64,000 nt of DNA from Congeria kusceri (lineage: Eukaryota; Mollusca; Bivalvia; Myida; Dreissenidae), in contig CM051029.1 of assembly GCA_027627225.1 (NCBI GenBank), positions 28,187,048 to 28,251,047 on the forward strand. The letters are read 5' to 3'. How positions within the stretch are numbered: position 1 is the stretch's first letter; each line of letters starts with the position of its first letter. This document shows, in pieces, positions 1 to 64,000 of this stretch. The position numbers were made by a program, and so were the translations under genes. The notes beneath the pieces are model-generated. The model searched no databases and was not told the DNA's origin. It saw only the letters and a list, made by a program, of their open reading frames with translations.

Positions 1-1000
1 GACTATATTGGATTGGATTTGATATTTTTATTCGAATTGTTCTGACTTTCAGCACGCGTTTATACTCTCTACGAAAATAGATCTTCAATAGCAATGTAAA
101 TTATGTATGTAGAGAAGATGTAGAGAAGATGTTTTAAGTCCACTTGCCAGATAAGTCTATAGAAACCATGTGACGCCAGGGGCATAATTTGACCAACCTT
201 TGTAGAGGACCACTATACAATGTTTCATGCCAAATATGAAACATCCGGGCCTTGCGGTTTCAGATTTTTTTTTTTCATGATTTTCTTCTCGTATCTTAAT
301 TAAAGTCTTTTTTCGGATAGTGCCACCTTGAGACCCGTTTCGTAGACACGGCGTCTTTAATCATTTTAATCCTAGAATTATTATTTTAATCATAGATTTA
401 TCATTTTAATCATAGAGTTATCATTTTATAGAATTATCATTTTAATCATAGAGTTATAATTTTAACCATAGATTTATCATTTTAATCATGGAGTTATCAT
501 TTTAATCATAGAATTATCATTTTAATAATAGAGGTATCCTTTTAATCACAGAATTATCATTTTAATCATAGTAAATTATCGTGCATTAGATTGATAGGCA
601 AATATATAATATGAACAACGTGTGCGCAGGTCGAGAAACTTTCTAAGCCCCTTTTCGACATATTTTTCTAGTACATCGGAGAGAACAGTCAAACAGTTTG
701 TCTATACATCTATGTCAAGTATGTGGCATATCAAATTAGGAAGATATTTTCGAGGAGAGTTTGAAAGTTATGTGCACTAGCTGTTACGTAACTGCCAGCA
801 TCAATTTGACGTTTGTTGTATTGGAATAAGACAGAGTACGTATGGGAAATGTGTTCACGTTACATGCTAGCGGGCCTAGATTTTCCCATAGAAAATACAA
901 CGAAATTGACGTAAGTTTATTAACAATCACATTTAAAAATCAATGAGATTCGCGGCTGAAGAAAATGTATGACCATGAACAAATTGAACTTTATTAAAAT
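1..1000. repeat. Direct repeat copy 1 (~1 kb)
   Basis: This stretch is repeated almost base for base at 2691-3689, the main differences being one T lost in a poly-T run and a few substitutions. It begins at the first base of the window, so the copy may extend further left. No coding potential is seen. It includes a 22-bp tandem array (about 360-575). The ends lack the TG...CA of retroviral-type LTRs, so a 2.69-kb tandem duplication is as likely as a pair of terminal repeats. Confidence 0.9.
360..575. repeat. Short tandem repeat, ~22-bp AT-rich unit
   Basis: About ten imperfect units of the type TTATCATTTTAATCATAGA lie in tandem. The same array recurs inside the second 1-kb copy at about 3049-3264, so the array is older than the duplication. 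Confidence 0.85.
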
Positions 1001-2690
1001 CTTTAAGTTAAACGCGTATAGTGAATCTTTTAGGATCAGTTTCCCAGATATTTGGGATTTTTTTTATCTTCACTTTAGGGAAATTTGTAGGTAAATTGGA
1101 TTGGGAAGGTATCTTTTTAGGGTACTAAGTTTATATAGAGAAAAAACGCTGGCTGCCTCTGTCAAATTGCCCGGCCGACCTTTTGACGCCAAATCAACGT
1201 ACATGTAATACTACATGACTTAATTACTAGTCCATGCAGTAAGAAATAAATATCAAATTTCTAACAGTACTTAAATTAAACTTTCGCTCATTGAAAGTAA
1301 TTGGATGTTTTCGTGATGTTCAATCATCTTAACGTGATTTAGTTTAAAGTTTTAACCTATTAATTAAAGCTCGGTTTGTCGAAAGCCAGAGGCATATATT
1401 GCGAGTCCGTTTCCTGGTTAGAACCAGTGCTAAAGTGATTTGCTTGGATTCAAATGCGCGCCTTTGTTACATGCATGTAATAATTTGTATTCTGTTAAGT
1501 TCTGTACACCGATCTTCTTTCCACGGCCAAACTAAAACATCTGAGGCGTGTCGTGGGAAAACCGGACTTTATGCATGTATTTCAAGTGTCATCTCTGTTC
1601 AGCCTGTGCAGTCCGCACAGTCTAATCCGGGACGACACTTTCCGCTTTTATGATATTTTCTGTTTCGAGGAAGTTTTTCTAAACATAAAAACTGTAGGCG
1701 GAATGTGCCGTCGCGGAATAGCCTGTGAGGACTGCACAGGTTGATCCGGGATGACACTTGACGCACATGCATTAAGTCCGGTTTTCCCGCGGCACGCCTC
1801 ATGATTATTATATTTTTTAAAGACACACGACCCATTACTGCTCTTAGAATGTAAACAAAGTTTTTGGAGCTAAAATGCTTAGTACTAATTCGAATTGCTC
1901 GCTGCGTCAACGCTCCGATTTGAAATACTTTGGAGAGCAGAGATAGCCTTTTGAAACGCGCCGTGAGAGTGTTTGTAAACGGCTCTGAAGAGGCCCTCAA
2001 TGTTTAACTAGAGGGGAGGGAACGCTTTGATGTTCGCGCGTCCAATATATCATAATTTAATTCAAATACTGCCATTTATATCCGCTGTAAATTGTCTCGA
2101 CCCAGGCCGAATCAATAACGACTGAGTAAAGTATCCAAAAACGTTTGTACACTTTTAAAGTTACGTTACCGTTTTTTCTCAATGAAACTCGAAAATTTGG
2201 TGTTTTGATTGCCTTTTCTGTGCATAGAATGACGAGTTTGTAAACTAGTGATATGAAGTGGTGATTTTCAACACAATATCTTTATTTAAAATTTAAAACA
2301 GGTAGTTTAACAGTCAGTGCATTTTATATACATGTAGTAGGGTCAATAACTGTGCTTTTTCACTGTTTTAGAATCTGCATCTTTTAATTTTATTCATATT
2401 TTTTGTTAAATATTATTACACTTCTTGCATTGATGCATAGAACACGATCATAAATTCATACCGGTTTAAATTTAAATGAAAGAACTGCGTCTAAAAATGG
2501 CTGTGCTCCTAACCGTGCAAAGCTATCAAATGTTATCTCCCTTGTTAAACAATCGTAACTATTCGGCGATCTCCGGCAAGATACGGAAGACAAATCGTGC
2601 GGTCTGCGATTGTTTTGATTGACTAAAAATTTATACCAAGATCTCCATCTATTTTGTATGAAATAACTATCGTCTAAACATGATTTCACA
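1001..2690. other. Spacer between the two 1-kb repeats; no gene seen
   Basis: No exon with convincing splice sites or codon bias was found. The only structured part is a fold-back element at 1543-1800. A fragment resembling the 3' part of a local SINE family (TTTCCTGGTTAGAACCAGT) lies at about 1408-1430 on the minus strand. Confidence 0.6.
1543..1800. mobile_element. Fold-back MITE, copy 1
   Basis: The ends are inverted repeats (GAGGCGTGTCGTGGGAAAAC at the left, its complement with few mismatches at the right). Inside, the motif CAGCCTGTGCAGTCCGCACAG and its complement appear again, so the whole 258 bp can fold on itself. A second copy of the family lies at 44457-44730. It has no coding capacity; open frames across it are artefacts of the palindrome. 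Confidence 0.85.
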
Positions 2691-3689
2691 GACTATATTG
2701 GATTGGATTTGATATTTTTATTCGAATTGTTCTGACTTTCAGCACGCGTTTATACTCTCTACGAAAATAGATCTTCAATAGCAATGTAAATTATGTATGT
2801 AGAGAAGATGTAGAGAAGATGTTTTAAGTCCACTTGCCAGATAAGTCTATAGAAACCATGTGACGCCAGGGGCATAATTTGACCAACCTTTGTAGAGGAC
2901 CACTATACAATGTTTCATGCCAAATATGAAACATCCGGGCCTTGCGGTTTCAGATTTTTTTTTTCATGATTTTCTTCTCGTATCTTAATTAAAGTCTTTT
3001 TTCGGATAGTGCCACCTTGAGACCCGTTTCGTAGACACGGCGTCTTTAATCATTTTAATCCTAGAATTATTATTTTAATCATAGATTTATCATTTTAATC
3101 ATAGAGTTATCATTTTATAGAATTATCATTTTAATCATAGAGTTATAATTTTAACCATAGATTTATCATTTTAATCATGGAGTTATCATTTTAATCATAG
3201 AATTATCATTTTAATAATAGAGGTATCCTTTCAATCACAGAATTATCATTTTAATCATAGTAAATTATCGTGCATTAGATTGATAGGCAAATATATAATA
3301 TGAACAACGTGTGCGCAGGTCGAGAAACTTTCTAAGCCCCTTTTCGACATATTTTTCTAGTACATCGGAGAGAACAGTCAAACAGTTTGTCTATACATCT
3401 ATGTCAAGTATGTGGCATATCAAATTAGGAAGATATTTTCGAGGAGAGTTTGAAAGTTATGTGCATTAGCTGTTACCTAACTGCCAGCATCAATTTGACG
3501 TTTGTTGTATTGGAATAAGACAGAGTACGTATGGGAAATGTGTTCACGTTACATGCTAGCGGGCCTAGATTTTCCCATAGAAAATACAACGAAATTGACG
3601 TAAGTTTATTAACAATCACATTTAAAAATCAATGAGATTCGCGGCTGAAGAAAATGTATGACCGTGAACAAATTGAACTTTATTAAAAT
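2691..3689. repeat. Direct repeat copy 2 (~1 kb)
   Basis: This is the second copy of 1-1000, offset by 2690 bp. Similarity stops sharply after the shared TTATTAAAAT. High identity means the duplication is recent. No coding potential is visible. Confidence 0.9.
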
Positions 3690-4460
3690 AAATTTTCGAT
3701 ATATTTCCAGGAGCTAATGACGAAACAGAGCGGCAATCATTTAATTAAACCAGGAAATGATGCTGATATAAACAACGACATACACTTGTCTCTTTTTGCC
3801 AGGAAACATAAATAAAAAAGAACAAAATTAAAAACAACAATAAAACCACAGGCACATTTATTGTAAACGTAAGGCACCAATTAAAGTACAGATTCATACG
3901 TATAAAAGCACCATTAAAATAAAAAAAGTAAAACAGCAGACACATTGCAGGTGTAAGTTATATACCAACAAATGTACAGAATCAAATGTGCAAACTAAAA
4001 CATTAAAATACAAAAAGTAACACACCACACACTTCTGTTGTATACTAGTAAGTTATACAAAAAAGATGATTAGAACAAAACATAAAAAGCAACAACATTA
4101 TAGTAAAAAAACAACCAAAAAACAAAAGTAGACACATTTAAACATTTTCAGGAAATATAAATAAAAGCAACTTTAAAATATACAAAAACAACTTAAGCAG
4201 CAGACAAAGTTTTTGTATAAGCAAGACACCAATAAATGCACTCTGATATGCAATAGGATGATCCGCCTAACATAAATTCATTCCGACAACGGCAATCACC
4301 GTCACTTGTAGCTGCTATGTTCAATCAAAACTTATCGCGACAGCTACATGGATTCTACGATAAGCCATTATTTGGCTTTCAGCGGAATCATGCCAGGTCG
4401 TTAAACATTCCTTTCAATTAATGACAACATGTTGCTACATAGGAAACATAAATTCCGTGG
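3690..4460. other. A-rich non-coding stretch
   Basis: The plus strand is very A-rich and poor in long open frames. No exon, RNA gene or element ends were recognised. Confidence 0.5.
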
Positions 4461-4469
4461 TTGTTTTTG

Positions 4470-5745
4470 TTCCAAATCAGTATTTTGAAGGATGTAAGCG
4501 ACTGGGTGCTATTTTTGTTTCGTTTCCTAGTCAGTATTCCAAATGATGTAAGCGACTAAATGCTATTTTGTTTTGTATGGCAAACGATGTAAGAGGCTTA
4601 GAGCTTTATTTTGTTTTGTTCCTAGTCAGTACTGCAAAAGATGTAAGCGACTTAATGCTACTATATATTGTTTATTTCCTAATGAGACTTGCTAGCGATG
4701 TAAGCAACTGAGTGCTATTTTGTTCATTTCCTAACCAGTATTGCTAGCGATGTAAGCGGCCGAGTGCTATTTTGTTCATTTCCTAAACAGACTTGCTAGC
4801 GATGTAAGCGACTGAGTGTATAGTGTTTTCATTTCCTAAACAGTATTGCTAGCTATGTAAGCGAACGAGGGCCACTTTGTGGTTACGCATGCGCAAATAA
4901 ATTCCTTCTTTGTTACATATAAAATATTCCAAGGTTGATCTCAATTTTCACCATGACCAAGCTACTTTTCAATAAATCACCATACATTGTTGGAAAGATA
5001 TGGCCATAACCGTTTGAAAAAAAAGCATGTCAAAAAATTATATGCGTTGTAACTCAAAATATTTACCTTTGAAAAAACACACCGGTTTTGACGGGCATGG
5101 AGGCTGCCATTTTGCGCATGAATGCATGGGCAAAAAGTTATGAAGCTGGGAACCACTAGACAAAGTAGTGCACAAAAACAGGCTTTTTTGCTTATTGCTT
5201 ACATATACCTTTAAAATGATACCAAAACATATCATTTAAACAGTATTTTACAAATTGTATGCATCCTGCACTAAAACGCATGTGCTTATTATCTAACTTC
5301 CGTTGTGGGGTAATTAGACCTTGTTTCGTTCCTAGTCAGTATTACAAACTATGTAAGCGACTGAGTTCTATTTGGTTTCTTTCTAGTTAATTGTTTGCTT
5401 CTGCGTCAGCATTGCAAACGATGTTAGCGACTGAATGCTATTGCATTTAGTTCCTTGTCAGCATTGCAAACGATGTTAGCGACTGAATGCTATTGCATTT
5501 AGTTCCTTGTCAGCATTGCAAACGATGTTAGCGACTGAATGCTATTGCATTTAGTTCCTTGTCAGCATTGCAAACGATGTTAGCGACTGAATGCTATTGC
5601 ATTTAGTTCCTTGTCAGCATTGCAAACGATGTTAGCGACTGAATGCTATTGCATTTAGTTCCTTGTCAGCATTGCAAACGATGTTAGCGACTGAATGCTA
5701 TTGCATTTAGTTCCTTGTCAGAATTGCAATCGATTCAATATACGG
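4470..5745. repeat. Minisatellite, 52-bp unit, with old and young parts
   Basis: At 5400-5740 about six units of 52 bp (core CAGCATTGCAAACGATGTTAGCGACT) are nearly identical, the result of recent expansion. Degenerate relatives of the same unit (GTCAGTATT...GATGTAAGCGACT...TGCTATTTTG) run from about 4490 to 4910. Unrelated sequence separates the two parts. Confidence 0.9.
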
Positions 5746-5984
5746 AGAGGCTTCTTATTGTAGCCTACACGTGTATCAGGGCTGGCATTCACAAAACTCC
5801 TAAGCGAAATCTTAACTAAAGTTGTACTTAAGTGAAACTTAATTTTTCATGTGAAGTCCAAAGAAGGCTGCAGTACTCAACGTATAAGAAATATTGACAA
5901 ATTTAAAACATTTCAATGTTAAAATACCTATACATGAAACGGACAGAGACTTAAGGAATTTTACGAATTTAAGAAATTTACTTA

Positions 5985-6255
5985 AGGTTTCCCTAAGGTG
6001 CTATTCCAGAAACATCTTAAGTCTATCTTAAACTATTTTCACTTAAGTTCCAAGTTTTGTAAGGTTATATTTTTCAAACTACTTATAAATTAATAAATTC
6101 AATTACAGTTAAGTGGATAGTAGTTATTAATAAGTTGATAATTAGTGAAATTTTAGCAGAATTTCATGTATACATGGAAAAAGAAACTTAAAAAAATGAC
6201 GATATCAAGGCTAAGGATAAGATTTCACTTAAGATGTTTCTGAACTATGACCCCT
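5985..6255. mobile_element. Fold-back element
   Basis: The motif CTATTCCAGAAACATCTTAAG at about 6001 is answered by its complement CTTAAGATGTTTCTGAACTATG at about 6231. A related cluster of CTTAAG motifs lies just left, at 5783-5985, suggesting nested or overlapping copies. It is non-coding. Confidence 0.65.
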
Positions 6256-7160
6256 GGTCTATAGTGGAATATTGCAGCACTTCTTTATCTGAATCGGTGA
6301 ATGGCACGTGTGCACGTGCACGCATCAACTTCGCTCGTGCCAACGCATTTCACGTGTACACAAATAATCAGGAGCATTTTATTGAGGAATAATATATTAT
6401 CTTATCTATGACATCCGAGTGGATTCGTCCTCAGGCGCGTTCGTAACCAATGAAACGCGGCGCGTAATGCAAAAAATACTGTGGCATTTATGGTTATAGC
6501 GGAAAGGCTATTATCAAATTTAAATCTTTTCGACAGTTTATTTTCATTTCCACTGGAATGTATAATGGTTAACGAGCTATTAAACTTGTCTTCAACTTAG
6601 AGACTATTATGTCTATCTTATTGTGCTTACTCGAAACAAATGGGCTTATTATAATCAAAAAAGATGTGATCTGTTGTAGCGAAGCAGCGGGAACGAATGC
6701 CAATATCGGAGAGCTCGAACATAAAACACTACCACCCTCTCGTTATTTCTCAGCAGCGTCTCAAGATTAAGATTGGCAATAAGGAATTCATTATAAATCC
6801 CATCGGGGGAGCAATGGAATGGCATCGTTAAACGAGACGTACTTCCGCCTATTATTTAGGATTACTTCAATATTGTCGAACGATTAAATTTAAATTTAAT
6901 TATTGATCTTTTTTGTTGATTGTATCCGATTCTTGGTCTGTAATGAAACGATTTATAATTTGATTTAATTAGTAAAATATTTTTATAGATTTTTTCGAAT
7001 GTTGTAATATATATTAAATATATTATGTTGCTACTACACGTATGGGATGCTGTGTAACAGTAACTAAAGGGAAGAATTTCGTTTTTGATTGTATCCCGTA
7101 ATCGTATAAATACGTGCAAATGCGACACACACACACACTTCTTACTCTACAGGAGTTCGA
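6256..7160. other. No gene recognised upstream of the first visible Wnt exon
   Basis: I looked for a signal-peptide exon ending in phase 2 that could join the Wnt exon at 7366 and found none I could support. The true first exon is probably further upstream or outside the window. Confidence 0.4.
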
Positions 7161-7375
7161 TTCGTTTCAGGGCTTTATTCCTAAATCTTATACATGTACG
7201 TCAACAGCTTACTAAATGAGCGTGTTATGTTTCAGGGATTGATCCCTTCATTTTATACATGCACATAGAAACACGCATTGCTTATAAAAGAAGGTTGTTC
7301 CGTTTCTGGGCTTTATCCCTAAATCTAACACACGCAGAGTGTTAAATACGCTTGTTTCGTTTCAGAGCTCTTTTC
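7161..7375. repeat. Tandem repeat carrying 3' splice sites before the Wnt exon
   Basis: Four related units of about 57-73 bp each contain CGTTTCAGGGCTTTATTCC or a variant. The splice-site position falls at 7170, 7235, 7308 (mutated to CTG) and 7365. The last is the true acceptor of the Wnt exon; the first two keep an intact TTTCAG. The units include about 20 nt that correspond to the exon edge. Confidence 0.75.
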
Positions 7376-7598
7376 CGGAACACCGAGAAGACGTGGCCGA
7401 ACTCCAAGGAGTGCCGGAAGTCGAACGGTCTGACGGCGGACCAGATCAAGATCTGTCAACAAAACGTGGACCTCATGGGGACCGTGTCCATAGCGAGCGC
7501 CCAGGGGGTGGACTCCTGCCAGAAGCAGTTCTTCGACAGGCGCTGGAATTGCTCCACGATCGCGCAGGTGCCGCAACTCACCAAAGAGCTGAAGCGAG
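7366..7598 (+). CDS. Wnt11: Wnt exon: N-terminal Cys-rich part
   Basis: The acceptor is TTTCAG at 7365; the donor is GAG|GTAAGG at 7599. The frame opens on the third base of a codon and ends after the first. The peptide contains ECRKSNGLTADQIKICQQN and FFDRRWNCSTI, the usual start of the Wnt core. GC-rich codon use contrasts with the AT-rich surroundings. Both splice sites lie inside tandem repeats. Confidence 0.9.
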
Positions 7599-10500
7599 GT
7601 AAGGGGCCGCTAGGGGTCGCTAAGGTTTCCTTTCATGTGACGCGTAAGTGTCAGGACCTTGGTATTTGGGCGCGGTTAGTAGAGGTAAGGGGTCGCTAAG
7701 GGTTGTTAGAGTGTCGGGTTGGTGGGTTGGGGCCAAAAGGAGTCGTCCAAGGTGTCTGATTAGTAAGCGCGTGGGTGTCGGGGGGCTTTGCATTTGGGCG
7801 TGGTAGAAGAAAAGTGGTCGCAAGGGGTTTTGATTTGTTGGGTCCCTTGCTTTCGGACGGGGCATACATGGGTCGCTAGGGGGTTAGCTATGTTCTTCGT
7901 TTGATTAGGTGGGCGGGAGTGTCGAGCCCTTTGCTTTTGTGTTGGATAAGGGGTCTTTGGGGATCGGCTATGGTTTCTGGTTGATTGGGACGTGACTGCC
8001 GGGTCCATTGCTTAAAGGGTGCAGTGGGGCTGTAAGGAATCGATAGTGTTTCTGACTGGTTGGCGCGTATGTGCCGGGCCTGTTGCTTTCGCCGCGTAAG
8101 AAGCGATGAGTCCGAAGGTTTAAACTATAGGATGCAAGTAAATATTAAGTTATGTTTAAATTAGTGCTTGATTTACTATTAATACATTCTTAATACACAT
8201 TCAGCACGCAATGCATATTGTACGGCGATATATAATGGTATACAAATATTGTTTAAGAAATCTCTAACTACGCATGTAGGACCATATTTTTCGCAAATTA
8301 TATTTTTCACACACGTGTGTGGCCACAAAAGGAGTATGCGTGAGGATCACAGAAGCATACGACTTTATTGCACATCAAAAACTGGATGCGATCACAAACT
8401 TTACAGAAAATGTGAAGAGAATAAGACTGTGATACGTGAACAATGAGATCTCAGTGTTCACATCTGCAAAAAATGAGATCCCAATTTTCACAGATGTGAA
8501 CAATATTATTTGAGAAATATATGGTCCTACACTACGCATAACCGAATTTTTAATGTGTATGCTTTAAACATGTTATCGCCAATTACGTAGTATTTATGGT
8601 CCGTGTATAAGGTTTTACTAGGTGTGATACATTAAAAAATATATATAACCACTAGGTTTAATACTGTTTCTTAAGCTTTATTAGATTTTTGGATACTTCC
8701 GTAATACATTTACTAATCTAATACGAGCATAAAGCGGTGATGGTCCCTCATATTAAACGCACAAAAACTAACCGGCGCCTATCACAAACAAGAAACATTA
8801 AGATAGTTTATAGGGTCGTTTTAACTCGTCGACTCTTATATTAATCAAAATTCTTATTCCTGGGCCGTGTTTGATGTTGGTAGAATATTCACTTATTTAT
8901 CAAAATGGCTTTAGACAACCCGTCATAATGGGACATAACGCATTTGTACCGCAGTTCCCTTTACAACCGCGACGGTTTATTAACACGTCCGTAATCTTGA
9001 TCAGTTTGATGTATAGCGATAATGTCCGAATCCCCCACAAATATATGGTAATACAAAGTACGTGTTAAACATGTAAAAATCAAGTAATTTCTTCCTCCAA
9101 GAGCGCAGATACGGTCTCTTGGTTGAGGAATGTTTGGGAAGTATTTTCTCATTAATTTCAGCTTTTATTTCGTAGCATCGTTTACTAAAATGTATTTCCT
9201 CAATTCCAAATTTATTATTAATGTAACCTTTTGTAGTTTGACACTCAAATATAATTGAATAACAGTGTTACTAGTGTGAAATCTTGACTCCCCGTATTCT
9301 TACAAGTTGTGTAGTTAAGATAATTGCAATATCACTCAGAGTTGTCGTTCCTTTGTTTCTTCTTCCACCAATCATCGACAATTATCCCCCTTTCTACAGT
9401 TGGAACAGTCGAACACGGATGTAATGCCCGATACCCTATTGAGAACAATGAACCCCGGACACCCACCCCCTAACAAATTCTTTTCTATGAAACGTAGACT
9501 ACACCCCCTCCCCCCACAAAAATCCTAGAGGAAGCCATGACAGGTATAACAACATTTTCCACCGCTTGGATACCCACGCGATAAGTCGGTGTGCATACCC
9601 GTCGAAGCGTAGTAATTTACGACGCTGGGTGTTCGATTTCCTCCGCCTAACAAAGTAGTTCCCAGCAAGGCGCAGACGCGGTGGAGGCATCGCGTCGAAT
9701 AAAGCACCGAGCTTGGTCTAAGGTTACCGCTTAACACCCGTGATTTACCGCTCTTGTACCGAAATAGTGATAAATGTCGCACTGCATAACATCCGTTATT
9801 TAAACAGACAATCCCGATAGAAATTATTGCTGTCCAAAATAGTGCATATATTAACTATGAAATTACTGTAAACTTATAAATAAAATTAATAAATCATTTA
9901 AATACAATGAAATCGATTTGGGAATTTCTCGTTTTCGGCGTAATAAAATGTAGCAGTGAATGTTTATTGAGGAAAATGTATTTATCTCGACAAGTTGAAT
10001 ACGGGTGGCCCGTCGTTCTAGATTCAGACTATACAGTTCATATTAATATGCCAAGTCATTCTCATCACAATAACCGAGATGTCCTCACATGTTATGTTGA
10101 ATGCCCGATTTCTGTGACTCAGCAAATAGTTTTAAATCGGAACAATTATCGCACAGCTAGGGTCATCTTGGAAGGGGAGGGACTTTGCCGCCCGGGGGTG
10201 ATGAGTTCTTATTGTGTGTTGGGGCTGTGGTTGGAAAATTGAAATGTTTTCCCGAAAAAGAACCGTTTCTCTCTTTTTTAAACATTTTCACACAATTTAT
10301 GCCAGTTGTTGACATTCTGTTTAATTTATACCTACGTATCCGTTTGACCTTATATTAACAATCTTAATTCTTTTAACTCTAGTTATAAATTATTTAATAC
10401 GGTAATTTCGTTTTGTTTTGTGATTTTGAAAGGGCATGTCCATTTAACACAGTTTAAAGGAGCATGTCTTTGAAAATCATAATACAATACAGAATTGCTG

Positions 10501-13500
10501 ATAAATAACTTATGATTTCGTATTTTTATATTAATATTGAATTGTAACGCTACTTTACGTAAACAAATAACAAAAATCTTCGTATTGTACCAACATACCC
10601 TACTACTACATTTCAGGCACAAGGGAGCAAGCCTTCACATACGCCATCGCTTCGGCCAGCCTTACCCATTCCATTGCGCGCGCATGCAGTGTCGGCATCA
10701 CCACGAAATGCTCGTGCGGAAAACTGCCGCATGAGGCACCAACGGGGGATTTCAAGTGGGGCGGGTGCGGGGACGACGTGGAGTTCGGGCTGAGATTTAG
10801 CGAATTGTTTACGGCCTACCATAATGACAAGATGTCGAAAAACAAGAAAACAATGATGAATTCGCATAACACAGCCGCTGGAAATAAGGTAATGATCGAA
10901 TCTATGTGCCTTTACTGAAATACCAAAAAATATTAAAGGATCGCTTTTTTATTAATCTAAATTATCGCATTTCCATTGGATGTAAATATGATATACTGGA
11001 TACCACTACTACCACCACCACTACTACTACAACTACAACAACTACTACTACAACTACTACTACTAATGCTGCTGCTGCTGCGTATGATGATAATGGTGAT
11101 GATGATGTTTTGTGTGTAAAATACATATTTCATATTTCCATTGACATGGCCGTTCAGAAAGAATATAGAAGATAATCAGCATATGATTGCATTTTTCCAG
11201 CCATGTTTTGAACACGTTGATTGTTAGAGCAACCGCTCTGTTCTGCATTTCGTAAATTTTAATTCATCCAATAAATTCAGTACGAAAGCAGGTCGTTATC
11301 TGCACAAACGGTGTGAAATGTTTTGTTTTCAGTGAAATATTCGAAAGTCAAACAATATCCGTATGATTGCAACGTTCTGTTATCAGTTTACAAGAGCACA
11401 CAATGCATCAGTGCCAAGAATTTCAATTAATATCCCATTATGGCTTATTAGTATTTCTTCGGAATTCGTTTTCTATTGATGCAACCGTGCTATTTCAGAT
11501 GTACTATCGATGTGAAAGATAGTGTACTTGTTTTCACACATTATATTCGCATATTATAAAATTATATGACCGCATTTTCTGAAGTCAAATTGCCCGTTTG
11601 ATACTCATATAATTTATACTTGCCCGAAAATTTAAGACCGTAGCGCACGATCGACTCGCACTTTAATTAGAATAATTACACATTTAATGATTACAGAAGA
11701 ATTATGATCAGATGTTTGTCATGATATTTTCGCATTTACGAAAAAGATCGTAATTGTTTTCTCAATACTAGTACATAATGCAAGTTGTTAGTAAGATTAG
11801 ATCTATAAGATTCAGTAGTGGAACTATGTGTTGGAATGTCCGCCTAAGGGATCCGGACTTGTTGAGTTCGATCCCAATTCGTGATCCGGAGTTGTTGAGT
11901 TCGATCCCAATTCATGATCCGGTGTTGCTAGCTCGCTCCCTATTCATGACCCGGAGTTGTTACTTCGATCCCTATTCATGATCCGGAGTTGTTGAGTTCG
12001 ATCCCTATTTATGATCCGGAGTTGTTAGTTCGATCCCTTTTCATGATTCGGAGTTGTTGAGTTCTATCCCTATTCATGATCCGGAGTTGTTAGTTCGATC
12101 CCTATTCATGATCCGGAGTTGTTGAGTTCGATCCCTATTCATGATCAGGAGTTGTTAGTTCGATCCCTATTCATGATCCGGAGTTGTTGAGTTCGATCAC
12201 AATTCATGATCCAGAGGTGCTAGTTCGATCCCTATTCATGATCCGGAGTTGTTGAGTTCGATCCCTATTCATGATCAGAGGTTGTTAGTTGGATCCCTAT
12301 TCATGATCCGGAGTTGTTGAGTTCGATCCCAATTCATGATCCGGAGTTGCTAGTTCGATCCCTATTCATGATCCGGAGTTGTTTAGTTCGATCCCTATTC
12401 ATGATCCGGAGTTGTTGAGTTCGATCCCAATTCATGATCCGGAGTTGCTAGTTTGATCCATATTCACGATCCGGAGTTGCTAGTTCGATCCCTATTCATG
12501 ATCCGGAGTTGTTAGTTCGATCCCTATTCATGATTCGGTGTTGCTAGTTCGATCCCTATTCATGATCCGGAGTTGTTAGTTCGATCTCTAATCATGATCC
12601 GGAGTTGTTAGTTCGATCCCTATTCATGATCCGGAGTTGTTAGTTCGATCCCTATTCATGACCGGGAGTTGTTGAGTTCGATCCCTATTCATGATCCGGA
12701 GTTGTTGAGTTCGATCCCTATTCATGATCCGGAATTGTTGAGTTCGATCCCTATTCATGATCCAGAGGTGTTAGGTCGATCCCTATTCATGATCCGGACT
12801 GACTTGTTAGTTCGATCCCTATTCATGATCCGGAGTTGCTAGTTCGATCCCTATTCATGATCCGGAGTCGTTGAGTTCGATCCCTATTCATGATCCGGAG
12901 TTGCTATTCATGATCCGGAGTTGTTGAGTCCGATCCCTATTCATGATCCGGAGTTGTTAGTTCGATCCCTATTCATGATCCGGAGTTGTTAGTTCGATCC
13001 CTATTCATGGAGCGTTCAAATAATCCTTCTCAAAATACACCAAATACTGGTTCTACCCAGGAAGATGACTCGAAATTGCCTCAATAAGTCTTTCTCTGCC
13101 TTATTTTAAACCGGTTTTAACCCCGGTTTTTGTTCCGTTCTCAAAAACAGTCTTTCTTCGTTATCAGCGCTTTGATTGCTGCTTGTGTTGTGTCGCAATG
13201 ACAAGTGGTCAGTCTCATGAAATAAGCACCGTATAACGTTATTGAGGCATTCTCTACTACTAATACAGCTGGGGTTTCACATATTTTATACTTAAACAAA
13301 GTACCGAATTCTAGTGTATCGTCATTTCTGCTGTAAAACAGAAAAAAAATCACAACAACAGATCGTGTCTGAATTAACTGTCAGTGAAAACAGACGTGCA
13401 CTGGTTGCATTAGAAAGACAAAAAATAAGTGCGCTTGTCTAATTTTTTTTCACCCACTCACCCACTTCCTGTCAAGGTCTCCAGACCGGTTCGAATTGCC

Positions 13501-16500
13501 ACCAGATGACAGATTTCAATTACGTTTTACGATCGTTGTGTTACAGTTGGCGCTCCGACAAATACTTATAATGTTCAGGTTAATAAAATATTTGCGTGTT
13601 TGAATTGTGAATAATTTAAGTATTTAGGTGACCGTCAGGTGGTTGCATTTCGAGACAAGTTTTTCGACATGGTATGGCTGTCTCTCTATGATTTCCGACA
13701 TTGTATCGTTATTATTCAGTAATTTCTCACATATTTAAGTAAATGTATGATTCAATTTCTATAAGGCGTAGTTATGAATGTATTACTTCATTTTTGTGTC
13801 ATAAAATGATTTTCAACATTGTTAGGTTAACAATATAATTATCCCATCATATAAATATTTAATTTGATCATTTTATGACTTCCCACAAGGTTTGGCTATC
13901 ATTTAGTGATTTCCGACAATGTTTCTGTATCATTCAATGACTCCGACGCGGTTCAGTTATTATTGAATGATTTCTGACAGTTGTATTTATCATTTAATGA
14001 TTTCTGACAGTTGTATGTATCATTTAATGATTTCTGACAGTTGTATTTATCATTTAATGATTTCTGACAGTTGTATTTATCATTTAATGATTTCTGACAG
14101 TTGTATTTATCATTTAATGATTTCTGACAGTTGTATTTATCATTTAATGATTTCTGACAGTTGTATTTATCATTTAATGATTTCTGACAGTTGTATTTAT
14201 CATTGAATGATTTCTGACAAAACTAGTTATCATTCGATGATTTCTGACGATGTTAGTTATCATTTAATGATTTTTGACAATGTTTTGTTAACATTCAGTG
14301 ATTTCCGACTTAATCAAGTTAAGCATTCAATGGCATGGCTTGTTTTATGATTATTGTCATCATTTAATGATATTTCACATGGATTAAGTTATCATTACAC
14401 GAGCCCCAGTAATAGTAAAGTTGCTACACGATGATGTTTATTAGTTTAATTTTAAATACTCTTATAGGTCACAATATACTAAAAGATTTCCTTAACAAAT
14501 TCAATGTAAAAGCAATAAATTCAACAAAAAATAAACTCAACATTTTGCGCGTAGAGACCCTCATAACCATACCTTTTCTTAAAGAGCATTCCGAGCCGAA
14601 TTGATTTAGACAATAAAAAAGATAGGTCATGTGATATGTAAGAAAGAACTCAACGCGAATCAAAGTTCACTGTTTTACGGCCATCTTTTTACCGGCTACT
14701 CTCCAGTTGAAGGTATACTGCCAACTGTCAAAGTCTCGTCATGTAGTCTCCAACCTTCAAGCGAAACGGTGAATTTTTAGTACACAACAATGTTTTTCCT
14801 ACCACACGTACAAAGAAATATTCAAAAATAAAGTCATGGCAAGTGACTATACAGAAAATTGTGTCTTCAAATAAATGGTGTTGATTTATTTAGAGAGTAT
14901 AGCATTGCACACCTGAAATATTTAGTATACTGTAACCTATAAGAGAAATTTGTTCTCATTAAAATTAGTTTTTCTTGCATATAATTATCTTCCCATGCAT
15001 ATTGCACCAATATATTAAGTTTGGCTTGTATATCTGTCCATTTGGCCATTTTATTTCATATTTTCAAACACAGGTGATTTTGGTCGGAAGCCGGTGATTT
15101 CAAGCGTCTTGAAGCTTAAATGTCCCTCTAACAATTAAAGCTGATATTTGCAATATTTGTGACAAAATACCCAAACAAACCAAACAAACGTGTATGGGGG
15201 GCTTATGTGGGGTGAGGAGAGAATGACTTTGTTAGATATTTTTACTCTAAGCCATTTTGATAATGTATTTTTTGTGTATTTTTTTAAAAAAATCACCCCA
15301 AAAATGTAAATTTAATAGAAAAAAAATTCCAATTTCATCCAAGACAATTAACAAATTAGTCAAAATGGGAGATCAAAGATACTTTGAAGTGTAGAAATCA
15401 ATCAGCTTCCAGTAATTGCTCGTTTCAAACCAATAAAGTGTAAAATCTTTAAAGCACCTTGTTTGTCGCAGCCTCTTTAATTACAGGCCACCAATGATAT
15501 ATTCTAGTATATAATGTCATGGGTGCCTTTAAACTGCAGCAGGTGGTCAATTTGCATTGCCTGCTCACATTTAGAGGTTAAAGGGAATACAAAATTGCAT
15601 ATTTTGGGCACAAAATAAGTACTTTGACTTTTTTTAAGGTGGCAATCTGGTCAAAATGGGGTTCACAACCAAGCAAAAGAACAAGTTGCTCAATGTTGGT
15701 TTTAAACGAGGTGGGACTAGTCCGGTGAAGGGGAAAAAACATAATTATGAAAGAAGGTCAAATTCCAACACAACCTATGTAAGGTTAGAAAGGTCATCCT
15801 TTGAAGCACGGGTAGCTTACAATGACAAGGTTCTTACTTTTCGGGATGTAGACGGCTCTCAAACCCCAGCTAAGCCCTTGCGTCCGAGAGCGAACAAGAT
15901 TCGCTATGTAGACCTGTTACGGGTTCCTGCTCCATCAAAAGTCCATCCCGACTTACTTACGAACAAGGTCTATGTCCCCGCCCTACTCCAGTCTATGATG
16001 TCCTCTGAAAATAGAAAGCATAGGTTAAGAAGTGATAAATGTAGGGGCGACTTGGTAATTGACGGCAGTGCTTCCATAAAGTGGGGCTTAGGCTGGGAGG
16101 AAAGGTTAAAATGTACAAGATGCAGATATGTAGGCAAGCATTATAAGCTTTACAATGAGGTTCCATCAAGTACCAGGGGCAGAAAGGCAGCTCAGATCAA
16201 TGTAGGCTTCCAAATAGGTGTTGCAAGTACTTCTATTGGGAACACAGGTTCCCGCAGAATTCTCAACACAACCAATATCATTGCTCCCTCTCCACTTGCT
16301 ATGCAAAAACAAGCAAATAGGGTCAATACTGCCCTTAAATCCCTAAATGAGAGAAGCATGTACCAGATTTGAAAATGCCAAAATTGGTCAAAAAGATCCC
16401 TCTAAGGTAAATGTTGAAGGGGACACTTGCTACAACAATCCAATTTTTTACTCTGACGCGACACCCTTTCAAGCCGGAACTATTGCCATAAGCACTATGT

Positions 16501-19500
16501 GTGAAAACAATACCAGAAACAAGCAAATTGTAGGGGTACAAGTAGCAAATAAACTATGCAGGACTGCATCAATGCTTAGGAATAAGGGTAAACCTGTTCA
16601 GTGCCCCAATCATAGGGGGCATTGTTCTGCAAATGTTTCAGTGAGGGAACCAATAGGTGATGAAGGCAAATGGAATAGGTTGTTAGGTGACCAGATCTCT
16701 AAGGACATCAAAATAGCAAATTTCACTTGTGATGGGGACAGTAGGGCATTCCAAGGTGTTCGTAACTCTCACGGTCACAATGTGGGTCATCTTAAGGATC
16801 TGAGGCACCTAGGCAACTCGCTGAAGCACGAGCTCAACAAAGCGCCTTTCTCAAAGGGCATGCTCAAGGGTCATTCCAAGTCTAATATCAGGAGTCGGTT
16901 CGCTCTCTCGGTCAAAGCTATGGCTGAGCTTAAAGCTGCCCACACTAAACACCAGGGTGACATCAAGGTTCTAAAGAAGGTCACGGTTGATGTAATCGCA
17001 ACCATTGTTCTATGCTTCAGTGGTTACTGCGGTACTCATTGTGCAAAGTACAGTTATGTCTGTGCTGGTACAAATAGGCAAGCTAAGAATTTCATGCCAG
17101 ACAATGTCAAGGTTAAAATGGTTGACAGTGACCAACAAGTCCTTAAAAAATGCATTGAAATGGTTTTAGGTCCAGCTGCTCTTGACGCTACCAAACTTTT
17201 AACCACAACCCAAAAAAGTGAAGCAGTAAACAGGTCGTACCAAGCTGTCAATCCTAAAACTGTCACTTTCTCACGCAACTGTGTAGGTCGAATTCACGGG
17301 CAGGTTCACAAATTAAACAATGGCTATGCTGACTCTGTAATTGCAAAAACCACTGAACTAAATGCTAACCTTACCCAGGGGTCAAAGATTATTAAGCAGA
17401 TAGCATATGAGGACCGCAACGACCTTAACCGAAAGCAAACATCCGCTACCAACAAAGCACGAGCTTTACGTGCCAGGACGCGGAATTATCGATACAAACT
17501 GCATGAGGAATTACACTACGGCAAGGGCATGAGTGACCCCAAACCTGATTATGACAGTCTTCCACACCTTAAGCATCATAAATATGCTTAGTTGATTGTG
17601 TACCTGATAATAAATTGTTATTATTACCTGTTTTGGCATAAGAGACCTCTAACAAGTGGCCCTCGCGTCAGCATCAGGCGTTCCTCTACCTGAAAAAGGC
17701 AAAAATACCCAATAGAAATAGATATAAAATGAAAAAAAACATGCATTTATGTATTTTAAGTGTATTTCTATGAATAAAAGGAAGTGATAAAGCTTGTTGT
17801 ATGCATGTTTTTACCAAATATGCAGGCTGGCTCAGTTCCATGCCCGCTGCACTGTCCGAACTGTAAACATGTCCGCCGTTCCAGGTTGGTGGAATGGGGC
17901 TCTATGTTTAAATGTTCAGGCTTAACACACAAGCTATTGTTGCATAAGTGGCTCACAGAGTCCCTGGCGTTCAATGCTGACTTCATGTAGCACATTAACG
18001 CTACACGGTGAACCAAGTATGTCTCTGATTTTATGTCCGAAGGCAATTTAGCCCTCATTCGGCCATAATAGGGTAAGGAACTATTTGAAATACAACCATT
18101 CCAGACCAAACAATCTGAATTGATGCATTTAATGCACTTATTTTCTACTCTTTTGCTCAGAAATGACCAAAAATCTGCTTTCTCATCCATATTTTGCACT
18201 TGCAGACGATATTTTATTTTAACCCAAAGTCAGTTTAGGTCACAATATACTAAAAGATTTCCTTAACAAATTCAATGTAAAAGCAATAAATTCAACAAAA
18301 AATAAACTCAACATTTTGCGCGTAGAGACCCTCATAACCATACCTTTTCTTAAAGAGCATTCCGAGCCGAATTGATTTAGACAATAAAAAAGATAGGTCA
18401 TGTGATATGTAAGAAAGAACTCAACGCGAATCAAAGTTCACTGTTTTACGGCCATCTTTTTACCGGCTACTCTCCAGTTGAAGGTATACTGCCAACTGTC
18501 AAAGTCTCGTCATGTAGTCTCCAACCTTCAAGCGAAACGGTGAATTTTTAGTACACAACAATGTTTTTCCTACCACACGTACAAAGAAATATTCAAAAAT
18601 AAAGTCATGGCAAGTGACTATACAGAAAATTGTGTCTTCAAATAAATGGTGTTGATTTATTTAGAGAGTATAGCATTGCACACCTGAAATATTTAGTATA
18701 CTGTAACCTATAGTAAGGGACAACAATAACACAGAATCAAAAATATATATGCCCTTCTCGTGGCTGTTAATTCTTCGCTTTTTGTCACCATATTTCCTGC
18801 GCCCAGTTTTCGAAATATTGTCTCAAACAACACTCTGCAGCTTTGTTTATAGCGTTTATAAAGTAAATACCAAACATGTTATATCTGCTTGCAAATAAAA
18901 CGGAAATAAACATTACAGAATTTCGCGAGTCTTGGGAGCATATGGAAGGCCTCATGTGCCAACTTTGCGAAGGCACCCTTTGATACCAACCCGAAACGCA
19001 AAGCTAATTAGCAATTTACGGGCCACGTTAACTCGGAATTTACTACCATAAACATCGCTTCCAATTAGAGCAAATCATCTTTTCTGATTTCTTAGACATT
19101 GTGCGGTAATTAAAATGGAATAAACCGGGTAATAAAATGTTTCGACAAACGGACCTAAGGTTTTTTTCCCGTCAGTACCCAACCCTTGTTCGTGGTTAGA
19201 TCTACATCATTCACGTTGGTGCTTCGAGGTCTATGAATTTTATAGTATTATTCCTTAACCACTTGCATTATTTCCGACGCAATTATGATTTTACTGTGTT
19301 TGTATTCAATTACGAATCCCTTTTTCTAATTTACGATTATGGTCGCGTTAACAATTAAGGATTGGCCATATCTATCATTGTAATCACCATCAAAATACTG
19401 TTCTTAGTGAACCTTTCGTGAGACGTTTTGGTCGGTAGATGTGGTAGATCTAACAAAGCTATAAAATACAGCGGAAACATCTGACTACAAGTATTTATAA

Positions 19501-20830
19501 TATGTACGAAGTGGCAATTTTATACAGATCGCAGAAATATTACGTTACTTAGTCCTCATCCTTCTCCTCCTCCTCCTCCTCATCATCATATTTTGGGACA
19601 ATTAAAAATCAGTGGTCAGAACTGTCAATTGTACGTATTGCCGGCTTGCCCCAGAGCATATACGGACAAGTGGCATATTGCTGTGCGGAAACACAGAAAA
19701 CGCCATTTTGAAAAAGAAAATCGGATAAGTATGGCAAAATGAGTTTTCACCACACCTGTAAATTCGTGAACACTGTATTATACCATTCATGGATCTTGGT
19801 GTTTAACTCCAGAAGGAGCATTGTGACACTAGAAATAAAAATTTCCCATTTTTTATTTTGCAACAATACTTATCATTGTGAAATTGTGTTGTTGTTGTTG
19901 TTGTTTTCACAGAAAATACTTCCTAACTTTCGTAGGCTCGGCTAAACGTGTGGTTCGGTTCTTTTGGCTACTGAGTACGCTTACAGTATATGAATTACTG
20001 TTAAATTATATGCGGTCTCTTCTATTATTTCCAGATTGTCTACGACAGCCTCACGACGGCCTGCAAGTGCCACGGTGTTTCCGGTTCCTGCTCCATCAAG
20101 ACCTGCTGGAAAGCGCTCGCAGACTTCGAACAGATTGCGGAGACGTTGAAGAACAAATACGGCACTGCAATCGAAGTGAAACGCACGCGCAAACACAGTG
20201 TACATAAGTTCGTGCCAGTGAACAAATTTCAGAAAATTAACACAATTCCCAATGATGAATTAGTTTATATAAAAAAGTCCCCGGATTATTGTTCTCCCGA
20301 CAAGAAGCTGGGATCAATAGGAACTAAAGACAGGTAAGGCTAAATTTCCAAATATATCATCAGCATTACTATCAGTCATAATCATTATGCAATCGTCGTC
20401 TTCGTCGTCGACGTCTTCGATCACCACCACCATCATCATCATCATCATCAATCATCATAAGTTTAAATACAGTATGATTAAGATCTCCCAAAATTTAATA
20501 AAAAATATCGTTATGCAAACCAGTTTACAATTTAAAATTTGCATACATCTCGATAACAGTTATGTTTTCACTTCTATTTTTTTAAGAATGCAGGATTCTA
20601 TAGTTTTTATTTGTGTTTGTTATTTTCAATACGTGCATGTATAATTTCATTCCAGAACCTGTGATCCGAGAAGTACAGGGCCCGGCGGATGTGATATTAT
20701 GTGTTGTGGGCGGGGCTACGAATCTAATGACGTCACAATTGTAGAACGCTGCGAATGCAAATACTACTGGTGTTGTTACGTGAAGTGCAAAACGTGCTCT
20801 AAAACAATACGTGTACATACGTGTAGATAA
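7366..20830 (+). CDS. Wnt11: Wnt ligand, Wnt11-like (5' end missing)
   Basis: A secreted, lipid-modified signalling protein of the Wnt family. The visible exons are 7366-7598, 10617-10888, 20035-20333 and 20656-20830; phases join and encode about 325 residues ending in TAA at 20828. Family hallmarks are present: FFDRRWNCST, the KWGGCGDDV segment, the acylation-site motif CKCHGVSGSCSIKTCW (Ser before CSIK carries palmitoleate in known Wnts), ELVYIKKSPDYC, CDIMCCGRGY and the Cys-rich end CECKYYWCCYVKC. The KWGGCGDDV and SPDYC regions resemble Wnt11 more than Wnt4 from memory; subfamily should be confirmed by phylogeny. The signal peptide exon is not seen. The third intron (9.1 kb) holds two minisatellites and a transposon. 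Candidate poly(A) signals follow at 21401 and 21717. Confidence 0.85.
7599..8110. repeat. Degenerate tandem repeat starting at the Wnt exon donor
   Basis: G-rich units of roughly 90-100 bp follow the donor. The donor sequence GAGGTAAGGGGCCGCTAGGG recurs at 7683 as GAGGTAAGGGGTCGCTAAGGG, and weaker relatives (GGTCGCTAGGGGG, ...TTGCTTTCGG, TTGGCGCGT) continue to about 8110. The array therefore includes at least one decoy 5' splice site. Confidence 0.7.
8276..8531. mobile_element. Fold-back MITE in Wnt intron
   Basis: GTAGGACCATATTTTTCGCA at the left end is answered by AATATATGGTCCTACAC at the right, with CACATCTG/CAGATGTG motifs inside. A relative lies at 36735-37045. Non-coding. Confidence 0.75.
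8532..10616. other. Intron sequence, nothing recognised
   Basis: This is the rest of the intron between the first two visible Wnt exons. There are open frames at 9499-9782 (-) and 9907-10242 (+), but neither shows a family motif or codon bias. A possible decayed tRNA-like B box (GTGTTCGATTTCC) is near 9628. Confidence 0.5.
10617..10888 (+). CDS. Wnt11: Wnt exon: central part
   Basis: The acceptor is TTTCAG at 10616; the donor is AAG|GTAATG at 10889. It joins the previous exon within a Gly codon, giving KRGTREQAFTYAIASAS, then IARACSVGITTKCSCG and GDFKWGGCGDDVEFGLRF. It ends in phase 0 after NTAAGNK. Confidence 0.92.
11006..11110. repeat. Microsatellite (ACT/GCT)n
   Basis: An ACT/ACC/ACA trinucleotide tract is followed by GCT and GAT/GATG tracts. 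Poly-Thr or His frames over it are not genes. Confidence 0.9.
11111..11839. other. Intron sequence, nothing recognised
   Basis: AT-rich intron with no exon signal, repeat array or element end that I could support. Confidence 0.5.
11840..13012. repeat. Minisatellite, 32-33-bp unit, derived from a SINE
   Basis: About 36 units of GATCCCTATTCATGATCCGG plus AGTTGTTAGTTC or AGTTGTTGAGTTC lie in tandem. TTCGATCCC resembles the B box (GGTTCGANTCC) of a tRNA-derived promoter. The array starts after TGTCCGCCTAAGGG, a SINE-like head, and ends in sequence matching a SINE tail. Confidence 0.9.
13013..13110 (+). mobile_element. SINE 3' part flanking the minisatellite
   Basis: GAGCGTTCAAATAATCC, then ACTGGTTCTACCCAGGAA, resembles the body of the SINE at 35690-35880 (ACTGGTTATACCCAGAAAAG). 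It looks like the remainder of the SINE within which the array at 11840-13012 expanded. Confidence 0.6.
13640..14400. repeat. Minisatellite, 30-bp unit
   Basis: A perfect core of 30-bp units (TTTCTGACAGTTGTATTTATCATTTAATGA, given here only as TGACAGTTGTATTTATC) spans 13967-14206 and is flanked by older variants on both sides. Because 30 is divisible by three, the array gives an open frame with a ten-residue repeat; this is not a gene. Confidence 0.9.
14465..14941. repeat. Left 477-bp direct repeat of the transposon
   Basis: It starts TAGGTCACAATATACTAAAA and ends TACTGTAACCTATA. It matches 18236-18712 with a constant offset of 3771 bp; I saw no difference on reading through. Confidence 0.9.
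14942..15655. other. Leader between left repeat and transposase
   Basis: AT-rich, no open frame with recognisable content. It presumably holds the transposase promoter and 5' UTR; GGTGGCAATCTGGTCAAA precedes the first ATG. Confidence 0.4.
15656..17591 (+). pseudogene. Mutator-like DDE transposase, broken by a frameshift
   Basis: It would cut and move the element. Two overlapping frames (15656-16372, 238 codons; 16347-17591) together match the animal Mutator-like transposase domain as I remember it. The first frame has a Zn-binding-like KCTRCRYVGKHYKLY, KWGLGWEERL and INVGFQIGVASTSIGNTG. The second has GDTCYNNP (likely first catalytic Asp), STMCENNTRNKQIVGVQV, FTCDGDSRA (likely second Asp) and a C-rich middle. 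The family frame continues from SLNER into ENAKIGQKDPS across the overlap, so a single-base change near 16365-16373 separates them. Otherwise there are no stops, so the break is young or could be an assembly error or programmed shift. AATAAA lies 18 nt past the stop. The left direct repeat is the likely promoter region. Confidence 0.75.
17609..17614 (+). promoter_or_regulatory. Poly(A) signal AATAAA of the transposase
   Basis: AATAAA lies 18 nt after the transposase stop codon, in the short gap before the opposing endonuclease gene. Confidence 0.6.
17768..18199 (-). CDS. I-PpoI-like His-Cys box (His-Me finger) endonuclease
   Basis: A predicted 143-residue DNA-cutting enzyme of the zinc-binding His-Me homing endonuclease type. 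The core VSHLCNNSLCVKPEHLN is followed by STNLERRTC and CSGHGTEPAC. Compared with I-PpoI as I remember it, the general base His98 corresponds to His84 here and the metal-binding Asn119 to Asn105, with the same 21-residue spacing. The structural zinc ligands correspond to Cys86, Cys91, His96 and to Cys111, Cys117, His120, Cys126; Cys30 may supply the remaining ligand and Arg47 the catalytic Arg61. The frame is intact with an ATG at 18199 and no intron needed. It is encoded on the strand opposite the transposase and ends 176 bp from it. Its role in the element (self-spread, target choice) is unknown. Confidence 0.75.
   Translation of the reverse strand: MQNMDEKADFWSFLSKRVENKCIKCINSDCLVWNGCISNSSLPYYGRMRAKLPSDIKSETYLVHRVALMCYMKSALNARDSVSHLCNNSLCVKPEHLNIEPHSTNLERRTCLQFGQCSGHGTEPACIFGKNMHTTSFITSFYS
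18236..18712. repeat. Right 477-bp direct repeat of the transposon
   Basis: Second copy of 14465-14941. Similarity ends at TACTGTAACCTATA; the next bases (GTAAGGG) differ from those after the left copy (AGAGAAA). Confidence 0.9.
18713..20034. other. Intron sequence, nothing recognised
   Basis: Remainder of the large third Wnt intron. A short (CTC/CTT)n tract is near 19560 and a (TTG)n tract near 19890. No coding exon was supported. Confidence 0.5.
20035..20333 (+). CDS. Wnt11: Wnt exon with the acylation-site motif
   Basis: The acceptor is TTCCAG at 20034; the donor is CAG|GTAAGG at 20334. It reads IVYDSLTTACKCHGVSGSC, then SIKTCWKALADFEQIAETL, and ELVYIKKSPDYCSPDKK. It starts in phase 0 and ends two bases into an Arg codon completed by the next exon. 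Confidence 0.95.
20390..20462. repeat. Microsatellite (TCG/ATC)n
   Basis: TCGTCG and ATCATC trinucleotide tract inside the last Wnt intron. Confidence 0.85.
20656..20830 (+). CDS. Wnt11: Wnt terminal exon
   Basis: The acceptor is TTCCAG at 20655. It reads TCDPRSTGPGGCDIMCCGRG, then ERCECKYYWCCYVKCKTC and ends VHTCR with TAA at 20828-20830. The closing Cys pattern is the standard Wnt C-terminal domain, so the 3' end is complete. Confidence 0.95.
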
Positions 20831-22794
20831 GACTTGTCGTCGAAAGCACGGGTAGAAATACACAGCAACAGTGTGCCTTTAATTTGAGAGTTCTATCTCA
20901 AAACTTGTGATATAGCCAACAGAGATTATCGATGAAATCCGCGCTGGGGATTGTACGTATGTTAGTTTCGTACGCATGGAGAAGTAGTATCTAAGGGAGA
21001 GTACTCGTCGTGAAAGGTATTGGACGATGCAATGTGTTCTCCCCTTAGTTTCGAAGCAAGACAGAATTTGCGTATTTTGAGGCAGGTTACTTGAAGTTTG
21101 GGAAACGGAATTGACTTGGATCGCAAATTGACAGTGAAATTGTATGCAGTGATGTTTCAAAACGGTTGTGACGTTGATTTATTAACATATAGCATATGTG
21201 TACAAAAGTGATTGATTTATTTACAAGTGTGATGAAACATTTTGTTTGTTTGAGATTGACTTAGCATACTTTCTAATACAGAGACGTCGCTCATCGTTCG
21301 CGTGAAGCGCCAGGGTTTCTGTCTGTGACGTCACAAGGTGCAATTGTTCAACACAGGGAATATTACACATTAAAAACTAGTGCTATGCCGTATTTTTTTA
21401 AATAAAGTTCTGAAGCGACACTGTGCGATATTGTTTTGTACTGCAAAATACTGGGTGGCTAGTTCATTTATGTTTGTTTAAAGCCACCGAATCTTTTTTT
21501 AATCACAATACTTTCAACATTCTAAATTCATTCAGAGATTTAATATAGTTAAAGCATATTGTTCGACAACTGGTCATTCGTTGAAACGCTTTTAAGCGCT
21601 TTTTACATAATCAAATAAATGCACATAATATAAACAAGTCGATGTTGATAAACATTGTTTACATGACTGACGCTTTTTTTGGATTCCATGCATGTTTTTA
21701 ATTGTCTTGTGTTCAGTAAATAAACAACTTACAGCCATGCTGAAATTTTTAACGTGGACATACATAAAGGTATTATAATATACCTTAGAGGCGTTTATTT
21801 AATTCACAGTGCGGATTCGGTGCCTTTCAGGTCAAAACACAAAAATCAGTTCCAATATTCATTAATGTATTGTCGCCGCAAATTCACACAGTGTCGTTAG
21901 ATATACGGTTAGATATACGTTATGAGAGTTGAAGGCGGATATTTTGTGTCAAATTACTCATTTTATTTGTTTACTAATATTTAAATTAATACATGTACGC
22001 ATGTAACGTGTGATGTACAAACTTATTAATTAACATTGTCATCACATCGTAAATATGTATGTACAGAAATTCATCTTTAGAATTTGAATAAGTTGTACTT
22101 GAATTTAAGTTAAAATAATGCCCCAGTTGTTTTGGTTACTTAATAATTATGAACTGTTAAACTTAATTCATTGACTGAATGATGCGTATGAAGTAAATAA
22201 TGTTATTTAATGAACCGTTAATAAAACCGTGAGTTCTCATAAGTGATTCAATTTAAAATCAATTTTATTTTTCAAACGAAACAAGTTACAAGAAAGCTAC
22301 CTGCTTGGTATATTTTTCGTAACGTATTCAGTTTAATGAATACACGTATAGAACGAAATGATATACGTCTTCTGCACTTGCTAGAGATGACGGTTTTTTA
22401 CGTTCTCTTTTATACTTAATATTACTTTGTCTCTTTCTTTTTTACGATGTGCTCACTCACACGCCGTAAAAATGGTGGGAATTGTTTGTTTATCTCTGGT
22501 CTCCTCTGTGAATTTAGGAAATTTCGAGAAACTCAAACACTTACAAAATAAATTCCTCAGGAGCCATATCCTAAAAGCCCCTAACGAAAACCCGACATTT
22601 GTCAAACTGAAATAAAAAAAACAACAAATAAATATTCCTTTTGAAAATCAATATATCATATTTGAAATATGGTTCAGGTATAATCATCTGTTCATTCTAT
22701 ATCAGATTAAAACCAGTTAGGAAAAATGAGCTTTCGATGAAAATCTTTACTTTAAGTAAAGCTTACTTTAAGTAGCTGTATGAATACTGGCCCT
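20831..22794. other. Wnt 3' UTR and intergenic sequence
   Basis: AATAAA occurs at 21401-21406 and near 21717, the best candidates for the end of the Wnt transcript. Beyond that no gene was recognised. Confidence 0.5.
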
Positions 22795-23063
22795 GGGCCC
22801 ACATCCACAAAGCTTCTTAGTGAAAATTTCATTAAATTTATTAAAATCATAAAATTCCTTAAGTCTGGGGCTGGTTCATTTAAAGTTGATTTTGCATAAA
22901 AATTTAATTAAAAATTTAATTTGGTAAAGAATCAACAGATACTTATTATTTTAACATGTTTCAAAAAAAAATATTTTACAAGGACATTTTTATTTGAATT
23001 TTTTTGTACTTAAATGTGACTTAAGTTAAGATTTTCCTTAGGAGCTTTGTGGATAGGGCCCCA
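22795..23063. mobile_element. Fold-back MITE
   Basis: GGGCCCACATCCACAAAGCTTC at the left is answered by GGAGCTTTGTGGATAGGGCCCC at the right. A fragment with the same end (CCTTAGGAGTTTTGTGAATAC) occurs at about 52705, so the family is dispersed. Confidence 0.8.
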
Positions 23064-23689
23064 TGGTTCCTTTACTGCCAATTTTGAACCCATTTCGTAT
23101 CGTATTAATAGTATATTATTGGGTCATTAATTTATGTTTGAAAGATATTTAGACAAAGATATACATGAGGCTAACATGGGCATGTTGCCTTGGAAAATAG
23201 CGTATATATTTTTTGAAAACTTCACTATTGGATTTTTCGCACACGCTACCTATGTAAATATGTCCGTATTCTTAATATCTGGACACTTCCCAAAACGCAT
23301 GTTGCGAAATGCCTTCGTTGTATTTTACAGATATTTTGTTTTAAAATCTTAATGATAAACGACAAATTTTATACTGTATTATAAATTGTATAGTAAATTT
23401 TTCTTCTGATATTTTTATTTTATTTTCAAACTTGAAGTAATGTTTAGTGGCATATTTTTGTTCCTGTTATTTATACATATTTGTTTTTTTTGTGATTTGT
23501 AAATATTATAAATGCAGTTTTGTACATTTTCAATAAAAGTGTACTGTTTCATATATGATGTGTTGTTGCTTATTTACTAAGCAAAATCAGTTTCTGGAAG
23601 TGATTTATTATTTTGAACGTGCACCAAATCACTTATACCAGATTTCAGAGAGTTTTGATTGTTTTGCGGTATTCAATAACTGTGATATT
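23064..23689. other. Intergenic, nothing recognised
   Basis: An open frame at 23134-23352 has no family motif and no codon bias. The region is AT-rich. Confidence 0.45.
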
Positions 23690-23990
23690 AGCAAGCTTAC
23701 CGTGTAAGTAGCGTGCAGTATGTTGAAATTTAGTTTTAATCTATACGCACGCTACTTATTGCACTGAACAATTGCACTGAGTGGACACATTGCGACAGCG
23801 CTAAATTTGGAAATGACACGCATGCCAAGCATGTCAGACATCACGTGATCTAGAAACTGCCCATTGGGATCGGCATCGTAGAAAGTTGCGATGTGATTGG
23901 TAAATATGGTATAAAACTCTTGTAGCACCGTTTGAACTCAATATGTTAATTACTTAATCTCGCCCCTCGGGCTCGTTACAAAACTAACAA
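23690..23990 (+). repeat. Dispersed repeat family, copy A
   Basis: Contains AAGTAGCGTGCAGTATGTTG, CACGCTACTTATTGCACTGA, AATTGCACTGAGTGGACACA and ATGTCAGACATCACGTGA. The same blocks appear in reverse orientation at 33600-33925. Confidence 0.85.
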
Positions 23991-25376
23991 ATTTCGGTCA
24001 AAGTGTGATACACTTATTACTTGATGAAGAAATAAATATATTTATCTCAAGTATTACTTAAATCTAATTCCCACATATAATTATGAGAAACCCTTTTGTT
24101 CGAGATCAACGTCAATTTAGCAAAAATACAACTTTTAAAATACAACATATTTTAATAGCACACTTCAAAATTCGTTCGACGCGTGTATTCTGGACCAACA
24201 CGTGATTAGATTACTAATTTCATAAATGTGACAAAAACATTACGTTCTAAATTCGGAAACATTATTCTATTGAATAAAAAAAAATGCTCATTCTCCCTTT
24301 GCAAAAGAAACTACTAATGTTCACAATTCAGCCATTATTTTTCACCAGCGTACTGACTCATCTTTTGATACTTTCCACGCCGTAAAATGGATTACATTTT
24401 GTTTTCAGTAAATATATTTCATATAATGAATACCACATGGCGTGTACTTTCTTATCAAAGTCGGTTATCACAAATATCTACTTTTTTTATTATATTTTAC
24501 CTCATACACAATACACCAACTTTTGACAACCGATTTAACCGTTTTGTATGATTATAAACGCGCTTATTTGCACACGTTAACTATTAAGTAACATATCTAA
24601 ACATTCTAATTGTACTTTCCACCAGTGTTTAGCTGGCCTGCACAGTGTTTGAGCCTATTGAATAACTTCAAGCGTTTCGTTTTCAAACCGGAAATAGTAT
24701 TCAAACACGTTTCAATAAGCGTTTGGGAGATTTATTTGCTTAATAAACGTTCTCTTGAACGGAAAAGAACGGATCTCGTAGGATAGATTGAAATCCACTG
24801 TTTAATCATTTTATTTCACTTGGGTTACCTTTTGCTTTCACGTTGGATCGAATGAGGCGTGAAATAAATTATTGTTTCAGGTTACCCGACCTACCCTAAA
24901 AATGCCCCGACCATAGAACATTTTATTGTAATTGTCAGATGTTTTTGTTTTTTGTTTTATTTACTTTGTTCCACTAATTATATGTTTTTTGAATAAATAA
25001 GTGTTTTCTTTTGATAACATCCACTTATAAACAATGTATAAGGATATTCATGATTTGTTGGGAATATTTATTAAGTTTTAGAATCTTAAAGTTGACCATT
25101 TACCAAAAAAATTAAAATAATAAAAAATCTCTACCTACTTACCCTGTTAAATTTTTTTTTTTTTTGGGGGGGGGGGGGGGGGCCATGTAACCTGAAACAA
25201 ACATTTTTTTACGCCTGACAGTGAACTGTGGGTTGATAATAATACTAAAACGCCGATTTATTGAAAACGGAAAAAGTTTCACTTGCATTAGCATCTGCAC
25301 TAAAACACAATTTTGAGTTTAAAGACAAATATTTCACCATAAAATCTAATAGTGTAATTTATCATTAGAGTCAGAT
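23991..25376. other. Intergenic upstream of the CARD gene
   Basis: No exon was recognised. A T-run followed by a run of about 17 G sits at 25152-25182. The CARD gene promoter and any 5' UTR exon must lie here; ATTATCATTAG just before the ATG could also be an acceptor. Confidence 0.45.
25152..25182. repeat. Homopolymer T/G run
   Basis: About 14 T followed directly by about 17 G. A similar G-run lies at about 62167-62188. Length may be unreliable in sequencing. Confidence 0.85.
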
Positions 25377-25514
25377 ATGGAAACAGACGTCGTGACGTCA
25401 ATACTTAACAAGAAGGAGGATTTCATCCGACGTCATTTAGTTCTGTCGTCATCAGTTATTGACGCCTTAAAACAAAATGGCGTAATAGGGCAGTTTACTC
25501 ACTCGCAGATGAAG
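25377..25514 (+). CDS. CARD gene exon 1
   Basis: ATG at 25377 and donor ATGAAG|GTATGC at 25515. It encodes 46 residues, the first helices of the CARD. The donor and following ~230 bp are duplicated in the intron. Confidence 0.8.
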
Positions 25515-26970
25515 GTATGCTATTAAACTTTTTGAACGCATTAACGTACTGAATTATAATTAAATAATAATTGGTTAACAGTCTGTTTAATTAAATGTAT
25601 GCCATGATTTTATTTCATTTATTCATTAATTGATTCATTTATTATTCATTCATTCATTCATTCAGAGATCGATCGATCGACAAAGAAAAATGTTTTATCA
25701 AAGGAAAATGAGAATTTCAAACAATAACGTAAAAAGTTACAGTTTATGAAGGTATGCTATTAAACTTTTTGAACGCGTTAACGTAATGAATTATAATTAA
25801 ATAATTATTGGTTAACAGTCTGTTTAATTAAATGTATGGATTGATTTTATTTTATTTATTCATTAATTGATTCATTCATTATTCATTCATTCATTAATTT
25901 AGACATCGATCGATCGACAAAGAAATTTGTTTTATCAAAGGAAAATGAGAATTTCAAACAATAACGTAAAAAGTTACATTCTATGTTCATTACCGGCTTC
26001 GATAATTTTTGTTTCATTAAGAAACCCTTTTGGCCAAATTTACATTTTCTAAAACGAGATCAAATTGTCATTTGCCTCATAGTAGAACAGAAACACGCGG
26101 ACTGAACATAGTCTAGATTCCTTTAAGATTTCTTGAAATATGTAAATATTAGTTGTTGGGTTTAATGCCTATGGTTGAGCATCTAACAACATATAAGTTT
26201 TGACCGTAGTTGTAACATAACGATATACCCCGTTTTGATTCCAGGCAAATGCAACCAACTCAGAGAAGCAGATGTCTCTTCTTCTTGTCTGCCTCAAGGC
26301 GCGTGGCGTCGCCGCCTTGCAGGGATTTCTGAAAGTTCTGCGCGCCACGTTTCACGGTTGGATAGCAGACGACATTTTAGACGCGCAAATCGACAAAGCC
26401 GGTTCTTTAGCCTCCGTCGAGAAAATTTCGGTCCGCGACAAAATCAGATACCTGAACGCAGTCGACATTAAGCCTCCGCCACCCGAACCGGAAGCGTTTC
26501 CGGTGACGCGTTTACACGCTTCGACCGAATATTCGCATCGGCATCAACCACGGCAGACGTTGTATCACCACCACAGAAACGGATGCGAGTGCCTCTCGGC
26601 AGAGGGCAACTCGAGGTACCGGAAAGACCAATCACGTGACGGCGGACGGTGTTCACCAATTACACAAATCCCCGAGAATCTTCGTTATCTGCAGAAGTCG
26701 TTCGAAAACGAGGCGGCGGCGACGCGCAAATCGCTGTCAATATTGAAACAAGAGGAAGTGACGATCAAGGCGCTCCTCCAGCAGAACCTGCGCGAGCAAC
26801 AGGAAGCGCTTATGAAGCAGGAGGCCCTGACGCAGATCAAGTCGCAGATTAAACAGATCAGTACTTCGGCCGCTTCCTTGTTGAAACAGGATCCAGACGA
26901 CCAAGTCTCCAGACGAAGGCTAAGCCTGCTTCAGAGGGTGCCGTGGGACGTCAAAGACAAATCTGACTAA
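25377..26970 (+). CDS. CARD-domain protein with C-terminal coiled coil
   Basis: A predicted cytoplasmic adaptor of 287 residues in two exons (25377-25514 and 26245-26970), joined in phase 0. Residues ~1-95 read as a caspase recruitment domain: NKKEDFIRRHLVLSSSVIDA, LKQNGVIGQFTHSQM, QMSLLLVCLKARGVAALQGF and LKVLRATFHGWIADDIL give the amphipathic helices and the usual LL..L...G...F..FL pattern. CARDs form homotypic complexes in apoptosis and innate immunity. A Pro-, His- and Arg-rich middle follows (~125-185). Residues ~190-265 are a Gln/Glu/Lys-rich coiled coil (LREQQEALMKQEALTQ). No caspase, kinase, NACHT or RING domain is visible. I do not recognise a vertebrate orthologue; BCL10/CARD9-like adaptors have a similar layout, but I claim no orthology. 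Confidence 0.75.
25509..25982. repeat. Tandem duplication that includes the exon 1 donor
   Basis: Two ~237-bp copies (from 25511 and from 25748) share GAAGGTATGCTATTAAACTT, AACGTAATGAATTATAAT and GATCGATCGACAAAG. The second copy repeats the last six exonic bases and the 5' splice site exactly, so there are two donors with the same core. Confidence 0.9.
26245..26970 (+). CDS. CARD gene exon 2
   Basis: Acceptor GATTCCAG at 26244, stop TAA at 26968-26970. It encodes 241 residues: the rest of the CARD, the Pro/His-rich linker and the coiled coil. Strong GC-rich codon use sets it apart from the flanks. Confidence 0.9.
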   Translation, partial: ANATNSEKQMSLLLVCLKARGVAALQGFLKVLRATFHGWIADDILDAQIDKAGSLASVEKISVRDKIRYLNAVDIKPPPPEPEAFPVTRLHASTEYSHRHQPRQTLYHHHRNGCECLSAEGNSRYRKDQSRDGGRCSPITQIPENLRYLQKSFENEAAATRKSLSILKQEEVTIKALLQQNLREQQEALMKQEALTQIKSQIKQISTSAASLLKQDPDDQVSRRRLSLLQRVPWDVKDKSD

Positions 26971-27331
26971 AGTGCACGACCTTCCTTATACAAGATCTGC
27001 GTCCATGTTCACCAACCTCCGATTGTAACTGTTATGTTCTAAAGGTTCTAAATTTGAATCTTCCATGGTATTTTTCCACTCTAATTGAGACATTCGTTAT
27101 TTAGAACGATTTGTTAATGACATAAGCAATATTGGTACTTGCATATTTGCCAACGTAAACGTATTTTCATTGAGTCTAACTATGTGCTTTATTCTTAAGT
27201 CTAAGAATGGGTTGGTGTCGAATACGCACCAAGAAGACGACTTGTATAGTGTTCTGTTCTTGAATTGCGATATACATGTAATAGGAAACGTTTTGACCCT
27301 TCTAAATACATTTTACTGCTCAATAAGGTTG

Positions 27332-27337
27332 AATAAA
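27332..27337 (+). promoter_or_regulatory. Poly(A) signal of the CARD gene
   Basis: AATAAA in GTTGAATAAATTGTAAATG, 362 bp after the stop. Confidence 0.6.
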
Positions 27338-27415
27338 TTGTAAATGTGTTGTTTGATTCCAATGAATTTAAAGGTTTATAATAACGTAACAAATTTGATG
27401 TAGAGCATACAATAT

Positions 27416-27421
27416 TTTATT
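27416..27421 (-). promoter_or_regulatory. Poly(A) signal of the VWD/EGF gene
   Basis: On the minus strand GGAATAAAATATTG lies about 50 nt past the stop codon. It faces the CARD poly(A) signal 80 bp away. A second minus-strand AATAAA at 27188-27193 would give a transcript antisense to the CARD 3' UTR. Confidence 0.6.
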
Positions 27422-27471
27422 CCAACCAGTCTAATGGGTGTAATAACCGGATTGGCCGGCAAGAAACCAGT

Positions 27472-27659
27472 CTAATTGCGGGGCTCACATATCGTTGGAT
27501 CTACGCAGTCGAAGCAGGAGTGTTTGTTTTCGCGCGCGCACGGACAGCCGAAATTCTGACAGCACGCGCAGTCGGTGCTCGTCGGCTCGAAGTAACAGTA
27601 GCAACCGACGCCGACGGCGGTGTAGTTGTTGAGGTTCATTGGTCCCGGGGTCGGCAGGT
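27472..27659 (-). CDS. VWD/EGF gene exon 21 (last)
   Basis: Acceptor CTATCTAAG, stop TAG at 27472. It is Cys-rich: VGCYCYFEPTSTDCACC, NFGCPCARENKHSCFDC, ending CEPRN. The first two bases complete an Asp codon from exon 20. Confidence 0.88.
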
Positions 27660-30600
27660 CTTAGATAGAAAAATATAAAGTCAAATTTGTCAACTTTGCA
27701 TTTTTGGTAATACTTTCTGTATTTTGGGGATAAGTTTAAGTTGGTGTAGCACGATACTGTCGGTAGCCTGTGGCTTATGGGGATCGATTTGAGTCTGTTT
27801 CCTGGGTAGTACCAGTATTTCGCGTATTTTAGTGCTCAAAGAATAGTGTCGAAATCTCACGATCCTCTGATTGCAATGAGGATACCATATCCATTACACC
27901 CCATTGAAGTAATTACTAGTGTAACGTTGCAGTAAAATGAAACCAACTTTTTCAAAATCTGGAAGCTACTGTTATGTGACGTTACGTATATTATATTCCA
28001 GAAAGTGTCATAAAGCGTTGGTTTTGATAGGGCATGTATCAGTCTTATCCATATTTATAAATGTAGTTAGTGGACATTTTTCGTGATCTACGAGGATGAC
28101 GAGGATGCTGATGTTTATTATTATTATTATCACTATTATTTTGATGATGATAATGAAGATGATGATGATAATGATGATGATGATGATAATAATGAAGAAA
28201 AAGATGATGATGGCGAAGATGATGATGTGATAATTGTTTATGATTTTAAGATATGATGATGATGATGATGATGATGATGTTGTTGATGATGATGATGATA
28301 CTGATGATGTTGATGATGATAACGACGACGACGATGATGATGATGATAATAATGATTAAGAAGATGATTACGAAGGTATACTGCTGATGAAGGAAATGAT
28401 GATTTTTTTACCAATTTACCTGTAACGTGGTTCACTCCAGCGTTCTGGGTCCACACAGTGTTGTTGATCTTGGGCTGACAAGTGCCCTGGTTATCCTGAC
28501 CATCAACCTCTCCCGCCACGTGGCAAATGTTGTCTATCATACACGTGTCATCCTGAGATGTTGCAGTTTGTTTTTATGTGCAAAGCATAATTGTGTTATA
28601 AGGTCGACTAATTTACTAAGTCCGATATAGTACGTATGTTATGAAGTCCACAAATTTACTAAGTCCGATATAGTACGTATGTTATGAAGTCCACTAATTT
28701 ACTAAGTCCGATATAGTACGTATGTTATGAAGTCCACTAATTTGCTACAGAGCCAATAATGTATGGTTTTTAATTATATATTAGTAGCTGCATGTTTAAG
28801 ATTTGCATTTATACTGAAAGATGTTGGCATATCGCCTATGTGAGAAGCAAGTGTACAAATCCGACTTCTAGTCCAGGTATTTATTTTACACATATATTGT
28901 ACATTTATCACCCAAAAATACCTTTTGACAAGAGTATTTTTTTTCATTTCTTTTCTTATTAATGTTGATTGATAATAAATAATACTACTGCGGATCTACA
29001 ATTGCAGGTAAATACAAAAAAAAGTTGCGAAAAAATAATTATAGTGGGTAGTCACCTCGATGCGACATTTCTCCGGGCTGTCACACGCCATACAGGCCGG
29101 GTTGAACACCTGGTACGCCACCTCGGAACTGGAAGTATGGCCACCGTTGTTGGTCAGCGACAGCATGTATCCGGTCAGTGCCTGTCCGGTAACTGTACGG
29201 AAAGCGGAATGTGTAAGAAATAATTTTCTATTTATCGTTGTTTATCGCCCAATAAACAACAATTTGGACTTCAAATGCGTAGGCCGATAAATAACGATAA
29301 TGCGAAAATTATTTTGATTCTAACATGATCTGACATCTACTTTTGCAATTGTAATAAGAAGTACATTTTATGATGCTCTGCTCACATTCCGGACTACTTT
29401 TTAAGTTGTTTATTGGGTAGTTTAGCAACGATTATTTTGTTCTTTGTCTGTAGACAACTTAGCGAGTATCATCTTAGAATTTGATTTACACATGATATTA
29501 CCCTTCAAACTCGTACTAAAATAACGAAATCAATGTGATCTAATTAGCAAACAGAGTATTATAAGTAAGTGTCCAAAGACATATAATACACAACTATAAC
29601 TTTGAACTAGTTAAAACACATAGCGGTAGCACCAGTTGCATACAGAAAACAAACAAACGTTCCTGAGACACCCCTTTTTGTTTACATTTTGCATTTTACT
29701 TAGTACTTAATAGCTTTTACTATATTTAACTTCAATCCTTTTTTACTATATTTAAATTCAATCTTTAAGTTTTACTTCATACCCGGTGTACTTAATGACT
29801 ATAGTTTTTACTATATTTAACTTCAATCTTTAAGTTTGACTTCATACTGGGTGTCCTAAATCACCATAACTTTGTAAGTACTTTTAGTATTTGTACGCAC
29901 TAATTTCGTATTTCTATCATAATTTTGAAAGTTACTGTCCCCATCAGTCAAAATCGCACAAGGCATTATCCGACTATCAATTAGCTGGTGTGAGAATAAT
30001 TCTACACTAAAGATTCATTGAGCGCCAATTCAGAGTCTAATATTTACAGAATCATTTAGGCAAGTGACACATTAAGTGTATTAAGATGCCAAATACGTAA
30101 TTACCTACGGAATCTTTCCACCAAGTGACACATCACGTGCATTATGATGCCAATACTTACAGAATCCTTTCGGCAAGTGACACATCACGTGCATTAAGAG
30201 GCCAATACTTATGGAATCCTTTCGGCAAGTGACACATCACCAGTAATAAGAGGCCAATACTTACGGAATTCTTTCCGCAAGTGACACATCACCTGTGTTA
30301 AGAGGCCAATACTTACGGAATCCTTTTGGCAAGTGACACATCACCTGAATTAAGAGGCCAATACTTACGGAATTCTTTCGGGATTCGACACATCACCTGT
30401 ATTAAGAGACCAATACTTACGGAATCATTTCGGCAAGTGACACATCATCTGTATTAAGTGGCCAATACTTACGGAATCCTTTCCGCAAGTGACACATCAC
30501 GAGTATTAAGAGACAAACACTTACAGATTCCTTGCGGCAAGTGACACATCACGTGGTAGACGGACAGGAAGTCGGCAGGGTACTGGATGGTCTCCGTCTC

Positions 30601-33600
30601 AAAGGTTCTGTGTCCAGAGGCGTCCATCTAAATGATAATTATCAAAACTAGAAAGCACTCAGAGAGCGCAGAACTCCTTAGACATTTTCTGTACTCATAC
30701 GGCGATCTATGTAAGCATCCTTTGCCACAGTCTATATTATTTTTTATTTCATAATTAGGAGATACTAAGTCCTGATTAGGAGATACTAAGTCCTTATTTG
30801 GAAATATTAAGTCCTAATTAGTAGTTAGTATCTCCTAATAATTAATCTCGTAATTAGGACTTAACTTATCTACAAATTAGGAGATACTTTCGCCTAATGC
30901 TCCTAATTATGACTTAGTATCTCCTAATTAGGACTTACTAACTCCTAATTAGAAATTAGTATCTCCTCATTAGAAGATAATGGAATACAAAAATAATATA
31001 GACTGTGGAACTAGGACGCTTCCATAGAAAATTGCATGCAAAAATAATATTTTTGGCAAACTGATAAGCAGGCAAACCAACGCCCGTTATAACTAAATCT
31101 CCTTGGAGGACATACTTAACTTAATGATGCTGCATTTTCGTGAATTGCATAAACGCTGTATATTTAAACACAAGATATAACGCATTTCAATAACACGTTC
31201 AGTCGATGAAATTGTGTATTAGTATTTGTATCTACGAAAGGCTTACTGGTATTTTCCTTTTTTTCCCCTCATTAATTGGCGACTGACAATACATTAATGT
31301 CATCTATCGACTCGTCGTAAATACGCGCACTGGAAAAATAATTTTGAAACTATAACTCGCCTGAAATGCATTTTTCAGCGGGAGTTTTGCTTAAGGTTTC
31401 TCCGATTTTTAATAGAAATATAACTGTATCACGTGTGATGCACCTATCAATATTTTTTGCCGGGGGGGGGGGAGGGGGGGGGGAGAAGCGGCGGGCAGAC
31501 CCAGGGGGAATTTGAAATATTTATTTTTTCGGGTCTTATTCCCCACCCTAGATTCAAGCATATTTGTCTAAATTCCATCAGTGGGAGATGCTATATGTCT
31601 ATCAAAAGGCCCGGGGTCCTGTATTACCGGGATCTAAAATCCGACCAAAGTCTATTACTCCGGGATCCGGAATCATTCGGAATGTTAAATTCCCGCCTGT
31701 CGGGAATCGCTTTCAGTCTAAAGTCCCGTTTATGCCCACCGCTCCCACCCCCCTGAGGGAACACATTGATAGGTGCATAACGAGTGACGGTGGCATAGAG
31801 GTGACATGAGTGTGTTTTTTTTAATTTGTGGCCACGACATAATATCTTGTGGTCAAATATAGTTATATAAAACACACATATGTCTCCTCTGTGAGACCGT
31901 AGTGCGCAAATTCTTTAAACTATTCATAAAACAGTCGATCCCTAGTACCCCCGTACTTTAGTAATGCACCTATCAATATTTTGCCCCCCCCCCCTAGAGG
32001 GGGGGGGAGCGGCGGGCTGACCAAGTGGAATTTGACTAATTTTGGGGGAAGATATTGAAAGGTGCATAATAGGCGGGGCTGTGTTTTAATGTTCCTTGAA
32101 ATGTCTCTTATATGACAGATACAAAGTCTTACAGTAAATCCTCGGACACTGCACGCCGTCTCGCCGGGCTTCATGTTGCTGCCAATCAGCACGGGCCGGA
32201 AACATTCGGCGTCGGCGTCGGAAGCTGCTTTGCAGACAGGACCGCTAAAGGAGACAGTTGTTCAATATGAACGTACATGTTGCGTCCCATGTATATCGTC
32301 CCTTGGGAGCCGGAAGATGCTATCATCCTTCTTTGCAATATGCTCGTAGCATCCTCTGGCTTTCAATGTACGATAACACACTGTAAAATCTAATATTTCA
32401 ATGGTTCAAATTTGGTGGAGTGGCGTTTACTACTTACTATTATAACATAATACTCGCTGATTTTTCCATAGACAAAGACATAAATCGTTATTAAACTACC
32501 CGTGCTAACGCCCTTGTGGTTTAACTCATATGCGTATGAACTCCAAATCGTTGTTTATTGGCCGATAAACAACGATAAATCGAAACTTATTTCTTAATTA
32601 ATATATATGATAGCTTATCATTGATAAGTAATAGTAATAGTTGTAGCACACCTTGACCGAAATATGTTAGTTATTTAACCAGTCCGCAGAGCGAGATTAA
32701 ATAATTAACACATCAACACATTGAAGTCAAATGGTGCTATATATAGAATAACAGGTTACTGCCTGGTCTTGTGTAATATATCAGGTGAGGCTTAGAATAA
32801 AATAACGGCCGTTATTTTATTAGTGCCGAACCTGATATATTACACAAGACCAGGCAGTAACCTGTTTTTCAATTTATCATACCACATTTTTCTCAAAATT
32901 ACATCAAACGAGCTTATTTTTCTATATTTAAAAACTAAGAGCAGCGCTGATTTTGCTGAACCGGCTTTTACACGTTCACGTACATTTCGAAAAGTTGACT
33001 AGATAATGCCTTATTAACATTTCGTAATGATAAATGAGCAGTTTTCACAACGAATACATAGATTACACGCATGTTTATTCATATACTATTTTTAATGCAA
33101 ACTGAAATGGATTGCAACGATCAATTTCATCGGAGATCACACATCGCCGAATTGTTGAAGACGCCATTTTGGAGTTTTGTACTGAAAACGACATTTTCAA
33201 GAATGTGTCAATGTTGACAATAGTGTGATCAATTTTCGGTAAAAAGTATTTTGTTTCAACATAAACTGATGCTGTGTAGTGATTATTAGTGCATTTATTT
33301 TAGATGTAGTGAAATACTTATGGATGGATGATTTATTGTTCAATTGATGACGTCATATCACAACCAAACTGCGGGTTTATGTTAATATTTAAAAATAACG
33401 TTTTTGTTATTTATGACGATTAAACATAATAAACTATATACGTTCTTGGTATCAAATAGTTTGTTTTGTTGAAACTGATTCAGTTGTACCGAAAATGTTG
33501 ACTTAGGAGTTGATTTCGAGTAATATGACGTACCTCCAAACATTGACTGAAATAAACGCTACTGACCTGATATAAAAAATATATCAGGCACCTTTGTATC

Positions 33601-36600
33601 TTGCTGATATCAGCATAGTGGTATGATAGAAGTGTTTTATACCATAGTCACCAATCACATCGCAACTTTCTTCGATGCCGATCCCAATAGGCAGTCTCTA
33701 GACGTCACGTGATGTCTGACATGCTTGGCATACTTGTCATTTCCAAATTTAGCGCCGTCGCAATGTGTCCACTCAGTGCAATCGTTCAGTGCAATAAGTA
33801 GCGTGCGTATAAATTACCACTAAATTTCAATATACTGCACGCTACCTACTGCACGATAAGCTTGCATATAAGGCTCCACCCACCAGTTACCGTTCTGATA
33901 TCACAGTTATTGAATACCGAAAAACAAATAAAACTGTCGGAAATATGATAGAATACCAGACACTTCTATAAGCATAATTTAGTTAACATGATCATACGCC
34001 ATTATGGCATGTTAAATCGAAACAAAAATACTAAGTGAATGTCATATTTTATAAACAGGTTTCGAAGCAAAAATCGATTTTCCAGAATATATCGGAACAT
34101 TTATGAACAAACACAGCAAACGTTTTAATCGACTCGATACAAAAGGACACTAGCAAGAAATCCTCTTCACTGATACTGACCCGGAAATTCCTGTGAAACC
34201 TGGGGGACTTCTCGTATCAACCGAACAGTCCTCTTCCTCAAATCCTTGCGCGCATGCGCACCGACCTTCCATGCAATTTCCGTTTCCGGAACAGTCACGT
34301 GGGCATGGCTTGTACTGCGGAGGCGGGGAGTATGTTCCGTTGTTGTAGTAGGAGCCGTTGGTCATGTGACTAAACTGACAGCCCTCCAGCATGACATTCA
34401 GCGAGGAGAGGGCCATTTCCGGTTGCCCAGTCAACTGAAAAGGCACGGCGCGTTACTCCATTGGTGAATCACTTTTTGTCATAAATGACCCATTATTTAT
34501 GTAATATACATAACTTTATATGTTGTTACTTACTTAGAATGTCACCTCCATTTTGATTGGCCGTTCGCATGTACGTTACATCATTGTAACATGCGAATAA
34601 TAGATATCCATAAATGGCAACGCTTACTAACGCTTCTGAAAAGGCGGAGTAGCAAAATAGCCAACCAAATGCCTGAAATAGCGTCCAATAAGAACATGCT
34701 CATTATTTTAGTGTTTCATTAATGTGTGCAGTCCAGCTTTTCATTGGGCCAACATGAAGATTATATTATGAATAACGATTATTCTTTTCAATGTGTAAAT
34801 TTAAATGAAATTTTTTACATGATGCTGGGAAGGGTAAATGATCAGAAATTAGCGATGCACTTAATTCTAATAATTTGTATGTATTAAATATGCACATTTG
34901 CGATACATTTTTTGACTTATTATTTATAAATTCTCAAAGCACTATACAAATGAATACAGTGTTTTAAACGGAAGAAAGGCAGTATGAGCATTCTGAAACT
35001 GCCCATTGCGCCTTAACAAAAACTAAAGTGAGAACTATAACTTCCGGTTATATTTTCAGCACGATGGAATGGCTCAGCCGATCGTTGAATTAGGCACAAT
35101 ATCGTTACAACTAACAAAATAAAATGTTATTAGAGAACACCTTAAAACGCACAACTTAATAGGTTCGTAAATGCTCGTCATTTTACAGGATAGTTCCGGA
35201 AGTAGCGAATATCGAAGCCCTACCTCCACATCCGTCACACACATGTCCATTAGGTCCTGAATTCCGAACTGGTATCGCTCATGAATGCACGTGCGCGCCG
35301 ATTCGAACCAGTTCAGTTTGTCGTAGCAGATCCGACTTGCGTCCGGCTTTGACTGGAATGGAACGGGTTCAGTGGAACCATTCCTTTGAGCTGAAAATAC
35401 ATGTATAACCGGAAGTTATTGTTTGGGCTTAACGTTTTGTTTTCTTGAATAAGTATACACATTTTAGATGTATTACTGGTAATTGCACGAACTATTATGC
35501 CTAGGAATGAAAAGGAATACCGAATTCGGTATCCGAATATTCGTATGCAGCATCGTGTATGCAGCAATTTTTTTCCATTCTATTGTTTTATTTAAACTGA
35601 GTTTGACACTTCAGTAGAGTAAAAACGAGTAACATTATAATACACAATAAAATAGTATTTAATATTTGTGAAATGGATATGTGGTCCGCCTTGCGGTTGG
35701 GAGGTCCTGAGTTCTATCCCCACTCGGGTAGCGTTTGAATGATCTTTTTCAAGTACTTCTGCGCCATGTACTGGTTATACCCAGAAAAGGGATTCGAAAG
35801 TATTTAAATAAGCCCCTGGATTTCGACACAATCGAGCTAAAAATTGGTTCAAACTTATATCTATCTGGCTAAGGAAATGACACATTCAAGTTTCCACGTT
35901 CAAAGAGGCATTGCAACAATATAGGTGAAGATCAACTTACGAAGTGGAAACACGTAGGGTTTCGGTGTGGCCAGTGTTATGAACATTGCCATCGTTGTCG
36001 TTGAAGGCGGTGGGGTGGTGGTATGTTTAGTGCTAACCACTCCTACAGTCGCTGCATGTGTTGGATTTGGTCTTGCTGTTGGCGCTGATGGTGCTGTTGT
36101 TGGCGCTTGCGTTGTTGCTGGCGATGGGTTTGACCGTCGGATTTCCACGCATCCTGGGCAGAGTTCCTACAATACCAAGTATCGACGTTTAGTATGACTT
36201 TGTAATGTGCGTATGGCTGTCTATTTTATGCCCGTCCATCTGTCTCTCTGTCCGTCCATCTGTCTGTTTCTCGGGGTGTCTGTCTATTCTGTCTGTCTGT
36301 CCGTCCCTTCTGTCTGTCTGTTTGTCCGTTCTGTCTGTCATTCCGGCCGGCCGGCTGTCTGTCTATCATTCACTCTCTGTATCCATATGTTTGTTTATCT
36401 CTCCGTCTGCCGCCTGTCTGTCTTTCTATCTGTTTATCCGACTGTACTCTTAATCTACTCACCTTGGTGTACGGCATTGAGAGCGTGGTAAACTAGCAAG
36501 ATTTCATGCTGTCGTTTCCTATATATAATAATGGGTGCGATCTCAAAGACGAAGGGGATCTTTGCTGCACATCTACTCACATTGGTGTGCGGTATCGAGG

Positions 36601-38712
36601 ACGGGGTTGTCTGGCACGACTCCGCGCTGTTGTAGCACACACAGTGGTTTTGGGGTTCCGGTTCGAGCTTCGTGAGGTCCTTCTCGAACAGGCTTTGGCC
36701 CTTCGGAATGCTTAATGCAGAAATGAAAGAAATGTGCTATCGACCATATTTTTCACAACTCATATTGTTCACATCTGTGAAAAATAGGATCTCATTCTTC
36801 ACAGGTGTGCAAATTAAGATCTTATTCTTCGCACATAACAGTCATATTATCCACGTTTTCTGTGACTTCTGTGATCGCATCTAGTTTTTGATATGCAATG
36901 AAATCACATTCTTCTGTGATACTCTCTCATACCCCGTTTTGGGCCAATTACATTCTTCACCATTTAAATGTGACAGATGATATCCTATTCTCCACAGGTG
37001 TATGAAAAATATGATTTGTGAAAAATATGATCCTACAGTGCTATAGGCAATTATATGGAAAACGAACATGTGTGATATGTTGCACACGTATGACGTATTT
37101 TAACGAGATGTATATGGTTTAGGAAATGCATGGTGTATTTCAACCTTTTATAATTATTTAGTTGTTTAGGAAAGAATGTTACCAACCTCAAGGCACATGC
37201 TATGCTCGAAAATATACTGAAATAAACTATGATGATTTTATTCATTCTACAATTTGAATAATCGAATCGTGTCCACACGAGAAGGTAGGAACAACTTAAA
37301 GATGTGTGTAATAATGACATAAATATTATATATATAAATAATCACCCACAACAAAATACTGATTTGGCAAAAAACACAAGAGCTGTCAGAGGATAGCGCG
37401 CTCGAATATTCGAAGTATTTCAGTTGGTACACATTTTGGAGAGAGGAAGGCGCATAAATTTGTTAAAATACAAAACTATTAAGTGAAGCCTTGTATAGTT
37501 AATACATTTTTGGAACAAAAACTTTAACCACAAAATATGTGTAAAAAGTGTGCATAACTCTGTCAAAACACAAAACTGAGTGTGGGTAATGGTACCCTGA
37601 TACTGGAGTTGATGACAAAGGTTAGTTTCAAGTGAATAACTTATGTAGTTTTGAGTTACAAAATTTGAATATAAGCTTTAACCAGAAAATCTACGTGAAA
37701 ACGGGGCATAACTCTGTCAAAATACAAAACAGAGTTATGGGTAATGTTGCCTCTGATACTAGAGTTGATGACAAAGGTTAGTTCCAAGTTTCAGGTGAAT
37801 AACTTACGTAGTTTTTAAGTAACCAAACTTTTGAATATAAACTTTTAACAGAAAATCTAAGTGAAAATGGGGCATCACTCTGTCAAAATACAAAATAGAG
37901 TTATTGGTAATGTTGCTCCTGATACTAGAGTTGATGACAAAGGTTAGTTCCAAGATTCAAGTGAAAAGCTTATGTAGTATTGAAGTTACAAAACTTTTGA
38001 ATATAAATTTTAACCAGAAAATCTATGTGAAAAAGGGGCATAACTCTGTCAAAATACAAAACATATTTATAGGGAATGTTGCCCCCCGCATACTGAAGTT
38101 GATGACAAAGGTATATTCCAAGTTCCAATTGAATAACGTATGTAGTTTTGAAGTATCCAGACTTTTGAATAAATACTTTAACCAATTCAGACGCGGACGC
38201 CGACGCAGAAGCCGGGGGTAGTAGGATAGCTTACCTATGCTTCGAATAGTCGAGCTAAAATCTGTATTTCAGGCAAACCAATCTTAAAACCTTAAAGTTT
38301 TTAGCGACGATAAAAAAACAACTCAATCTCGACCCTACCTGACGTTTTTGAGACCGTTGCCCGAAACACACAAATTTTGTGTTGGCCTTAAATTCCTGAG
38401 ATGTTGATCTTTTGTTTTATGTGACATTGTATTTCTCATGCATGTGCTTATTTGATGACATAACGACTCACCTCCAAGATTCGATGAACGCGTACGGGAA
38501 ACGTTCCATACGATGCCCTTGGCCATTTGGTGAAGTAAGATCGTTGTCGGGGTCACCGTCATATCTGCCACAGAGACCCTCTGTGTCCCTGAAGTTGACG
38601 TTAACAACGTAATGCAGTGCAGAAGATCACTATCGTCGTCGTTGTCGTCGTCGTCGTCCTCCTCCTTCTCCTCCTCCTCCTTCTCCTCCTCATCACAATC
38701 ATCATCACAATT

Positions 38713-38788
<76 letters not shown>

Positions 38789-41700
38789 CAATCATCATCA
38801 TCACCATTATCATCATCATCACAATCATCATCAGCATTATCATCATCATCATCCACCTCCTCCTCCTCAACATTATCATAATCATCATAATCAGCAGCAG
38901 CAGCGGCGGCGGCGACAGTGGCGGCATCAAAAGTTGCAGCAGTGTAAATATCATCATCATCAAAATCATCATTATCATCCGCATTATCATCTTCCTTGTG
39001 CAAATCCTCACCTTCATTATAATTCTGTATATTCTTTACAATCCTTATCATTAAACATCGGACACCACAACTGCTGTGTCCTGTCTAATACACGCATTTC
39101 CTGACCACTGTAACACATTTTTGTCTCTCTCTTTCTTTTTTTAACTATTATCGCTTCCACCACCCAATTGCTTGGGAAACATAACGTAAATCAATTGTTC
39201 TTTAAAAAGTTTATTAACACCATATAAACCACTAATTTAGAGTTCATGATTAATTTTACTTCTTAAACACTTTTATTATTTCAGTGACCAAATTATAAAT
39301 AAATGTCCAAAATATTTTATTTAATTATGAACAGGAGCTCAATAGAAAGAAAATTAAACCTAGTCCAGTTTGAGTAAGTCAATTATGGTGCCCTATTATA
39401 TACTACCAGTTGCATAAGTCATCCTAAATCTGAAGTACTGACCCAAAATCAATTAGTTCCAAAAGTTTGGGTCTACTTAACATTTTGTTATGTAATATTT
39501 TGGGTCTCTCAGTTACCTTAACATATTTCTTGGGTATTTTATGCAACATTTTGGGTCTCTCAAGTAGCTTTAACATATTTCTTGGGTATGTTGCGTAATA
39601 TTTTTGGTCACTCAAGTACCATTAACACATATTTCTTGGGTATGTTATGCAACATTTTGGGTCTCTCAAGTAGCTTGGTCACTGAGTGCAAGATGGATAA
39701 TCCTTAATTTAAAGTAAACATGGAAAGGAACAGTGTGGAGAGCGAATCTATGTACTTGCTGCTGTGTGGAGAGTGAATCTATGTACTGGCTGCTGTGTGG
39801 AGAGTGAATCTATGTACTTGCTGCTGTGTGGAGAGTGAATCTATGTACTGGCTGCTGTGTGGAGAGTGAATCTATGTACTGGCTGCTGTGTGGAGAGTGA
39901 ATCTATGCACTGGCTGCTGTGTGGAGAGTGAATCTATGCACTGGCTGCAGTGTGGAGAGTGAACCTATGCACTGGCTGCTGTGTGGAGAGTGAATCTATG
40001 CACTGGCTGCTGTGTGGAGAGTGAATCTATGTACTGGCTGCTGTGTGGAGAGTGAATCTATGCACTGGCTGCTGTGTGGAGAGTGAATCTATGCACTGGC
40101 TGCTGTGTGGAGAGTGAATCTATGCACTGGCTGCTGTGTGGAGAGTGAATCTATGCACTGGCTGCTGTGTGGAGAGTGAATCTATGTACTGGCTGCAGTG
40201 TGGAGAGTGAATCTATGTACTGGCTGCTGTGTGGAGAGTGAATCTATGTACTGGCTGCTGTGTGGAGAGTGAATCTATGTATTGGCTGCTGTGTGGAGAG
40301 TGAATCTATGTACTGGCTGCTGTGTGGAGAGTGAATCTATGTACTGGCTGCCGTGTCATCATTAAGCTTACTAATACTCTTATTAAATGCACTGCTGCAT
40401 CTTTCCTAGCCCCCTCTTTTACGTAAGTAAAATGTATAATACAAATATGTAAACATACACAGCCCTACATTCAAACCGCCACACCACATATATTTCTATG
40501 ACCTCACCGGTAGAAATGCCCGGGCACCTTGACGGACACGTCAATATGAGCAGCGAATGTAGATAGCTTCACGACAGCGCCGGACGGGAACTTGATCTGT
40601 AATAAATACAAGACGAAACTTGACAGAAGCAATCGGACGGAGCAGACCTCCGCCGTCGCGGCTCAGTCGTCCCATATCTCGTGAAACCAATGAATTATAC
40701 GAGCGGAAACAACCTGCGCTGCAATAAATACGAAACGAAACTAAAACGCACTCAGAGACCAGACCTCCGCCAAGGCGGCTCATTCGCTCTATATGTAGTT
40801 CAACTATTGAGTTATATACGAACGGAAACTACTTGTTCTGCAATAAATACGAGACAAAACTAAAACGCACTTGGAGAGCGTAGACCTCTGCCAAGGCGGC
40901 TAATTTGCTCATTATGTTGTTCAACTATTGAGTTAAATACAAAGCAACTATTGAGTTAAATAAAAACGGAAACTACTTGTTCAGCAATAAATACGAGACA
41001 AAACTAAAACGCACTCGGAGAGCGTAGACCTCTGCCAAGGCGGCTGATTCTCTCCATTTGTTTGTGCATTTAATGAATTATTCTGATGGAAACTACCTGC
41101 TTTGCAATAAATACGAAACGAAACTAGAAAGCACACGGAGAGCCAAGACCTCCGCCATGGAAGCTAATATTCTCCATTTGTTTGTGCATTTAATGAGTTA
41201 TATTGATGGAAGCTACCTGCGCTGCACTTAATACGAAACGAAACTAGAAAGCACTCGTAGCAGACCTCCGCTATGGCGGCTCAGTCGCATTATGTGTGGT
41301 GAAACTAATGAGTTATACGAACGGAAACAATCTACGCTGCAATAAATACAAAACGAAATTAGAAAACACACGGAGAGCGTAGACCTCCGCCATAGCAGCG
41401 AATATTCTCCATTTGTTCTGCAACTAATGAGTTGTATTGATGGAAACTGTCTGCTTTGCAATAATACGAAACGAAACTAGAAAGCACTCGTAGCAGACCT
41501 CCGCCATGGCGGTTCATTCGCTCTACATGTTGTGTAACTAATTAGTTATACGAACGGAAACTACCAGCTCTGCAATAAATGTAACTCTGTCTCGCTGAGT
41601 TACGGCCTTAAGGGGCCTCCTGTACTGTACAGTATGAGGGTCCCGTCGGTAATGTCACTTTATCAGTTATATCAGTTGACATTTTGTTGAAATATTTAGG

Positions 41701-44700
41701 ACTTCTGTAATTTAAAATTGAACTTGTACACGATGCTAGTAAGACCAAGCCTAATAAAACTTAAATATAGAAATACAATTTAATTAAATGTTCACGGCAT
41801 AGAGTGATGTGTTACACGTAGAGGACCACCCAAGAAACATTACTGCGGATTTTTATCGAGGTTTGCTCAGTGGTTTCAGAGGAGATGTTGTTTCAAAAAA
41901 GTTACGGCATCCACGCATGCTCAGGCACACGCACGACGGACTACTAGCATCATATAAGCTCGCTGGACGTTCGTCAGTGGAACTAACAAACAAGGACACT
42001 GCATTTGGATATAACAAACAAAGAAATTATCCTTTGATCTAACAAACAAGGACATTGCCAATGGATCAAACACATTAGGGCATTGCCATTGGATCTAACA
42101 AACGAAGACATTGCATTTGTATCTAACAAACAAGGACATTGTCAATGGATCAAACAAACAAGGACATTACCAATGGATCTAACAAACAACGACATTGCCG
42201 AAGGATCTAACAAACAAGAAAATTACCAATGGATTTAACAAACAAGGACATTGCCAATGGATCTAACAAACAAGGACATTGCATTTGGATCTAACAAGCA
42301 AGGACATTGCCAATTGATCGAACAAAGTAGGATACTGCCAATGTATCTAAAAAAACTCTATGATTATGGTACGGATTCATACCACGTATTCAATTCCAGA
42401 CTTGCTCCGAACGATGTCAGCCTTTCCCACGGCGTTGCCGACGGTTTTCACAGACATCTTTGGCTGCGTCTTCCCCGGTTGGCCGTCGCACATGTCCAAG
42501 ATGATGACGTCATTTCCTTCGCGCACGGCAACGCCGCAATTGAGGGAAGTCTGACCAAAGGCGTACGTGCGGGTCTCGACCTGAATGTTACAGAACAAGT
42601 ATACGTCTTAGTTTTCGTTCCTACTTTTGGAAATAATCGTAATCGTGTTTGAGATAAGTAGAAAATATGAACAATTATCATGTCCCAAAACGTGCATTTT
42701 TAATAGGATTATAATCATAATCGTCACCACCACCATCATCACCATCATCACTATCACCATCGTTATCATGATAATCATGATCATCATGATCATCATGATC
42801 ATCATTATCATCATCATCACCACCACCATCACGATCATCTTCGTCATCGTCATCATTATCATCACCATCATCATCATCATCATTGTCATCATAAAGATCA
42901 TCACCATCATCATCAGTATCATCATCAGTATCACCATCATCATCATCATCATTATCATCATCATCATCACAATCATCATCATCATCATCGTCATCATTAT
43001 TATCATCACCATCATCACCATCATCACCATCATCATCATCATTATCACCACCACCATCATCATAAGCAGCAACATCAGCATAATCATAATCACCCCCGCC
43101 GACGTCGTCGTCGTCGTGAACATCCTCATCATCACATCATTATCATTATCATCATCATCGCCATCACCACAATCATCATCTTCATCATCATCGTCATCAT
43201 TAGCTACACCACCACCACTATCATAATTATTATCATGTTAACTTTGAACAGTATACTCTGAAAGTCCCGGTTGTCCTCTGCACTAGAACATACTGTCCAA
43301 CATGAAAGTTGTCGTAGTGTTTACTGAAAACATAATGACGTCATAATTACATCATTGCCACATAAGATACGTATTTATGAAAAACTTTTACCAAGAATAA
43401 AATAATAATTTAAAAAAAAAACAACAGAAAAAAGAGCAATCATTAGGTTATCATGTATGATTTTGCACATTGAATAAAACTTTAAATAAAATGTGAAACA
43501 CAAGAAATAACAAAGAACAATTGTCTAAAAACAAACAAATACCGCAATGGTAAACAGGGTTAAGCTCCAAGCAGATTTCATGAAATTTGCAATGTTACTT
43601 GTGCCATAATTATATATCAAAATGCTGAGAGCGTAGAAAGACTATTGGCGAGAAAAGGAAAGAAACCAAATTCAAGGGAAATAAACTGCAATAATTTTCT
43701 AACAGAAAGGACACATATGTTTGAATGAAATTGAATTTCTGCAATACCATTTTTACACAAGACAAATCAAACTACTCATTGTTATACTCCCTTCTTTCAA
43801 CATCTTGGGAGATATATAGGTTTGTATGCAAACTACTTAATACCAACACAATAATATACATAACAGCGAACCTGTCGACTATTCCTGAACGGGCCGAAAT
43901 AGCTGATGGAGTGTATACATTTGGAGGTATTGATTTTAGTGCTTCGTAGCCTACAAGGTAAAAAGTAGGTCACGCGATTCATTCTCTCGAAGTCGCCCTA
44001 CTAAAGACCGTTGGCTTCCATCGACAGTTTAATCAAAGCGTTTAACGCTGAACGACTGCGGCTTGCCATTAACAGTAAAATATCACAAGGGCTATGTTCA
44101 CGAACAAGTTATATAAGTTATAACAGATTTGCAAGCAATGTATAACTTCATTTAAAGGACGCATTCCCAATCACAGAGAGCTGCGTGTTCCCTAAATGGG
44201 TAGAAAAAAAAACACAATCCAACTGTGTAGCGATTAAATATATCGGAATGTAAAGGTTTCAACCATAGGCTCTTGGCTGTTTCACAAACAACAAATCCTA
44301 GTCCTATATATATTTATAATAAACTCGAAGCTATCATCAGTCAATGATGCTTGATTTCAGAGTGCCTTTTCAACTCTATTATAAGTTTTGGATATATTTC
44401 TTTTATTGTTTTGTCGCCGCCCATCCAACACGTTTGTTCCAAAATAAGTTAAACAATTAAGTCGTGTCGTGGAAAAATCGGGCTGAAATGCATGTACGTA
44501 AAGTGTCGCCCCGGATTAGTGTGTGCAGTCAGCACAGGCTAATCCTGGACGACATTTTCCGCCTACAGTGGATTTATGTTTAGAAGAGACTTCCTTAAAA
44601 CAGAAAATACCACAAAAGCGGAAAGTGTCGTCCTGAATCAGCCTGTGCGGAGTGCGGACTGCACAGGCTGATCCAGGAGGACAATTTACGCACATGCATT

Positions 44701-45503
44701 AAGAACGGGTTTCCCACGACACGCCTCAATTTATAAAAACCAAATGGCCTTACTTGTTCTTCTGGTTGTCGAACGTAAAAATATGCGGGTCGCCAGATGA
44801 TACGCACATGCCTCCCTCGCTGCTTGGCGTCGTTTGCACCTGTATATGAAACGATTCTCGCTCGTTTACGTCCATCTATGTCATACGTAAAATGTTGTTT
44901 CTGATTCAAAGACTCATATATATATATATATAATGTTTGTATTATAATGTATCGATCTGTATTGAGTTGTGATCTTCTGTTATTTATCAACTATAAATAC
45001 TGCATAATCTTACTAAACTCTCTAGTGGGAAGTTATACATTATATCGTTATCATCATGACGTCCACGACGATGATGACGATGACGACGACTATAATGATA
45101 ATGCTGCTGCTGTTGCTGCTGCTGGTGATGATAATGATGACGATGAGGAACACAATGAAAACGATGATGATAATGACGACGGCGACGATGATGATGAGGA
45201 GGAAAACAATGCTGCTGCTGATGATGATAGTGATGATGATAGTAATGTATTAACTATGACTCTAAATGAACACCCTTGAGGCGTCATTATTTTAAGAAAT
45301 AAAATTAGAACATACTGGAAGTGGGTGAATCTGCAGACTGTGCCACTCTTTACCGGTACAGCTGCCAGTGTATGTGAACTCGATATTGGATACACCGCCG
45401 TTCTGAGGAGCGAAACTGGGGGTTGTTGAAACCTGGAAAAAACATACAAGTAGTAAGAACCACAACAACAACAATAATAAAATCAACAACAACAACAACA
45501 AAA

Positions 45504-45535
<32 letters not shown>

Positions 45536-48500
45536 AACTACTACTACCTTTACTACTACTTCTTTTATTATTAGTATTATTATTATTATTATCATTATTA
45601 TTATTATTATTAACATTATTATTATTATAACTACTATAACTATTATAACTACTACTACTACTACTATTTCTACTACTGCTACTACTTCTACTACTGCAAC
45701 TTCTACTTCAACTATAGTAATACTACTACTACTACTACTACTTCTACTACTACTACTAATAATAATAATAATTATTATTATTATTTTATTATTATTACTT
45801 ATTATTATAATGTTGTTGTTGTTATTGGTTTAAAAAATATGCTCGATAATTTAGTTATTTTGGCCGCTGGTAGCGTTGACATAATGTATACCTTCATACT
45901 TGTTGTAGCTGTCGAGTTGATCCAATCCTTCGGACGCAATGTCAGACGACACTCGCTGAGGGAAACATTGCCTGTGAAAACAAGATTATGTGTTTGATAA
46001 ACACACTTGCCCACGGTTGGTACTGGATAGCCCATTTCTTAGTCCAAATTAAGTCCAGGTCAAGGTCAAAGTGAGGTTGGGTGATATGGGTGGATTGGAG
46101 ATAGTCATAAGCAACAACTGTGTAAGTATCCAAGTGTTGTAGCAAGCGGTGTTGGTGCTAGACGAAACGGTAAAATCTAGTTTACCAAGAAACAGCCCAT
46201 TTGAAATATTCTAAGTGCAAATTAGGTCAAGGTCAAGGTCAAAATGAGGTTGGGTGATATGGTTGGATAAAGAATGGTCATCAGCAACAACTGTGTAAGT
46301 ATCCAAGTGTTGTAGCAAGCGGTGTTGGTGCTAGTAGTAACGGTAAAATCTACTCAACTTTCTCATAGACGGAAGGACGGACGGACGAACGAACGGACGG
46401 AAGGACCGACGGGCAGAACAATCACTATATGCATCCCGCATCAAGATGCCGGGGGCATAAACACCCCTTTCTTAGTCTAGATCAATCTCTTGTACACCAG
46501 CTACATTCCATTCACCTCTGTAGTTGGCTCGGAAAGTAGTTCCAACTCATGCACGAGACTTTAGTCACATGATCATAGCATTCAAAAGCAACGCACAATC
46601 CATTCTGTCCATTTTGTTTACATTGCGAAAGGATGCGTCAATGGGCATGACAATAGTTTCAATAACAGGAATAAAACTTATTAATGTTTCCCCATTGATG
46701 ATAATAAAAAACAACAACACATGTATTCTTTATTTCTATGCTCGTGGTCCTAACAATCAACTTTAATGTGCGTTAAATATTTGTTTCCGTTTTGACAAGA
46801 TTCTTGCCCGTTGCAGAGGTTATGGTGAAAGCAACAAAACGACAACTTTACCAGGAGATTGAGGCCGCGTGAGAAATTATTTTGGTTTCGGTAACCCGAC
46901 CGACCCTTTTTATTTTGGCGACCCTTAAATAGTTTATATACCAGTAAAATCACCTTACGAAGCACGACCGAATACGAATCGGTGAAATGGGGCATGATGC
47001 CGATTTAAAACTTTTTACTGGTTCTTGGCTAAGTAATGCTACTAGCGTTCATTTTATACATGTATTGGAATTACGAGAATATATGTAATAAAAGTCAAGA
47101 GTGTAAACTCAAAATATAAAATGTTATCCGACGCAAATATTAATAGCAACCACAACATGTATTTTGTTTGGCCTTATGTTCACGGCAATAGACAGCAAGA
47201 ACAAAATTAATTCGCAGTTAAAGCCCGTGAAACATATAGCCAGCAAGAACTTTCAGTTGAAACACTGAACATAGCTTAGGCCATACAAACTTGATTCTAT
47301 GTTTAGCGTCCCCATGATTTTTCGAAACTTACCAACCAGGCAGGAAAAAACAAACAATGAGTCGATAAAAAAATACTTTTCTTTCACAACTTAATCAAAG
47401 CAGTGGTACAAGCCAAAATGTTTACCTGCCAAACTGTTAAATACCATTTCATATTGGGAACCTACTTTAACACAGTATTTTAACTGTGTGAATTGACTAT
47501 TTGCACACTGTTTTTACAATATTGGTCAAAACACCTGAAAGTCATTTTTTCGGCGTAGCTGTCTAAGATCACTTTTGACCTAAATTTCTTGCGATAATTT
47601 TATGCAGCGGGAAAAATGAATGCCAATAGAATTGGGCAAATTTTCTAATTTTACGGAATGCAAACGTACAACAATGGTAAGATGTCTACCAATAACTGTT
47701 GCATATTTTTGGGGATTAAAATTTACATAATTGTTTACATTAGCGGTTAAAATAAAGTTAAAAACATATTTTCGACATACACTCAAGAACTGAACATAAT
47801 TATGACAAATTTTACTCATTGTATGTCATGAACAGAATGTAATATTCACGCACATAATGAAATAATTATTTTGTTTAGCCTACATCGGCGGCACGCTCTA
47901 TAAATAGCAATTACAATGATCCCATCGATTGACCGATATCTGTGCTCTGAAACATACGTAGATATTATTCATCACCGGTGAAAACATAGAAGGAATAAAC
48001 GGTTTATTCACGGTAGACATATTAATAATGTTTGAGCTTATCTCAAATTAATTTTAGGTCCGATAAGTTTTCTTATGGTGTCCGATTAATCTACAGTCTA
48101 ATCTAAGTATACTTAGTGGGGACCAAAAAATCTGGGGTCTGAGAAGTCACGTAACTGATCATCTTGTCCCTCTTATATTATGTTTCGGGTTAAAAATGAC
48201 ATCTCAATATTAATTTCAACGCCGATCGTCTTTTTTAAAGACATTTCTTGTTTCAAATCTTTCACATTGTCAAAATTGTGTTTTTCTGGTTCAGGCATCC
48301 AAAAACCTACCAGCCCGAGAACGCTAAACATAGAATATCAAATTGGTATGACCTTACTGTAACGATTTATTGCCTTTTCTTGGGAGGGGTAGAACCAGTT
48401 CTTGATGCTACTGAGTCTGAAAACGAATTAACATGCTCACCATTGTCAGTTGAGACCCCGTACTCGACTTTGCAGTCACAGGAAGTCCTTTTGCAGACGA

Positions 48501-51500
48501 CAGGAACTGTTGACGTCATCGTTACTTCCTGCCACGTGCTATTCAAGGTCACTTTTTCGGGAGAAATCTTTTAAAAAAGAGATTCGTTTATGTGGAAATG
48601 TATTTCAAGCTCTATCTTAGACTGGAAATCAAACATTACACAATTATTCAAGCAAGGTATTTCATTTGCTTATATTAAATAATAAGAAAAAAAAGAATTA
48701 AGTTTAAGAATACACATTCCTGCACATTACATAATATGCATTCCAGTCTTAGTCCAAAATATAACCTTCATTTTGATTGGTCGTTCGCTTGTAGGTCATT
48801 GTTACACAATAGTAGATATCCATACATGGAAATGCTTACTATAAATTCTGAGAAGGCGCGGTTTAAAATAGCCATTCAGAGGCAAAGCCAAAAATAAAAC
48901 ATATTAACCTACATTTCAGCCAATCAGCTATGTGAAACCTCGCCTTCTCAGAATTCGTAGTAAACATTGTGATATCTGGATATCTACTATTCCCATGTTC
49001 TGATAATGTTTATGAGTACGACCAATCAAAATGTAGGTTATGTTGAAAGTAAGTAAAAACATATTAAGTAAAATCTCACTGGCGCCCCTTCTTAACCAAT
49101 AAGATTTTACTTAATATGTTCTAACTATACAAAGCGTCCGTTGAAACATGACCGTAATGATTAAGTTCTTTATTTTAATTGGGTGGAATCAAGCCATGCC
49201 ATTAGAAAAAATGCATGTTATATTCTTATGAATTCTAATACAATATCATGCTGTCCGCAAAGTACCTTGATTCCCGCCCAGTAGCTGTTGCTTTGGAACG
49301 CCGGACTGGACCTGTTAGTATGCTTGTCAGCAAATTGTGTCGTCACCGTGCAGGAAATATTCGCGTTCATAAACCCGTCCAGATCCTCCCCGTGCAAAAC
49401 CGACCGTCTTTCCGATCCCATCAGCGTCTCCGACTTGATGACGTTGCCGTCCGAAAACCACGTGACGTTCATGACGGCGTCCAAGAAGAGGGATGGATAC
49501 GGTACAATGCACGTGAACTTAAAGTCGGTACCGACCACTTCCGGTCCAGCCATGAATGGGTTTTGGGCAAGGTTCGGATAAAGCTCTAAATGAAAATATA
49601 TATAGTTGTTGCTGATTATACATGTAATGAATCTTTTGTGACAATAATTCATTTACATTCTTATTCGCTCTTGTTCGGTTTGTTCTTCCGGTCAACTAGA
49701 TGCTCGTCATTTGTTTCCGTGGTGAAAACGTACATCAAAACTAATAAGACTGTTAATATACAATTAATGGTGCTGTTAAATCAGTGAACCTTACGAAAAC
49801 AAAAATGAGGACATTAGTAAAACTGATGGATGCTCTGTTAGACCGTATACAGCTCACGCGGTATACAGCTTACGCGTAAGCTGTATACGTTGACTATAAA
49901 ACCGTATACAGCTTACACCGAATACAGCTCACCGTAAGCTGTATACGTCAAGATGCTGCATATCGCCGTATATAGCTCATGTCTAAAAGATGACGATGAT
50001 CATGGATGTTTGAAGTCGTGTTGTTGCTTTTGATGCTGTTGCTGTGTTAGACGTTTTATAAATAGTGTGTTTGCCTGTCTTTTCATCCGTCCGTCCGCCC
50101 GCCATTCCACCGGTCAGTCCGTACGCCAGTTCCACTGTTCATTTGTCCTTCAATCGCATTAACTTTCATTAGAATATGGCTCACCGTAAGCTGTATACGT
50201 TATCAACTAACGTATACAGCTCGCACGCAAGCTGTATACGGCGTGAGCGTTATACGGTCTAACAATGCTCTCAGATGCGTTTTATCAAGCAATATAACAA
50301 TGAAAATGGCAGAGATATTATAATAACTAAACATCACTAGAACTGTAGGACTAAATCTGAAATCAAAACTGTATGTAGGCACGCCACAAAATACTACACG
50401 AACATGCAGATGAAGTTAAAGTGATGGATCATCACTCACTATAATACAATAAGATTCCATCAAATATCATTGCATTTGATGCAACAGTTCCAGAGAAAAA
50501 GACATGACACAATTTGAATATTCAAAGACTCGTATATATCTGAGAAAAAACATTGAAGCGGAACACCATGGTAATAGGCATCTCCTCTAGGAAATGAAAC
50601 TTTACATAAAGTTTCATTGACATCTGACCAGTAATTACTGAAAATTGGTCCGGACAAGGATTGTGCATTATGTAATCATTTCAGTAATCTTCAAAGTCCC
50701 ATAACTATGAAAGAAATGATTGTAGCGGAATGCCCTGGTAATATGCACACCTTTTCTTGGCAAAGAAGCTTCCCATAAAGTTTTGTTGAATTCCAGCCAG
50801 TAGTTGCTGAGAAATAGCCGTAAATAGCATTACACTACAGGTATCTACTAATTTCAGAAATCTTCAAAGTCGTATAAATCTGAGCGAAATCATTAAAGCG
50901 GATCGTTCTGGTAATATGTACACCTCCTCGTGGTAATAAACCTTCCGATCAAGTTTCGTTGAATTCCGGCTAGGAAAAAACCTGGACAGGAAGGTAGGAC
51001 TGAAGGACGGACGGGCGGAAGAATGGGCAGAAGGAAGGACTGACGGACAAAGCGGCGACTATATGCCCCCCCCACCCAAAAAAAAAAAAAATCTTTCGGG
51101 GAGTATACAAAGTTCAAACGATAATCATGGAAAAGACGCATACATATCACATAAAACTGGTTTTCAGTGCTAACTAACAATGAAATGACGGACCCAGCAA
51201 ACAGAAAGCGGACATAACAGAAGTAGTTTTAGTGAAGGGTTACCTACAAGTAGTACACATTAGAACTGTGATCATCTAAGTACAGACAGTAAACCATCAG
51301 CTATTGTTGTAAAGGTTTATTCTACTGAACAAACGGTGTGTGGGTGCTTAAATCTGCACACCAAAGCACTCTGATTATCGCAACATGATATGCGACTTCT
51401 ACTACTAAGGCATTTATCAATTGTCCTAGCCAGGAGCCGAAGAAATAACATGATGACATGTGGAATGTCTGAACTAGAACTGTGACAACTGTCACAAAAG

Positions 51501-54500
51501 ACAACAAAATTTATCAAAGCAATTCTTCAAACTGCCCTTCGTTCCCAGAACAAATGTCAAGTTCCACAATAAGAATCACCATGGCTAAAACTGGAAAGGT
51601 TTCGTGCTGTGATCTCAAATTGTAAAGTCAGCACTGTATATCATGCAAAGTTATAGGTCGAAGGTCGTGGTGTGGCAGACATGATCCATAAACGGAATCA
51701 TATCTTGCAGAGAGACGAAATTCCAACCAGCGCTGTTTTCTGTCATTTGATTTTACGACTCCGTCGTCGTGAGTTCGATACCCACGCTGGGTTTTCTTAT
51801 TCCTAGTATTTGTCTTTATTTTTTTTTTCAAAAGTCGTAAAATGAAGTACATGTAAATTATGCATACGTTATTTATTGGATACGCCTCTGTATTGATAAT
51901 TTCTTTAACATAAAAACTTAACAATTGCTGAAAGAGATCACTTTTTCGTTGCCATAGGTCTTTTAATTTTGTTTACATTGCAATTTCTTCAAGGTAGGAC
52001 CCTAGACCCTAGACGCTAAATATGCAATCAAACAGTAATACAGTTTTGTGATTTAAATGTTTTGTTTGTTTGATTGGATTTTTCGCCGTTTTTAACAGTA
52101 TTTCAGTCATATCACGGCGGTCAGTTAACCTACTCACACTTTTCATGGGCAAGCTTAGCCGATCTAAGCGGTTTACCAGTACTAAGTGCACATACTCATG
52201 CCAGCAACTGACAACTGCCCTACTTGAATCAGAGGTACGGGAGGTAACACATATTAAATGGCCGGGCTTGGGTTCGAACTCACGATCCCTGGATTGACAG
52301 TCTAGCGCTCTACCAACTGAGCTACCAGGATTTAAATGTAAGTAGTCTCAAAAGTGCATGTGTATGTAAAAACTATCATGTCAATGGATTTCTTCTCAGG
52401 GTTATTAAACGAGTTTATACGTTCGGATCCACTGCAAAATAGTCTGACAGGATCTCAATGGTCTAGAGTCCTTATTCACAAAACTGAAAACAAAGTGATA
52501 ACCTATGTACTTCATTCAATTCATAAAATGTCTTACGTTTGTGCCTGCTTCATGCAGAGTTCGTTTTACATTTAAATGTTTCACACTATAATATATTGCT
52601 TCGACATTTCATATTGTACCCCTTTGTTGACATTAGTCAGAGAGTTTAACATAGACAAGTTGATGTGAAATTTTCACTGCAGTACAACTTAAGTTAAAAT
52701 TGTCCTTAGGAGTTTTGTGAATACCGGCCTAAAAATAAAATACACATTATGTTTGACACGTGTGACTGACATTTGCAAAACATACTAGGAGAACGGTAAA
52801 TGCGACTACAAGCAAATATAATACATATATTACACATGACTCACATATCTACTAAACGCACCGATCAATTCAGTAGAAATAACAAACTAATTATATCAAT
52901 GACCTTAACAATTCTAAAGCCTCATGTCCTTCAGAAAGAATCAACCAAAATAAATAGTAACATTATTCTAGTATACACCGTATAACTGTGTACTTGATAC
53001 TGGTTCTGTTTTTCTGACAAATTATTCACATTTTCAAAAATAAAATGGACGACAAAAACCGAAATAACTATCGACCCTATGGTGCATTGGCAAATGATTC
53101 ACCTTAGTACTCAATCAAAGATTAAATCTTTCTTAGGAGATTAACACCTACTACAGCAGATGAAAATCAGACACGATTAAGAAAATGTTATTCATGTAGT
53201 GACATGTTTTTCTTTCTTCATGCTGCATTTGAAATAATTGGTACGAAAGCCTAAGCTGTATTTTCCATTTATTGATTGCTTACAGGCCATCGAAACATTA
53301 TGTAGAGTCGGGCACAAACGTTGCATTATAATGCAGTAACAGGTAAAATTTTAAATGTCATTTACAACTCGTATTACAACATTAATTTATATAGTTCTCA
53401 CGAGGACACAGAAATCGATGTCAGAAAATGCGAAAGTAATTCAGCAGTTCAGTTTTCATTGTTTCTTAATTGTATGCATATATCCATGCATCGCCCCGGT
53501 TCCGTGAACATAACATGGGTCTGTGTACGTTCGGATATTGCACTTTGGGAATTAATGTACTTTCAAATTGGTTCCCTGTAAAAATCTTTGGTTCCTTGCT
53601 AACACAATATTAATGGCAATTATGATAATAGTGAATATCTTGTAAAACTGCACTAACATCTATTAAAAGCTCAGTATTTTGCTCCCCACCCACTTTGAAG
53701 CGCCAAATGTGAAGAGAAAAAAGCAAACATTTTCAAGTGTTATGTCTTTGTATCTGTGTGTATGATGACATTTTACGCAGTGCACCAGATAATACACCGG
53801 TTTATGGGATTTTCGCCCTAGTGGCCATCGCCTCCAGACCACTTGTTAATTGGGTTACAGGAGATAAAGCAAGTTACGGAAGTCGCTCCGTTCCAAAAAC
53901 TACTTTTAAGTGCCAATTGGGAACAACCAGGTGTACGGCGACACCGCGTATTAACCAGTTAAGACCAGTTCGTAAGTAATGTTGTGGCGGGGATCGAAGC
54001 AGCTTAATGCAAAAGTTATAAATGTATTTGTATGAAATTTCCCGGGAAGGAAGGAAAAGGACCAATGAACAAATTTATTTACATAGATTCCCGTATCACC
54101 GTCATAAGGTAACCTACCACTGGTAACTTAAATTGTTAGGTGGAGTAACATATCTTGGCCCATATGTTTTCTCCGAGCACTTTCTAGTTATTTTGTTTTG
54201 AGTAACCTTCCTTTACAAAGCTCATATCCGGTGCCCGAGGTCTCGTTTCATATGCATTTCCGCTCCACGTTCAGGCAGAACGATAGCGAACACACCTGCC
54301 GACAATTGTAGTTGCTAGGTCATTAATGCCTTACTTATTTAAGCAATTAAAACCAACATACAATTTCACAGCTCGTATCCGATGTCGTAGTACTCATTTT
54401 ATATGCACTTCCTCTCCACGTTCAGGAAGAACGATCACAGCGAACACACCAGTGGGCCATAGTTGTTGCTATATTATTAATACCATATTTATATAGAAAT

Positions 54501-56754
54501 CTAAAACAAAATACCTATACACGGCGCATATCCGGTGTCGGAGTACGAGTTTCCGGTGCATTTCCGCTCCAAGTTCAGGCAGTACGCCAGTGAACACCCC
54601 TGTGGCGGTTGGAGATAGTAGGCGAAAAAGCTGCTGCAGTTCCTTACGCCAATCTCTCGCGTGTAAAAGCAACAGTCGATGCCGTATTTCCCGCACGCGT
54701 TCATGATCACCACTCCGTCAGCCTCCTGAAAATCACAGTTGAATTGTTATGAGTGAGTTGTTTTCAAGGTCTGCGCGTACGACAATTTGTGTTATGTTGC
54801 TGTTTTAACAATTCAAATGTTACGCTACATGTACACTTGCATTTAAGATACAATAAAACATAAACAATGATTATTGTATTCGAGAGATATATGAGTATAC
54901 TATTGTATTGTTCCTGTACGTCTTCATTTCATAATTTCTGAAGCAATCATTAACAAACATATAACATAGCCGTTGTAAATCACATACAAAGATCTTCTTA
55001 CAAATGTATACATAGTACTTACAATTGTAACAAAACACCAACAACAACATATTTTCAAAGTTGTTTTACTCACACTGGGCTGGCTTCCATTTATCCACAA
55101 GGGTATATGGGTCCCGCATTTGTAGTTATCCACGCATGTGTTGAACACCATCTCAGCATGGTTGAACCTATACCAACCTGCTTTCAGCCCCTGGTCGCAA
55201 CGTACATTCTCAGACCCTGTGTTGGTAACGCTTCGCCACGGTTCGTCCAGCACCGTGTATTGCTTACATGGGTCAATAGGATCTTCCGCTTTCACTGAAA
55301 AATATTAATTATTTTAAATTATCATGTTCTCTATTTACTTTCATTGATGACAAACATAAATAACGTTTGTTCTTAAATTACGTTTGATTAAAAAAAAGCG
55401 TAACAAAGTAGGTGTGTCAACAAGTTTATTATTTTCTCGCACAAGAACAATAGCAATTCAAAGGAAGTAGCGCTGATTCCTCCGATTGCGTCAACAGACG
55501 GATGGCCAATCGCCCTTTAAACAGTGTGTCAATAGAAATAACTTGGCATTATCGGAATATCAGGAACAATACCGGGCGCTAACACCGATGCAGGCAAACT
55601 GGAATCTTTCGGTATCAAGATTCTTTACCAAAACTGAAATACAAATGAACGTAAGAAACCAGAATCACCAATGCTCTCATGTTTTGTTTTACCAAACTTA
55701 CAGTATATGGATTTACCAAATTACATTTTTAGACTTTCTACTAAAGTAAAACATATTTTTTACAGCACAGCCACTATTGAAACCGTTAGTTGCAATTGTG
55801 GGTGCCAAACACGAGTTCAGAAACTTAATTAAAAAAGGTTGCTTCTACAAATAAAGCTCTAAAGAAGAAGCTAGTAATGAAGAGTGGTAGTTGTTATTGA
55901 AGTTTTGTGCATCAATTTCCCACTTCGACACACATCGACAAACTTCACTCGAACGTACGACATTATAATTCGAGGGTTGAATACCAGATGGTACCATTTG
56001 CTATTGATAACAATGGCAGTCGGTACCATCTGGTTTCAAACCCTCGATATTTACCAAAGCTGATAGGTGTACTCCAATGCAAGCTGTATTACTAAACCTA
56101 ATAACACAGTAAATAATTTGTCTCGCAGTAATGTTTCACTCTGAAATGCACCTCTGGCGTTGATTATTGGTGTGGTGAAGAAAACTCGCCTTAACTGCAT
56201 ACAAAAAGGCATGACAAATGTTAAGACGCGACCCCAATTGACTAGTTGCGACTTGTCAATCAAGGGTAGAGTTGACCAATTATGGGCTGACATTTCAGTG
56301 GTAAAAATAATAGCACATGGTTGCACAATCCAATCAATTTACTTCAGATCGTTGGAAAAAACAACCGTAGACGAACAGAAAGGCGGAGCGATCTATGTTT
56401 ATGCTACTCTTTAATTGTTTCAATGTTTCAAATAATTAACACTTTTACAGTTTTGCGATATCTTTGTAATATCTTTGTTAATTTTACTTTATGAATTCAA
56501 TCTTAAGTTTATGTGAATATTATAGTACATTTTGTAAACTGTATTACAAGACAAAATGGAACTAATAGGCTTCCGTAGGAAATATAGTAACGTGTGCAAC
56601 AAGTGCAAGAACAAACCTGAGTATAAAAATAGGAAAAATATAGGCGCATTAATACACTTATAGACTTAACGAAGTAAATGTGTGCAATCTATAAATATTT
56701 TTGTATATTCTTACCTGTAATAACCAGACCCGCAAAGAAAAGTATGGCCAACAT
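27472..56754 (-). CDS. Secreted VWD- and EGF-domain protein, VWDE family (21 exons)
   Basis: A complete gene for a secreted protein of 1050 residues. Exon lengths sum to 3153 nt and all phases agree. Order: signal peptide 1-13 (MLAILFFAGLVIT); D8C-like Cys module ~20-157, as in uromodulin (THIPLWINGSQPS, CCFYTREIGVRNCS, CSLAYC); Ig-like region ~158-306 (FKFTCIVPYPS, VTWFSDGN); VWD domain ~385-600 (SSGDPHIFTFDNQ, HYDNFHVGQYVLV, TEGLCGRYDGDPDND, IPKGQSLFE); Thr/Pro-rich, probably O-glycosylated linker ~605-676; EGF 776-802; Cys-rich tail with NICHVAGEVDG and CDCVDP-like clusters. The order fits the von Willebrand factor D and EGF domain-containing family, extracellular proteins of animals with a role in tissue repair reported in vertebrates. 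Function here is unknown. No transmembrane segment is visible. Introns hold many microsatellites and MITEs. Confidence 0.85.
28090..28370. repeat. Microsatellite (GAT)n/(GATGAT)n
   Basis: Trinucleotide tract in intron 20. It creates a His-rich frame that reads past the donor of exon 20; that extension is not coding. Confidence 0.9.
28420..28552 (-). CDS. VWD/EGF gene exon 20
   Basis: Acceptor CATCTCAG, donor ACAG|GTAAAT. It reads DDTCMIDNICHVAGEVDG, then GTCQPKINNTVWTQN, a C-terminal module that in VWDE-type proteins follows the EGF region. Confidence 0.9.
28600..28745. repeat. Three ~44-bp tandem units
   Basis: AAGTCCGATATAGTACGTATG and following sequence repeated three times. Confidence 0.85.
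29056..29192 (-). CDS. VWD/EGF gene exon 19
   Basis: Acceptor CGTACAG, donor GAG|GTGACT. It reads TGQALTGYMLSLTNNG and FNPACMACDSPEKCRIE, leading in phase 0 into exon 20. Confidence 0.9.
29695..29865. repeat. Short tandem repeat in intron 18
   Basis: ACTATATTTAACTTCAATC followed by TTTAAGTTTGACTTCATAC, in about three imperfect units. Confidence 0.7.
30039..30560. repeat. 52-bp tandem array of the exon 18 end and donor
   Basis: Nine extra units start at about 30039, 30089, 30150 and then every 52 bp to 30462; the tenth position is the true exon 18 end. Each carries the plus-strand block ACTTACGGAATCCTTTCGGC and AAGTGACACATCAC, i.e. ~35-40 nt of exon sequence plus a GTAAGT-type donor on the minus strand. 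Most copies keep the GT. Confidence 0.88.
30525..30627 (-). CDS. VWD/EGF gene exon 18
   Basis: Acceptor CATTTAG, donor ATCT|GTAAGT. It reads MDASGHRTFETETIQYPADF and LSVYHVMCHLPQGI. It starts in phase 0 and ends one base into a Phe codon. The donor is the first unit of a 52-bp array. Confidence 0.9.
30722..31012. mobile_element. Fold-back MITE
   Basis: Ends CCACAGTCTATATTATTTTT and AAAAATAATATAGACTGTGG are inverted repeats. The inside is built of many TAATTAGGAGATACTAAGTCC-like units in both orientations. Confidence 0.85.
31436..31783. mobile_element. MITE with ATGCACCTATCAATATTTT ends, copy 1
   Basis: ATGCACCTATCAATATTTTTT at the left and ACATTGATAGGTGCAT at the right are inverted. G-runs near the left end and C-runs near the right also pair. 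Confidence 0.75.
31961..32074. mobile_element. MITE with ATGCACCTATCAATATTTT ends, copy 2
   Basis: Shorter relative of 31436-31783 with the same inverted ends (AATGCACCTATCAATATTTTG and GATATTGAAAGGTGCAT). Confidence 0.75.
32133..32244 (-). CDS. VWD/EGF gene exon 17
   Basis: Acceptor CTCCTTTAG, donor ACT|GTAAGA. It reads GPVCKAASDADAECFRP, then LIGSNMKPGETACSVRGFT. The opening C must complete a codon with two bases from exon 16. Confidence 0.88.
32749..32866. repeat. Long near-perfect palindrome
   Basis: AACAGGTTACTGCCTGGTCT at one end, its complement at the other, with TGTGTAATATATCAGG also mirrored and AACGGCCGTT in the centre. It could form a ~50-bp stem. It lies inside the larger dispersed element at 32640-33960. 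Confidence 0.85.
33600..33925 (-). repeat. Dispersed repeat family, copy B
   Basis: Reverse-complement relative of 23690-23990. Flanking bases to about 32640 also resemble the far end of copy A (GAGATTAAATAATTAACACA), so this copy carries an internal ~900-bp segment that copy A lacks. Confidence 0.75.
34151..34434 (-). CDS. VWD/EGF gene exon 16 (EGF)
   Basis: Acceptor CCTTTTCAG. It carries the EGF module CPRDCSGNGNCMEGRC plus ACAQGFEEEDC (six Cys). The donor is uncertain: the only site that keeps the phase of exon 17 is TGCTA|GTGTCC at 34150, which is weak. It gives KRISCYGPVC across the junction. Confidence 0.75.
34535..34765. mobile_element. Fold-back family, partial copy
   Basis: CCATTTTGATTGGCCGTTCGC and TAATAGATATCCATAAATGG match the complete copy at 48735-49080. 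Confidence 0.7.
35224..35390 (-). CDS. VWD/EGF gene exon 15
   Basis: Acceptor TTTTCAG before CTCAAAGG, donor GAG|GTAGGG. It reads QRNGSTEPVPFQSKPDAS, then RICYDKLNWFESARTC and DLMDMCVTDVE. An inner AG at 35353 would break the phase. Confidence 0.88.
35690..35880 (+). mobile_element. SINE-like element
   Basis: GGTCCGCCTTGCGGTTGGGAGG and GAGTTCTATCCCCACTC look like a decayed tRNA-type head with a B box. ACTGGTTATACCCAGAAAAG recurs in the 13.0-kb and, inverted, 27.8-kb fragments. Confidence 0.55.
35941..36166 (-). CDS. VWD/EGF gene exon 14 (Thr/Pro linker)
   Basis: Acceptor ATTGTAG, donor CTTC|GTAAGT. After ELCPGCVEIRR comes a Thr/Pro/Ala-rich stretch (ATTQAPTTAPSAPTARP, HTTTPPPSTTTM), a mucin-like spacer. 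Confidence 0.9.
36205..36450. repeat. Pyrimidine-rich low-complexity tract (TGTCTGTC)n
   Basis: Tetranucleotide CTGT/CCGT repeats in intron 13. Confidence 0.85.
36455..36580. repeat. Decayed copy of the exon 13 end and its donor
   Basis: CTACTCACCTTGGTGTACGG at 36457 mirrors the real CTACTCACATTGGTGTGCGG at 36573, and similarity continues into the exon (…CTGTCGTTT against …CTGTTGTAG). The copy preserves a GTGAGT donor on the minus strand. Confidence 0.8.
36581..36710 (-). CDS. VWD/EGF gene exon 13
   Basis: Acceptor GCATTAAG, donor AAT|GTGAGT. It reads IPKGQSLFEKDLTKLEP, then NHCVCYNSAESCQTTPSS, the end of the VWD module. Confidence 0.88.
36735..37045. mobile_element. Fold-back MITE, relative of 8276-8531
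   Basis: GACCATATTTTTCACAACTC at the left is answered by GAAAAATATGATCCTACAG at the right, with TTCACATCTGTGAA and CACAGGTGT motifs inside. Confidence 0.7.
37470..38240. repeat. Tandem/dispersed repeat, ~155-bp unit
   Basis: Four to five units with CATAACTCTGTCAAAATAC, GAGTTGATGACAAAGGTTAG and CCAGAAAATCTACGTG. The array ends in GACGCGGACGCCGACGC and GAATAGTCGAGCTAAAA. Confidence 0.85.
38472..38588 (-). CDS. VWD/EGF gene exon 12
   Basis: Acceptor CAACTTCAG, donor AG|GTGAGT. It reads DTEGLCGRYDGDPDNDLTSP and RMERFPYAFIESW, the calcium-loop and GLCG region of a VWD domain. The phase fits exons 11 and 13. Confidence 0.9.
38630..38990. repeat. Microsatellite (ATC/TCC)n
   Basis: Long trinucleotide tract giving poly-Asp, poly-Ser, poly-Ile and poly-Met frames on both strands; these are not genes. 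Confidence 0.95.
39424..39680. repeat. ~58-bp tandem repeat
   Basis: ATTTTGGGTCTCTCAAGTAGC and ACATATTTCTTGGGTATGTT repeated about four times with variation. Confidence 0.8.
39733..40352. repeat. 31-bp minisatellite, ~20 copies
   Basis: Unit GTGTGGAGAGTGAATCTATG plus TACTGGCTGCT. Copies differ mainly at GTACT/GCACT and CTGCT/CTGCA, so homogenisation is recent. It lies in intron 11. Confidence 0.95.
40508..40596 (-). CDS. VWD/EGF gene exon 11
   Basis: Acceptor TATTACAG, donor CG|GTGAGG. It reads IKFPSGAVVKLSTFAAHID and VSVKVPGHFY, beta-strands of the VWD domain. The acceptor is the first unit of a long array (40596-41590). Confidence 0.9.
40584..41590. repeat. Tandem array of the exon 11 acceptor, ~120-bp unit
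   Basis: The true acceptor TGTAATAAATAC (plus strand) is followed by eight copies of CTGCAATAAATACGAAACG, at about 40721, 40840, 40984, 41104, 41225, 41339, 41458 and 41571. Each includes CAGACCTCCGCCATGGCGGC and ~12 bp resembling the exon edge. On the minus strand nearly every unit offers TATTTATTGCAG. Confidence 0.88.
41978..42350. repeat. 28-bp tandem repeat
   Basis: GGATCTAACAAACAAGGACA plus TTGCCAAT units, about 13 copies with variation. Confidence 0.88.
42383..42580 (-). CDS. VWD/EGF gene exon 10
   Basis: Acceptor AACATTCAG, donor GTG|GTATGA. It reads VETRTYAFGQTSLNCGVAV, REGNDVIILDMCDGQPGK and DIVRSKSGIEYV, the middle of the VWD domain. Confidence 0.92.
42712..43240. repeat. Microsatellite (ATC)n, ~0.5 kb
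   Basis: Long imperfect CATCAT/ATCATC tract in intron 9. Poly-Met, poly-Ile and poly-Ser frames are artefacts. Confidence 0.95.
43257..43323 (-). CDS. VWD/EGF gene exon 9
   Basis: Acceptor ATGTTTTCAG, donor AGA|GTATAC. It reads KHYDNFHVGQYVLVQRTTG then TFR. The GTATAC donor is chosen because it is the one that joins exon 10 in frame (TFR-VETRTYAFG). Confidence 0.82.
43324..44456. other. Intron 8 sequence, nothing recognised
   Basis: AT-rich, with no supported exon. The open frame at 43725-43949 has no family motif. Confidence 0.5.
44457..44730. mobile_element. Fold-back MITE, copy 2 of the 1543-1800 family
   Basis: GTCGTGTCGTGGAAAAATCGG at the left and CGGGTTTCCCACGACACGCC at the right are inverted; CAGCCTGTGCGGAGTGCGGA and relatives lie inside. 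Confidence 0.85.
44754..44839 (-). CDS. VWD/EGF gene exon 8
   Basis: Acceptor CATATACAG, donor AA|GTAAGG. It reads VQTTPSSEGGMCVSSGDPH then IFTFDNQKN; GDPH-F-TFD is the classic start of a VWD domain. Confidence 0.92.
45048..45255. repeat. Microsatellite (GAT/GCT)n
   Basis: ATGATGATG/GACGAC/GCTGCT tract in intron 7. Confidence 0.9.
45316..45432 (-). CDS. VWD/EGF gene exon 7
   Basis: Acceptor TTTTTTCCAG, donor CCA|GTATGT. It reads VSTTPSFAPQNGGVSNIEF, then SCTGKEWHSLQIHPLP. Confidence 0.9.
45455..45832. repeat. Microsatellite (ACT/ATT)n
   Basis: Long ACT/ATT/ACA tract in intron 6. The poly-Thr and poly-Leu frames are not genes. Confidence 0.92.
45892..45971 (-). CDS. VWD/EGF gene exon 6
   Basis: Acceptor TTTTCACAG, donor AAG|GTATAC. 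It reads NVSLSECRLTLRPKDWINS then TATTSMK. The first two bases complete a Gly codon. Confidence 0.85.
46030..46465. repeat. Dispersed repeat in two ~170-bp units
   Basis: AAGGTCAAAGTGAGGTTGGG and TAAGTATCCAAGTGTTGTAG recur at 46040-46160 and 46210-46330, followed by a GGACGGAC tract and ATGCATCCCGCATCAAGATG. Dispersed repeats with this layout are common in bivalves. Confidence 0.8.
46466..48440. other. Intron 5 sequence, nothing recognised
   Basis: No exon, RNA gene or element ends supported. Short open frames lack motifs. Confidence 0.5.
48441..48567 (-). CDS. VWD/EGF gene exon 5
   Basis: Acceptor TTTAAAAG, donor AATG|GTGAGC. It reads ISPEKVTLNSTWQEVTMTS, then CKRTSCDCKVEYGVSTDN. Confidence 0.88.
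48735..49080. mobile_element. Fold-back MITE in intron 4
   Basis: ATAACCTTCATTTTGATTGG and its complement CCAATCAAAATGTAGGTTAT mark the ends; TAGTAGATATCCATACATGG and AATTCTGAGAAGGCG are mirrored inside. Related to 34535-34765. Confidence 0.85.
49266..49585 (-). CDS. VWD/EGF gene exon 4 (Ig-like region)
   Basis: Acceptor TCATTTAG, donor AAG|GTACTT. It reads VGTDFKFTCIVPYPSLFL, VMNVTWFSDGNVIKSETL and NANISCTVTTQFADKHT: a Cys...Trp...Cys pattern as in Ig folds. Confidence 0.92.
49831..50270. mobile_element. Element with ~28-bp inverted ends and inner GTATACAGC palindromes
   Basis: TGTTAGACCGTATACAGCTCAC at the left matches the complement of the right end (GTGAGCGTTATACGGTCTAAC). AAGCTGTATACG and its complement occur many times inside. 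Confidence 0.85.
50480..51080. repeat. Three-unit dispersed repeat, ~190-bp unit
   Basis: Each unit has TCTGAGAAAAAACATTGAAGCGG or a variant, then TGGTAATATGCACACC and AAAGTTTCGTTGAATTCC. It ends in a GGACGGACGGGCGG tract like the 46-kb repeat. Confidence 0.75.
51081..52049. other. Intron 3 sequence, nothing recognised
   Basis: No exon supported. A fragment CCGTCGTCGTGAGTTCGATACCC near 51760 resembles a tRNA/SINE B box. Confidence 0.45.
52050..52339 (-). mobile_element. tRNA-derived SINE with 11-bp target duplication
   Basis: On the minus strand it starts CCTGGTAGCTCAGTTGGTAG (A box), then GTGAGTTCGAACCC (B box) after a GTC anticodon-like loop. A ~200-bp body follows with an AAACAAACAAAAC tail. 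Identical GATTTAAATGT flanks (52050-52060 and 52329-52339) are the target-site duplication. Confidence 0.9.
52340..54211. other. Intron 3 sequence, nothing recognised
   Basis: No exon supported. A MITE end fragment lies at about 52690-52730. Confidence 0.45.
54212..54514. repeat. Two decayed copies of the exon 3 end
   Basis: GCTCATATCCGGTGCCCGAG...CATTTCCGCTCCACGTTCAG at 54219 and GCTCGTATCCGATGTCG...CCTCTCCACGTTCAGGAAG at 54371 match the last ~100 nt of exon 3 (GCGCATATCCGGTGTCGGAG...CATTTCCGCTCCAAGTTCAG). Period is ~155 bp. The donor is lost in both copies. Confidence 0.88.
54515..54725 (-). CDS. VWD/EGF gene exon 3 (D8C second half)
   Basis: Acceptor TTTTCAGGAGG-type at 54726, donor ATAG|GTATTT. 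It reads EADGVVIMNACGKYGIDCC, FYTREIGVRNCSSFFAYYL and QGCSLAYCLNLERKC. Confidence 0.92.
55074..55294 (-). CDS. VWD/EGF gene exon 2 (D8C first half)
   Basis: Acceptor TTTTTCAG, donor AGT|GTGAGT. It reads KAEDPIDPCKQYTVLDEPW, GSENVRCDQGLKAGWYRF and CGTHIPLWINGSQPS; the WINGSQPS-EADGVV junction is typical of D8C modules. Confidence 0.93.
55295..56714. other. Intron 1, with a short palindrome
   Basis: Nothing coding recognised. A 76-bp hairpin at 55971-56046 (CGAGGGTTGAATACCAGATG and its complement) is the only structure. Confidence 0.6.
55971..56046. repeat. Short palindrome
   Basis: CGAGGGTTGAATACCAGATGG pairs with CCATCTGGTTTCAAACCCTCG. It may be the remnant of a small fold-back element. Confidence 0.8.
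56715..56754 (-). CDS. VWD/EGF gene exon 1 (signal peptide)
   Basis: ATG at 56754, donor ACAG|GTAAGA. It encodes MLAILFFAGLVIT, a hydrophobic signal peptide. The phase joins exon 2 through a Val codon. TTAG just upstream (CTAACGTATAATG) is compatible with a short 5' UTR. Confidence 0.85.
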
Positions 56755-57712
56755 TATACGTTAGCCCAACGTTCGAAATGTTCTCAATGAAACCAGTGTT
56801 TCATCGCCTTATCTTTGTAAACTTTAGACTTTATCATTAGACCCATATTAGTAATCAACCTATATCGTCGTTGTTTGTCAGAACTCGGTGATCTTTGCCG
56901 TGGTTGTCGTGATTAGGTCATGCCAAATGTAATGCAGCCACCAGTGGATCATGTTTTGTAACTCCTTAAATGAAAAGGCCAAATCAAATTGTGATGATGG
57001 TTACTGTTGCTAACAAAATAAAATAAAACAGGTTTAATAGTAAATAATAATTGTAGCAGTTACCGAGTATGTTTTCCCCTTTGAATTTCAGCCTCGCAGT
57101 TTAATATGAATCTTAATGTCTAAAACGTTTAAACTATTACTTCAAAAAATGCGTTGGGCGTGCAACACAGCGCTTAAATCGACATGCATGACAAGTGTAC
57201 GTATTTATTAGTTATACTAAAATCATTGAAACTGATTTAGAATACGATAAACTTGTACGAGCTGTCCAAAGAAGTTGTATCTGTCGACAAAGACAACAGT
57301 TACAACTAATATATTATCTGTAAATATTTGGTGTCCTTTACCGGAGAAATTTACAGGTATAATATTTACATCACATAGGCATTTTAATAGGGAATGGGTA
57401 TGCATTCATAATCGTATGAACGCAATGCCTTATCTCCGGCGTAGTAATATCTGTGTCCTATTTTTTATGCAAATTATATTTGCACATGCGCATTACTGCA
57501 TTTCCTCTCAAAACAACAACAATGCAACAATTTTATGACGGAAAACATTTATTGAACTAATGAAACTTTATAGTAACAATCAAAAGTGGAAAAAACAACG
57601 GTATAAATGATTTAAACACCTTTTTTTCTAGTTAGTTCAAGTGCATTTTACAATTGTTTCATTCAAAAAACTTACACAATTAAGACTTACACAAATCGTC
57701 TGCAGCAACTCT
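56755..57712. other. Head-to-head intergenic region, probable promoters
   Basis: It lies between the start of the VWD/EGF gene (-) and the open frame at 57713 (+). I saw no clear TATA box or other motif. Confidence 0.4.
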
Positions 57713-58046
57713 ATGATGGAATCTTATGGTGACTTTTCATTGAATGATCCGTTTGACTTGGATCTGATTGATTTTGATGATTCAGATGATGAATTACTCA
57801 AAGCAATAGACATTTGTCAATATATGATTTCGACACTGGTAGAAGTTCCTGAAGAACCCCCTTCATTCATGGATTCAAACACAAATAAATCACAGCCAAA
57901 TCCAACTGAATCTATCACTGATCAACTTGAACCCCCAGTCAAAAGATTTAAGACATTGGATGAGAATGACCTGGACAAGTTTGAAAACAACCGGCATTCA
58001 ACTGCAACCAAAAAGAACATACAATGGGGTGTCAAAGTCTTTCAAG
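57713..58046 (+). CDS. Probable first exon of an unrecognised gene (Crypton-like N-terminus?)
   Basis: From ATG at 57713 it reads MMESYGDFSLNDPFDLDLID then an acidic Asp-rich stretch, a Pro-rich middle (LVEVPEEPPSFMD), and a basic end RFKTLDENDLDKFENNRHS plus TATKKNIQWGVKVFQ. A donor CAAG|GTGATA follows at 58047. The RF-x(6)-DLDKF...TKKN-x-WGVKVF block resembles, from memory, the start of Crypton/KIAA1958-type recombinase-derived proteins, in which a tyrosine recombinase-like domain follows. No second exon is identifiable downstream, so it may be a gene with distant exons or a stranded transposon fragment. Confidence 0.45.
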
Positions 58047-58339
58047 GTGATATTTCAGTCGGTTATTAAATCATTTTACTAAATTGTATGAGCTTTTAAA
58101 ATTCAATAACCAGTGACTAAGAAAGGCCTCAGTCTTGTGCCATAGTCACATAAAAATTAGAAATGTTGAGTTACATTTATTGAAAATAACATTTACTTTA
58201 AAAACGTCTCATTGATTTTGCTGAAACTTTTTGAAAAGCAGCAAAATGTCACATTAAAAAAATTATTTTCATGTCACTTTATCAATAAAGTCAACATTAA
58301 ATAATAAAGCATCTACCAGTTATATATTTTTTTTAAATG

Positions 58340-58925
58340 TGTTCCAGGGGTGTAGTACAAAGCCCCTTGCCCAAAACCCCTTGGTATATTTGACAGAGTG
58401 AAAATAAGCCCCTTGGTAATTTCAGAGAGTGGACATAAGACCCTTGGTAGATTTAGCAGGGTGGACAAAAGCCCCTTGCTAGACACAGTGGACAAAAGCC
58501 CCTTGTATATAAAAATTGTATTATAATGGTTATTACGTTCATGGGTTCACCCCAGCTGAAGTTAGTATACTGTAAACAACACACATGTAACAGTTTGTAT
58601 ATGAGTAAAAACAATGAAAAAAAAAATGAGATAACTACGGGTTACCTATAAATGCAGTGGGTATCACCCAATTACAATTCAACATTATTTATTCCATCTG
58701 TCTGCAAATAGAGGGCCTTTATCACCAAGGTTCTTTGGTATACTGTTTCTACCAAGGGACTTTTGTCCAGCCTGTTAAATCTACCAAGGGGCTTATGTCC
58801 GCTCTCTCGAATCTACCAAGGGGCTTATGTCAACTCTGTCAAATATACCAAGGGGCTTATGTCCCTGTGTGCATTTTTACACCAAGGGGCTATTGGGCAA
58901 GGGGCTTTTGTCCGGATACCGTTTT
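58340..58925. mobile_element. Fold-back element with AAGCCCCTTGG arms
   Basis: The left arm (58345-58510) repeats AAGCCCCTTGGTAGATTTAG; the right arm (58700-58925) repeats the complement ACCAAGGGGCTTATGTCC. It ends with GGGGTTTTGGGCAAGGGGC-type complementarity. Non-coding. Confidence 0.85.
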
Positions 58926-60105
58926 CCAGACCACAATTTTAGAGGTGGATCAATAGGTCAATTTGTGTTCGAATGTGTTTAATTTTTTTGATTCAGAATC
59001 TTCTTTTAATTTGTTGCAAAATGTTATCCTTAAAATGTAATAAAAGCTCATACTCTCCAAACATTAAACTTGATGGGAATGTGTCCAGTGAAGTAGCACG
59101 TGTCGTAATCTGTCACATACACATATTTTTTTTTTTTTTAACCCTCATTTCATTCATTTGATTTTTTATTGTGACTATTTTTGTGTGTACTTTCCATTCT
59201 GGTGTTTTCCCATAGTTTTACTGCAAATGGCTTAACTGAATATACACGTATGTCGTATCTAGCGCTGTTTAAATGTTTCACATACCAGTTGTCCGACGTT
59301 ACATGTACTGGAGTATCGATGGGTTGAAATCGAACAAGTAACATAGAAATAGAAACTGTGTTAGAACCGTTTTTACCTTCCACACATACTAAAACTTCAA
59401 AAAATCAATTACAATATTAATACATTTCAATAGCAGCTTAACTATTATAACTATTGCAAAAATTAGGTTTCAATTTATAAACAAAATGTTCCAATTAAAC
59501 CAATTGTACCGGTAGTACAATACTAAAGAATTAAAAAAAAAATGCGTCGATCAAACAAGTATCTAAAGCAAACTATGAGCTGTCTATTCAATATATATCA
59601 ATTTGAAAAATTAATTTTGTTTAGTTAGTATCTTGAAGTTTGTTTTCGAAGTATATTATGTTCATGTGCTTTGTTGAAAATACCAATTTCAGAGCATATG
59701 TGACCCAATTAGATTACAATGAAGATAACCCCAACCCAGTTAGTTTCCACCCGATAGATGTTAACTCCATATCAAAGTTAAATATATGTATTATTTTGCA
59801 ATATATATCGACAATCATAATACATTTGAACTTTGTTGATGAAATTGTAAAATACTTTGAAGAGGAATGTCCCTTTATCCAAATAGTTACATCTCGTTCA
59901 AGTCTCGGCCCAGAGTGTTATCACCATTAGATTAAATGAAAACCTCGTATATCGATCACTGACAAGATAAAACAACGTTTTCGAAAGACGCCAATGTATG
60001 ATGTATCGACATGAGGATCTAATTTCTCAAAATCTCCTATTTAATCTCTTATTGCATCAATTATGATTCTTAACTTAAACTTGATATCACAACAAAATAT
60101 GATCT
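58926..60105. other. Intergenic, nothing recognised
   Basis: An open frame at 59640-59930 contains AYVTQLDYNEDNPNPVSF, which reads more like protein than its surroundings, but I do not recognise it and it has no clear splice sites. Confidence 0.4.
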
Positions 60106-60107
60106 AT

Positions 60108-60370
60108 CACCATTATTTGATATACAATTGTCATTGTTTGATATACAGTTGTCATTATTTGATATACAATTGTCATTATTTGATATACGATTGTCATTAT
60201 TTGATATACAATTCTCATTATTTGATATACAATTGTCATTATTTGAAATACAATTGTCTATTTGATATACAATTGTCATTATTTGATATACACGTGTCAT
60301 TATTTGATATACAATTGTCATTATTTGATATACACTTGTTATTATTTGATATACAATTGTCATTCAAAAT
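60108..60370. repeat. 21-bp minisatellite
   Basis: Unit TTTGATATACAATTGTCATTA, about 12 copies. Since 21 is divisible by three it produces long open frames on both strands that are not genes. Confidence 0.92.
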
Positions 60371-60934
60371 GCAATATGTCTTTGCTATATTATGTACGAA
60401 AACTATTTCAATTTGAAAAAAAAGTGAATAGAAGCTAATACTGTTTTAACAGACTTATGTTCTTTTAGAAATTGGGGTCAATACCTGGGTAGTTGAAGCA
60501 CTATACAACGAACTGTAATCGAATGTTTTTATATTTGTTTTGTTTCTATTCCGATTTTAATCTGACTGCATAAACTATTTAGGGAAATATTGTCTGTAAT
60601 AAAGCATACGAAAATACATTTGATCAAAATACATTGAACAAGCCATTGATAGAACACCCCACTGTTTCGTTGGACTATTCCCACTGACTTAATGCATGAC
60701 TGCCTATCTGATATTTGTGCCGGTTTTCAATGTGACTTTCTTGATAAGATATGCACTCAGTTACATGCACATACTGAGCTATTTTCATAACATGACAAGG
60801 AAAACAATGCAACGCGAGTTTTATCGCTGTTTAATAAAGTGGTGTAGCTAGGCAAACGTGCGTACAATCCGGACGACTACAAGGCTTTGGAATATGAAAA
60901 CATTTAGCAGCGAGATCATACTATCGTCACTATC

Positions 60935-61181
60935 AGGGCCCAGTTGCTCAAAACTTTAACGGCCAATTAAGCTAACGGTCTGTTAACTTAAGATGCAAAT
61001 ACAATTTATATTTCAAGCAACTTCATTATCAAACATTTAAAAATTATTTGAGAATACTAATTTAGTTCGCATAAACATCACGGTTGAGAAAATTAAATAC
61101 AATTTACATAAATAACTTCATCCAAAAAGTAGCAGCTGTTAGCTTAACTGGCCGTTAAAGATTTAAGCAACTTGGCCCAGG
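60935..61181. mobile_element. Fold-back MITE
   Basis: GGGCCCAGTTGCTCAAAACTTT and AACGGCCAATTAAGCTAAC are answered by GTTAGCTTAACTGGCCGTTAA and TTTAAGCAACTTGGCCC. Confidence 0.85.
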
Positions 61182-63787
61182 TCGAAACATTGTTTCAATT
61201 TATCAGCTTGACATATTAACTTAATACAAGATAAATGATAAATGTTGCCCGTGTATCATAATCTTATAAATGTGAACTATACACCATCATCGTTTATTTT
61301 GTATTATCTATACATTTCCCGATGCGTTTTCTATCTACGCCACTGCATTTCTGCACATTATCATATCTTTTATCTTTCTAGCTAAGAGCGACAACCAATA
61401 AACTAGACTCTCGGCACTCATACGATGTCTAAAGTCCAATCATCGCTTAATCATTCCGCTTACCTCTCCAGACACAGAGGTACATAATTGGTAGAGCAAC
61501 CAGTACACTGGTAGGCTTGTTTGTACCTTTCATTTATTACATGTTCATTAAATGTTATAGTTTTTAAACTTAAAAAATTCATCTTTTGTTTATTGGAATT
61601 ACTCAAAAAAGTTTCTACCCACTCATCAATTTCTTAATCATTTTCACTTTCGATTTCAAGTTTATACATCTATATTATGTGTACTTATTTTGCAGTATAA
61701 AGGGGAACTTATTGAGTCGCCGTTTTATAACAAAAAAGAACAAAGAGCAGAATTTAGTAAGCGAATTATAAAATGTTTGGTTAATCAGAAAACGAGAGTC
61801 AAAACGTCAATAATATATATAGACGGTGGTACTAAAGATAATAATTCGTAAAATATCACATATATACTGTTATTAATAAGATAATACAATTATGATGGTA
61901 ACATTTAAGCTCACCTGATCGCTAAGGTTAGCGTTGTTGACGAGCCTGTTTCCGTCTTGAGTCGTGGATCTTTTCCCTAAAAAGTCGTCTGAATCTGCTT
62001 GGTGAAAATTAATAAATCGTGGCAAGAATGTTTATGTCTATATTGGCACCATTGAAAATCACCTTGTAAGAAACCATGAACACATTTCATACTAATTTCA
62101 CATAAATATTTCCTTGTTGATACTATACTAAATACTTTCAAACAATTTGAATCCTTGACAAAATGGCCACTGGGGGGGGGGGGGGGGGTCGGGGAAGTTT
62201 TTTAATATCGATTTGTTGAAAACCTTCAAACTATTCTTGTTTGAAACTTATTAAGTGATTAAAAATATATATAACATAATTCTTCTTGGGTTGGCACTCA
62301 ACTAAAATTATATTATATCATTTTGATTTTTAATTCACATGGCTGCCGGGTGCGGAGCAAGTTTTATGGTATGGCTATGTCAATAACTTGGAAAATCTTG
62401 CCAAACCAAGCCGTAATATACTTAGATGAGCGAAATATGACCATCATGTCCCTCTTGTTTCCTAAAATGGCTATATTTGAAACTATGTATCCACTTCTGG
62501 GATTTTGAATATTTTTTTTTATAGAAATCTTCCTTGGGCGACCCTTAATCAAATTAAAATAATAACCATCAACGCCAGCAGGCGGGGCAGGTTCCCTTAT
62601 ATGGATATATTGAAAATAGTATTTTTGTGTAAAACCACTTGCTGGATTTTGGCATTATTTGATGAAATGTTTTTTGGTGACCTTCACTGGAAGCCATTTT
62701 GATTCCGTTAAAAGAGATGGCTTTTTATTATATAGCTATATAGAAAACCTTCAAAATCTTCATGTACGAAACTATCGGCTGAATTTCAAATAACGTCACT
62801 AGAATATTTGTTAGGAAAATACCGTATGACTTCAGATCATTTGATCGTTAAAACATTGCTGACAGGGTAGGGGCGGAATATTTTTTTCCTTGTATGGTTG
62901 TATAAAAGACTTGACAATCGTTTTGTCTGAAGTCACAGGTTGATTAGAAATTAATTTAGCAGAACTGATGCTCTACCAATTCCACTCGAATCATATTGAT
63001 TCTTAAAAACAATGGCCTCCATTGGTTGGAAAGTATTCCGTATAACTTTCCGAATAACGTTGGCAGAATTAAAAGTGTTCCTGTCTGAAATAACTAGGCG
63101 AGTTTCGAAATAATTGCACATATGTGTTTCTTGGATTACCAGCTACCCACTGTTTTAATTCGTTAAAATAATATCCACAATGGGTATGGCAGTTTACCTT
63201 TATGGTTTTATTCCACACTTCGAGTCAGAAACCACTTAAGATGTTGAATGTGACACTGTTCACTGTCACGTGAGACGTCTTGAAACGACAGCTTGCTTAC
63301 ATCACATGTATTTGAATGTTTGTACTGGGTCCGAAGTATGTACAATAAATACATACTTACACATATTTCAGAGATTACTATTTTGGCATCAAATGCATTA
63401 AAACAACGTGTCGTGTGTGTTTTCTTTGGCAAGTCACAATTTAAACAATTTTATGATTTCAAATATGCACATATGCACATATGCACGTGGAATTAAGTAA
63501 CTATGTAGATGAAGGATTAAGCATTAACTGTAATTTAAGTGCTGTCTATTATATATATTTCGATGTTTGATTTTTAATCAAACGCCTTTATGTTGGCGTT
63601 GTAATAAATAACTTGTGTCATTGTTGTAAATGACCAATGAAGTGCGATTAAACGAGCATTTTCGTGGAAGATGACTAGCGGATAGTAGATGACCAAGAAA
63701 TTGAGGTTGTGTCATACAATCATCTGCGTGTTAGTTGGTCATAACCCCACTTACTGTATTAAAATATATCATTAATAACTCATCTGG
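61182..63787. other. Intergenic with degenerate dispersed repeats
   Basis: From 62160 to about 63240 there are loose ~150-bp units (ATATAGCTATATAGAAAACC, TTGTATGGTTGTATAAAAG, with GGGGCGG motifs), the look of an old dispersed repeat. A run of about 18 G lies at 62173. No exon recognised. Confidence 0.45.
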
Positions 63788-64000
63788 ATGGCTTGTTGCA
63801 CAAATATGTTCACCGAAAAGGAAACCAATAACTGGTTTAAGGCGTGCATAGCACTCAATGTGACGAAGGAAGGGCTGACTAACTTTGTTGAAACAGAAAT
63901 GCGGCAGGTCCACGCAGCGGCAAAAGTTGCGGACAATGCACGATTGAGCAGCTTATACCGTGATCAACTCAGGGCCTCTGTAAAAAGAGAAAAGGGAATT
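63788..64000 (+). CDS. Start of a gene like a bivalve-expanded family (partial)
   Basis: From ATG at 63788 the frame is open for 71 codons to the window edge: MACCTNMFTEKETNNWFKA, then CIALNVTKEGLTNFVETEM, RQVHAAAKVADNARLSSLY and ASVKREKGI. The block NWFKACIALNVTKEGLTNFV resembles the N-terminus of a large, uncharacterised bivalve family (some members are annotated as DZIP3-like; no function established). The 3' end is outside the window, so domain content cannot be judged. Confidence 0.55.
   Translation, partial: MACCTNMFTEKETNNWFKACIALNVTKEGLTNFVETEMRQVHAAAKVADNARLSSLYRDQLRASVKREKGI

Follow-up and report, generated by a model that had tools for sequence, protein, structure and literature searches.

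Mirage-type repeats at splice junctions of a 1.55-Gb genome, probably produced by ordinary tandem duplication

Minisatellites that span intron-exon boundaries have been described in amphioxus under the name of mirages. According to the amphioxus report they do not disturb splicing, they are unstable in length, and PGBD5 and TnC are further genes that carry them (PMC3902484). A preliminary description of the locus treated here held that splice junctions repeated into the adjoining intron belong to no described class, which was wrong, since mirages are such a class. No mirage report from outside amphioxus was recognised among the papers listed by one open library; the "mirage" of a spider genome paper is the name of a transposon. 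Two related phenomena are on record. In human genes that lie in segmental duplications, tandem repeats occur at exon-intron boundaries (PMC2812944) and are reported to change transcripts and form novel introns, whereas no change of mRNA is seen in the present cases, which are known from sequence only. Intron gain by tandem duplication (PMC4974935), as reported, has in common with the present cases that the duplication takes in exon bases and splice signals, but in our rebuilt gene models all copies lie within an existing intron.

The window, that is the whole stretch of 64,000 nt analysed, comes from a genome of 1.55 Gb. Three animal genes in it bear the seven junctions named in the preliminary description:

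7366-7598, 10617-10888, 20035-20333 and 20656-20830, plus strand: Wnt gene, four exons rebuilt (Pfam wnt, 2.6e-108)
25369-25514 and 26245-26970, plus strand: CARD gene, two exons rebuilt
55294 to 27472, minus strand: VWD/EGF gene, 18 coding exons, with D8C, VWD and EGF domains

The CARD gene scores 23.3 bits, slightly below the Pfam cut-off of 23.9 (E 6.4e-5). The 18 coding exons of the VWD/EGF gene join through exon-proximal splice sites into a single open frame of 900 amino acids with a terminal stop. In this gene a start of exon 14 at 35390 and an end of exon 15 at 34200 broke the frame and were replaced by 35352 and 34181, a candidate VWD-domain exon near 41982 did not fit the frame while 40596-40508 does, and exon 17 was later shifted to 29181. 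The models begin at 7366 (Wnt) and 55294 (VWD/EGF), exons further upstream not having been located. Exons are numbered as in the preliminary description, where exons 3, 11, 13 and 18 are V3, V9, V11 and V16 of the rebuilt gene. A tRNA scan of the whole window found none. In the last long Wnt intron, two long overlapping frames (15638-17591) are flanked by two similarly oriented stretches with identical reading frames (14469-14780 and 18240-18551), which lie about 3.8 kb from each other; the arrangement looks like a mobile element. There is also a direct repeat whose copies, about 2.7 kb apart (107-780 and 2797-3469), share a 20-bp array and a short reading frame that is identical in both.

For each of the 45 window junctions in the final gene models, 40 exon and 60 intron bases were aligned to the next 600 intron bases, with 300 dinucleotide shuffles of the 600-base target as the control for chance. 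An alignment that reaches the junction with a score of at least 40 was obtained at six junctions, and at each of them the score was matched by 0/300 shuffles: the CARD donor (120), exon 3 donor (79), exon 11 acceptor (68), Wnt acceptor (52), exon 13 donor (50) and Wnt donor (40). Two further scores of at least 40 fall entirely within the intron (V7b donor, 44; V8 donor, 40). The observation of junction repeats is thus partly confirmed. Six of the seven junctions do adjoin a repeat beyond chance, and the seventh, the exon 18 donor, adjoins a microsatellite only. The further statement that the repeated block always includes exonic bases is clearly true of four (the donors of CARD, exon 3 and exon 13, and the acceptor of exon 11), marginal for the Wnt acceptor and donor, and not true of exon 18, where the repeat does not span the edge.

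The highest-scoring case is the CARD donor (25514/25515), at which a block of 237 bp is duplicated:

25509..25748, plus strand: copy 1, in which the donor at 25515 follows the final 6 exon bases
25746..25985, plus strand: copy 2, whose decoy donor at 25752 is identical to the donor of copy 1

The copies are 93.75% identical, by which the duplication would be judged young. The 3-base ATG common to its breakpoints is weak support for the duplication mechanism proposed below.

Two donors of the VWD/EGF gene are duplicated together with a longer piece of exon:

54397..54605, minus strand: end of exon 3, founder-like copy with the donor at 54514 (exon part 54515-54605)
54210..54455, minus strand: two decayed copies of this end within the intron, lacking intact donors
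36571..36619, minus strand: block at the exon 13 donor, with about 39 exonic and 10 intronic bases
36453..36501, minus strand: further copy of that block, within the intron, with a decoy donor at 36462

At the exon 3 donor (54515/54514) the two extra copies include about 91 exon bases in a wider alignment. They have lost their donors and retain 62-67% identity across the aligned unit, which marks them as old on the evidence of their divergence. The exon 13 donor (36581/36580) has one extra copy, 118 bp further on, in which 27 of 40 exon bases are identical in register (0/5000 shuffles); the likeness weakens beyond about 50 bases round the donor, to 50% across 120 bases.

The decoys could be alternative splice sites maintained by selection, and several are strong: the CARD decoy has the score of the real donor (9.8), as does one in a Wnt copy (11.3), and the exon 13 decoy outscores its real donor (10.7 versus 7.9). 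The exon 13 decoy moreover keeps phase with a further acceptor, at 35390, the alternative to 35352, and the longer frame is open too. However, the 118 bases that it would add are without coding signal (-0.14 versus 0.47 per codon), and since the frame through the exon-proximal donor is open as well, the decoy is probably silent. With the exon 3 copies devoid of donors, and a 47-base unit at a myosin acceptor (below) that shifts the frame, selection for alternative sites appears highly improbable as an account of these structures.

A different origin has to be weighed for the repeats at exons 11 and 18:

40583..41570, minus strand: array at the exon 11 acceptor, in units of about 119 bp, with a core that is a dispersed genomic repeat
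28142..28406, minus strand: ATC microsatellite 3' of the exon 18 donor

The apparent junction repeats might be dispersed satellites or transposon-derived arrays that adjoin exons and resemble splice regions through low complexity. This is true of the exon 18 donor (28420/28419), rejected here as a junction duplication: the ATC microsatellite starts at about +10 and does not span the edge, and 8/300 shuffles reach its score. It is probably also true of most of the exon 11 array. About eight units lie at the exon 11 acceptor (40597/40596), with 7-14 exon bases (p 0.0026), a weaker case than the other three exon-bearing junctions. In a whole-genome search a core of about 80 bp from this array (40597-41580) was recovered at no fewer than 39 other, unrelated places (40 of 73 candidates scored), as pieces of 57-103 bases with 75-85% identity. 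In the units where the acceptor-like site was placed, these pieces end at least 14 bases ahead of it, and thus the dispersed core excludes the splice site. With 59-62% identity to the inner copies, the copy at the real acceptor is less like them than they are like one another (67-85%); these ranges omit the outermost unit (40-48% to all others). Because its core is shared with the 39 other places, the exon 11 array is probably not an amplified junction. As a general account the dispersed origin is nevertheless very unlikely: the exon bases shared by the copies at CARD, exon 3 and exon 13 and in the myosin array go well past a splice consensus, and for the three window donors this origin is refuted. 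Elsewhere in the window a 166-bp unit is present in about four copies (37519-38184); the exon 12 donor shows a weak likeness to part of this array (score 32, 2/300 shuffles), which is unproven.

The Wnt gene has repeats at two edges:

7110..7365, plus strand: Wnt acceptor repeat, with acceptor-like sites ending at 7170, 7235 and 7308 (TTTCTG), ahead of the real acceptor, which ends at 7365
7596..8121, plus strand: Wnt donor repeat, degenerate copies across the start of the intron

The alignment at the acceptor (7365/7366; score 52, 0/300 shuffles) ends exactly at the junction, and in-register similarity to the exon is marginal (p 0.026). At the donor (7598/7599; score 40, 0/300 shuffles) the array is degenerate and 3 exon bases are aligned (exon part, p 0.052). 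The full-strength Wnt decoy donor is at 7685.

Similar structures recur elsewhere in the genome. A search with Myosin_head found at least 82 matching exons, 65 out of 268 candidates having been scored, and 28 loci holding 48 of the matches were analysed. Splice sites were placed by a matrix trained on the window, not by RNA, and 65 of the 96 candidate junctions were tested, the other 31 being excluded because their splice site was weak or distant or their flank was short. A spanning repeat was found at three, two of them clear (L026 and L049) and one weak (L024). The first is a textbook acceptor mirage:

L026:507-817 (G000:C6:47950480-47950790): array of 311 bases, closed by the acceptor of a myosin exon

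This array consists of a 47-bp unit in 6.6 copies with 94% matches. Seven TTTCAG sites end at 512, 559, 606, 653, 700, 747 and 794; the site at 794 is the real acceptor, and nearly all units carry the acceptor plus about 20 exon bases. After four of the six decoys the sequence differs at 1 of the first 23 exon bases, after another it is a near copy, and after the outermost it has diverged. The exon reads ISQKYHSRDPSIPLPPHIYGIAESSYQAL. Since the repeated bases are coding and recognisably myosin, the junction itself would be the founder of the array. The array is probably young and likely to be polymorphic. At L049 a donor with 34 exon bases has one copy about 138 bases downstream.

In several respects these structures resemble the amphioxus mirages. 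The unit covers both the exon edge and the splice site there at the CARD, exon 3 and exon 13 donors and at the L026 acceptor, and more weakly at the exon 11 acceptor; it does not do so at exon 18, and spanning is unproven at both Wnt edges. As in mirages, both kinds of boundary are affected in unrelated genes (CARD and myosin L049 have donor cases, myosin L026 an acceptor case, and VWD/EGF both), and decoy AG or GT sites are present in many copies. Units measure tens to about 160 bp in mirages and 47 to 237 here. Unlike the amphioxus examples, those described here are from another genome, several of their copies are old and degenerate, and they are known from the sequence of one assembly. What may be new is the occurrence of mirages in this 1.55-Gb genome, together with a measured absence of junction preference in two samples.

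That absence was found by the comparison that the preliminary description had itself named as capable of refuting its own view, carried out at the scale of a sample. Tandem arrays are abundant in the window (89 TRF rows, some overlapping). Spanning repeats with a score of at least 40 were found at 5/42 window junctions, against 5.3 expected from positions of the same introns with microsatellites masked and 9.7 unmasked; three acceptors with no modelled upstream exon are omitted from this count, and its models predate the shift of exon 17. With the early gene models the corresponding numbers at score 40 are 6/45 and 8.9 expected, and with the final models four block and range settings at three thresholds gave 12 of 12 results at or below expectation (for example 6/45 versus 8.5). 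At random positions of the genome, spanning tandem copies have a background frequency of 9.0% (95% CI 4.2-15.7%; 4000 positions in twenty 10-kb regions on nine contigs). The myosin-head junctions show a spanning repeat at this score in 3/65 versus 8.4 expected, the expectation being 12.9% of 1683 intron positions at the same loci with microsatellites left unmasked. The total is 110 junctions only, and 45 of them are from a window picked for this feature.

Junctions could still be hotspots at which R-loops, nucleosome edges or repeated GT and AG motifs start duplications, so that introns grow from their ends. In favour of this, the L026 unit begins within coding bases, by which the amplified piece would be the junction itself, and at CARD, exon 3 and exon 13 the exact edge is duplicated. 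Neither the window nor the myosin sample, however, shows an excess at junctions, and the core of the exon 11 array is dispersed; we regard hotspots as very unlikely. The slippage-prone site at junctions that had been suggested earlier is not borne out, spanning repeats being no commoner there than at other intron positions. With masking, the window count matches expectation, whereas constraint on exon edges should have made it lower, and a mild bias may thus be hidden by selection.

The earlier interpretation is therefore partly supported, and the mirage-type structures are probably ordinary tandem duplications that chanced to straddle exon-intron edges in a tandem-repeat-rich genome. This reading is supported by the repeats themselves, by the exon bases in four of the seven, by the frame of 900 amino acids that uses exon-proximal sites, by the recurrence in myosin genes and by the lack of excess over intron positions. 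A block of tens to hundreds of bases would be duplicated in place by slippage, unequal exchange or microhomology-mediated repair. Where the block straddles a donor, the exon-adjacent copy would retain a working donor, and the extra copy, with its piece of exon and its decoy donor, would end inside the intron; a straddled acceptor would give the mirror image. Exon edges would tolerate the duplication since the splice site nearest the exon is left intact. As the mRNA need not change, the duplications would be free to drift, grow and decay as intronic minisatellites do. We infer this mechanism, the near-neutrality of the duplications and the rare use of decoys.

A bolder proposal is that the lineage continually duplicates junctions into introns, at several per cent of junctions, and so keeps a standing supply of decoys for alternative exons and new introns, with the exon 13 decoy and the acceptor at 35390 in use; this we consider unlikely. 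If the genome is not that of amphioxus, as its 1.55 Gb suggests, the amphioxus genome being about a third as large, junction duplications would not be a speciality of amphioxus but the output of a genome rich in tandem duplications, at a few per cent of its junctions. Such genomes would offer many natural duplicated splice sites, on which the spliceosome's choice of the right copy and the origin of new introns and exons may be tested.
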